Assembly: GCA_964019415.1 (NCBI GenBank)
Contig: OZ025868.1
Coordinates: 13,441,123 to 13,505,122, forward strand
From: Ianthella basta
Lineage: Eukaryota; Porifera; Demospongiae; Verongiida; Ianthellidae
DNA length: 64,000 nucleotides
Direction: 5' to 3'
A program made the position numbers and the translations under genes. This document shows, one piece after another, positions 1 to 64,000 of this stretch (position 1 is the first letter of the stretch; each line of letters starts with the position of its first letter). The notes beneath the pieces were generated by a model. The model searched no databases. It had not been told where the DNA came from and worked only from the letters and a program-made list of their open reading frames with translations.

Positions 1-303
1 AACGTGTGTGTGAGCATGTATACGAGTGTGTGCGAGTGTGTGCGAGTGTGTGTGAGTGTGTGTGTGTGTTTGTATGTGTGCATGTGGGTGTCCGTGTGGG
101 TGTGTGTTTATGGTGTGGGTGTGTACGTAATTGTGTTGCGGATGTGTTTGAATTTGTGTGTGTGTGTGCCTGTGTCTATATGCATGACAGTGTGTTATAA
201 TTACCTAATATATTTTCTGCCATTGCATTATTAAAGAACTCCACCCTGATAATTAACACAGGAGGTAACTGTTTTGTATTTCACAATCTCTTGCTTGCTT
301 TAG
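1..303 (+). other. GT-rich intron of gene 1
   Basis: This is the 3' part of an intron. Its first 180 bases are degenerate GTGTGT repeats, and it ends in a pyrimidine-rich stretch and TAG before the exon at 304. The sequence closely matches the gene 3 intron from about 15985 to 16277, where the donor is at 15962. The donor of this intron should therefore lie about 25 bases before the window. Open frames across the GT repeat are low-complexity artefacts. Confidence 0.75.
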
Positions 304-2866
304 GTTTACAATGACCTCACATGCAGTTGTGAATGTAACAGGACCATCACATGCTCACCCATGTATGCGTTTGATGAGGGAACATGCAGCTGTGAGTGTG
401 ACAGCACATTCAGCTGCCCTGAACGTCAACGGCTTGACACAACATCATGTCAATGTGTCTATGATGCTACCCGCCCCGCTGGACAGGCATACAATAGTTC
501 CACGTACCAAAGTGCATGCAATACAGAGCAACAATGCTGTGAGGGTCAAGTCTTCAGTGAGGTTTCATGTAGCTGTCAGTGTGAGAGTACACTGAACTGC
601 TCTTCTGGTTACGTATTTGACTCCAATTCCTGTCAGTGTGTGTGTGTGAAGGCTACATCTCCGAGGACGTTTGGCATGATCGATTTGATAAGTGCAGGCG
701 TGATCACCACAAGATATTTAGCATCTTCTCATGTGGATGTGAGTGCCCAAAGTACTTGAAGTGCCCAGGAAAGAAGGTTATTGACCCAAATACTTGCAGA
801 TGTGTTTGCCCCACAACTTCCTGTACCAGCCCAAAGTACTTGGACCCATACACCTGTGATTGTCAGTGCAGTAGATATCAACAGTGTGACTATGGCTACC
901 GGTGGGATTCAAATGAGTGTAGTTGTAAGTGCCAGGAGAATCTCCTGCATTGTTGGGGGAAGAAAGTTGCAGACCCCACATCATGTCAGTGTGTCTGTGG
1001 CACAAACAATACTTGCCCACCTGGCCATGGGCAGACATTCAATGAATCTACTTGTCAGTGTGAATGCAATACAACACAGCAATGCTGTGAGGGTCAAGTC
1101 TTTGATCCAAATTCCTGCAAGTGTGTTTGTGAGACTGTACAAAATTGCTCGGCAGGTTTCATTTTTGATGCAAATTTATGTGAGTGTGTATGTGAAGGTA
1201 GCACATCTGAGGAGCTCTGGTACAATCGATTTCGTGAATGTCAAAGAGATAACCAAAAGATTTTTAGCACGTTCTCATGTGGCTGTGAATGTCCATGGTA
1301 CTTAAGGTGTTCTGGGAAGAAGGTTGTTGACCCAAATACTTGCAGATGTGTGTGTCCCACATCTTCTTGTACCAGTTCAAAGTACTTAGACCCATACACT
1401 TGCGATTGTAAGTGCAGAAAAAATCACCCATGGTGTGGGTATGGCTACCAGTGGGATTCAAATGAGTGTAGTTGCAAGTGCCAGGAGAATCTCCTGCATT
1501 GTTGGGGGAAGAAAATTGCAGACCCTACTACTTGCAAATGTGTGTGCCCTGAAACGTCCTGTGTCCATCCAAAGGTGATGAACAATTACACATGCGGTTG
1601 TGAATGTGGCAACTACCAACAGTGCAGTCATGGGTACCACTGGGACAGGGATGAGTGTAGGTGCAAGTGCTGGGAGAGATCCTGCCCACATGGACACAAG
1701 TTTAACAATGTTACTTGTAAGTGTGAGAGTATGTGTCCACATGCCAACACATGGTGTCACAGGCCATACCACACCTTTGACTACGACACCTGCCAGTGCA
1801 AGTGCAGCCACACCTGCAGGGACCATGAAGTTCTGGACTCAGAGTGTAGGTGTAGGAGGAAGCAGCAACCAACCACAACCTACACCTCTCCTCAACCAAC
1901 CACAGTCTACACCTCTCCTCAACCAACCACAGTCTACACCTCTCCTCAACCAACCACAGTCTACACCTCTCCTCCAACATCACCTCCACTAAACACTGAT
2001 GTGTGCTCCAACCTGCGTTCATATTACAAGTGCATCCATTCAGGAAACACCCATGGAGTGTCCTGCAGGTACGTTTCATATCATCCACTTGCTGCTACCA
2101 CCTGTGTATGACACAGCATCAATTCAAAGTACTGAGGGTATGCAACAATAATTTTCACCATACTTATAACATGCGCAGCCTAATTATGTCTCTAGTCTAA
2201 TGCACTTCTTAATCCTTTACTATAATTATGCATTGCTTCTTCTACAATGATCTCTTCAATCTTAATTGAAATCAAAAATCATTTGCTCAGCCATAGTGCT
2301 ACGGACAAAGTTAGTATTCACCACACACGTACAATTCCTTTAGTGATGACTTTTTCATCTCTTGTTACAAGCTGACTGCTGTTTGTAGAGTCAGTGTGTA
2401 AAAGCTCATTTCTGACGGCACCACATTATACTTTAAAGTTGTACATCATTTGTAGGTCATTCCAAAGTTGTAAGTCATTCCAAAGTCCATGGACAGTAAT
2501 GGCCCAGATCATGTTTGCATGAGAGTGTCCTGCCGGTATGTTGGCCATTTAGTATACCATACAACGTTTATTATAGTTGGGTGCTATAATTATGATACAG
2601 TAGCTAATAACATGCAGCCATACAAATACACCATACTAAACATGTGCAGCCATATGTCATACCAATTAGCAAAGGACTTTGTTAGCTAATCAGTTTGTGC
2701 AATCACTACATGATGTGCTACTCCACACAGGTGGGATGGAGTGAGATGTGGACCTCGATGCTGCAAGCCAAAGTGGGCCAGACAGCGTCGCACCACCTCT
2801 TCTCGCTGCTCATGGCGCTCTGAAAGGCAATGCAGTAGCAGTTCCTATTGCATTTGGGGGTGCTAA
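304..2866 (+). CDS. Gene 1, 3' part: CXCXC-repeat secreted protein, frameshifted
   Basis: The 5' part, presumably the signal peptide, DOMON and linker, lies before the window. Two exons are visible, 304-2068 and 2731-2866, joined in phase 2. The large exon is a run of CXCXC modules (Cys, about ten residues, then CxCxC). It includes two inserted modules with a W...C...D/N-K-I-F core before SCGCEC, and ends in a Pro/Thr-rich stretch and the start of the C-terminal cysteine domain. The last exon carries CC and YC..WxC and stops at TAA 2864. Compared with gene 3, two extra bases (GT) sit in a GTGTGT run near 636-645, shifting the frame. The exon is open again from there to its end, so this could be a recent break, a polymorphism or an assembly error. 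Four Cys of the first modules are also lost, as in gene 3. Confidence 0.7.
1877..1976 (+). repeat. 27-bp coding minisatellite
   Basis: A 27-bp unit encoding about nine residues of the Ser-Pro-Gln-Pro-Thr-Thr-Val-Tyr-Thr type is repeated three to four times in the linker before the C-terminal domain of gene 1. Genes 2 and 9 have a single unit here, so the expansion is specific to this copy. Confidence 0.8.
2200..2560 (+). other. Rearranged last intron of gene 1
   Basis: Bases 2200-2430 match the 3' flank of gene 9 (about 62530-62740), which lies downstream of that gene's last exon. Bases 2480-2600 look like a decayed copy of the end of the penultimate exon plus its donor (a GTGTCCTGCCGGTATG-type stretch). 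The simplest reading is that gene 1 lost its own last exon here and now reaches one brought in by recombination at 2731. Confidence 0.5.
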
Positions 2867-3077
2867 GAAAGTTTGATTTCTCTGTATTCTGAGACTACGT
2901 TTAATATATCTCATTACTAGATAGGTGTGTAGCTGTAGTCAACTATCATACACTGATTCTATATAGCAAATGATGGTTAAGTACATATACCTTTACAGAG
3001 TGTTATGAAAGTTTGCTTTGTTGAAGAACGTGATTGCAATGTAGTGCCACTGACATCTATGATTGCATGGTACTCCC

Positions 3078-3345
3078 ATGAAGTTCTGGACTCAATACCA
3101 ACACACGGTCCCACAGGCCATACTACACCTTTGACTACGACACCTGCCAGTGCAAGTGCAGTCGCACCTGCAGGGACCATGAAGTTCTGGACTCAGAGTG
3201 TAGGTGTAGGAGGAAGCAGCAACCAACCACAACCTACACCTCTCCTCCGACATCACCTCCACTAAACATTGATGTGTGCTCCAACCTGTGTTCATATGAC
3301 TAATGCTACTACTCTGTAAGCACCCATGGAGTGTCTTGCTGGTAT
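3078..3345 (+). pseudogene. Dead copy of the C-terminal CXCXC exon
   Basis: This fragment repeats the end of the large CXCXC exon of genes 1, 2 and 9: the DxDTCQCKC region, the basic CRCRRK stretch and the Thr/Pro linker. The next segment reaches TGA where the family has an Arg-Ser-Tyr-Tyr segment. It lacks a good splice acceptor and lies downstream of the gene 1 stop. A sister copy is at 9583-9860, so it predates the 6-kb duplication. Confidence 0.7.
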
Positions 3346-4026
3346 TTTCCAGAGACTGCAGGTAATTCACTGATTTGAAGCAACTAATTTTAATGACAAA
3401 TCTCAATAAAGTTAATATGGCACTATTACTCATTACATAGTGATAATACAACAAGTGAATCTGTATAAAAAGAGCTGCTGTGCAATGATTCAGTTGTTTA
3501 TTCAATGCCCTTGAGGTCGTGTTACGCACTTGTACAGGGTGGGGCACTAATTATGAACATGCTTAGCTCTTAATGTAATTACTTGGAATCCACTAGACTC
3601 TTTGACTGTCTTGCACCCTGCACATAAGGGTGCTTCAACTACTGCAAAGGAATCATGAGCACACTAATTCCAACTTCTAATTCACTGGTTCAGAATCATA
3701 ATGTAGCTCATAATTTGGAAATGGAACTAGAAAAAGAAGGACTAAATTCAGTACCAAATTTATTCTTTTTGAAAGGTTTCTACTGTCTACGCACTGCTCA
3801 GAGTCACTTGTACAGAGATGTGGTGGGCCTCTTTCTCTTACGTATATCGGGCAAGAGGTACACAAATCAGGAGCTTTTTGAGTGCTTCAGATTATATTAA
3901 ATGAAGCCACAAATGATGTACACTGTCTGGCTGCAACTTCATAAGGCTTTCCAAATTTAAAATCATCTATGTATCCATGCTGGCACAGTAGCCTGAACTG
4001 AAAGTGGATCTGCAGTTGCTTCAGAA
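3346..4026 (+). promoter_or_regulatory. Intergenic region with conserved 5' block of gene 2
   Basis: No gene is seen here. About 3590-4026 is nearly identical to 10100-10551 (before gene 3) and recognisably similar to 23950-24384 (before pseudogene 4). The block runs straight into the start codon in all three, so it should hold the promoter and 5' leader. No strong TATA box is seen; TTTAAAAT near 3956 is the only candidate. Confidence 0.5.
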
Positions 4027-7000
4027 ATGGCTACTGTTTTGTCAGTTCTAAGCTTGTTGAGTGCCCTTCTCTGCACATCGTTTGCTCAAGATCTTGGATT
4101 CTTGGCTAAGTTTGCCAACTTCTCTCAGCTCAATCCTTCACCATTGTATGAGCTCTACTGGAATGTAACTGGCAACAGAATCACTTTTGCAGTCCGTGTT
4201 CAGACAACTGGATGGGTAGGACTTGGGATCTCCCCCACTGGACTGATGCTGGACTCTGATGTGGTCATGGGATTTGTGCATGACACCACCAGCAAAACAA
4301 TTCTAAATGTGAGTTGTTACAGTATAATACTCATACATAGCCCACCACCAGTAATACTGTAATAATACTCATATGTAGGCCACCACTCTATGTGAAGTAC
4401 ATGATGTGTATACATACACAGCTGTTATTCTAGTTCAAACAAAGGGCTAATCACTGGAAATTTACACCAGTCCTACAACCTTTCTTCACCATAATGTCTC
4501 AGGAAGCTGGAGAGCTGGAGCCCTATTGATGGCAACCAGTGATTGCCTTCTGTTTACCCCTGATCATTCACTCATCATTTTGACATACTAATGGAAGGCA
4601 GGATGACTATACAGCAGCTCTCGTATCCACCGCCAGTGAAATACTTGTGGTTTCAATAAGAGTGAATATTAATAGGAAGTACTAATCTTTAAGACATAAG
4701 TGTGACTTGGCTTGAGATTGTTGAAAGAACAGTAGGGCACTGTAACGGACTGGCTGGGCTAGGTTGAGCTAAGGGCTAGTCACTGAATTTTTACGTACAC
4801 CTACCAACCTTGTACACTGTAGTATTTTAGGAGGCTGGGGTCTGATGCCCTATTGATAGCAATGGGTGATTGCCTATTGTTCTACTTCTTATACATTCCC
4901 CCACAGGACTGCAGGGCGGACCCCAATGTAAGACAGATGCCTACAGTTGACAAGACACAAGACTGGCAACTGGTGTCTGGAAGCCAAATTGGGGGACTGA
5001 CCACACTGGAGTTCTCTCAATACTGGGGATACAGCAGGGGACATAATCTTTGGAAAGGTATATGCATATTCCACCACTGTCATCTTCGAAATGTGATTAT
5101 GCTAATTTGATAAAGCATCATCACATAGTTTCTACTTGCAATCTCAAGCGAAAACACAAATTGGATAAATTACAATTCTTATTATGCCCAAGCATTGCTG
5201 AAAATAATTTACTTTCTGTGCCTACAATTATGAATGCCAGAAATATCTATTTAAAGAATAGTTTTATTTGTTACATTGTCCTCTATCGCAAATACAGATT
5301 GTGAATTTGACATGGTCATTCAGAACAGATGATGACACCACTCAGACACACACAAGCAGGGGAGCCCGGGTTAGCATGAATCTTATTACTCCACAGGTAT
5401 TGTGTAAATGATTTGTGTACATGATAGTCCTGATTAGCAATACTCTGAATGTGCATGTTAAGTACGTTATGTGTGCTCACAGCGTTCATGTCGAGAGCAG
5501 CAAACACATGCATGCAATTGTCATTGCATTTCACACATCAACAGAATTGCTAATGAATTACTGTAACTCAGCTGGACAGAATCTCAATACTATACAGCTT
5601 GCACATGTACTATACTGTCTTGTGAATCAGTTGCTTCTTGCTCAGTTGGAAAGATATTCAGTAAATCAACTTGCAAGTGTGAATGTGAAGTGGACTTTTA
5701 TTATGCTGTGATGGCCAAGACTTTGACGCAGCTTCCTTCAGCTGTTGGTGTAAATTATTGTCTAACTGGTTACACTGATTCTGCCAGTGCATTCGACTTT
5801 GAGAAAGTTGGAAAGATAACAAGAAAGCGTTCAACATCGTCTCTTGTGGTTGCGAATGTCACAGCTACATTCATTGTAAAAGGAAGAAGGTTGTTGAACC
5901 AAGTACCTGCAAATGTGCATGCCCTCAACCTATTCCTAGCAGCACAATAGCGAGTACTTTATGCACTGACACATCATGATCATCAGCTGCAGTGCATCTA
6001 TGTTTCAACACAAGCTGTTATTATATTACTGTAAATGAGGTTCTTTTCTAGAGCAGCTATAGAAAATACTTGCCCACTCCATCCTCAAATGTATGTAACA
6101 ATATGTGTTATTGTGCAAGAGTAATGAATGTGAAAGTAAAATTATCAATGTGCTTGCACTACATACTGAACCAGTTCATGCTTTTTCTATTAAAATTGGT
6201 AAGACTTAGTCCTGTTCTACTACTACACTCCTAGTCTCATACCCAGACCCCATTCGTCTGCCAGCCATTTAATTGTGAGGTCATGTGGCTTTGTCGCCTC
6301 CCAATGACGTGATAATATATAAATGGAGGTGAGAAAGTGGTCTGGTTAAGAGACTACTACACTCAGGGTTATGTCGCAAATTGAGTGCGAAACTTGGGAG
6401 GGCATTTGGCAATCAAAGAAATTATTTTTTATACATTTTAATGATTATAGGTAATATCACGTGTATGCTTCCCAACGTTGTGTGTGGAGGATAACCATGC
6501 AGTTTGTATATATGGGTACAATGCATAGAGACGGTGCACTACATATAGTAACGTATACGTCTGTAAACAGGACCAACAAGTTTTACCTAGATAATGTATT
6601 TGCATTAATGTACCAATACTCTTAATAAATACAGTTGTTTATAGTTGTTCTGTATTCTAATTATGAAATTCTACATTATTTAGTTAATTACGTATGCCAT
6701 TATTGCTTGCTAAATCTTTTCACTCCATGTACGTACATCATTTGAACTTGCTTGAGCTAGTAACTTTTACTCTCATTTGTGCACAGGCTACACCTTCTTC
6801 TGTTGCCACACCCATTACCCTCCTTCCTGTTACGGCCTCCACGCTTGGTATAATGTCAACACTCACATCTAAGTCACCCACACCTGTTACAACATTATCC
6901 GCACCTGCTACAAAAATGCCAATATAGGCTTGAAATTGAAATGTACAGTAATCTCTTTCTATAATTATATGATAACTACTATATAAGCTTGCAGAACCTT

Positions 7001-9378
7001 AACTTTGATCTTGATCACACATTGGTACACCGGTTGTGTCTTGTCGACGCATTGCCAAGAGGTCTTCGGACTTAGCCTTCTTCCATCATGGCTGTCTTTG
7101 GACGTGGCCCACTTCCAACGGCCTAGCTGTGTTTACGCTTAAGAACTTCTTCCTGCAACCACATATGAAGCTCTTTTCATTGTGCATCTGTGAACCTTGT
7201 CCTGTCTCTATTCAAATTTCTCTTTGAATTGTATTAATGTAGGCTACATCTGCAACTTCTGCTACAACAACCACACCTGGCACAACCACAGGCCCAACAT
7301 CAGACCTGCTGGTAACAACACCTTCATTGACAGATCCAACAACAGACACAATGGCTACCGATCCAACAACAGATCCAATAACAGCTTTTCCAACAAATCA
7401 AACAACAGATCGAACAACAGATCCCACAACAAAAATACCAACATCCCCACCTGGTGCAACTAGCGCAACTAATCCAACACTCACACCCGCTGCAACAGGT
7501 CCCCCAACCACAGCCACACCAACTGAATGTACACTTATTTGTGATCTTCCAAGGATGCTGAACACGGAAACCTGCACATGTGAATGCCCCATACCAATTC
7601 AGCCATGTCCATTTGAATTAGATGAATCCTGCCTTTGCACCTGTCCAATGGGATTACAAGAAGAATGTGCTAATAGGACAATTGTTGCTAATCCAAGGCT
7701 TTTCAATCCATTCACATGCAAATGCACTTGCATTCCCCAAATTTGTGCAGAGGACGAAAAATTCAACACTGAACCAGACATTTGCAGGTGTGAGCAACTT
7801 CCTCCTTGCTCTGAAGTCACCAATACCACTTGTCCTCCTGGCCTGGAGTTCAGCCTTAGGACTTGCAACTGTACAAAGCCCTGTAAAATCACTTGTGATC
7901 TGCCACAGGTGGTCGATTTTTACACTTGCACTTGTCAGTGCCAGCCCAGCACAATTTTACAGTCTAACTGTTCAGCTCCACAGACGTTTAGCAGTGACAT
8001 TTGCACTTGTGACTGCCCGCCCGATCTTGTGGTGGAATGCCCACCAAACCAGGTACTGTACTGTGTGCATGTGAGGATGGTCCCATGTGTGTGAGTGTAC
8101 ATATTCATTACTAAATAGTTAGCATTGAGTATTACTGTTTTAATATGTAATTAAATACCACAAAATGTATGCATCGGTGTTATATTATTCTATTTGTCAA
8201 AACATCGATTATAGTTTCCACATAGCCACTCTTTCTCTGTTTGTAGGAATACGACAGCGCTTCATGTAGCTGTCAGTGTAATGGCCCACTCTCCTGCCCA
8301 CCCATGTACACGTTTGATGAGGGAACATGCAGCTGTGAGTGCCCGAAGTACTTGAAGTGCACAGGAAAGAAGATTATCGACCCTAATACTTGCAGATGTG
8401 TTTGCCCCACAACTTCCTGTACCAGTCCAAAGTACTTAGACCCATACACCTGTGATTGTCAGTGCCGTAGATATCAACAGTGTGACTATGGCTACCAGTG
8501 GGATTCAAATGAGTGTAGGTGCAAGTGCCAAGAGAATCTCCTGCATTGTTGGGGGAAGAAAATTGCAGACCTTACTACTTGCAGATGTGTGTGCCCTGAA
8601 ACATCCTGTGTCCATCCAAAGGTAATGAACAGTTACACCTGTGCTTGTGAGTGTGGCAACTACCAACAGTGCAGTCATGGGTATCAGTGGGATAGTGATG
8701 AGTGTAGGTGCAAGTGCCAGGAGAGACCCTGCCCACATGGACACAAGTTCAACAAAGTTACTTGTAGGTGTGAGAGTATGTGTCCACATGCCAACACACG
8801 GTGTCACAGGCTATACGCCTTTGACTACAACACCTGCCAGTGCAAGTGCAGCCGCACCTGCAGGGACCATGAAGTTCTGGACTCAGAGTGTAGGTGTAGG
8901 AGGAAGCAGCAACCAACCACAACCTACACCTCTCCTCCAACATCACCTCCACTAAACACTGATGTGTGCTCCAATCTGCGTTCATATTACAAGTGCATCC
9001 ATTCTGCAAGCACCCATGGAGTGTCCTGCAGGTATGGTGGCCTTTAGTATACCATACAATGTTTAATATTGTTAGGTGCTACATGATACAGATCCTTTCA
9101 AGTTGCTGATAACTTGCAGCCATACATATTCATCATATATTATCATACCAAACATGTGCAGCCATATGTCATACCAATTAGCAAAGGGCTTTGTTAGCTA
9201 ATCAGTTTGTGCAATCACTACATGATGTACTACTCCACACAGATGGGATGGAGTGAGATGTGGACCTCGATGCTGCAAGCCAAAGTGGGCCAGACAGCGT
9301 CGCACCACCTCTTCTTACTGCTCATGGCGCTCTGAAAGGCAATGCAGCAGCAGTCCCTATTGCATTTGGGGGTGCTAA
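4027..9378 (+). CDS. Gene 2: DOMON + Thr-rich linker + CXCXC protein, one frameshift
   Basis: Exons supported by splice sites and paralogy are 4027-4308, 4907-5057, 5298-5396, 7243-8052, 8247-9031 and 9243-9378. Exon 1 encodes a signal peptide ending SFAQ and the first half of a DOMON domain ([28 protein letters not shown]). Exons 2 and 3 complete it (QDWQLVSGSQ; WSFRTDDDTT...SRGAR). Exon 4 has a Thr-rich linker, then CXCXC modules. Exon 5 is a fusion of two exons that are separate in gene 3. Exon 6 ends the C-terminal cysteine domain. Exon 2 is 151 nt where intact paralogues have 159: eight bases are missing before 'CAATACTGG', which shifts the frame inside the DOMON. The product would otherwise be about 756 aa. 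Splicing from 5396 to 7243 (both phase 0) skips two dead exons. Probably a recent pseudogene or an assembly error. Confidence 0.65.
5500..5950 (+). pseudogene. Vestigial CXCXC exon inside gene 2
   Basis: Aligned with the better copy at 25508 in pseudogene 4, this segment keeps the outline of a CXCXC exon: the CSAGQ...FNTT region, the FGKIF region and the motif before SCGCEC. It has point mutations that remove Cys residues, plus small indels and stops. It should be skipped in splicing. Confidence 0.65.
6231..6354. mobile_element. 124-bp MITE-like element, copy 1
   Basis: The ends are imperfect inverted repeats (TAGTCTCATACCCAGACC against GGTCTGGTTAAGAGAC). The element is flanked by a perfect 10-bp direct repeat TACTACACTC at 6221-6230 and 6355-6364, which may be a target-site duplication. 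A TGACGT motif sits in the centre. The second copy at 12980-13105 is in the equivalent intron of gene 3, so the insertion predates the duplication. Confidence 0.6.
6788..6927 (+). pseudogene. Vestigial Thr/Pro-rich exon
   Basis: After an acceptor-like TGTGCACAG at 6787, a Thr/Pro/Ser-rich frame runs to an in-frame TAG near 6925 with no donor. It resembles the linker exon starts of gene 7 (44754) and pseudogene 4 (27262). The gene 3 copy at 14339 carries a 1-nt deletion. It is a dead extra linker exon. Confidence 0.55.
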
Positions 9379-9582
9379 GAAAGTTTGATTTCTCTGTATT
9401 CTGAGACTACATTTAATATATCTCACTACTAGATAGGTGTGTAGCTGTAGTCAACTATCATACACTGATTCTATATAGTAAATGATGGTTAAGTACATAT
9501 ACCTTTACAGAGTGTTATGAAAGTTTGCTTTGTTGAAGAGCGTGATTGCAATGTAGTGCCACTGACATCTATGATTGCATGG

Positions 9583-9860
9583 TAATCCATGAAGTTCTGG
9601 ACTCAATGCCAACACACGGTGCCACAGGCCATACTACACCTTTGACTATGACACCTGCCAGTGCAAGTGCAGCCACACCTGCGCAGGGACCATGAAGTTC
9701 TGGACTCAGAGTGTAGGTGTAGGAGGAAGCAGGGACCAACCACAACCTACACCTCTCCTCCGACATCACCATCTCCACTAAGCACTGATGTGTGCTCCAA
9801 CCTGTGTTCATATGACTAGTGCTATACTACTCTGCAAGCACCCATGGAGTGTCCTGCTGG
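9583..9860 (+). pseudogene. Dead copy of the C-terminal CXCXC exon (unit 2)
   Basis: Sister of 3078-3345, lying after the stop of gene 2. It keeps the DYDTCQCKCS-like segment and the basic stretch, with small indels and a TAG in the following segment. Confidence 0.65.
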
Positions 9861-10551
9861 TATGTTCCAGAGACTGCAGGTAATTCACTGATTTGAAGCA
9901 ACTAATTTTTAATGACAAATCTCAATAAAGTTAATATGGCACTATTACTCATTACATAGTGATAATATGACAATTGAATCTGTATAAAAAGAGCTGCTGT
10001 GCAAGGTTTCAGTTGTTTATTCAAGGCCCTTAAGGTCGTGTTACGCACTTGTACAGGGTGGGGCACTAATTACCAACATGCTTAGCTCTTAATGTAATTA
10101 CTTGGAATCCACTAGACTCTTTGACTGTCTTGCACCCTGCACATAAGGGTGCTTCAACTACTTCAAAGGAATCATGAGCACACTAACTCCAACTTCTAAT
10201 TCACTGGTTCAGAATCAAAATGTAGCTCATAATTTGGAAATGGACCTAGAGAAGAGTTAAGAAGGACTAAATTCAGTGCAAAATTTATTCTATTTGCAAG
10301 GTTTCTACTGTTTACGCACTGCTCAGAGTCACTTGTACAGAGATGTGGTGGGCCTCTTTCTCTTATGAATATCAGGCAAGAGGTACACAAATCAGGAGCC
10401 TTTTGAGTGCTTCAGATTATATTAAATGAAGCCACAATTGATGTACACTGTCTGGCTGTAACTTCATAAGGCTTTCCAAATTTAAAATCATCTATGTATC
10501 CATGCTCGCACAGTAGCCTGAACTGAAAGTGGATCTGCAGTTGCTTCAGAA
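9861..10551 (+). promoter_or_regulatory. Intergenic region and 5' block of gene 3
   Basis: No gene is seen. It is nearly identical to 3346-4026. Its conserved last 450 bp before the ATG at 10552 is the likely promoter and leader. Confidence 0.5.
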
Positions 10552-13500
10552 ATGGCTACTGTTTTGTCAGTTCTAAGCTTTTTGAGTGCCCTTCTCTGCA
10601 CATTGTTTGCTCAAGACCCTGGATTCTTGACTAAGTTTGCCAACTTCTCTCAGCTCAATCCTTCTCCATTATATGAGCTCTACTGGAATGTAACAGGCAA
10701 CAGAATCACTTTTGCAGTCCGTGTTCAGACAACTGGATGGGTAGGACTTGGGATCTCCCCCACTGGACTGATGTTGAACTCTGATGTGGTCATGGGATTT
10801 GTGGATGACACCACCAGCAAAGCAATTCTAAATGTGAGTTGTTACAGTATAATACTCATATGTAGGCCACCACTCTATGTGAAGTACATGATGTGTATAC
10901 ACACACAGCTGTTATTCTAGTTCAAACAAAGGGCTAATCACTGGAAGTTTACACCAGTCCTACAACCTTTCTACACCGTAATGTCTCAGGAAGCTGGAGA
11001 GCTGGAGCACTATTGATGGCAACCAGTGATTGCCTTCTGTTTCCCCCTGATCATTCACTCATTATTTTGACTTACTAATGGAAGGCAGGATGACTATACA
11101 GCTACTCTTGTATCCACCACCAGTGAAACACTTGCAAGAGCGAATACTAATAGGAAGTAGTAGTCTATAAGACATAAGCTTGACTTGGCTTGAGATTGTT
11201 GAAAGGATCTGATGCCCTATTGATAGCAATGGGTGATTGCCTATTGTTCGAGTTCCTTATACACTCCCCTACAGGACTGCAGGACAGACCCCAATGTAAG
11301 AAGTGTGCCTACAGTTGATGATTCACAAGACTGGCAACTGGTATCTGGAAGCCAAATTGGGGGACTGACCACACTGGAGTTCTCCAGATCTCTCAATACT
11401 GGGGATACAGTAGGGGACATAGCTATTAGAAAGGTATACTCATATTCTACCACTGTCATCATTGGAATGTGATTATATATGTTAACTTGATAAAGCATCA
11501 TCACACAGTTTATAATTGCAATCTCAAGCGAAAGCACAAATTGGATAAATTACAATTATATTTATGCCCAAGCATTGCTGAAAATAATTCATTTTCTGTG
11601 CCTACAAATATGAATGCCAGAAATATCTATTTAAGCAATAGTTTTATTTGTTACATTGTCCTCTATAACAAATACAGATGGTGAATTTGATATGGTCATT
11701 CAGAACAGATGATGACACCACTCTGACACACACAAGCAGGGGAGCCCGGGTTAACGTGAATCTTATTACTCCACAGGTATTGTGTAAATGATTTGTGTAC
11801 ATGGTAGTCCTGATTAGCAATACTCTGAATGTGCATGTTAAGTACGTTATGTGTGCTCACAGCGTTCATGTCGAGAGCAGCAAACACATGCATGCAATTG
11901 TCATTGCATGGCGCACATCAACAGAATTGCTAATGAATTACTGTAACTCAGCTGGACAGAATCTCAATACTACACAGCTTGCAAATGTACTATACTGTCA
12001 TGTGAATCAGTTTCTTCTTGCCCAGTTGGAAAGATATTCAGTAAATCAACTTGCAAGTGTGAACGTGAAGTGGAAAAGCAATTTTATTATGCTGTGATGG
12101 CCAGGACTATGATGCAGCTTCCTTCAGCTGTTGGTGTAAATTAAAGTCTAACTGGTTATATTGATTCTGCCAGTGCATTCAACTTTGAGAATGGAAAGAT
12201 AACAATAAGTGTTCAACATCTTCTCTTGTGGTTGCGAATGTCACAGCTACATTCACTGTCTGGCTGCAGCTGTCTAAGGTTTTCCATAATTGAATCATCC
12301 ACGCATCCAGACACAATATCATAGTAATATCATTAACTGAACGTTGTTCTGCAGTTGCTTCTTAAGATCAATAGCAAGAAATGGCTACTGTTTTGTTGGT
12401 CTTTAGCTTGTGTAAAAGGAAGGAGGTTGTTGAGCCAAGTACCTGCAAATGTGCATGCCCTCAACCTATTCTTAGCAGCACAATATATAGCGAGTACTTT
12501 ATGCACTGACACATCATGATCATCAGTGCATCTTTGTTTCAACACAAGCTGTTATTATATAACTGTAAATGTGGTTCTTTTCTAGAGAAGCTATAGAAAA
12601 AACTTGTCCATCCCATCCTCAAATGTATGTAGCAATATGTGTTATTGTGCAAGAGTAATGAATGTGAAAGTAAAATAATCAATGTGCTTACACTACACAG
12701 TTCATGCATTGTCCTATTAAAATTTGTAAGTAACGTGATCTCCAACACGTTTAAATCTTAAGCAACAGCTGTCCATATTTTGAGTCTTTTGCAGCTGCTG
12801 CTTCTTGCACAAAAGTACACAGTGTAACAGCAAACAAGTGCAAATTTGTACAAGTTGTACAATTTTGCACTAGTTGTGGCAGAAACAGCTGCAAAAGAGC
12901 CCAATGTTTGCGCAGCTGCTATATAAGATTTTATCTGCTTATAGAAGATCATGTTAAGTCTTGTTCTACTACTATACTCCTAGTCTCGTACCCAGACCCC
13001 ATTCGTCTGCCGGTCATTTAATCGTGAGGTCATGTGCAGCTTTGTCGCCTCCCAATGACGTCATATTATAGAAATAGAGGTGAGAAAGCAGTCTAGTTAT
13101 GAGACTACAACACTCAGGGTTATGTCGCAAATTTAGTGTGAAACTTGGGATGGCATTTGTCAATCAATGAAATTAATTATTTCATGCATTTTAATGACTA
13201 GCAGGAAAGCCCGCCAAAGGCGGGCTTCCCTGCTCCAGCGCGTCGACAACAGCACACCGGTGCCTGTCTGCTGACGCCAGCATGTTATGTGACAGTGGGT
13301 TGATGTCAGCTGGGCAGTACACTGGTACCTGCAATGCCATGTGTACATGGCATGCGAGTATGCATGGGGCAACATTAATCAGATTGTACCATAGCATAGA
13401 GTGCCGCCAGCAAGCGGAGCACATGCCAATGCACATTGTAAGGGACACTGCTAGGCCTGCATGTTAGTGTATGGAATGAATGGTAACAAAATTAATGGTA

Positions 13501-16500
13501 ACACAGTGTAATTCCTAAAATATTATTAGTCACATTGGCATGCACCGACGCCAACAGGAAATGACATTCTTTTGGCGGAATAAAATACTATACGTTGTTA
13601 AGGGCTGCAAGAGTGGTCACAAATGGCATCTTGGCCTGCCAAAACAAAAAGAAAGTGCGCTATTCGGCTGCAGGGCAACTAGGTGACCGGCACCCCTCTA
13701 AGCTTGTGTCCCCCTCCCCCCATTTCCTTAACTGACATGGCGCGCATCAAGTCCGCCAATGACCGGTAGTGGAAGGGCCAGTCGATAATTGTAAAAATGG
13801 CGTGTCGGCCCGCAGAGTACGGATGAAGGACATCTCGCTTTTCGGCCGCAAGGCTGCTAGGCGAATGGCACTCCTCTAAGAGCCTGGCCCCCGAGTCCTT
13901 CAATTAGCATGGAGCGTCTCGAGCCGATTCCCTGCAAGGCATCGATTTTATGAGGTAACAAACAAACATAAAATCCGAGATTTGGTGCATTATAGTAAGA
14001 TTAAAGGTAATATCATGTGTATGCTTCCCAATGCTGTGTGTGGAGGATAACCATGCATTTTGTATAGGTACTATGCACAGAGTGGTGCACTACCTATAGT
14101 AATGTATACGTCTGTAAACAGAACCAACATGTTGTACCTAGAGAATGTAACTATATTGCATTAATGTACCAATACTCTTTGTAAATACAGTTGTTTATAG
14201 TTGTTCTGTATTCTAATGATGAAATTCTACATTATTAAGTTAATAATGTATACCATTTTTGCTCGCTAAATGTTTTCACTTCATGAACATCATTCGAACT
14301 TGCTTGAGCTAGTGACTTTTACTCTCATCTGTGCACAGGCTACACCTCTTCTGTTACCACACCCATTACCCTCCTTCCTGTTACGACCTCCACGCTTGGT
14401 ATAATGTCAACACTCACGTCTAAGTCACCCACACCTGTTACAACATCATCCACATCCACACCTGCTGCAATAATGTCACTATAAGCTTGAAATTGAAGTG
14501 TTCAGTAATCTCTTTCTATATAATTATGATAAATACTATATAGGCTTGTGGAACCTAAAATTTGACCTTGGTCGCACGGTCACACATTGGTACACCGGTT
14601 GTGTCTTGTTAACGCGTTGCCAAGAGGTCTTCAGACTTAGCTTTTTTCAATCATGGCTGTCTTCGGACGTGGCCCACTTCCAACGGCCTAGCTGTGTTTA
14701 CGCTTAAGAATTTCTTCCTGCAACCACATATGAAGCTCTTTTCATTGTTCATCTGTGAACCCTGTCCTGTCTCTACTCACATTTCTCTTTGAATTGTATT
14801 AATGTAGGCTACATCTGCAACTTCTGCTACAACAACCACACCTGGCACAACCACAGGCCCAACATCAGGCCATCGAACAACAGATCCCACAACAAAAACA
14901 CCGACATCCCCACCTGGTGCAACTAGCGCAACTAATCCAACACTCACACCCACTGCAACAGATCCCCCAACCACAGCCACACTAACTGAATGTACACTTA
15001 CTTGTGATCTTCCAAGGATGCTGAACACGGAAACCTGCACATGTGAATGCCCCATACCAATTCAGCCATGTCCATTTGAATTAGATGAATCCTGCCTTTG
15101 CACCTGTCCAATGGGATTACGAGAAGAATGTGCTAATAGGACAATTATTGTTAATCCAAGGCTTTTCAATCCATTCAAATGCGAATGCACTTGCATTCCC
15201 CACATTTGTGCAGAGGACGAAAAATTCAACACTGAACCAGACATTTGCAGGTGTGAGCAACTACCTCCTTGCTCTGAAGTCACCAATACCACTTGTCCTC
15301 CTGGCCTGGAGTTCAGCCTTAGGACTTGCAACTGCACAGTGCCCTGTGATATCACTTGTGATCTGCCACAGGTGGTTGATTTTAATGCTTGCACGTGTCA
15401 GTGCCAGCCCAGCACAATTTTACAAGCTAACTGTTCAGCTCCACAGACGTTTAACAGTGACATTTGCGCTTGTGACTGCCCGCCCGATCTTGTGGTGGAT
15501 TGCCCACCAAACCAGGTACTGTACTGTGTGCATGTGAGGATGGTCCCATGTGTGTGAGTGTACATATCCATTACTAAATAGCTAGCATTGAGTATTACTG
15601 TTTTAATATGTAATTAAATACCACAAAATGTATGCATCGGTGTTATGTTATTCTTTTTGTCAAAACATAGAATATAGTTTTCACATAGCTACTCTTTCTC
15701 TATTTGTAGGAATACGACAGCGCTTCATGTAGCTGTCGGTGTAATGGCAAACTCATCTGCTCATTCATGTACACATATGATGATGGAACATGCAGCTGTG
15801 TGTGTGACAGCTCATTCAGCTGTCCAACTGGACAGCGGCTAGACACGGCATCATGTGAGTGCGTATGTGGTAATACTTGCCAACCTCCGCAAGTCTTAAA
15901 CAATGCTACCTGCTCGTGTGGATGCCCACCAGATCTTGTTAGAAAATGTTCCGCAAACCAGGTTTGTTTGAATGCGCGTGTGTGAACGTGTGTGTGAGTA
16001 TGTATACAAGTGTGTGCGAGTGTGTGTGAGTGTGTGTGTGTGTTTGTATGTGTGCGTGTGGGTGTGCGTGTGGGTGTGTGTTTATGGTATGGGTGTGTAC
16101 ATAATTGTGTTGCGGATGTGTTTGAATTTGTGTGTGTGTGTGCCTGTGTCTATATGCATGACAGTGTGTTATAATTGCTTAATATTTTTTCTGCCATTGC
16201 ATTATTATAGAACTCCACCCTGATAATTACCACAGGAGGTAACTGTTTTGTATTTCACAATCTCCTTCTTGCTTTAGGTTTACAATGACCTCACATGCAG
16301 TTGTGAATGTGACAGGACCATCACATGCCCACCCATGTACACATATGATGAGGGCACATGCAGCTGTGTGTGTGACAGCACATTCAGCTGCCCTGAACGT
16401 CAATGGCTTGACACAACATCATGTCAATGTGTCTATGATGCTACCCGCCCCGCTGGACAGACATACAATAGTTCCACGTACCGAAGTGCATGCAATACAG

Positions 16501-18423
16501 AGCAACAATGCTGTGAGGGTCAAGTCTTCAGTGAGGTTTCATGTAGCTGTCGGTGTGAGAGTACACTGAACTGCTCTTCTGGTTACGTATTTGACTCCAC
16601 TTCCTGTCAGTGTGTATGTGAAGGCCGCATCTCCGAGGACGTTTGGCATGATCGATTTGATAAATGCAAGCGTGATCACCACAAGATATTTAGCATCTTC
16701 TCATGCGGCTGTGAGTGCCCGAAGTACTTGAAGTGCCCAGGAAAGAAGATTATCGACCCAGATACCTGCAGATGTGTTTGCCCCACAACTTCCTGTACCA
16801 GCCCAAAGTACTTGGACCCATACACCTGTGATTGTCAGTGCAGTAGATATCAACAGTGTGACTATGGCCACCAGTGGGATTCAAATGAGTGTAGGTGCAA
16901 GTGCCAGGAGAATCTCCTGCATTGTTGGGGGAATAAAGTTGCAGACCCCACATCATGTCAGTGTGTCTGTGATGCAAACATTACTTGCCCACCTGGGCAG
17001 ACATTGAATGAATCTTCTTGCCAGTGTGAATGCAATACAATACAGCAATGCTGTGAGGGTCAAGTCTTTGCTCCAAATTCCTGCAAGTGTGTTTGTGAGA
17101 CTGTACAAAATTGCTCGGCAGGTTTCATTTTCGATGCAAATTTATGTGAGTGTGTATGTGAAGGTAGCATATCTGAGGAGATCTGGTACAATCGATTTCG
17201 TGAATGTCAGAGAGATAACAATAAGATTTTTAGCATCTTCTCATGTGGCTGTGAATGCCCAAGGTACTTAAAGTGTCCTGGGAAGAAGGTTGTTGACCCA
17301 GATACTTGCAGATGTGTGTGCCCGTCATCTTCCTGTGCCAGTTCAAAGGTCATGAACAGACACACTTGTGATTGTCAGTGCAGTAACTACCAATGGTGCA
17401 GGCATGGATACCAGTGGGACAGGGATGAGTGTAAATGCAAGTGCCAGGAGAGGACATGCTGGGGAAAGAAGATTTTCGACCGAAACACATGTAGTTGTGT
17501 GTGCCCAGTATCTTCCTGCGCCAGTCCAAAGGTCATGGACAAATACTCTTGTGACTGTCGTTGTAGCAGCTACCAATGGTGCAGGCATGGGTACCAGTGG
17601 GACAGGGATGAGTGTAAATGCAAGTGCCAGGAGAAGTCCTGCCACCAAGGATACAAGTTCAACAATGCTTCCTGTACCTGTGAGAAAATGTGTCCAAGTT
17701 TCAGGACGAGACCTCAATGCCATGGAAACTCCACCTTTGACTATTACACCTGCCAGTGTGAATGCAGGCAGACCTGCAAGGCCAACGAGGTTCTAGATTC
17801 ACAGTACTGTCAGTGCAAGAGGAAGCCAGTTGCTCCATCACCAACTACACCTAACACTACCTCGCCAACATCACCTTCTTCACGCAACAGCTATGTTTGT
17901 CCCCGACTGCCTAGTGTGCATTGGTGCAGATTATCTCAAAGCTTCTACAGAGCATCATGTCGGTGAGTTCCAGTCCATAAACTCCAGTACATATATGTAG
18001 TTATAATGTTAATATTATATTGCAATGATATTAGATACAGCCTTCTTCTTATATAAGCAAAGTACGTGAAGTTTTGCATCATAGACATTTCCAATGTATT
18101 CTTATGGTAACTTCACCTTTCAGTTTTTACGTGTACTACATATCTGCAATGTCTTTTTTCAGATCTTTGCCTTTCGAATGATCATACGTATAGACATTCA
18201 AAGTGTTTAGCTTGTGCTGACAATGATACAGATCCTCACTGCACTTGCATGTAGGTGGGAAGGAGGAAGATGCCTTCCAGCAGGAACAGCAGGAACAGTA
18301 GGAACAGATGTTGTGTGCTGCAAGTCAAAATGGACTCGACAGTGGAGTGCCACTTCTTCCTACTGTTCAAGGCTCTCTGAAAGCTTCTGTAATAACAGTT
18401 ACTATTGTAGCTGGCAGTGCTGA
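10552..18423 (+). CDS. Gene 3: complete DOMON + Thr-rich + CXCXC secreted protein (1117 aa)
   Basis: Exons 10552-10833, 11275-11433, 11678-11776, 14808-15515, 15710-15961, 16278-17962 and 18255-18423 join into one open frame of 1117 residues. All introns are phase 0 except the last (phase 2). Order: signal peptide (to about residue 21, ending LFAQ); DOMON over exons 1-3 (GWVGLGIS, QDWQLVSGSQ, WSFRTDDDTT, SRGAR); Thr-rich linker with GPTS/DPTT; a first CXCXC set with TCPPGLEFSLRTCNC; then the long 561-codon exon with two W...Cx[14 protein letters not shown] modules and two 61-aa cassettes; a Pro/Thr hinge; and the C-terminal cysteine domain (YVCPRLP...CRW...CC...YCSWQC). The long exon is a mosaic: like gene 1 up to about 17310, like gene 7 after. 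Several CXC cysteines near 16430-16500 are lost. Predicted secreted; function unknown. Confidence 0.85.
11940..12509 (+). pseudogene. Vestigial CXCXC exon interrupted by a promoter fragment
   Basis: This is the gene 3 counterpart of the dead exon at 5500-5950. Bases 12256-12412 (about 157 bp) are foreign to it. They match the sequence just upstream of pseudogene 4 and its start (24255-24415), including the ATGGCTACTGTTTTG start. The inserted ATG at 12381 runs in frame into the remaining exon and stops at 12509, giving a 42-residue frame that joins half a signal peptide to one CXCXC remnant (STCKCACP). Confidence 0.7.
12980..13105. mobile_element. MITE-like element, copy 2
   Basis: Paralogue of 6231-6354, with TAGTCTCGTACCCAGACC at one end and GTCTAGTTATGAGAC at the other. 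It contains a full TGACGTCA palindrome where copy 1 has TGACGTGA. The flanking direct repeat has diverged (TACTATACTC against TACAACACTC). Confidence 0.55.
13199..13997. mobile_element. About 800-bp GC-rich insertion in a gene 3 intron
   Basis: The equivalent gene 2 intron (near 6450) lacks this segment; flanking sequence is continuous on both sides. It opens with a hairpin (AAGCCCGCC AAA GGCGGGCTT core, 13201-13231). It contains two diverged tandem repeats of about 150 bp (about 13618-13770 and 13794-13930, each with a CGGC-GCA core and a CACTCCTCTAAG / CACCCCTCTAAG block). No coding capacity is seen. It looks like a non-autonomous element of unknown class. Confidence 0.5.
14339..14485 (+). 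pseudogene. Vestigial Thr/Pro-rich exon (unit 2)
   Basis: Copy of 6788-6927 after the acceptor-like GTGCACAG. A 1-nt loss near its start shifts the frame and there is no donor, so gene 3 should skip it. Confidence 0.5.
17332..17697 (+). repeat. 183-bp CXCXC cassettes, two copies
   Basis: Units start at 17332 and 17515 (CCTGTGCCAG / CCTGCGCCAG). Each encodes 61 residues with the [30 protein letters not shown] and CWGKKIFDRNTCSCVC pattern. The same unit is repeated four times in gene 7. Confidence 0.85.
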
Positions 18424-18734
18424 AACTAATCGTGTGCTCAGAATTACAGAATATATAGTTGAATAACTAATAGACTTGCTTCATAAATATTCATATTCAT
18501 ATTCATACAATTTCACTCAAAGTAAAAATATACTTGAGTTGGGTACACAGGAGGCATTGCCTATATATGTGCTCCCCAGTTCTAAAGATGATGTGATACA
18601 GTAACATGTTACATGTGATATAAATAGGTCTAATAATAAATAAGAAGGGAAATCAATAAAGTTATCAGTATGACATAACTTTAAGAGTGACATGTAATTA
18701 TATATTTATATACAGAGATGGTTGGAAAATTTAT

Positions 18735-21700
18735 TTAGCTGGAATGATTTGTGGATAGGTGAGCGTATAAGGCATGCTTAAATGTTGTAAAGGAGACAGT
18801 ACTTGTGATATCAGTTGGTAAATCATTCCACAAAAAAGGTGCATTTACAAAATAGGAGTATCTAAAGGAATTAATTCCTGAAGGGTGACACAGAAGTCGG
18901 TGGTTGCGGCGGGTACTTGGTTGGATATGGGGTGATAGTACTGGGTACAGATTGTGTAAGAGTCTGAAGGTCAGGCAATTGGTGTTAAATAATCTGTAGT
19001 TGGCTAGAGAAAGCCACTTTAGGGAGGATAGGGAGTCAGTGTATGTGAAATTCCATTTCCTTTCATGTACTAGCCATTTTGCATCAATCCATCGGGCTGC
19101 ACGTTTCTGTACCCTTTCAACTAGCTCATCTGCCCTGCGGGTTGATGGTCTCCATGCTGGCTCCCCATATGTCAGTGCAGGTTTAACTATGGCCTCATAT
19201 GACCTTATCTTACTATCTCTGGTGCAGCCAAGCATGATTCTTCGTAATTGGGATAGGGTTCCATTTGCCCGTGCTACAGTGGCTTTAACATGATGGTTCC
19301 ATTTCAGTTTGTTATCCACAATTATGCTAAGGTATCTGTAGGTTTCCACTTCATCTATGGCAGCAGCATCTATATAGTAATGACAAGGGATGGTATTTCT
19401 TTTGTTTGTCACATTCATAGCTTTGCATTTGGATGGATTCAGTCTAAGTTGCCATTTTGCGCACCAGCTTTGGACATTATTTAGGTCTTCTTGCAGCCCT
19501 TGACAATCGCTTGCACTCCTGATAGCTTTGAATAGGACACAGTCATCTGCAAATAATCTAATGGATGAATGTTGGATAGCACTAGCCAAATCATTAATAT
19601 ATATCAAAAATAGTAGCGGTCCAAGAGCAGTACCCTGAGGCACTCCGGAAGTGACCTTGGCCTAAGAAGATGACTGTCCTTGGATGATCACTCTCTGCTC
19701 CCTACCTGTAAGGAAGGCTGTGACCCACTTCAGGTATCTGCCCCTGATTCCAGCATGATTTATCTTTAGGAGCAATCGTTGATGAGGAACCGAATCAAAT
19801 GCCTTACTAAAATCCAAAAATGTAACGTGACTGGATAAACCTTTATCTAAGGATTCCGTGAGATAGTGAATGGTCTGTAGTAACTGAGTTAAACACGAAT
19901 GATTAGGACGGAAACCATGCTGTACAGGTGTAATCATTGGGGATACGAATTGTCTTATCTTTGAGGCAATGATACGTTCAGCCATCTTGACAACATGTCC
20001 TGTAAGACTAATTGGTCTATAATTGTTTGGATTATGTCTATCACCTTTCTTATGAATTGGAGTGACATTGGCTCTAGTCCAGTCTCTAGGCAGGGACCCT
20101 ACTTCTAGGGAAAAGTTGAGCACTCTAGTTAGGATAGGGGCTATAGGCTGAGCACCCTCTTTCAGTAATATGGCTGGTATTCCATCTGGCCCTCCACATT
20201 TGTTAACATTGATGTTGGATAGCTCTTCTAAAACATCTGCACTATTAAAATCAAGGTCTTCGATGGTCGTGGGGTTGGAGTTCGATTTTAATTCTTCCTC
20301 AAGGACAGGAATGTTAGAGCTGTCCTCTTGGGTGAACAATGTGGAGAAATAATTGTTGAAAATGGTGGCTTTCTGCAGTACACTGGTAGCAGCATTAGTG
20401 CCATCAGGATTGGAGATATCAGGGATGGTGGTTTTCCCATTGCGGGTGGACTTTAGACATCGCCAGAAGGGCCTTGGGTTTGACCTAAGATTGAGGGTAA
20501 TCCTCTGCAGATGTTGTGTGTGGTCTCTTCTTGTCAGATATCGTACTTTATTTGATTGGCGTTTATATGTCTCAACATCTCTCTCCTTTTTACTTCTCTT
20601 CATCATTCTGTACAATCTCCTTTTCTTCTTGATTTCACTTCTAGTTTCCTTGGTTAGCCAATCGGTCCTTTTCTTGCTTTTAACAAATACTTTGGGGATT
20701 GAAGCATCAGCAGCTGCGAAGAAGAGTTCTTTCCACTTATCCCATATGCTATTTATGTCCTTCGTTATGAATATAGAGTCCCAATGGGTATTGTTTAATA
20801 TGGATCTGAATTTAAGAAAATCTGCCTTTTTAAAGTTATACACAGTTCTTCTACAAGTAGGGGATACTGGAGGGGTTTTCCCAGCTAGTGAGAAGTGGAC
20901 TGCATCGTGATCGGCTCCAGAGACACTGTCCACCACCTCTACATCATCAACTGACACATTACTATTAGAAAATACAAGATCAAGGATGTTACCACCTCTA
21001 GTAGGATGCTTCACCAGTTGATCAAGACCACTGTCTAACGAGACCTCACAGAGCAGATCCTCCAGGGGCGCTGATGCTTCAACCGTCCTGGATGTCCAAT
21101 CAACATGGGGTGCATTAAAATCACCACAAGCACAGGGGGGTATTGCGAGGGATAGACATTAATGTAGCCTGTAGCTCTAGCAGGTCTTTCTCACCACTTG
21201 ATGGGGGTCTATACATTACTCCTAGAATGACTTTTGGCGAGTTCAGTTCAAGCCAGATCATTTCACAATCGGGATTTAAATCATATCTTCTCTTGGCTTG
21301 AACGGCGTCTTTTACTATGAACATGACACCTCCACCAGCTCTGTTTCTATCTTTCCGAAATACAGTGTACCCCTGTGGACATACTTCTGAGTCTAAAATA
21401 TCCTGAGACAGATGAGTTTCTGTTATTGCGATGATATCAATGTTAAAAGTACTGAGTAGGGCTTGTAAATTAGATAGCTTGTTTACGATACTCCTGGCAT
21501 TTAATAGGTAACAGTGGAGACCGGGGCTCTTTGGTTGCTGAGGCAGATCAGGTGATGATGGTGGGTCAGTGGATGGTGGACACTTAGGGGATCCAGGATT
21601 AGTAGGTGGAGAGAAGTCAGCCATCACTGGGGTCCCACATGCCTGGCACAGCCATTGCTTGTCACTGGAGCCTAGCTCATTATAATCGGTGGTGCTCATA

Positions 21701-22182
21701 CATATGCATCGGCAGTGAAACCAAATGTTGTAATTATCGCATTGGATTCCTTTCTGGTTACTTCTAACTGACTTGTCACATACACCACAAGGAAATTTAC
21801 GGGGACCTGGATTCAATTCTACATCGCCGGCACAGATAATCAATAGTAAGTAGATATGGTCCTTCCTACGCGAACATGGGCTAACTGTCGTTAAAATAGT
21901 TCTTCTTCTATGCTGTAGGTGTAGTCTAAACTCTTTCCTTAAGGGAACTGATAAGTAATTTGACCGAAAGGATGAGTAAAACATACCGCTGGTGTTGAAC
22001 TTTTGGCGCGAAGACCAGGAGCCTTCTTCAGAATGGGAATCGCGATCCGAAGTCCAATCTTTATCCGAATGATGGAATCTGGTGGTGTGTGTCACGATTC
22101 TAGCTGAAAATACCAGAATCAACCCCGTTACAAGTAACAAATCACCAAGGAGCCGATCGCTGCTCCGCGCCAAGGCCGCCAT
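18735..22182 (-). pseudogene. LINE polyprotein: 2A, PHD finger, endonuclease, reverse transcriptase
   Basis: The first open stretch (22182-21121, 353 codons) has a basic N-terminal region, GDVELNPGP (residues 119-127), a Cys/His zinc finger (about residues 132-182, C..C...C..C...H..C...C..C) and the start of an exonuclease-endonuclease-phosphatase domain (LNARSIVNK, ITETHL). A 1-nt frameshift near 21120 breaks it just before the GDFNAPH motif. The next stretch (21014-19662) carries the rest of the endonuclease and the N-terminal RT (NYRPISL, LDFSKAFDSV). One in-frame TAG near 19650 separates it from the last part (19643-18735), with PQGTALGPLLF and the FADD catalytic motif. With two breaks, this copy should be inactive. 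Confidence 0.85.
21802..21828 (-). other. 2A-like ribosome-skipping motif
   Basis: GDVELNPGP fits the D-V/I-E-x-N-P-G-P consensus. It sits between the hydrophobic/basic leader of the LINE frame and its zinc finger, preceded by a leucine-rich LLLIICA stretch as in known 2A peptides. Similar motifs at the N-terminus of APE-type non-LTR elements are established. Skipping here would release a leader of about 126 residues from the downstream polyprotein. Confidence 0.75.
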
Positions 22183-22220
22183 TTTTTTGTTTTTGACCAG
22201 TTGTCTATAAAGAAAGATGA

Positions 22221-22512
<292 letters not shown>

Positions 22513-22582
22513 AGGTCACTGAGGTGTATGACACAATGTCATGTTTACCTATTGTGAGTGACAGAGCAGCGATCGAAGAGGG

Positions 22583-22640
22583 CAAGTATTTCGAGTTAGG
22601 GCGGCAGCCCCACAAGTTTTCCCACAACTCGAAATACTTG
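22583..22640. mobile_element. 58-bp foldback element
   Basis: The arms CAAGTATTTCGAGTT and AACTCGAAATACTTG form a hairpin around about 28 bases. The same terminal sequence begins the insertion in pseudogene 4 at 25832. The homologous intron region of genes 3 and 7 lacks it. Confidence 0.65.
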
Positions 22641-22701
22641 TTTTTTCAGATCTTGACTAGCAAAATGATCATCCGTGTAGACAAAGTGTTTAATGTTACT
22701 G

Positions 22702-22930
22702 ACAATGACACATATCCTCACTGCACTTGCATGCAGTGAGGATATGTGTCATTGTGTGTCATCTTATGTGTCATCATGTGTGGGAAGGAGGAAGATGCCA
22801 TCCAGCAGGAACAGATGTGGTGTGCTGCAAGTCAAAATGGACTCGACAGTGGAGTGCCACTTCTTCCTACTGTTCAAGGCTCTCTGAAAGCTTCTGTAAT
22901 AACAGTCTCTATTGTAGTTGGCAGTGTTGA
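22702..22930 (+). pseudogene. Duplicated last exon of gene 3 with hairpin at its acceptor
   Basis: From about 22641 the sequence again follows the last intron and last exon of gene 3 (18150-18423), ending in the same YCSWQC-type frame and TGA at 22930. A perfect 24-bp inverted repeat (22702-22725 and 22732-22755, 6-base loop) plus a short tandem GTGTCAT stretch has replaced the acceptor. The exon probably cannot be spliced. The LINE and GT repeat lie between the two copies. Confidence 0.7.
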
Positions 22931-24384
22931 AAATATAACATGTTTTGCTCCAGCAGGAAAATAAAATTGATACCATGTTTTATTATTGCATTCTAGAAGT
23001 ATTCTTAGTAAGCTGACACATGAACTACATAATTATTATACCAAAAGTACTTGCATTTTGCTCTGTAACTTTATCATCATTTACTTTCAATTAAATTTAA
23101 TGGACTGGAATTGCTACTCTAACAGACATTTAGTTGCATGGGATATAAGCAGTTCATATTAACTGATATCCATATCATTTGTGACATTAATATTTTGTCT
23201 TTCATCCTTCTCACTGCACGTATTAGCTATAGTGCCTCTGTATACCATAGTTTGATCCAACCTATTATATACATGCATGTACAGGCCGTTTCCTCCTTTA
23301 CCATAACAAATTCATGGGCCATGCATATGATAGCTTTGCATGCATTGATTAGTCAGTCCCGGTCCCCGCCCACTAGCTCACTGCACACACCACACTGGCT
23401 GCTATATGGATCACTTGCTGTGTTCACAGCAGGCCATGCATGGACTTAGGCTTTAATACATATTTTACATTGCACTTAAGTGCAATTGCATGATGCGTGA
23501 ATGTCCACCCCGCTGAGCAACACAACATACGCTGATTATACATAACCAAACACAAAATGTAGTCGGCAGAATTGATAGTTTGATACTTTCATAAAGTCAA
23601 TCAATCAATCAATCAATCAGTCAATATAGAATGCGTATCTTCAGTTGCTGGAGGTCATCCCTATGACAAACAGCCCTAATATCAGTCTGAACATCAAATA
23701 CCGTACATAAATCACTTAAAATTATCACTCCATCTCTCCTTCCGTTCATCTCTCCTACATACACCTTCTTTGTCACTCTGTCGCTGCTCGTCTCATTCAG
23801 TCAACCCTTCCAATTTTCCTGCCTTCTCCTTATCACATCTAATACGCTTTCATGCCTTAGCGATGATCATAAGGAGAAGGCAGAATACTTGGATAAAGAT
23901 ACTACTTAATTATAAACTGCATGCACCGTCTGTTCAATCTAAATCTACAAACTCTTTGCTACCTTGCACCCTGCACATAAGTGTGCTTCAACGTACTGCT
24001 CAAAGGAATCACGAGCACACTAACTCCAACTTCAAATTCACTGATTCAGAATCAAAATGTAGCTCTTAACATGGAAATGGATAGAGAAGTCAATACTGAA
24101 TTATACTTACAAGGTTTCTACTGTCTACTCAGAACCACTTGTACTGGAAATCGAATGTGGGGGGACTCGTCCCCTTACATTTGGCTAGACGTACACAAAT
24201 TAGGAGCCTGTTGAGTGCTTCAGATTTCATTAAATGAAACCACTATTGATGTACACTGTCTGGCAGCAACTTTCTAAGGTTTTCCATAATTGAATCATCC
24301 ACGCATCCAGACACAATATCATAGTAATAGCATTAACTGAACGTACGTTGTTCTGCAGTTGCTTCTTAAGATCAATTGCAAGAA
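22931..24384 (+). promoter_or_regulatory. Intergenic region; promoter-like block before pseudogene 4
   Basis: Bases 22931-23940 hold no recognisable gene; there is a short ATCA tetranucleotide run near 23597 and an AATAAA near 22963. From about 23950 to the ATG at 24385 the sequence is similar to the 5' block of genes 2 and 3. The last 160 bp are nearly identical to the fragment inserted at 12256-12412. Confidence 0.5.
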
Positions 24385-24711
24385 ATGGCTACTGTTTTGT
24401 ATGTCTTAAGCTTGTTGACTACCTTTCCCTGCGCATCATTTGCTCAAGACCCTGGATTCTTGGCTAGGTTTGCCAGCATCTCTTAGCTCAATCCTTCACC
24501 ATTGTATGAACTGTACTGGAAGGTTACTAACAACAGGATCATGTTTGCAGTACGTGTTTGGGATCTCCCCCAATGGGTTGATGCTGGACTCTGATGTAGC
24601 CATGGGATTTGTGAATGACGCTATTAACATAGCATTTCTCGAGGTAAGTTGTTGCACACTGGTGAGTAGGCCACCATTCTGTATGTTAGTATATTATGTG
24701 TTTATACTATA

Positions 24712-24887
24712 CAGTGAAACCCCACCAAATGGCCACCTCTATTAAACGACCACCTAAGAAATAAGACTGCTTTGGTGTAGTCCCAGATCCATGTACAGAT
24801 ACGTTATGGTTCTCAGAATTAAGACCACTTCGAAAAAAGACTACTTTGCATGGCCCGGATGTTGGTCTTATTTCTAAGGTTCCACTG
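24712..24887. mobile_element. 176-bp TA-flanked MITE, CAGTGgAACC ends
   Basis: It begins CAGTGAAACC and ends GGTTCCACTG, with TA on both sides, in intron 1 of pseudogene 4. A relative with the same ends is at 51048-51224. The ends and TA flank suit a Tc1/mariner or pogo-type non-autonomous element. Confidence 0.65.
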
Positions 24888-25831
24888 TATACACACCCAG
24901 TGCAATAGTTCTTTATGCATTCCCCTATAGGACTGCAGGACAGACCCCAATGTAAGACGTGTACCTACAGTTGATGATTCAAAAGACTGGCAACTGGTAT
25001 CTGGAAGCCAAACTGGGGATTGACCACACTGGAGATCTCCCGATCTCTCAATACTGGGGACATAGCAGGGACATAATCATCGGAAAGGTATGATATTTGT
25101 ACATGTTACACACTGTTATCATTGCAATATTATTATGGTAAATGTATTAATATTAAACATTCCCAAAAACCAAAGCATTGCTGAAAATATTCTATTTTCT
25201 GTGCCTACAATTATGAAAGCCTCATGGCATTGCCTCTATCGCAAATACAGATGGTGAATTTGATATGGTCATTCAAAACAGATGATGACACCACTCAGAC
25301 AAGCGGGGAGCCCAGCTTAGCGTGGACTTACTTACTCCAAAGGTTTGCGTATAAATGAATTGTGTATTATGATAGTCATGAATATCCTTATCTTCAATGT
25401 GCATGCAGCACTCATGCTGAGGGCAGCAATCGCATAAATGCAATTATCACAGTATGGTAAACAACAATAGAATTACTATAAACATTTCTGCTTCTTTTTT
25501 GCTATAGATAAACTTCACATGTGAATCCTTGATCAAGTGCTCAGCTGGACAGACGTTCAATACTACATATTGCAAATGTACTTGTGCATCAGTTTGCCCA
25601 TTTGGAAAGATATTCAATGAATCAACTTTCAAGTGTGAATGTGAAGTGGAAAAGCAATGCTGTGATGGCAAGGTCTTTGACGCAGCTTCCTGCAGCTGTC
25701 AATGTAAACATGTGCCACAATGTCCAACTGGTTATGTCCTTGATTCTGATTCATGCCAGTGCGTATGTGCAGGAAGCATATCTTTAGACATATGGAATGT
25801 ACTACTTCAAGAATGTTGGAAAGATAACAAA

Positions 25832-26727
25832 CAAGTATTTCGAGTTAAAAAACTCGTGGGGCGCCAGGGCACCCCTGAACCTCGAACTACTTGCTAGCAA
25901 TTTTCCCATGTACGTTCAGTAAATTAGATAGTTGGGGGTACAGTATTGTTGTTGGCCTGAAAGATACATCAAGACACACTAGACCGTTGGGTTTGCAAGA
26001 GTTTCAAGTCTCCAGAGCAGCCAGTCATATCCAGTGAAAGCATCCCTACCAAACTGTCAAATGTTTGCCTACTGCTTTTTGATCTATATGACATTCTGAA
26101 TGAGCAATTGTTACTTTGTGCCTGGAGGGGGAGTGTGCTGGCTAAAAGGCTACCCTATGATGACTATATGAGCGAATCATGACTATAATTATGTGTCATG
26201 ACTCGCTGGTCCTCCATTATTGGCCTACGGGTCACTAGACTTCTATTGTATTTAGGGCTGTACCTCGCAGAAAAACAGTTAAGTAAGCTTACTACCACAA
26301 TAATATTACTTAAACATGTTCTAGAAACACTTTGCGTTCTTTGGATACACGGCGAAATCTAAAGAAAGACGGTTTTGAGCCTAGCAAACAGAAAGCGTCG
26401 AGCGCGCGGCCATTTTACAATGTCTGTCAGTGATAATTGGAGCTGTATCTCGCAGAAGAGACGTTCCTTAGGCTTTTTATTAGTATCACTCTATTAACAC
26501 ATGTTTATGACCACATTTCGTTCGATTCAAACACGGCGAAACGTCATTAGAGAGGATTTAAAGCTTTGTAAAGAACGACGTGAGCGCCGCCATTTGCAAA
26601 ATGACAGAAATATATATATATATATATTATAAATATATATATATATATTATATATATATACGAACATGAAGCCATACGAAGACCTAAATCTGAAAACAAT
26701 ATAGGGGCGCCTTCGGCGCCCCAAAAA
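25832..26727. mobile_element. About 896-bp non-coding insertion in pseudogene 4 exon
   Basis: It interrupts the conserved D-N-K-x-V/I-F..F-S-C-G-C-E-C coding stretch. It starts with a 62-bp foldback (CAAGTATTTCGAGTT...CTCGAACTACTTG, 25832-25893) and contains two diverged tandem repeats of about 170 bp (26252-26430 and 26438-26605, both with a CTGTAyCTCGCAGAA core and ending near GGCCATTTT / CGCCATTTG). Then come an AT microsatellite (about 26610-26660) and a GGGGCGCC TTC GGCGCCCC hairpin at 26704-26722. No coding capacity is seen. Confidence 0.6.
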
Positions 26728-27459
26728 GTGTTCAACATCTTCTCTTGTGGTTGTGAATGTCCCGGCTACATTCGTTGTAAAAGGAAGAAGGTTGTTGATC
26801 TAAGCACCTGCAAATGTGTAAGCTCTCGCCCTGCTTTATCTGGCACTTTTTGACTCATTTTAATGATATTACTACCTTGCAAAAACACTCACACTGTGAA
26901 TGCCATTGCTCATTGAGGAATGCTATGCAGTCATATGCAGTTTACGCTTTGTACTTGTCAGCAAGCCAGTGCTGCAACAGCTACATATTACCTAGTGCAT
27001 CCTCATTTCATCATGCCTTTGCTAAGCATTTCTCATGCTATACAGTGTACACCAGGATCAGCTGAAGCCTGTGTCTGTAATGAAAGCATTGCATTTGGCA
27101 ATATGAGAACATTTAATCTAATTGAATTCAGATGCATGCAACTGCACTAAAGTTTTGCTCTCTTTTTGGCATTATGAATTAGCCAATTTAATTAATGTTT
27201 CTAACTCCATACCATTTAAACGTGTTAGATCGTGATACCAAATACTCTGCTCTGTGCATAGGCTATGCCTCCAGTTCCGGTTACCACACCCACACCTGAT
27301 AAAATGCTAACGCCTACTACCGCCATCCCTCCGGTTGCAACATCTCCTCCTGTCTTGCCACCAGTAACCACACCTGCAACATCCACAACATCCTCACCTG
27401 TTGCAACAATACCAATTGTTAGTCCAACTGCAGCTCCACTGACTTGCATTCCACCATGA

Positions 27460-29180
27460 ATACCGTAATTGCAGACTGTATTTCTGTATGAAGATCATTG
27501 ATCATGTGATAATAGCTGTCAATTGAGAATTTCACATGTTGCTTAACTCAACAGTTGCTAGTCCACAAGCGCACTAATAATATTCCATTAATTCTTGTAC
27601 TCTTACTTGTAAGAGTAATGTACTTTTAACATAATCGTCTATACTGTACTGAAATCATATAGTTACAGCAACTGTTGGCCAATGCATGCTAGCATTCCAA
27701 TTTCCATCATTCTATGTCACCGTAATGTATGCAATAGAATTAGGCTTACCGTATACAAATATGTGCCCTTTCACCCCTCACACCCACACACATGATCCCA
27801 CTTACACTGTTCCACCAATTGATCATGAGTTCATAATATAATATTACATATATAGACAGAAATGTGTGTTATGCTTGTTTGAGCTGTGAATTATGTACAA
27901 TACAATATACAGGTTGGAATTCATTACCACATCACTACAAAATCATGCAAATCATGATCATGCATTCACCAAGTCAGTGACAATGTGGAAATGGACTAGG
28001 AGTACATTGATAATACGTATAGTGTTTGCCCAGCTGCAGCTTTGTGACCACTCACAGCTTGGCTTCTCTGTGTGCCACTGAAATAAAATTAATTATTACG
28101 TGCAATGACAGCTGACAATTGCAACAGACAGAGATAACAACTATATACCCAACCTTGACTAGTTCACTATAGAAGTAATAAATGATTACTTATTCATGTA
28201 TGAACAGACGACCATGTGTGTCTCACTTTGGTGTGATAGCCCAGTTAGGAGATGGTGGTCTGCTTTAGGAAGCATTCATGGAAAGCTTGTAAGGTTAACT
28301 ACATCTATGGCTTGCTAATGGAGAAGTTGAATGGACACAATAGTGATAGTTTTGTATAGCTAGCGGATATTTGATACAATTGACAACTATAGATAATAAT
28401 AATAAAGTGTCCAATGTTTATATATGATGTAATCACCATGCTAGGGTCACTCCCAGCAGTCCTGTCTGCCCCCCATGCTTCCAAGGACTGCTGCTGCATT
28501 TCCCCTTTGGACTGCGACAGACTATAGATTATATTAATTATATAATGCAAGATGTGCCAGCCATTGCATGCAATGTCATACTAATGTATAAGTAATCAAG
28601 GGAATCAAGGAGAAGCATCTCCAATAGTTGTTTTTACGCATTAATAGACCCTAATCTACACATCATAAAATGCCAAGTGTCGATCTTCTCTCGACATACC
28701 AAAGTCCCTCATGCATGTCCAGTTAAGTTGTAGCCCCCATGCCAAGTCTTCCTATTGAGATCTGCACAAGTAACTTGCACATTAGACCCCATGCATGGCT
28801 ACTTATGCATATGGAGTGACTACCAAATTTATCATCTTGGCTCGAAGCCTCTCTGACCCTATTTTACCTGGGGCAGGAGCAGGAAGATGTAGGCAAGGGC
28901 ATTATGTGTATATTATTATTGTGATTGTCATACTGAAATGTACAATAGGGGATGTATGTACATATAAGGATTATCAGCAGAATACTGTCAGGTTTCCTGA
29001 ACATTACTATAGCATTATATGGTTGTCTGTATATACTAGAAGGCAGTTCCACATTCCTACATTCATAGCTGAAAGGAATTATCACAATTGATGAGTGTAT
29101 TATCTTTGTCTAGCAATCACAAGTTAGGTAATGCATTGAATAGCAAAATGGTAAACAACCATATGTGGCTCTAGTTGTTA
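27460..29180. other. Intergenic region, nothing recognised
   Basis: AT-rich sequence with only short random frames on both strands. No similarity to the family exons or to the repeats described elsewhere in the window was seen. Confidence 0.5.
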
Positions 29181-29189
29181 TATATAAAG
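29181..29189 (+). promoter_or_regulatory. TATA box of gene 5
   Basis: TATATAAAG lies 71 bp before the ATG at 29252. Genes 6, 7, 8 and 10 have TATA-like motifs at 58-75 bp, so the position is consistent in the family. Confidence 0.55.
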
Positions 29190-29251
29190 TTGGCTATACT
29201 TAGTGCTAAAGAGTGTTCAGCTTGCAACTGGGAGAAGGAAGAGTTACTACC

Positions 29252-31516
29252 ATGTTGCAGACATTGGCACTGTTTAGCGTCCTACTCTACTCATCGCTGG
29301 CTCAAGACTCTGACCTCTCTGTGAGGTTTGGTAGATTCTCCCAACTTAGCAGATCTCCACTGTACGAACTCTATTGGGATGTAAATGGCGATAGAGTCGC
29401 CTTCGCAGTGCGGGTTCAAACAACTGGATGGGTAGGGTTTGGGATCTCCCCTAATGGAGAGATGCCTGATTCTGACGTCATCATGGGATTTGTAGATGAT
29501 ATCACTGGAGCAGCAGTTTTTACCGTGAGCAGCCGGATGAATTTATGTTGAAATGCAATAATATATATAGTGTATTGTAGCCCTTCATGTATATGCAATT
29601 GATCTACAATACAGCTATATGTATATTGGCTAATCTTTTTCTGTGATATGCTTACTTGACTTCACAACTTTACAACAATGTATAATGATACATATTGGTG
29701 ACTTGACTGACTACCATACCTGACTGTAGTATTCTTCTTGCATACTAATACACATGTAAAGACTAGTCTCAAGTGCTAGACCATATGTGTGCATGCAATA
29801 ATAATATTCATGCTGAGAACTAGGGGCTAGAAGTGAGATTACATTGACAGTCATGACGTGATGAGTGTGGCCAGCAACTTACGTAGATGGTCAGTAATGC
29901 CATGCAAGTTTCTTCTCCCCATGTGCAGGACCGCAGGACTGATAGGAACAGCCGAACAGTGCCAACAATTGATGCTCAACAAGACTGGAACCTTGTGGCT
30001 GGAAGCCAAGATGGTGGATTCACCATACTGGAATTCTCCAGAGCCATTGACACAGGGGATACAACAGGAGATCGAGTCATTGGAGAGGTATACATAGTAT
30101 ATTAGAATTAAATGATTTTAATAACTATTATACAATCAATGTTGTCTGAATAAGCATGTACTGCCCGAAAAGTGGTGTTGGTGCATTTTGAAAGAAGAGA
30201 AGGACGTGCTATCCACAGCTAGGCTATATGTCAATGTTACTTCCTGCAGAGGGTGAATCTAATATGGTCATTCAGCATGGATGACAACACAGATGGTTTT
30301 CACAGTGGAGCACAGGGAGACCAGCTGGGCGTGGACCTACTACCACTGGTATGCATTATACCGCTATAATACCTTACAATAATTGCTCTATTTAATATTA
30401 TAATTATTAAAACTGTTCATGGAATGACACTTTGTGCTCATCAATCATGCTATACTAGCCTAACACAGCACCACCAACAATGCCACCAACAACACAGGTT
30501 ACGACTACTGCAGCAACACCATCACCAGCAACAGAAACAAGTCCCACATCTGGTGCAACATCACCACCAAGTGGTACAGAAGAGCCTGTAACTATCACAA
30601 CAGTTTCAGAAGGTATTTCAACAGATGCATGCACCTCCAGCTACCACAGAGCAAACAACCACTGACACCACCACATCTGCAGGTACTACAGGTCAACCTA
30701 GCACTGGTACCCCAGGTCCACCTAGCACTGGTACCACAGGTCCATCCAGCACTGGTACCACTGGTTCACCCAGCACTGGTACCACAGGTCCACCCAGCAC
30801 TGGTACCACAGGTCCACCCAGCACTGGTACCACTCCATCAGGTACTACAGTGCAGCCGACTAGTGACACAACTGGTACAATGAAGCCATTCAGAACAACC
30901 TCAACAACCAGTAGTAGCCACTTCCTCTGTCCTCGGCTGCGATGGTTGGCCATATGCACCATTTCTCAAAGATTCTATGGAGTGCCCTGCCAGTAAGTAT
31001 ACATTCCTTTGTAAAAGAAAGCTCTTTACACTTATGCTTGTTGTATTATACTTCTGACATTCTTGAATTCTAAGGATGCTCATCTGACCAATGCTGGCTA
31101 GGTTATGAATTATGCTATATATGAATTCGCTAATTAACCTTTTCCTATACGAACATTATGAGTTTGTACATTGCACGGGTATTGGCCAAGTTTACATTGT
31201 AAGATCAACTGCATAATTATTATAATAAATAATATAATTTAATATGCAGTTCAGTGAATAAAATAGTCTGTTAGAATCTCCATTTCTACATGACTACTAC
31301 AGTTTTAGCATTGTTGCTATGACATTCAGAATTTTGCACAGTGGCAGTTTCCAATCATATACTTCCATCTGATTGCCTTCCTACAGTTGGGCTCGAGGTG
31401 AATGCCGTCCAGCATGTTGTCAACCAAAAAAGTCCAGATATTGGCGAATGTCTGCCTGCTCATGGTTCTCTAAGGACAAATGTGAACGTAGCCCCTATTG
31501 CAGTTGGGAGTGCTGA
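29252..31516 (+). CDS. Gene 5: DOMON + mucin-like linker, no CXCXC (about 385 aa)
   Basis: Exons are 29252-29524, 29929-30087, 30250-30348, 30459-30587, 30625-30992 and 31387-31516. The ATG follows the family pattern (MLQTLALFSVLLYSSLAQ, then the DOMON). DOMON motifs: [48 protein letters not shown]. The linker is Thr/Pro/Ser-rich with an eight-residue STGTTGPP repeat, a strong candidate for O-glycosylation. The C-terminal domain follows directly (FLCPRLR...C...CC...C..C...YCSWEC). The reading frame changes between 30587 and 30625. A GT...AG intron of only 37 nt restores it exactly; a 1-nt indel is the alternative. Predicted to be a secreted, mucin-like DOMON protein, the smallest secreted form in the array. 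Confidence 0.75.
30700..30835 (+). repeat. 24-bp coding minisatellite (STGTTGPP)
   Basis: About six units of AGCACTGGTACCACAGGTCC-type sequence encode an eight-residue Ser/Thr/Pro/Gly repeat in the linker of gene 5. Confidence 0.85.
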
Positions 31517-34515
31517 AGCTCTGGAATTACAGCTAGTGACAGATGTTATATAAAGAAACTAAAGAATAGTACACAATTCTTATAGCTACCTCACACGCTC
31601 TAGTATCTCAATATTGCTCACTTGTAATTCTTATATCTTTAGACTGACCATGCATGTTGTGCCTATGCTTGCATCTGTGCAAGAAATGAGTAATTCCTAT
31701 TATAACATTTCACTTTTTGAATGCATCACAAGTATATGAGTAGTAACCACTTAAGAAAGTGCTTATGAAAAGAGACGGCATTCACCATCTCATCCAAGCC
31801 ATGAATAATGGATGCAGTCAGGTGACATAAGCGTAAATTTATTGCGAATGCCCTTTTCGAAGTAACACGTATTGCTGTGATTTGTACTAATGACAGGATA
31901 GAGTGCATAGTAATGCAGAACAATTACCACTGAAAGTGACCAAAGGTTAATTGTATAGCATAAACTCCTTAGGCTCGTTGTAATCTATAGGCACTCTTTG
32001 CATTGGTCTCTCTTCTTATTGAATGCAGCAGCATAGCCATGGAATATATGTTCATGCCAGATTTGTAGGTGCATAGGATGGTACATGTTAACTTTGCATG
32101 TCATCTCCTTCAAATTTCCTTCCAACTTGTACTATGCAATAATAATTATGACTTTACTTGATGATTGTAGTATACTACTATATTGTACAAACACTTCGCT
32201 GAAGTAGCTGTGTGCGTATACACTTACATCTAATACCTATAATATGTTATCATAGTGTAATATGTACTAGTTCTGCCAACTAGTCTCATAATTATAGTTA
32301 TTCATGCATATAAATATCATCAGAATACAATACAATATCATGCAATATGTATAATAAAAATCATGCGTAACTGGGAAGAGCAATATGAATGGCATATGCA
32401 ATGTCAGTGTCAAAGGCAGCATACAGTGTCAATGTCCAACACGGCCCTCGATGACCATCAAGTCCAGAGCATGGTGGCTGGACACCAGTGGTGATCTCTT
32501 GGTATGGAAGCCTCACAGGCACAGGACTGCTGATCTGAGCAAAGCAACGGGAGATAGATGTCAGCTGGTGAGACCGGCTGGGTTGAAGACCCTTGCATCA
32601 AATAATGTCAATATAATCAACTAGTACCATCTGGATACCATAAGGAGTGCATGGGAATGACCATAGATAGATGTATTTGCATACGTATACATTCACAAGG
32701 AAACCTTACAGTGGGTGTCAAACCACTAGTCATGTGTATATACCATACATGTGTACCAGTCACATTCATCTCAGGCTACACCCATGCCAAATGCAGCCTT
32801 CATTGCACACATAGGATCAATGTCTTATGCACAGTTGATAGACGTGATAACAGCTGCATTGGCAACCTAGTATATGCAATGAAGAAATGCTGGTTCATGA
32901 TCACTGCCATCTGGTATGTGTTATTGTTGGTTAGCTGATTACCATAATTGTGCATTGGTGAATTGCCTATTCATGATCAGTGACAGTCTACCACTTATTA
33001 TTCAGTCCTTCAGCGGCACATTTGTCATAGACATGACAGCAAGCATTGCTCGCTCTGTACCCCGGCCACACCTGTCTCGGCCATGAATGACTAGCTGAAT
33101 GCACAGTGGAACTCCTGAGCAAGTACCAGTCTCTGTACCACGACTGTCTGTGTATGGCATCTCTACTGTAAGTGCAATAGCCTGGTCAGTATGCCCTGAA
33201 CCCATACATGCGCACTGTAGGCCTATTGACAGGCGCATATCATATGGCCTGCATAACATTATTTATACAAGCAATGTGTGCGTTGTTCTAAAATGGTTGT
33301 ATGGGAGCGTATACAGGCTGTCTTCTACATTCTGCAAGTGTTTCACAATGAAACTAATTTACTCCGCCTAGTTACCAACTTAAGCTATATTCTATTAATG
33401 TTACAATTGTTCATAAGGAATGTGATGCATGTATGCATATACGGACATGCTGTATCCCGTGCACGATAGTATTATATGAGAAAGGCATGTATAATAGTAA
33501 CTTCAATGGGAAGCAGGAATGCAAAGCATTTGTTTGTATATACAGAAGAGAAACTCTGATGGAAGCCAGTACTTGAATAGAAGGCAACTGTCAGCTAGTG
33601 CTTGCTTTCATTAATGAATGCTGGTCTCTAAGTGGTCTCAAGTACAGTCTGGGCTTGATATGATGCTGTGGCTGGGATCCAAGCATGGCATGGGTCTCAC
33701 CTACAGGAGGTGCTTGCTGAAGTTTAAACTTATTACTAAGATATTCCTCCTGTTTCAGTAATGTCTCTGAAAACAGCTGCAGCAAATGAAGCCAGCATAT
33801 TGACCAATCCCAGTGGCTGGCTTGTATAAGAATAGTGTTTGGCTTTTGGTATAATAAGGCAGCTTTAGAAATTAATGGTGCTATGTATGTGCACAATCAT
33901 CCAATAGTAGCCACTCAGCTTCATGCGTGTAGAACTATATCTGGAAAAGAATGCATGCACAGATGGGGTGAAATTGATGTTCTTAAAACAAGGCAGCTCT
34001 CTATGCTATCATGCAATTCTTCGTCTTCCAATGAAACTGAGAATTCACATCGGCACATTCTGTGGAGTATAATATTTCAGTTTTCATGGTAATGATTGAA
34101 TGTTGTTCGCTTAATCCAGTAGGCTGACAATGACTCTATAGAGTACAAGTCAATAATGCAATTCCTCAGTGATCTGTACAAAGGGCTTCATCAATAGGCT
34201 CAGATGTGAGTCATGCATTTGCACAGCAACAGCAACACTGCATAGGTTTTACAATTGACTTTACACAATGGGTGGGCTGGCGCCCATTACTATATAGAGT
34301 GTGCAATGTTTGTATTGGTGTACAATAACACCACATGCTATGAATGCCTATATATGGTGCAGACATGCCATTCATCAATTTATAGGCTTTTAAACTTGTA
34401 AAAGGAAACCTACCAACACTGCCCCACACCCTACATAGACAGTATTACAATAGCGCACTCATCTCTATCTATGCAGTTCTTCATGTAAGGTTTCAGATTA
34501 GCATTGAAATGATGG
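31517..34515. other. 3-kb intergenic region, nothing recognised
   Basis: Only short frames on both strands, without family motifs, clear splice structure or paralogues in the window. No RNA gene was recognised. Confidence 0.5.
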
Positions 34516-34523
34516 CATAAAAG
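34516..34523 (+). promoter_or_regulatory. TATA-like box of gene 6
   Basis: CATAAAAG lies 58 bp before the ATG at 34574, matching the spacing of gene 7. Confidence 0.4.
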
Positions 34524-34573
34524 AAGCAATGTGCTGACTGGGACCATCATGAATTTGAGAAGAAGCTACCATC

Positions 34574-37500
34574 ATGCCACATGTGTTGGTACTGTTTAGC
34601 GTCCTTCTGTGTTCGTGTACAGCACAAATGCAAGATCCTGTCTTAATGGCCAGCTATAGCAACTTTTTGGAACTGAGTGGCTCTCCAGATCCACTGTACC
34701 AACTGCATTGGAATGTAACTGGCCACAGAATCAACTTTGCAGTACGTGTTGAGACGTCTGGATGGGTGGGATTTGGGATCTCACCCACTGGGTTGATGCT
34801 GGACTCTGATGTTGTCATGGGGTTTGTGGACAATAACACTCAAGTAGCAACTCTCCAAGTGAGTATGCTTTTTGCTTGTGATAACATCTATACAGTCCGA
34901 TACTGATAAAAATCTGTCCCTTGTATTTTATATACTGTAGCCAAATAGTTCTTTGGCATACTGGTGTACTTTTACACACCTTAAGCATGCATGCAATTGT
35001 ATTTAGACCAAGCAACTGACTAGTGCTCAAGGGCCCACCTAAATGTAAATTCTGTGTTTTATTCAACAGCACTATTATCATTGAATCTGTGATTGCATTA
35101 TTATAACTCAACTTCATTTATAGAATTGTAGTAGTTTGTGCACGCCTACGTACATGTGTTCTGATAATTGTCAAGTTTCCACTATTCCCACAGGACCGCC
35201 GCACAGATCCCAACATCCGAGTGATGCCAGCAGTTGATGCTCAACAGGATTGGAACCTGGTGGCTGGAAGACAAGTTGAACCTTTTACCATACTGGAATT
35301 CTCAAGACCCATTGACACAGGGGATACAACAGGAGATTTAGTCATTAACCAGGTACTAGTGGGTTATATACATATACCAATGCATATCCAATGCATAGCA
35401 TGCAACTAACACTGAGATAGAAATAATACAGTATATTAATGGTACGAGGTACAGTGAATGCATATTACTGAATGTGGTGCACTTTCATTACTATGTTTCA
35501 ATGTTGAAATAAACTGTTAACTCAAGCTGTATGTATGCGTACAGTCCGAACAAGGTGGATTATAAATGCAATGTAGTATATAGGAAATTAGTAATCACAT
35601 TCACTACTAAAGCCTTAATGAAATACCACAGCACTCCAACTACTAACTATACAAATTAAGCACTTTAGTGTCCATTTTGTGGATAAACATTAAGACTTGG
35701 CATTAATTGTAAAACTTTTGTATGACTGTGCTACAACAGTTAACATCATTAGACTTGAATGCCCTCCATGAGTCTCTCAACCTTACACGTACTTTTGCTG
35801 CTGCAGACTGTGAATCTCATTTGGTCATTCAGAACAGATGACAACCTCACCCAGCAGCACACCACAAGAGGATCTCAACTTGGAGTAGAGTTACTTCCAC
35901 AGGTGAGTGCTTTCATTTAACATTGCACTTCTGCATACTGCCATGTAACCACAACAGATTATGTTCAACATTAAATTTTTAGGCATTATAATAGACATAG
36001 GAAGGCAGATGTACAGAATGTACAATTCAGGCCATTATGCAAGCTTGTGCTCCAAATACATAATATTATTCAGCTGTCATTAATGAAGTGATGGTTTCTC
36101 AGCTGGCTCAGGCATCAGAAAGGGTTGGTTCTCTAATACCAGCTTCACAACAGGGTTGAAAACCTTGCCGACGTTTCTTCGCCCTGAAGATTTAACCCTG
36201 TTGTGAAGCTGGTATTAGAGAACCAACCCTTTCTGTTGTCATTAATATTTTGATATATGCAATAACCATTTTCTCATGTGCATTAGTGCTTTAATGTATA
36301 TACACTGGTCATGCATATGCATGCTGTATGTATGGTGTGAAATTCTTCAATTCATGCCAGTATAGTTATGTATGGTGCATTGCATCACTTAAACTTCATG
36401 TCTCATTTAAAACTTACCATTCAATTGCATGTAAAACTCTATTGTTTAACATTTATTGCCATTCACAATCATTATTGTACATTCTGACTAAATACATTCG
36501 TTGAATTACTTAGTACTACATAAATGCTGAAGCTACTGTTGCATATTAAACTTGCGTCATTGCATGCTTGAGTGTATTTATGCTTACAATCAGTTGTGAT
36601 TCTCTCCATAATTCCATATACTGCAGTTTACTCCTACTCTTTCTCCATCACCATCTCCAACACCATCTCCATCTCCAACACCATCTCCATCACCATCTTC
36701 ATCTCCATCATCATCTACCCCTCTGATACCATCTCCATCTCCGTCATCATCTACCTCTCTGATACCATCGCCATCTCCAACACTGTTTCCATCTGCAACA
36801 CCATTTCCACCTCCGACACCATCACCAACTAAACCTCCACTTCCAGTATGCTGTAAGGGTAGAAGATTTGATGCAATTTCAAACAAATGCGTTTGCCAGA
36901 ATGAGACCAAATGCGCAGCTGGTTTTGTTTTTGATCCAAACACATGTCAGTGTGTCTGTGAAGGCAGGATATCTGCAGACATTTGGTCCAATCGATCTCA
37001 AGATTGTCAGCAAGACCACAACAAGATATTCAACATCTTCTCATGTGGTTGTGAGTGTCCAAGGTATTTGAAGTGCAAGGAAAACAAGATTGTTGACCCG
37101 ACCAATTGCCAATGTGTCTGCCCTGCTTTGAATACACCGTGTGCCAGCCCAAAGGTGAGGAAAAGTTACTCTTGCACGTGTCAGTGTGGTAACTACCAAC
37201 GGTGCAGGAGTGGGTACCGGTGGGACAGGGATGAGTGCAAGTGCAAGCGTGTTTGCCGTCGCACTTGCAAGGTCTACAAGATACACGACTCAAACTGCAA
37301 GTGCAAGAGGAGCCCGAATTTCATTTGTCCCCGTTTGCGTTGGGATGCGTTGTGCAATGCCTCTCAGCGCTACTATGGAGTGTCCTGCCGGTATGTTGAG
37401 CATACTACATGCTTGTTTCATACCATAATTAATTTTTTCTGACCATTAAGAATTGCCAATTGATACATATTATGTGAACATGGATGATATAGTGCTTAGA

Positions 37501-37724
37501 ATGATGTTCCATTTCATGATTGTATGAGCATGAAATATTAAGATTGTTACTCCCAGTGGCATGGGTTCTCTCCCTACAGTTGGAGTGGAGGAAGCTGCAT
37601 CCCTGCACCTGTGTGCTGCAATCCAAAAGGGACCAGACATCGTCGCGCCTCCTCCATTGCTCATGGCTCTCTAAAAACACTTGCAGGAACAGTCGCTATT
37701 GCAATTGGGAGTGCTGAGAGGTAA
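34574..37724 (+). CDS. Gene 6: DOMON + Ser/Pro linker + short CXCXC, altered C-terminus (482 aa)
   Basis: Exons are 34574-34858, 35194-35352, 35807-35902, 36627-37390 and 37580-37724. Signal peptide ([18 protein letters not shown]), then DOMON with [47 protein letters not shown] and TRGSQ. Exon 4 has a Ser-Pro-Ser-Pro-Thr linker of about 70 residues, then three to four CXCXC modules including the W...[14 protein letters not shown] module, a shortened cassette and FICPRLRW. In the last exon one base is missing near 37645 relative to gene 9 (before TTGCTCATGG). The frame therefore runs to TAA at 37724 and replaces the final C/C/YC/WxC cysteines with an unrelated tail. The ancestral stop would be at 37717. 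Either a real loss of the terminal disulfides or a sequence error. Confidence 0.75.
36085..36236. mobile_element. 152-bp foldback element with 42-bp perfect arms
   Basis: Arms 36116-36157 and 36194-36235 are perfect reverse complements around a 36-base loop. The direct repeat TGTCATTAAT lies at 36075-36084 and 36237-36246, a probable 10-bp target-site duplication. It lies in intron 3 of gene 6. Confidence 0.7.
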
Positions 37725-41908
<4,184 letters not shown>

Positions 41909-41917
41909 CATAAAATA
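41909..41917 (+). promoter_or_regulatory. TATA-like box of gene 7
   Basis: CATAAAATA lies 59 bp before the ATG at 41968. This spacing supports that start over the in-frame ATG at 41950. Confidence 0.4.
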
Positions 41918-41967
41918 GCTCACCTACCAGCATCTGTTCTAGCGGGAGGATGAAGAGAGCAGTCACT

Positions 41968-44900
41968 ATGCTGCATCAGTTGGTACTTTTGAGTGCACTT
42001 TTCAGTTCATCCCTGGCTCAGGATCCTGGCCTTCGTGCCAGGTTTGTCAACTTTGCCGGACTCAATGCCAATCCACTGTATGAACTGTACTGGAGTGTGA
42101 CTGGTGACAGGATCACATTTGCAGTCCGTGTTCAGACAACTGGATGGGTAGGATTTGGGATCTCTCCCACTGGACTGATGCTGGACTCTGATGTGGTCAT
42201 GGGATTTGTGGATGACATCACTAACGTAGCAACTCTTGAAGTGAGTGGGGGTAGCAGTTAGGTTGCAGTTAGTCACTTTGACTCTCTATGCAATTATGCT
42301 GCACATTATGTAATTATGTGGTTTCTGTGCCAAATGTATGGTAGACAGGTACAATACTACACTGATAAAATAGTTATTCCACAGTTTAGCACAAACTGAG
42401 TCCTAGTAAGTGGTGCTCAATCAACCCCTTTGTATAATTTGCTGTTGTGCAATAGACAATATATAATAAGGCATTATTAACTATCCATACTGTCTTCAGC
42501 ACAGTGTCATCGTACTGTACTGTACATGTGATTGTCCCCCTCCATTCCTTTCCTCCCCTCCTTACCTTCCTCCCTCACTCCCTTCTTCCCTCCCTGTCTC
42601 TCTCTCCCTCTGCCTCTCCCCCACCTCTCCCTACCTCCCCTCCCTCCCCCTCCTATTTCCTTCCCTCACTCCTCTCTCTCCCACCCTTCCCTACCCCCCA
42701 CAATGTCTCTATTCTTTACCACCAGGACCGCAGAACAGATCCCAACATCAGACAGGTGCCAACAATTGATGCTCAACAAGACTGGAACCTTGTGGCTGGA
42801 AGCCAAGCTGGTGGATTCACCATACTGGAGTTCTCCAGACCCATTGACACAGGGGATACCACAGGAGATCTGGTCATTGGACCGGTATGGTGCTGCATGG
42901 TAACATGATCGCTACCATTACATGACTGGCAAGCAATCTTATATTCACGTCCACACATGGGTCACTTCATTCTAGTGATGTTGAAAGCAAAGCACCAGCC
43001 AAACCGTTACTGCACATAGTACATTGGCATTGGGACACTTACATTAACTTATAGTGATTAAATTCATAAAAATACTTTTTTGGTTGCATTTGTTGATCTT
43101 TCTATCGTTCTGCAATAACACTGATTAGAGGAATCTAAAAGCATTTGTACTGTTGTCCCTGTTTTCAAAATCTGTTCTGAACACATTCTCCCACAGAGTG
43201 TGAATCTGATATGGGCAATCAGAACAGATGACAACACCACAAGTACACATACAACAAGAGGAGCCACGATCAATGTGGGCCTACTTCCACAAACAGTGAG
43301 TTTTTCTTCTCTTGTTGCATGCACATCATTCATGCAATCATTCATCACATGCACACATGAGGAGTTTAAAGTATCATGTGTTGGATAATTATATAAATGT
43401 ACTGGCACAATGCCTACAATGGCACACAAGTAGTACACATGGCATGGTCATTTCTTGTGATTTCATAATTTCAGCATCTAACTGTTGACATTTATCAGGA
43501 AATGTTACACACATGTACACTGTAGGCACACATTCATATCACAGGAAATGGAATTGGTTGATTGAGTATGAAGTTATTGTGTACAAATCTTGATTATATT
43601 GCTGCCAGTGCTCACCTCATATGTTGGTACATGCAACTAATTATAATACATTTCCCGTATCTCATATGCAGAGAACCTGTTCAAATGTCTTTGCATAATA
43701 ATTTGACATAAATTCCGGAGTGTACAAAAATCTCAAATTAACTGATCATGAACAGATCCAGTAAACTTAGCATTACATTAATTATAATATCGTATGGTGA
43801 TTGCGCAATCACGTAGTAAAGGATAGGGCTAAAAAGTATGTTATATGCCATAATATCTCCAAAATGAGGTTCGTTATCATATCATACCTGGCCTGTCACT
43901 ATGCAACATACAGTGATTGATCAGATGGAACAGAAAGAGCAGAAAACTCGGAGGCTCTTTCTCTCTCTCAAGCGTTCTTCATCAGAGCGATTTCAGGCTG
44001 TTCCATCAGAAGACATAAGTCGATCAAACCTTCGTGGCGTGTATGGCTCTCCACTCGCTATTCTTGCTTCCATTATGAAAATGCAAAGCCAGTGACAGCG
44101 CTTCCTTGTCCTCTGTCAGCGAAATATCGCGTGGGAACTCGGATTCGCTATGTCTGGAATTGTAGAAATCCCTCCGTTCCTCGGGTCCTAACTGCCCGAT
44201 CAGTTCAGCGCTGCGTGTTATCAGGAATGTAGGGTTCCTTCGATCGACTTATCTCTTTTGATGGAACAGCCTGGAATCGCCCTGATGACGAGCGCTTGAG
44301 GAAGAGAAAGACTCCGAGTTTTCTGCTCGTTCAGCTACATCGCAGACCCCCAAAAGCGACATGAAATTGGCGCCAGAATCTACTGCGCATGCGCAGATTA
44401 GGCTACAAGGGTGACGTCTACCTAGGCGTTTAATAAGAAATGCAAATGGCGTCAGCTGCTACTTGCCGGGCAGTCGAATTGAGCCTTCGCGCTGGCTGAG
44501 CTTCAGAAAGACCATACGATATAACGTATAACGTATGGTAAGGAGGTTGATTGCGGAAAATATTAACCCTCGGGCTGTATATCAACCGCGGCGCTTCGGT
44601 TGATAAAAGCGCCCTCGGGTCGATAGTTTCCGCAATCAACCTCCTTACCATACGTTATATATTACTTAACCATACTCTTTCATTTGAATATCTTCACTCT
44701 TTTCTATTTTATATTGTCAAATTGTGACACTGAATACTCTGCTCTGTGCATAGACTATGCCTCCAGTTCCGGTTACCACACCCACACCTACTACCGCCGT
44801 CCCTCCGGTTACAACATCCCCTCCTGTCTTGCCACCAGTAACCACACCTACTACCGCCGTCCCTCCGGTTACAACATCCCCTCCTGTCTTGCCACCAGTA

Positions 44901-47900
44901 ACCACACCTACTACCGCCATCCCTCCGGTTACAACATCCCCTCCTGTCTTGCCACCAGGAACCACCACACCCACAACAGCCACACCTGCTGCAACAATAC
45001 CAACTACTAGTCCAACTGCCACTCCACTGACTTGCACTCCTCCAAGAATACCGAATGTGGACAACAACACGTGTGAATGCCCTTCACTAGTTCAACCTTG
45101 TCCCTATGGATTTGATGAATCATGCGCATGCAACTGTCCTGCAGGATTACAGGAAGCTTGTGTCAATAACGAAACCATTGCAGCAGGCAATCGCAGAGCT
45201 TTCAATCCTTTCACATGCAATTGCACCTGCTTACGACAATTCTGTGCAGAGGATGAGGAATTCAATGAAGACATAGATGTCTGCAGGTGCCAGCAACTAC
45301 CTCCTTGCCCTGAAGTCACCAATACCACTTGTCCTCCTGGTCTGGAGTTCAGCCTTAGGACTTGCAACTGCACAATGCCCTGTGAAATCACTTGTGATCT
45401 GCCACAGGTGGTCGATTTTAACACTTGCACATGTCAGTGCCAGCCCAGCCCAATTCCACCATCTCAAAAGTGCCCACCTCCACTGATGTTCAGCAGTGAC
45501 ACTTGCTTTTGCCAATGTCCTCCAGAGCTTGTGGTGGACTGCCCACCAAACCAGGTACTTTAGTGCAGCTGTAGGTGTATGTGGGCATTAGCAAGCATGC
45601 CTTGTTATGGTCATGCTAGTACTTCTGACATTTTGAATATTGCAAACATTCACAATTTGTGTCATTGATCATAGATGAATGTTACATATCACTTCGCACT
45701 CTTGTTATATTATGCAGTTTTACAGCAATTTTACATGTGGCTGTCAATGTGATAGACGACTTACCTGCCCACCAAATCAGGTATCTAAGTTTGCATGCGT
45801 ACATGTGAATGTGTGTGTGAATGTGTGTCGAGTGCGTGTGTGATGTGTGTGTGCGTGTGCATGTGTGTGTGCATGCCTGTGCGTGTGTGTATGTGCGTGG
45901 GCATGCACGTGCGTATGCACAGGTATGTACATGCTAGAACAAGTTTGTGTGTCTGCACTCCATATTTGGAAATTGATCGTGGTATTAACATGCATTTTCT
46001 GTATGCACTGTCAAATATGCATGAGTGCCATAATTGCCACAAATTCATACCACTGAATCTTGTTCCAGGTTTTCAATGACCTCACATGTGACTGTGAATG
46101 TGACAGGACTATTGCTTGTCCAGAAGGCCAACGACTTGATACTACATCATGTCAGTGTGTATGTGATGCAACCATTACTTGCCCATCAGGGCAAACGTTC
46201 AGTGAATCTACTTGTCAGTGTGAATGCGATACAACACAGCAATGCTGTGAGGGCCAAGTCTTTGATCCAAAATCCTGCAAGTGCGTTTGTGAGACTGTGA
46301 GAAACTGCTCGGCAGGGTTCATTTTTGACACTAAATTGTGTGAATGTGTATGTGAGGCCAGGAAATCTGAGGACGTCTGGTATGATCGATATCGTGAATG
46401 TCAGAGAGATAACAATAAGATCTTTAGCATCTTCTCATGTGGCTGTGAATGCCCAAGGTACTTAAGGTGTCCTGGGAAGAAGGTTGTTGACCCTACTACT
46501 TGCAGATGTGTGTGCCCTGAAACTTCCTGTGCCAGTCCAAAGGTCATGAACAGACACACTTGTGATTGTCAGTGCAGTAACTACCAATGGTGCAGGCAGG
46601 GATACCGGTGGGACAGGGATGAGTGTAAATGCAAATGTCAGGAAACTGCATGCTGGGGGAAGAAGATTTTTGACCGAAACAAATGTAGTTGTGTGTGCCC
46701 GTCATCTTCCTGTGCCAGTCCAAAGGTCATGAACAGACGCACTTGTGAATGTCAGTGCAGTAACTACCAACAGTGCAGGCATGGATACCAGTGGGACAGG
46801 GATGAGTGTAAATGCAAGTGTCAGGAGAGGGCATGCTGGGGAAAGAAGATTTTTGACCGAAACACATGTAGTTGTGTGTGCCCGTCATCTTCCTGTGCCA
46901 GTCCAAAGGTCATGAACAGACACACTTGTGATTGTCAGTGCAGTAACTACCAATGGTGCAGGCATGGATACCGGTGGGACAGGGATGAGTGTAAATGCAA
47001 GTGTCAGGAGAGGCAATGCTGGGGAAAGAAGATTTTTGACCGAAACACATGTAGTTGTGTGTGCCCAAGGTCTTCCTGTGCCAGTCCAAAGGTCATGGAC
47101 AAATACTCTTGTGACTGTCGTTGTAGCAATGACCAATGGTGCAGTCATGGGTACCAGTGGGACAGGGATAAGTGCGAGTGCAAGTGCCAGGAGAAGTCCT
47201 GCCACCAAGGATACAAGTTCAACAAAGCCTCTTGCACCTGTGAGAAAATGTGTCCAAGTTTCAGGACGAGACCTCATTGCCATGGAAGCTCCACCTTTGA
47301 CTATAACACCTGCCAGTGTGAATGCAGGCAAACCTGCAAGGTCAATGAGGTTCTAGATTCACAGTACTGTCAGTGCAAGAGAAAGCCAGTCACCCCATCA
47401 CCAACTACACGCAGCACAACCCCACCAACATCACCTTCTTCACACAACAGCTATGTTTGTCCCCGACTGCCTAGTGTGAGTTGGTGTAGATTATCTCAAA
47501 GCTTCTACGGAGCATCATGTCGGTGAGTTCCAGTCCATAAACTCCAGTACATATACGTAGTTATAATGTTAATATTATATTGCAATGATATTAGTTGCAG
47601 CTTTCTTTTTATATAAGCAAAGTACGTGAAAGTTTGCATCATAGAAATTTCCAATGTATTATTGTGGTAACTCCACCTTTCAGTTTTTACGTGTACTACA
47701 TATCTGCAATGTCTTTTTTCAGATCTTTGCCTTTCAAAATGATCATACATATAGACAAAGTGTTTAGCTTCTACTGACAATGACACAAATGCTCACTGCA
47801 CTTGCATGTAGGTGGGAAGGAGGAAGATGCCATCCCACAGGAACAGCAGGGACAGATGTTGTGTGCTGCAAGCCTAAACGGACTAGACAGCGGCGAACCA

Positions 47901-47971
47901 CTTCTTCCTACTGTTCAAGGCTCTCTGAAAGCTTCTGTAATAACAGTCTTTATTGTAGTTGGCAGTGTTGA
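41968..47971 (+). CDS. Gene 7: complete DOMON + linker + CXCXC protein (1002 aa)
   Basis: Exons 41968-42240, 42726-42884, 43197-43295, 44754-45554, 45718-45780, 46069-47522 and 47812-47971 join without a break. I chose the ATG at 41968 because MLHQLVLLSALFSSSLAQ matches the paralogues; 41950 would add six residues. [59 protein letters not shown]. Exon 4 starts with a 20-residue Thr/Pro repeat present three times, then CXCXC modules with NTTCPPGLEFSLRTCNC. Exon 5 is only 21 codons. Exon 6 has CXCXC modules, one KSEDVWYDRYRECQRDNNKIF module and four nearly identical 61-residue cassettes. The C-terminal domain is the same type as in gene 3 (YVCPRLPSVSWC...YCSWQC). Secreted, extended and disulfide-rich. 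Best reference for the family with gene 9. Confidence 0.9.
42534..42716 (+). repeat. Polypyrimidine tract before gene 7 exon 2
   Basis: About 180 bases are almost entirely C and T on the plus strand, ending next to the exon 2 acceptor at 42725. No paralogue has such an extended tract. It is either a simple-repeat expansion of the splice pyrimidine tract or a triplex-prone element. Confidence 0.8.
43937..44328. mobile_element. 392-bp long-inverted-repeat element
   Basis: About 90 bases from 43937 (GAGCAGAAAACTCGGAG...) match the reverse complement of 44242-44328 with few differences, including the TGTTCCATCA and TAAGTCGATC blocks. The intervening 215 bp are unique and non-coding. It lies in intron 3 of gene 7; other genes lack it. 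Confidence 0.65.
44527..44659. mobile_element. 133-bp foldback element
   Basis: Perfect 33-bp arms (44527-44559 and 44627-44659) with core TATGGTAAGGAGGTTGATTG. The loop contains its own smaller GC-rich palindromic pieces. It lies in intron 3 of gene 7, about 200 bp after the previous element. Confidence 0.7.
44778..44960 (+). repeat. 60-bp coding minisatellite
   Basis: Three near-identical 60-bp units encode 20 residues of Thr/Pro/Val-rich linker (TPTTAVPPVTTSPPVLPPVT). Pseudogene 4 has a single divergent unit at the same place. Confidence 0.9.
46526..47257 (+). repeat. 183-bp CXCXC cassettes, four copies
   Basis: Units start at 46526, 46709, 46892 and 47075, an exact 183-bp period. Each encodes 61 residues with two CxCxC groups plus the [10 protein letters not shown] and GKKIFDRN segments. 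The last unit diverges at its end into CQEKSCHQGYKF. The exact period keeps frame and disulfide register. Confidence 0.9.
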
Positions 47972-49613
47972 AACTAATCGTGTGCTCAGAATTACAGAAT
48001 ATATTTAGTTGAATAACTAATAGACTTGCTTCATAAAGTCACTTATTTTCCTTTGAGAAGATGTTCCACTAATGATTGTCTTCATATGCATTGTCATGAA
48101 TTACATCATAAGACTATCATTATATACGAACATTCATAACTGCTGCTGTGTGCTTATAATATCATTCAATAATTTTAGTGAATCATTGCATGGAACCTTC
48201 ATAGCATAGTGATAATTTGAGTTTCTATCATTTCCTATATCTTCATTCGCGATTTATTAGGATGTATGCATAGGATAAATACAAAGTCATTTTGACCAAA
48301 GAGCTACATGCTGTATGCACTTAAAGCTTGTAACTGGTCATGACCTATGTATAGTTAAATATATATATTTACATGTATTGCTACAATTCATCTAAAGTGC
48401 ATGCGTAATTATGCATATAATGAATGCTGACAGTGCGCACCTTATAGCAAAATGCAATACTACTGAACTGTATTTATATCATATGGCAGAGTTGATGTCA
48501 TGCACAGCATTGCACATTGAGCTAGTTGACAAAAGGCTAAAGTTTAATCTACCTTTATGGTCATCAAAGATTATGTTACATAATAGAAAGTGTGTGGGGT
48601 GGGGAATACCGGTGGTTGTGTGGCTGTGTTTACCATCTAAGGAAGTGCGTCTAGCAGCTTTTAGTGACACTCATTCAGACTGTCTTACCCCCAAATTATA
48701 TTTTTACCAGCATTATCACAAGTTCCATGAATAGGTTAGACTGTTCATTACATATTTCTGCTCCTTAGTACAGCCAAAGTTCATCTAGCAGCAGTATTGC
48801 TGAAGTGGTGAGAAAGAACAAGCTCATTATGATAAATAACAGTAGCTGCTTAAACACGTTAAGTAGTGCTCATTATACATCAGATGCATACAGTCATGAA
48901 TAAACAGAGTCACCTCTTGCCAGTGACGTCTGCATCTAGCTGTCCACCCTGTACCATCATAGTGACCATGCAGACCTACAGTATACCTACTACATCACAT
49001 AATGTTCTTCTAAGTAGTATTGTGTGTGTGGTGCTTTATATAATGGATTTATGACCACCATTTTTACTTTATCCAAGTGAATGTGAGGGTGTAGCCCATT
49101 GACCAGCATGTCCTTACCATGACTCACACACAGACATATAAAGGGCAATGAAAGATCAATGGATACAGTTTTGGCAAGAATCTCAGATGATCATTGTGGT
49201 TACCATGACAATATTGCAGTTGCAAGCTAATGATAAGGGCCACCTAATGTCTGACCATAGCACCTTTTAATTACAGCCACTCCTTCACAAACATTGCAAG
49301 CCATAAAGAGGAGATCAAAGAGTTGTTTCTTTACCACACCCTGCCACTCCTTGATACTCAGCACCTGTAGTCTTCCTCCTCAGCATTCCCAGTGATGACA
49401 ATCTAATAATACTTAAGAAACTGTGCAAACAGATCAATCAGTGTTCATACGTACATACACACCCAAATGCCACGGTGATTTATACTTCAATGATCAATGA
49501 TTGCAAGTACAACGTCACACTCAAAGCCATAATAATCCTCTTACTTTCATAACATTCAAACTTATATGGTAATGCTGAGTGGTGCAATTCTAAGGCTTTC
49601 TGTTCCCTATAAT
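47972..49613. other. Intergenic region before gene 8
   Basis: The first 60 bp match the gene 3 flank. About 48050-48800 shows nothing recognisable. About 48830-49681 is closely similar to 62880-63822 before gene 10, so the two 5' regions were duplicated with their genes. Confidence 0.6.
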
Positions 49614-49620
49614 TATAAAT
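49614..49620 (+). promoter_or_regulatory. TATA box of gene 8
   Basis: TATAAAT lies 68 bp before the ATG at 49682. It is followed by a CCTGGGAGGAATCTAACTGG leader block that is also present before gene 10. Confidence 0.55.
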
Positions 49621-49681
49621 GAGGCGACTAAACTGTAGGAGTGAGTTTTCTGATATCCTGGGAGGAATCTAACTGGACACC

Positions 49682-52600
49682 ATGTTCCCCACATTGGTAC
49701 TGTTCACCTTCTTACTCTGCTCCTCATTAGCTCAAGATCCCGACCTCTCAGCCAGGTACCGCAGTTTCTTTTTGCTCAATCCATCTCCACTGTATGAACT
49801 GTACTGGACTATAAATGGTTCAAGAGTTTTCTGTGCAGTGCGCGTCGAGACAACTGGCTGGGTGGGCTTTGGAATATCTCCCAATGGTAGTATGCTGGAC
49901 TCTGATGTAGTCATGGGTTTTGTGGATGACATCACTGGTGGAGTATCATTCACTGTTAGTTGATGAAGAACCTCCTTGTACCCACATGCATATATACTCA
50001 GAATGATTTTATTCTGATCATGAGTGTGTTTGATTCAATTCCTTGTGTCTTCTGATTGTCACTTTATGCATTTGTCTCCAGCTCAATCATAACTTGTTGA
50101 CTAGCAGAATAATTTCTAATGTTCTCTAGCAATTGGATGATTTGTAGTTTCATTGTATACTAGAGTAAAAATATTTTTGTTATGATCGCATTCATAGGAT
50201 CGCCGAACAGATCCAACTATCAGACAGGAGCCAAGAATTGATGCTCAACAGGACTGGGGCCTGAATGTTCGTGGAAGCCAAATTCAAACTGCAACACATA
50301 CAATACTGGAATTTTCCAGACACCTTGACACGTGGGATACAATGGGAGATCGACCCTTTACACAGGTATAGTGAAATGAACTTGTTGTGATTTATTAAAT
50401 GCTTGTCTATATATATGCATATGACAGACATCCATTGTACATAGATGCGAAATGTGTCTGATTAACTAGCTAGTTCCTTGTACAAGGAAATTAGGAAAGT
50501 CAAGTGAAGTCCGCAGAAATGAGGTATGCCATAGCTAGGGCTGAGTAGCTTGTTTCTATAGGTTTTGGCTGGCCATTCCTGATTCCATTAAAATTAAAAG
50601 AAACTTTATTATACTATATGATTTCACCTATAGTTATTAATGATCTCGTATCTCCTACAATATTATTTACTTGGTTAGCTGGTTACTGTACATGTCTATA
50701 TGTATTAATAATTATATCAGACAAATAGGGATGGAGCAAAGTAATATTATGCATGCTGGAGGGTGGCTGTAAAGTTTATATACATACTGAATGTCATTAC
50801 AACATATGCTATGACTATATTTTGACTGTGAATATAACAAAATTGCTTTTCTCTTATTGCAGACAATGTATCTAATTTGGTCAATGAGAAGTGATGACAA
50901 CACTAGTGCAGTACACAGCTACAGAGGAAGTAAATTTGTTACCCTAATTCAAACGAGTGTAAGTAGAATGCATACTGTCATAAACCAGCAGGCCATGTTC
51001 GGAGCATGTATATAGTCAGTTGCTATTGTATTCTCCATAATGGATTACAGTGGAACCTGTCTATATAAGATGATCACTGAATTAGGCAGCCACCTATCTA
51101 AAAGAGCCAGCATCCCTGGCCCCAAATACCACTAAAGTATTGCAACCTACCACTGTAGAGCAGCCACCTCTCTATAAAGGTCAGTTCGAACCGGCCCACA
51201 GATTGTCTTAGACTGGTTCCACTGTTGTACCATCCCACATTGAACTACGCATACACTGTCCTCATTCATTCATTGTGCATCTGTACCTTATTAATGCCAA
51301 AATCCTCATATTAATAACAAAACCCCGTTGCACTGTACATACGTATACAATTTGTAGTCTACATCTGCAATTTCTGCTACAACAACCACACCGGACACAA
51401 GTACAGGGACAACATCTCCGCCAAACACAGGTGCTGTACCAATACCTCCAACAACACCCATGCCAGGTACAACTCCTCCAGCAGGCACTGCAACAGGTCC
51501 ATCAACAGCCACACATCCGGCATCAGATCCTGTAACAGGTCCAAACACAGACACATCAAGGAAAATGAGTTCTACCCTTGCTACATTCTGTATTAGCATA
51601 AAGTTACTTCATTTGGTACTGTGGGTTATGTATATTTCTCAGACTGTATAAGTTAAGTGCATAGCTGCAGTAATTGTGGCTCCTGGCTATACCACATATA
51701 GCATGACATTGTGTCATCATGAGATAAGCACAGCCAATTTGCTTCCTTTGCTCTGCATGCTTTTGGCAGCGGCAGTCTTTGGCACACTACAATAACAAAT
51801 TGAATGTATAATGTGTTCAGACTGATACTGCCCTCAAGTGTCTATAGCAATGATACCAGTACAGCCAAGTGCAATCTAGCACACCTTATATACCTAGCAC
51901 AACCTTACCATGATAGTTGTGTAGGCATCCCGGCCAGAGAAATGGCAAAGCAAAATAGAAACCAGAGCAGATATCTACTGTTGTACACCTATATTATGCT
52001 TCACTGTAGAATGCTCCACACTCTATCTTACTGTTCGGTTTCATTGCTTTAGGTGCTGTGAACATTGTAGCAATTATTGGTGGCAGTGTTGCTGGTGGTG
52101 TGGTTGCTTTGGCTCTAGTTGTCACCATCATAACAGTTGCTGCTTGTGCCACTACAAGGATGAAGAAAGAAAGTAAGTGGTGCTAGTATTTTTAGATTGT
52201 TTTGCAGTGCAAATGGTCATTGATTATGCCCTTTAGTTTTTTGTACAGCAGCAGCTATAGGTAATAGTATGCAAAGTGTAGCTATGATGCCATAGAAGTA
52301 ATCTGAAGTGCTTCCATGCACAGAGGCTGAAACAATCCATACATACCTCGTGGAATATGGTTCTCTTTGCAAACAAGATGGCGGATTACCTATTAAGACA
52401 TCACACTTACGCTTTTGCACAAATTACAGGCATGCAGTAGTCAAATCCAGCTAATACCGACACCCCATGCCCATTAGAGTTGCATGCATACTGAATCCGT
52501 ATTGACAAGAACGAGTGTTTGATCACCGAATATAGCTTCTGCTTAGGTTTGATCATCATTACAATAATAAAGCTCAGCAGTATAACACTCAGCTTGTGCA

Positions 52601-52771
52601 ATTGCAGATCAAAGAACTCAACACAGTACTGGTACACGTGCAGTCAGTATTGGAAATCCTAGTTATGTTACTCAATATGATCTCAACAAAGTGGAAATGA
52701 CTCAGAATCCAGCCTATGATCCAATTGCAATAACGACCAATTCATCTGCATATGAACCGGTGTATATATGA
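49682..52771 (+). CDS. Gene 8: membrane-anchored DOMON protein with NPxY tail
   Basis: DOMON exons are 49682-49954, 50198-50365 and 50863-50958 ([50 protein letters not shown]). A Thr/Pro-rich linker exon starts at 51358. An exon at 52053-52172 encodes a transmembrane helix of about 30 residues (IVAIIGGSVAGG followed by VVALALVVTIITVAA) and a basic stop-transfer (TTRMKK). The exon at 52608-52771 encodes a tail of about 54 residues with NPSY, NPAY and a terminal AYEPVYI. The TM exon needs a phase-1 donor in the linker exon; 51466 (CCAG|GTACAA) and 51538 (ACAG|GTCC) fit, giving 309 or 333 aa. If the linker exon is read through, it ends at 51651 after a hydrophobic segment, giving 276 aa. No CXCXC modules and no C-terminal cysteine domain. 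Probably a surface receptor or adhesion protein. Confidence 0.75.
51048..51224. mobile_element. 177-bp MITE, CAGTGGAACC ends, copy 2
   Basis: It begins CAGTGGAACCTGTC and ends GGTTCCACTG in intron 3 of gene 8, with TA on the left; the right TA is mutated. Same family as 24712-24887. Confidence 0.6.
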
Positions 52772-53071
52772 AGTGCCACCACCTCCCACCAGTGCTTCGA
52801 ACTACCAGCAAATAGTGGATAGTGCAATAACACATACAGTAAATATGCACTGTCATGAAAAGGGCATGAGAAGAATTATTTTACATTGTGTTCAGCATAC
52901 ACAGTGACACCATGTAACACTCCATTTAACTAAAGTGTATTTTTTACTTTGCATACAATGCATGTTATGGTTTGTGAAGACACGGCTGTAGCACAATGTC
53001 ATAGTGTTATATTCACTGAGTAAGAATGATAATGCCAAGTAACTGATAGTTTTATTAAGAAGTTAATAATT

Positions 53072-53077
53072 AATAAA
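53072..53077 (+). terminator. Polyadenylation signal of gene 8
   Basis: AATAAA about 300 bp after the stop of gene 8, the clearest such signal near any stop in the array. Confidence 0.4.
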
Positions 53078-53604
53078 GTGAATGGTCTATATAATTCCAT
53101 GCATAAGAATTTTGCCCTTTTGCCTTCACATGATAACTATAGATAAACACAGCTTGTAATAACAATATTTTATGCATACAGTAAGTGAATGCATAAATGG
53201 CAGCCCTCTAGCTCTCTATAATCTATCTCCAGGCAACTACAATTACATGACAGAATCCTTAACATCAATCTAAAGCATCTATTGTTTTATCTGATTTGGA
53301 GGAGAAGCAGTACAATTTAGTAGCACATTCTGAGATCACAATGTTTTGGGCTTCAGTGCTCTTTGCAAACAAGATGGTGGACTACCTATTAAGACATCAT
53401 AATTACGTTTTTGCATGAATTACAGGCGTGCAGTAATCAAATCCAGCTAATATAGGCACTCCATGCCCACTGCAGTTGCATACACACTGAATTTGTATTG
53501 GCAAGAGCAAGTATTAACCTGTTCATCGAATATAGCTTCTGCTTACATTTGATCATCATTGCAATAAAAAGCCCTGCAGTAACACTCAGCTTCTGCAATT
53601 GCAG

Positions 53605-53756
53605 ATCAAAGAACTCAACACAGTACTGGTACACGTGCAGTCAATATTGGAAATGCTAGTTATGATACTCAACACATTCTAAACAATGTGGGAATGGCTC
53701 AGAATCCAGCCTATGGTCCAATTGCAATAACAAACATTTCAAACACATTCAAATGA
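53605..53756 (+). pseudogene. Duplicated cytoplasmic-tail exon of gene 8
   Basis: About 430 bp of intron and tail exon (from about 52340) are repeated from about 53345. The copy keeps its acceptor at 53604 and the open frame from the same phase. NPSY has become NASY, NPAY is kept, and the frame ends early at TGA 53754, losing the terminal YEPVYI. It could be a dead copy or an alternative terminal exon. Confidence 0.6.
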
Positions 53757-54479
53757 ATCTGTGTATATATTAAGACATGGCAATTTCCACCAGTGGTTTA
53801 AATGACCAGCAAACAGTGCCTGGTTAGTGTTGTAGAATGCTCCCCTTCTGTTTCCTATATACCATATGTAGTTTACAACATTGTCCTTTTAATAATTAAA
53901 ATATCTGCTTTCACATTATTGCTATGTATTATTATCGCAAAGCTGCATGCAATGCTATTCAATCTTCTATGCATGACTGTACATGTGACACTTGACAAGG
54001 CCTGACAATGATTGTAGACACTAGCCATAGCAAGTGCACAATCATTGTCTTCCAAACTTTAAGTAGTGTACCAAATATGCAGCGAGTTTAATCATGGAAT
54101 AATGACAAGTGAAGCATTCACGCACGACAAGCATCAGTGTTAGCCTTTCCTTGCTTAAGACATGTCCTCACCAAATAACCCTAAAGGAATCTTAATTGTG
54201 TGTATTATGATACACTGATGCTTATGCAGTCAATTAGCAGTCACGATGAAGACTGAATGCTAAAGTTTACATAATTACTATAGTCGAAATTGCTAACTAT
54301 GCAAATAATAATTATAAGATGGGAATGCAATAAAGCATTTACACCATAGTGCAATTGAAATAATATCTTAGACTACATCACTTAGAGGGGAATTAGTAAA
54401 GTTGCACTGTTCTAGATCTTGTTCAGCTGTAATATATTGTACTATACTGCCTACTTAGCTAGTCTGCTGCTCAACTAGA
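53757..54479. other. Intergenic region, nothing recognised
   Basis: Lies between the duplicated tail exon and the galectin-like gene on the opposite strand. Only short frames without recognisable content. Confidence 0.5.
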
Positions 54480-54989
54480 TTAGGCTGAATAAACAACGCA
54501 CATCTGCTTGATGGTAGAGTCATAATCGTAACTTTCAAACTCCAAGCGAGACGCCTTTGTATCAGTGCGGTACGCATAGGTTGCCAGCTCCTTCTGGTTC
54601 ATGTCGATTGAGAAGTCACTATCCTTAGCACAAACCACAAATTGCAGCACCGTGCCAGGAGTGGACTTTATGCCCTTCACACGCTGTTGAGTGGACTTTA
54701 TGCCCTTCACACGCTGTTCTGTCCCCCATGACCCTGAAGTGCGAGTGTTGAGGACTACAGTGTCTTGATCTACAGTGGACCCCCAGCTCACACGGTAGTC
54801 TACGTGAAGCACTACATCACCAGCTGCATCAATCAAGTTGATTGAGGCCCTCCCTGTAGGAGGGGCTGTGTAGTCTACTTCAACGCACATTCCAACACTG
54901 AAGCTTCCAATGGCAATTTGTTCAGCATTTGCATTGAAAACATGAATGAAGGAGATCAAAAGGGAGATGAAGATCACAGAGGCTGTCAT
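54480..54989 (-). CDS. Secreted galectin-like lectin (169 aa)
   Basis: A single uninterrupted frame. Residues 1 to about 22 form a hydrophobic signal peptide (MTASVIFISLLISFIHVF...). The rest fits one galectin carbohydrate-recognition domain: SINLIDAAGDVVLHVDYR, VVLNT, then WGTEQR. The galectin sugar-binding set H.N.R / V.N / W..E.R is present, with Asp for the first Asn. It would bind beta-galactosides outside the cell. A 30-bp tandem duplication adds ten residues (RVKGIKSTQ then RVKGIKSTP) right after the WG..E.R motif. The signal peptide is noteworthy, as most vertebrate galectins lack one. It is the only non-family host gene recognised and runs against the array. Galectins are well known in sponges. 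Confidence 0.75.
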   Translation of the reverse strand: MTASVIFISLLISFIHVFNANAEQIAIGSFSVGMCVEVDYTAPPTGRASINLIDAAGDVVLHVDYRVSWGSTVDQDTVVLNTRTSGSWGTEQRVKGIKSTQQRVKGIKSTPGTVLQFVVCAKDSDFSIDMNQKELATYAYRTDTKASRLEFESYDYDSTIKQMCVVYSA

Positions 54990-57061
54990 TCTGCATTGAC
55001 TTGTGTCTTTGAGCTACACAAAAGGAAACGATGCAGTTGGATTCATTATACTGTGACAGTGTGACAACAGAAACATTTGCTTGCTTTATAGTTTATTATA
55101 AGTTTTTTAATACTGTAGACATTGACTATTGGCTACGACATTCTGTGAACTTCCAAATTAAAACGTGTATCACCTATTGTTTGCAGCTCATTATTTTTAA
55201 GCTAAAACATTTCTACTGCAGTACATGTGAGTGCCACAATACTGTTCACTTATATATTATACACTTGAGACACTTACATTCTTTGTCAGTCACAAATGGG
55301 CACACAGCAAGGCCAGTGACGCTAAAACTGTTTGTTGCCAGAGTTGCAGCATTCCTTCTTTTATACCAACCCTACCCGTTGGAACCGTATTCAGCGTTTG
55401 CTGATTGATTCTGGGCAAGATTTCAATCCAAGTGCACTATAGCTTCTGCGATCTAAAGCAAGTGTACATTTACCCTAAAGAACAATAGTAAAACATGACA
55501 TTGTTAACATTGGCAACATATGAAAATATAGTACCTAGAATTAAATTGCAATAATCAAATTATTGAATCATTGGAGATTTAAATATTATTAATAATTGCA
55601 ATTCTGGTGTCACTGTACGATATCTCTTCCGCACTCATTTTCACCTTGCTGGCCATGCAATCACAGCAGTAGATTCAGCAACAATGCACACCTGCCACTC
55701 TCTAACTATTCTTCTTCTATAACTGTTCTTCACGCAGCAATTAACTCTGTAGTTAGCACACTCTAACTATGTTTACATTGGTGCCGTGTATTCAGGTTCA
55801 CTTCACAGACAGCACACCTTAACAAATGGCAAACTGCACCTTCTATACGCAAGGCTCGCCCTACACATATGTACATCTAGACAGGTGTGTGGCGTCACAC
55901 CCAGATTGCTGGCTACGTAATTCCTGGGTGAATGTATTCAGTGAGTTTGAAACAACTGCCCTATGTTTATACATACAAGCCATACAACAGCAAACATATC
56001 ACGCACGCCATCATGCTTCTTTGCGTACAGATGTTTATGGCATCCAAATAATGATGTGACAACTGATTGAATAGTCAATATAGCTTATAACAAAATTCAC
56101 ATTAGCTAGCTATACACTATATATAGATGTCAATATTGATGAAGTGAAAGACTGCAGGTGAGCCCTATTGTATTAGACTGTTTGGGTGAAGTGATGCATT
56201 GCCATTGTATACCACCCACAATGTCCCATTCAGCCCCAAACAATGGTCACAATGGCTTGTGTCTTTGTACCAGGATACAGCCGGCTACATAAATGTTACT
56301 GTCATAGGCATATGAAGACAATTCACGTAGGTCAGCTGGGATGTGAATCTGGTGTTATTGTCACAAAATGTATTATACTAGTGAGATGTGGAGCTATCTC
56401 CACTCTAGTGTCACTGCCGCACACTGGCAGCTGAATCTGCCTTTGCTTCTGGACCAAGTTGGGCCAACATTATCCGTGTTCTGCAATTCCATCAGTCAGA
56501 ATCAGCTTCAACATTGAGAGTAAGTATATACAACCATTTATATGCGGCTATCGCTTGTGTTAGACTGCAATATATAATAATGATTGTACGTTCTTATTTG
56601 AATGAGAGTTCATTGTATATAGGCACAAATAGGCCTGTGTGGCGCCCGGTTGTAACAATACAGTTATAACTAGGTATATAGCAGCACTAACTAGCAATAC
56701 TATAGCTATAGGTATGTAGTCCTCTCAGAAGTCACTAGCCAAAGAGTTGGTTCTTTACCTAACGTGTCGGCAGTTCATTGCATGGCCACCACATATTACA
56801 GTGAGTGATTGAAGATGTGTGATTTCCCTATCCCTAGGCAACAGCAAGATGATTGATATACTCATGAATGTAGCTGAGTCAGAGTTTGGAGACAATGGAG
56901 AGGAAGCAGTACAACTTTGTTTGTAATACACCCAAAGCCATACCAATACAAACACTGTAAGTACCGCACGGTCTAGGCTTCTCCAGAGTGCTACATATAC
57001 TCATTACACCACAAACAGATGGGGCATTCATTGAATGCAGTCTTAGAGCTGAGGTACCACC
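54990..57061. other. 2-kb intergenic region
   Basis: No gene was recognised. It should hold the divergent promoters of the galectin-like gene (left) and gene 9 (right). A weak ACATATAC about 69 bp before the gene 9 ATG is the only TATA candidate. Confidence 0.45.
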
Positions 57062-58236
57062 ATGCTGCGGGTGTCGGCACTATTGAGTATCGTCCTGTGC
57101 TCTTCACTAGCCCAAGACTCCAGCATTTTGGCCAGGCTCAACAGTTTCTCTCTGCTGAATCCCTCTCCATTGTATGAACTGTACTGGAATGTAACTGGCA
57201 ACATGATTACGTTTGCAGTTCGTGTTCAGACAAATGGATGGGTGGGGTTTGGAATCTCCCCCGATGGGTTGATGCCGGACTCTGATGTAGTCATGGGGTT
57301 TGTGGATGACACCACTGGAGCAGTGACTTTCACAGTGAGTATCATGGTCAAGCCACAGTTGCTTACATTTTCTGAATGGTTCCTTGCAATGAAAATTCCT
57401 TCTCCTCTCTGTATCAAGTCTCTGGGACTGCATATTTAACTTATCTACTTCAACACGTCACATACAGATAGAGTCTTCAAGACGTTATCCTGCAGCCTTA
57501 GATATATTTGTGTTCTATGTGAAGCTATCATTTATAATGTATATTGCTGAGCTAGTGCATGCAGTCATGCTGTCATGTTGCTTGCATGCACATGACTTGT
57601 GTGCCAAGTGCAATTGTGTATGCATGATATTGCACACTTGACTGATCTTGTTCGTCATGTCACTCCAATTAGAACAATGTCATATATTCACAACAATCAT
57701 GAAAATATTAATGTATTCAACCACCCATTTTGTATATGTTTTGCAAAATTGTACATCTATTGCAGGAATAAATATTTAACTGACTGTTGTTGGATCATTT
57801 GGACTATATTCATGTGTGTTTCTAGTTTGAACTGAAATGACATCTCATAATAGTTACTAAGCCACATTCTACTGATATTCATCACTGTACAGTCATATTT
57901 CATGTTTTTATTTATATTTAACCACTTTCTTGATTCTGTTACAGTGATGAGGTTTTAAAGACTTCTGTCTCTACTTGCAAGCATAAACTATCATGTATTC
58001 TTTGCTCTACAGGACCGCAGGACGAATCCTTCTATCAGACAGGAGCCAACGATTGATGCCCAACAAGATTGGTCTCTTGTGTCTGGAAGCCAGTCTGCTG
58101 GATTCACCATACTGGAGTTCTCCAGGTTCCTTGACACTGGGGATACCACAGGAGATCGGGTCATTGAAGAGGTACAGGAATGTATATATTATGCTGCTGC
58201 ATGACGGGCGTGAACGACAACTGTTACTGACAGCAT

Positions 58237-58289
<53 letters not shown>

Positions 58290-60380
58290 CAAGCACACAC
58301 AAAGCACAGACCTGCTTGAGTTAAACTGCAGGGTAGTTTAATAACTATTCTAGTGCCATTCACTGAGAGTACTGCTTGGTTTAGCCCTAGACAGTCCTAA
58401 CATGTCTAATGCTCAGATGTGTTTTCCCACAGCTTGTGAATATAATATGGTCTTTCCGAACGGATGACAACACTAATGCAGCACACACTACAAGGGGAGC
58501 CCAAACTCGTATGACGCTACTTCCACCAGTGAGCTAAGCAATTTGTTGCATTGGTCACCATGTACATAACTTCATTCTCACTATATACATACATAGTATA
58601 TTTCTTTGCATGTAGAGTGATTGTGAAAGGTATACACTATACACTATACACTATTTCCATACATTTGTTCACTTTCGGCTCATCTACATATTGACTGACT
58701 GTGTACTCGTCCCTACACTAGCTGAATGCAGTTGGCATGCAAAGTATCATTGCTTCTCATGAGATGTGCATAATCTTCAGTCGTAGAATCTTTTCAAAGA
58801 CCCTCTATGCAGTAGTACCAGAAGTCATTCAGTTCCTGATGAATTGCAGAATATGAAGCTCTGTTTATTGTTCATCTGTGAACCTTGTCTAATCTCTACT
58901 TGAATTTCTTTTTGAATTGTAATAATGTAGGCTACATCTGCAACGTCTGCTACAACAACCACACCTGGCACAACCACAGGCCCAACATCAGACCTGCTGG
59001 TAACAACACCTCCACCAACAGATCCAACAACAGTTCCAACAACAGTTCCAACAACAGTTCCAACAACAGATCCGACAACAGATCCGACGACAGATCCGAC
59101 AACAGATCCAGCAACAGTCCCAACAACAGATCCGACAACAGATCCGACGACAGATCCAACAACAGATCCAACAACAGATCCGACAACAGATCCAACAACA
59201 GATCCAACAACAGTTCCAACAACAGATCCAACAACAGATCCAACAACAGATCCAACAACAGATCCAACAACAGATCCGACAACAGATCCAACAACAGAAA
59301 CACCAACACCTCCACCAGGAGCAAATACCACAACTAATCCAACGCTCACACCCGCTGCTACAGATCCCCCTACCACACCCTCAGTAGCTGAATGCACACT
59401 CGTCTGTGATCTTCCAAGACTGCTGAACAGAGACAACTGCACATGCGATTGCCCCACACCAATTCAACCTTGCCCTTTTGGGTTGGATGATTCCTGTTTT
59501 TGCAACTGTCCACCAGGATCACTAGAAGCTTGTCAGAATAGAACAATTGTTGGTAATCAAAGGTTTTTCAATGCATTCACATGTGAATGCCTTTGCATTG
59601 AGCAATTTTGCCAAGAGAATGAAGAATTCAACATTGATCCAGATGTCTGCAGATGCGAGCAACTTCCTCCTTGTGCTGAAGTCACCAATACCACTTGTCC
59701 TCCTGGCCTGGAGTTCAGCCTTAGGACTTGCAACTGCACAGTGCCCTGTGAAATCACTTGTGATCTGCCACAGGTGGTCGATTTTAACACTTGCACATGT
59801 CAGTGCCAGCGAAGCTCAATTCCACCATCTGAAAAGTGCCCACCTCCACTGATGTTCAGTAGTGACACTTGCTTTTGTGAATGCCCTCCAGAGCTTGTGG
59901 TGGACTGCCCAGAGAACCAGGTACAGTACTGCTTACATTCATGTACACACATACATGACTGTATGAGTGCAATGCACTTTAATACCATAACGATGTAGTG
60001 ATACAGTATAAGCATATATTGTAAGAACTTAACTCGTAAAATAGATGCATCACATTGCAATAATCACAGTCTTGATGTACTCCACCTCTCTACTTCCCTA
60101 TTATATCTCTCTTGAAGGTGTATGACAACTTTACATGTAGCTGTCGATGTAATAATCCACTAACCTGCCCATCCATGTACACGTTTGATGACAGCACCTG
60201 TGACTGTGAATGTGACAGCTCATTCAGCTGCCCAACTGGTCGACGGTTAGATACAGCGTCTTGTGAATGTGTTTGCAATGCTTCCTGCCAAACTCCACAA
60301 GTGCAAAATAGCACTAACTGCTTGTGTGAATGCCCTCCAGATCGAGTGGAAGAGTGTCCTACAAACCAGGTGTGTGTATG

Positions 60381-60451
<71 letters not shown>

Positions 60452-62165
60452 GTGTGTGCCATGTGCCGTGTCTGTGTGTGTTGTGTGTATGGGTGTGTGC
60501 ATGTATGCATGTGTTCCTGGGTATGAGTCTCTGGGTGTGTTCACAAGTTCATGTTCAAGAATGCTAAACTGCTTTTCTGCTGGAAATAAATGAGTCTCTG
60601 CCAAAATCACAGCCATATATATCTTTTTCAGGTTTACAATGACCTCACATGCAGTTGTGAATGTGACACGACCGTCACATGCCCACCCATGTTTACATAT
60701 GATGAGGGAACATGCAGCTGTGTGTGCGACAGCTCATTCAGCTGTCCTGAACGTCAACGGCTTGACACAGCATCATGTCAATGTGTCTGTGAATCTCCAA
60801 CTACCTGCCCCACTGGACAGACATACGATAGCTCTACCTGCCGGTGTGAATGCAATACAGAGCAACAATGTTGTGAGGGGCAGGTCTTTGATGAGAGTTC
60901 ATGTAGCTGTCGGTGTGAGAGCACACTGAGCTGCTCTTCTGGTTACGTATTTGACTCCAAATCGTGTCGATGTGTATGTGAAGGCAGCATATCAGAAGAT
61001 GTCTGGAATGATCAATTTGAAGCATGCAAGCGTGATCACCACAAGCTATTTAGTATCTTCTCATGTGGTTGTGAGTGCCCAAAGTACTTGAAGTGCCCAG
61101 GAAAGAAGATTATTGATCCAAATACTTGCAGATGTGTTTGCCCCACAACTTCCTGTACCAGCCCAAAGTACTTGGACCCATACACCTGTGATTGTCAGTG
61201 CAGTAGATATCAACAGTGTGACTATGGCTACCAGTGGGATTCAAACGAGTGTAGGTGCAAGTGCCAGGAGAATCTCCTGCATTGTTGGGGGAAGAAGATT
61301 GCAGACCTTACTACTTGCAGATGTGTGTGCCCTGAAACGTCCTGTGTCCATCCAAAGGTGATGAACAATTACACTTGCGGTTGTGAGTGTGGCAACTACC
61401 AACAGTGCAGTCATGGGTACCACTGGGATAGTGATGAGTGTAGGTGCAAGTGCTGGGAGAGACCCTGCCCACATGGACACAAGTTTAACAAAGTTACTTG
61501 TAAGTGTGAGAGTATGTGTCCACATGCCAACACACGGTGTCACAGGCCATACTACACCTTTGACTATGACACCTGCCAGTGCAAGTGCAGCCGCACCTGC
61601 AGGGACCATGAAGTTCTGGACTCAGAGTGTAGGTGTAGGAGGAAGCAGCAACCAACCACAACCTACACCTCTCCTCCAACATCACCATCTCCACTTAACA
61701 CTGATGTGTGCTCGAACCTGCGTTCATATTACGATTGCTACTATTCTGCAAGCACCCATGGAGTGTCCTGCCGGTATGTTCCATATACTGTAATTATATC
61801 ACACAATAATGTGTATGACACCTCTTCCATTAATTAAGACGCTGATTATGACATGCAACCAGTTCATGTATGTATAAACCAAACTCTTACCATGTGCAGC
61901 CTATAATCACACTAATATTGGTATGACATTAGTATTATGGACTTGTTAGTCCTTAGTTCATGCATTTATTACATATATTCTGATGACAACATTTGAAGTG
62001 TGCCATTACTAAACTGATTCCCTGTGCAGATGGGATGGAGTGAGATGTGGTCCTAAATGCTGTACTGCAAAAGGAACCAGAAGGCGTCGCACCACCTCCT
62101 GGTACTGTTCATGGCTCTCTGAAAGCTACTGCAGAAGCAGTCCTTATTGCAATTGGGAATGCTGA
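57062..62165 (+). CDS. Gene 9: complete DOMON + PTTD mucin linker + CXCXC protein (1015 aa)
   Basis: Exons 57062-57334, 58013-58171, 58433-58528, 58931-59920, 60118-60369, 60632-61773 and 62030-62165 join into one open frame. Signal peptide (ending SSLAQ), DOMON ([53 protein letters not shown]). Exon 4 has a linker of about 23 four-residue PTTD/PTTV units, then CXCXC modules with the family-wide NTTCPPGLEFSLRTCNC. Exon 5 adds four modules. Exon 6 has all CXC cysteines that genes 1 and 3 have lost near TCRCECN, one SEDVWNDQFEACKRDHHKLF module and the YLDPYTCDCQC cassettes. The C-terminal domain is the gene 1/2 type (CSNLRSYYDC...CRW...CC...YCNWEC). Likely the least damaged copy of the first subfamily. 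Confidence 0.9.
58238..58301. repeat. (CA)n microsatellite in gene 9 intron 2
   Basis: A CA run with AGC/ACGC interruptions at its end, lying inside the intron between DOMON exons 2 and 3. Confidence 0.9.
59021..59298 (+). repeat. 12-bp coding minisatellite (PTTD)n
   Basis: About 23 units of GATCCAACAACA or a close variant encode Asp-Pro-Thr-Thr (sometimes Val-Pro-Thr-Thr). Genes 2 and 3 have only a few such units. A densely O-glycosylated rod is likely. Confidence 0.9.
60370..60451. repeat. (GT)n run at the 5' end of gene 9 intron 5
   Basis: The GT repeat begins right at the donor (ACCAG|GTGTGTGTATG) and continues for about 80 bp. Genes 1, 3 and 7 have GT-rich sequence at the same position of the same intron. 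Confidence 0.85.
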
Positions 62166-63149
62166 GAAAGGCACAGTTCATGCTCTAAAGTCACTGACTA
62201 TGTTTAAAACTATATACAATATAACTGTGTAGCTGTAGCAAACTCACATACACACTGAATCAATGGTATCTTGCATTTGATTGTGAAGACTTTCATAATC
62301 CATTAGCTTGAATTGTTCATTTGCAATAACATTGTCGTTCACACCTCTGTGTGCTTGCAATTGCTCCTAACCACAATTTCAAAATCACATTTGGGAATAC
62401 CGTAAAAATCAATTTAGACCTTATAGAACCAGGTGCACTGCAGCCATACATATTGCTGTTCCGCTAGTAATGGGCTTCAATCATACCATCTCAGATAATA
62501 GCTCTGCTTCCATACAATTATATGCCGGAACTTACGCATTGAATCTTCTGTAATAATCTCTTCTTTTGAATCTTTTTTAAATCAAATCAATCTCATAGTG
62601 CTGCGGACAAAGTTAGTATTCACCAAACACATACAATTACTATTATTGATGTCTATTTCATCTCTTCTTACAGGCTGACTGCTGTTTGCAGAGTCAGTGT
62701 GTAAAAGCTCACTTTCAGACGGCACCGCATTATACTTTAAAGTTGCATGTCATACCAATAGTCCAGCTCAAGTTTGAAGTTTGACACCTTCACCTATCAG
62801 TATTGAGACTGTAGACCAATCCATCGGATGCCTGCTGCGATTACACTCATGCATGAATTCCTTCCCCCAACTGTTTATCACATTTTTCTTCATGATCCTC
62901 AGTATGACCAATGTTCATCTAACAGCGCTATTGCTGAAGTGGTTGGAAAGACAAGCTCATTACAATAATGAGCAGTAGCTGCTCAAGAACACCAAGTGGC
63001 ACTCCTTATAAATCAGTTGTATACATAAATACAGATTCATCCCTTGCAATTGCCAGTTACACCTGCACCTAGCTGTCCACTTTGTACGTCATAGTGACAA
63101 TGCAGACGTACAGTGGACCTCCTACATCACATAATGTTCTTCTAAGTAG

Positions 63150-63191
<42 letters not shown>

Positions 63192-63747
63192 TGTTATATG
63201 CATACATTTATAACCAACATTTTCACTTTAGTCAAGGTGCATATGTCAGGGTGTAACATGTTGACCAGCATGTTATTACAATGACTCACACGCAGAACAT
63301 AAAGGGCAATGGTAGGTCAATGGATACAGTTTCTGGCAAGAATCTCAGATGGTTGATCATTGTGGTCACTGCAACATATTGCAGTTGCGAGCTAGCGTAT
63401 ATATCACCTATCAATTATAGCCACTCCTCCGTACACATGCAAGCCATAAAGTGAAGATTCAAGAGTTGTTTCTTTACCACACCCTGCCACTCCTTGATAC
63501 TCAGCGCCAGTAGGCTTCCGCCTTAGCATACACAGTGACGCTAAATTAATTATGCTTTAGAAAAATGTGCATGCAAATCAATTAGTGTTTATACTTACCC
63601 ACCCAAATGCAATGGTTAACTATACTTCAATGAATGCAAGTACAATGTCACACTCAAGACTATAATATCTCCCATGCTTTCATAACATTCAAACTTGTAT
63701 GGTATTGTTGAGTGGTACAATTCTAAGGCTTTCTGTTCCCAATTTAT
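62166..63747. other. Intergenic region before gene 10
   Basis: About 62530-62740 matches sequence inside the gene 1 last intron (2200-2430). About 62880-63822 matches the region upstream of gene 8. A GT run at 63153-63190 is expanded relative to the gene 8 copy near 49020. No gene was recognised. Confidence 0.6.
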
Positions 63748-63756
63748 TATATATAT
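63748..63756 (+). promoter_or_regulatory. TATA box of gene 10
   Basis: TATATATGG lies 75 bp before the ATG at 63823, at the place aligned with the gene 8 TATA box, followed by the shared CCTGGGAGGAATCTAACTGG leader. Confidence 0.5.
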
Positions 63757-63822
63757 GGTGACCAACCAGCTGCAGAGAGAGTGAGCTCTTCCGACATCCT
63801 GGGAGGAATCTAACTGGACACT

Positions 63823-64000
63823 ATGTTCCCCACATTGGTACTGTTCACCTTCTTACTCTGCTCTTCATTAGCTCAAGATCCCAACCTCTCGGCCAGGTAC
63901 CGCAGTTTCTTCTTGCTCAATCAATCTCCACTGTACGAACTGTACTGGACCGTAAATGGCACAAGAGTTTTCTGTGCAGTGCGTGTTGAGACAACTGGCT
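63823..64000 (+). CDS. Gene 10: DOMON protein, 5' end only
   Basis: The first 59 codons are present: the signal peptide MFPTLVLFTFLLCSSLAQ, then a DOMON start with LYELYWTVNG and CAVRVETTG, cut by the window end. It differs from gene 8 exon 1 by only a few residues and shares its 5' region, so a membrane-anchored product like gene 8 is likely but not visible. The unusual Cys in VFCAVRV is shared by genes 8 and 10 only. Confidence 0.8.
   Translation, partial: MFPTLVLFTFLLCSSLAQDPNLSARYRSFFLLNQSPLYELYWTVNGTRVFCAVRVETTG

Follow-up and report, generated by a model that had tools for sequence, protein, structure and literature searches.

We find that the 64,000-nucleotide stretch analysed here (the window) lies in a tandem array of genes that are predicted to encode proteins headed by a DOMON cassette of monooxygenase type, behind which stand a rod rich in Ser, Thr and Pro (S/T/P), in most members CXCXC repeats, and a Cys-rich C-terminal domain. 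On balance we lean towards a family of extracellular glycoproteins, secreted into mucus or matrix and carrying a ligand-binding head, perhaps for haem or metal. Most of the proteins would be secreted and their rods O-glycosylated, the DOMON head would bind haem, a metal, or a sugar as its small ligand, and the Cys-rich part would crosslink the proteins or anchor them in mucus or matrix. A role in mucus or matrix, put forward in the preliminary description, can fairly be inferred.

One strand carries the whole array, and its loci combine a predicted signal peptide with a three-exon DOMON, in agreement with what had been described. Sixteen DOMON loci fall within the 134 kb read, several of them broken, and the array continues past the window to about window coordinate 99600. 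The earlier count of ten loci stands insofar as first DOMON exons begin at nine places inside the window (4072, 10561, 24394, 29252, 34574, 41968, 49682, 57062, and 63823, of which that at 24394 is interrupted and that at 63823 is cut off by the window end) and the DOMON of gene 1 lies upstream (−2799 to −1784), leaving only its CXCXC end inside; but genes 1, 2, 4, and 6 are not intact.

Eight spliced models (genes 3, 5, 7, 9, and 13–16), 342–1117 residues long and with GT..AG borders, are free of stops and run from the DOMON through the rod and the CXCXC repeats (lacking in gene 5) to a C-terminal Cys domain in two parts. The exons of these predicted genes were joined on the basis of open frames, order, and splice sites. 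All coordinates below refer to the plus strand. Gene 3 (10552–18423; 1117 residues, stop-free) has exons at 10552–10833, 11275–11433, 11678–11776 (followed by a donor GT at 11777), 14808–15515, 15710–15961, 16278–17962, and 18255–18423. Gene 7 (41968–47971; 1002 residues) has exons at 41968–42240, 42726–42884, 43197–43295, 44754–45554, 45718–45780, 46069–47522, and 47812–47971. Gene 9 (57062–62165; 1015 residues) comprises DOMON exons at 57062–57334, 58013–58171, and 58433–58528, rod plus CX1 block at 58931–59920, an exon at 60118–60369, CXCXC repeats at 60632–61773, and a C-terminal exon at 62030–62165. Gene 5 (29252–31516; 342 residues), which had been described as bearing a rod only, closes instead with the same Cys-rich C-terminal domain, split over two exons, that is seen in the other genes of secreted type: signal peptide and DOMON occupy 29252–29524, 29929–30087, and 30250–30348, the rod and first C-terminal half 30625–30992 (with alternative in-frame acceptors for the rod start between 30604 and 30652), and the second C-terminal exon 31387–31516.

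Several other loci are not intact. What the window holds of gene 1 (1–2866) is its 3′ part, with CXCXC exons, one of them bearing a +2 (GT)n frameshift near 640, and a C-terminal exon at 2731–2866. Gene 2 (4051–9378) has a first DOMON exon, a second that is not intact, and no detectable third, followed by degenerate CXCXC pieces (about 5567–5976), an open rod plus CX1 exon (7243–8052), CXCXC repeats (8247–9031), and a C-terminal exon (9243–9378). Gene 4 (24394–27456) has a stop in DOMON exon 1, CXCXC pieces from 25508 to 26850, and a rod from 27262 that meets an early stop in CX1. Gene 6 (34574–37717) has DOMON exons at 34574–34858, 35194–35352, and 35807–35902, a rod with short CXCXC part at 36627–37390, and a last exon from about 37580 within which the frame changes. 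Gene 10 begins inside the window with its first DOMON exon (63823–64000, cut by the window end); outside, its DOMON is open, but its rod exon meets a stop shortly past the onset of a CX1-like part, and no membrane part is seen, at odds with the earlier suggestion that this gene might be of membrane type. Beyond the window, the DOMON frames of genes 11 and 12 are broken.

We regard it as extremely unlikely that our models fuse two kinds of neighbouring gene, one with the DOMON and one with the rod and CXCXC parts. The introns between DOMON and rod are long (about 3 kb in gene 3), degenerate CXCXC pieces lie between the two parts in genes 2 and 3, and the rod and CXCXC exons of gene 2 are open despite the broken DOMON upstream, all of which would fit separate genes; yet rod exons start at an AG acceptor, and genes 3, 5, 7, 9, and 13–16 all show the order DOMON, rod, Cys part, C-terminal domain, with phases that agree. 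Nor did a start or signal-peptide exon of the rod parts' own come to notice in passing.

The three DOMON exons are in phase 0 and, when spliced, give a complete DOMON domain (PF03351, E 2.6e-27), so the DOMON loci are not a product of chance. The match is complete in all four spliced models scanned (genes 5, 8, 9, and 14), at 71.9–91.8 bits against a cut-off of 32.7, and the spliced DOMON of gene 9 alone is likewise a full match. For the DOMON, the sole PDB match at E ≤ 10 is dopamine beta-hydroxylase (DBH; 4zel, E 4.8e-11). The first DOMON intron falls in the same alignment column in the array as in MOXD/DBH-like genes, the second within one residue of the corresponding position, and both are in phase 0 in both groups. 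The intron-matched MOXD-like genes sit 5 Mb from the array on the same contig (C1, 8.06–8.19 Mb), among MOXD/DBH-like copies at 8.06–8.80 Mb of C1 and on C4. The copper type II monooxygenase domains (PF03712 and PF01082) are absent from the four models scanned, and a genome-wide scan with PF03712 places this domain at 19 sites, 17 of them at 8.10–8.80 Mb of C1 and none in the array. By sequence and intron positions, then, the DOMON cassette is of the MOXD/DBH type, and the matching introns together with the lack of a copper domain in the array suggest that the family kept the monooxygenase DOMON while the enzyme part was replaced. In a tree of DOMONs, 12 from the array (of the 16 loci, genes 2, 4, 11, and 12 being excluded for broken frames, as also for dN/dS) form one group apart from six MOXD-like DOMONs (support 99/98), the latter being five of the ten copies seen in the examined C1 stretch plus the C4 gene. 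The MOXD/DBH type of the cassette, with its matching introns, and the two-part C-terminal Cys domain had both escaped the preliminary description.

Several residues of the head are strongly conserved. Met53 and five Asp columns are invariant across 11 aligned DOMONs, and the Met is present in 18 of 18 (12 from the array and six MOXD-like). The last DOMON exon contains a His in all 18, and an RG motif comes after it in every one but gene 5 (17 of 18); this His does not occupy an invariant column, its position shifting in gene 5 and differing between the array and the enzymes. The meaning of Met and Asp was matched by eye to passages of PMC4846438 and PMC10691727. The Met stands five residues past a Ser, the spacing of the CYBDOM motif SXDXXMGXD given in PMC10691727, and M90 and H174 of HYP1 are described as proposed ligands in PMC10784544. 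The head appears to keep the metal-site aspartates of DBH together with a Met/His pair of the haem-ligating kind found in cellobiose dehydrogenase and proposed for CYBDOM proteins. On this evidence the proteins might be secreted b-type cytochromes or haem/iron binders, in which Met and His would bind haem for iron capture or redox and the rod and Cys parts would anchor them in mucus or matrix. We consider this unlikely: the MOXD-like genes of the same genome have the same pair, which may therefore be a legacy with no particular function here, the His column moves, and the DOMON of human DBH is reported to lack typical haem ligands (PMC4846438).

Behind the head lies the tandem-repeat rod, which is short in gene 14. 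The CXCXC repeats reported earlier are confirmed by PF03128, whose E values run from 3e-16 to 7e-18 for three long exons, the short one of gene 6 giving 0.0014; among the four models scanned, genes 9 and 14 exceed the cut-off, and genes 5 and 8 give no match, as expected. Genome-wide, where scores were computed for 150 of 178 candidates, 35 of 47 PF03128 matches fall inside the array. For gene 9, PF03128 scores 20.8 bits when the entire model is scanned and 61 bits with the long CXCXC exon by itself, both above the cut-off of 15; a PDB search with that exon gave no match at E ≤ 0.1. The array also holds all eight genome matches to CX1 and 18 of the 21 to the two-exon C-terminal Cys domain, the other three having E above 1, so that clear matches to the latter appear confined to the array (of 13 rows given by the scan for the C-terminal exon, the two at 5808 and 11952 are CXCXC fragments and were dropped). 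In the final exon the residue preceding the W is variable. Neither the C-terminal Cys domain nor the CX1 block has a Pfam match, and both may therefore be undescribed domains. The predicted structure of CX1 (mean pLDDT 39.6) is too poor for use. A CX1 search of a genome contig collection (89 pattern matches, none confirmed) and a comparison of the DOMON alignment with a viral contig collection (34 pattern matches, none confirmed) say little about relatives, since neither collection is meant for animal genomes.

Such proteins could also belong to a skeletal organic matrix, associated with spongin or spicules, instead of mucus. A point in favour of this is that a Balbiani ring silk protein contains CXCXC repeats. 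The proteome determined for the skeleton of the sponge Vaceletia lists a DOMON protein (PMC4633127), but that entry names the DOMON only, and we rate this placement as quite improbable.

Modules have moved between neighbouring genes. In three gene pairs, dS is 0.87–1.07 for the DOMON and 0.06–0.12 for CX1; the module trees conflict with each other; and the CXCXC exon of gene 3 is itself a hybrid that switches near 16947. Because of these three lines of evidence, which uphold the claim of interchangeable modules, we conclude from sequence comparison that rod and CXCXC parts are copied or exchanged among members separately from the DOMON. Among six genes compared, DOMONs are 54–70% identical, whereas CX1 reaches 92–95% in 3 of 15 pairs. 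Diverged heads on homogenised stalks, the turnover of the array, and the NPxY motifs in the tail of gene 8 would fit a recognition system, as had been proposed, in which a single head (for self/non-self, symbiont, or microbe) is deployed both in secreted form and on the membrane. We hold this to be improbable: the gene-wide dN/dS of the DOMON has a median of 0.32 and a maximum of 0.49 (66 pairs), the putative ligand residues Met and Asp are invariant, and a single membrane member was found. By this gene-wide measure the DOMON seems to be under constraint overall, with no sign of a fast-diversifying recognition head.

That membrane member is gene 8 (49682–52771), for which a transmembrane segment and signalling tail had been proposed; in place of the Cys parts it indeed shows a hydrophobic exon followed by a tail in which NPxY occurs twice. 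Its DOMON exons lie at 49682–49954, 50198–50365, and 50863–50958, its rod starts at 51358, the transmembrane exon starts at 52010 or later and ends at 52172 (donor GTAAGT), and the tail exon (52608–52771) carries NPSY and NPAY, with a second tail copy near 53583–53753. Within the array, transmembrane and tail matches are limited to gene 8, which is thus, as judged from predicted exons, the sole membrane-type member found; of the claim that one ectodomain occurs in secreted and membrane forms, the membrane form holds, but for one gene only. As a tether or receptor, the product would display the DOMON head on the outside of the cell. The tail resembles three other loci on C1, and weak EGF-like matches, below Pfam cut-offs, lie near the tail relatives in three of four pieces.

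Returning to the favoured reading of secreted mucus or matrix proteins, the array offers an example, in an apparent sponge, of how an accessory domain of an enzyme could come to head a whole new family of extracellular proteins once the enzyme part is lost and exons are shuffled; the evidence for this route lies in the intron phases and in synonymous divergence. The array proteins are candidate components of sponge mucus or matrix, whose genes, to our knowledge, have been little described, and because Met, His, and Asp are conserved, haem or metal binding would be simple to test. A more speculative extension, to which we give a very low probability, is that a copper-monooxygenase DOMON became the head of a secreted haem-binding mucin-like family in which heads that have diverged but keep their binding sites are joined by recombination to homogenised stalks, and one head is connected to a signalling tail, for mucus-borne sensing or capture of microbes or of their haem or iron.

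CXCXC repeats are also carried by the C-terminal part of VEGF-C/D and by Balbiani ring proteins, which thus have PF03128 repeats in common with the array; unlike VEGF-C/D, the four models scanned contain no VEGF domain. Gel-forming mucins share the S/T/P-rich tandem-repeat rod, but the von Willebrand D and cystine-knot domains have no Pfam match in these models. CYBDOM proteins (PMC10691727, PMC10784544) are described with a Met/His pair in the DOMON, as in the array, whereas no cytochrome b561 domain occurs in the four models. The coral protein B5 is likewise an animal extracellular DOMON protein and a predicted type I transmembrane protein, for which the accessible text of PMC3204972 mentions neither CXCXC repeats nor a rod. 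A literature search of open-licence PMC articles, within their accessible text, found no described family with the DOMON-rod-CXCXC architecture. The plan of Acanthamoeba MBP1, as described in PMC9692275, is similar, with a ligand-binding head, CXCXC repeats, a transmembrane segment, and an NPLF tail, but the head is DUF4114, not DOMON, and CXCXC and transmembrane parts lie on one chain. Short DBH-like proteins 1 and 3 of the sponge Halisarca dujardini (PMC12665527) also combine a signal peptide with a DOMON lacking catalytic domains, but reportedly end after it, with rod and CXCXC unmentioned in the accessible text. Unlike MOXD/DBH proteins, the array has a rod, CXCXC repeats, and a C-terminal domain without Pfam match, and no copper monooxygenase domain was found in it; with those of its own genome and with human DBH (4zel) it shares the N-terminal DOMON and the conserved Asp, and with the former also the introns.

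Adding both flanks of the window, which spans C1:13441123-13505122, to give 134 kb (in window coordinates, negative upstream and >64000 downstream), we identified 16 DOMON loci by tblastn with DOMON exons as query, all on one strand. Introns of the array DOMONs have GT..AG borders and phase 0; the spliced gene 9 DOMON is complete (PF03351 4-121 of 124, E 2.6e-27), and a complete DOMON was found in all four spliced gene models scanned against Pfam. A search of the genome (209.09 Mb, 96 contigs) with the first exon of gene 13 gives 18 hits at E<=1e-12, of which 15 lie in the array, 2 in MOXD-like genes (DBH-type copper monooxygenase genes) near 8.07 Mb on contig C1, and 1 on C4. PF03351 itself matches 157 times genome-wide (150 candidates scored), and further DOMON arrays lie at C2:2.32-2.47 Mb, on C12 and C14, and at C19:4.78-4.87 Mb; other tandem genes, at C9:5306873-5325304 (L002, L003, L007, and L008), encode an S/T/P-rich stretch followed by a C-terminal DOMON in a single open frame. 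Within the array itself we also find a galectin-like gene on the opposite strand (window 54480-55013 (-); PF00337, E 5.5e-13) and, directly behind gene 3, a non-LTR retroelement in which both an endonuclease and a reverse transcriptase are matched (window ~18735-22500 (-)), beyond which lies an array-type C-terminal exon match (window 22778-22927). The mitochondrial contig (21,233 bp) has nine TGA within its cox1 match, and its open frames include atp9, recognized by eye, among nad, cox, and atp genes; among animals, mitochondrial atp9 is a mark of demosponges and homoscleromorphs. Taken with the galectin-like gene, these features suggest that the source is a sponge, probably a demosponge.

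Eight genes, four inside the window (3, 5, 7, and 9) and four past it (13-16), are stop-free to a common end, the spliced models of genes 3 and 13 each needing a correction of one codon at one exon end. The last CXCXC (PF03128) or rod (S/T/P-rich, mucin-like) exon is closed by a phase-2 donor, its GT present in 12 of 12 examined, and the final exon opens by completing this split codon, followed by a Trp. There are 11 such final exons in the 134 kb, 6 of them in the window (two further rows of the scan were false and were excluded); gene 6 has a final exon in which the frame changes. Joined, the C-terminal domain consists of two Cys-rich halves, and gene 5, earlier described as rod only, also ends in it, so that description does not hold. 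Of the domain's 21 genome matches, 18 fall within the array, and the 3 outside it have E>1; two examples of the domain were compared with Pfam, and neither matched. In several genes an RxRR-like basic stretch, a possible furin site, stands between the halves (window 62030-62165 and other C-terminal exons). The block that follows the rod (CX1, 177 aa) is without a Pfam match, and all eight of its genome matches are in the array. Short tandem repeats differ among the rods of genes 5, 6, 7, and 9, a 12-base repeat unit is common to genes 2 and 9, and the rod of gene 14 is short. Other members are broken: gene 1 by a +2 GT-repeat shift inside its CXCXC exon, gene 4 by a stop, gene 6 by its frame change in the final exon, genes 10 and 11 by rod exons that stop early, and genes 11 and 12 by a frame-shifted first exon, while in gene 2 the second DOMON exon is not good and the third is not detectable.

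That these modules are interchangeable, as first proposed, is supported by the contrast between DOMON and CX1 divergence, by conflicting trees, and by a hybrid exon. In the pairs g1/g3, g1/g13, and g3/g13, DOMON dS is 0.87-1.07 vs. a CX1 dS of 0.06-0.12; CX1 dS is 0.38-1.14 in the remaining 12 of 15 pairs. The CX1 tree groups g13 with g1, g2, g3, and g12 (96/92), in conflict with the DOMON tree, which places g1 and g3 together and g13 apart (95/91). Tracts of 90-95% identical DNA connect rod and CXCXC exons and introns across different genes (e.g., -1410..1845 vs. 14578..17805, 91.7%; 8334..9036 vs. 61070..61778, 94.2%). Because the low divergence includes introns, the low CX1 dS reflects recombination or segmental copying, not a common constraint on the protein. 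The CXCXC exon of gene 3 is 90% identical to gene 9 up to 16947, and past this point 89-92% identical to gene 7 and just 74% to gene 9; gene 1 matches gene 3 over both parts, so the join either predates the gene 1/gene 3 split or was copied along.

In gene 8, the membrane member, a GTAAGT donor joins a hydrophobic exon in matching phase to the exon for the tail. Three further C1 loci carry relatives of the tail (E 5e-11, 4e-8, and 4e-7); for all other TM or tail matches beyond the array, E is at least 0.001. EGF-like Cys repeats, below Pfam cut-offs, lie near two of these three relatives, a matter of neighborhood that does not imply the same gene. From these matches, the tail was likely gained by exon shuffling from a receptor family like the C1 relatives. 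A diverged second copy of the cytoplasmic tail exon is present at window 53583-53753.

The array DOMONs resemble those of monooxygenases. Both DOMON introns are in phase 0, as in six MOXD-like copies (C1 8.06-8.19 Mb, where 10 copies were seen; the second exon of one was not placed); in the alignment the first intron shares its column with theirs, and the second lies no more than one residue away. Against the PDB, DBH (4zel) is the only match at E<=10 (E 4.8e-11). Twelve array DOMONs stand apart from six MOXD-like DOMONs in a midpoint-rooted tree with a long C4 row (support 99/98), and none of the 19 genome matches to PF03712 is in the array (17 on C1 8.10-8.80 Mb, 1 on C4, 1 on C17). Two MOXD-like copies 8 kb apart (C1:8065544 and C1:8073551) are identical at the protein level in DOMON exons 1 and 3. 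Invariant DOMON columns include Met53 and Asp 57, 74, 88, 92, and 117; judged by eye, these Asp positions coincide with aspartates of the putative metal site in DBH. His occurs in 18 of 18 DOMON sequences, but not in one shared column. According to two reports, haem in cellobiose dehydrogenase is ligated by a Met/His pair, with the same proposed for CYBDOM proteins (PMC10691727, PMC10784544), and human DBH is described, in a third, as without typical haem ligands (PMC4846438).

We infer that the array proteins may be secreted, glycosylated, crosslinked, and ligand binding. A recognition role, raised in the preliminary description, is conceivable, but the single test that could be applied argues against a rapidly diverging head: dN/dS across 66 array DOMON pairs has a median of 0.32 and a maximum of 0.49 (Nei-Gojobori, own script), individual values being rough at a median dS of 0.90. 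A mucus/matrix role is our best guess, because the intact nonmembrane models unite rod and Cys-rich parts. Among the open-licence PMC papers listed for the DOMON domain combined with sponge, mucin, or CXCXC, and for gene expansions in sponges, no description of this architecture turned up. The one paper containing both CXCXC and "DOMON", the latter as an author's name, describes Acanthamoeba MBP1, an adhesin of similar plan (PMC9692275).
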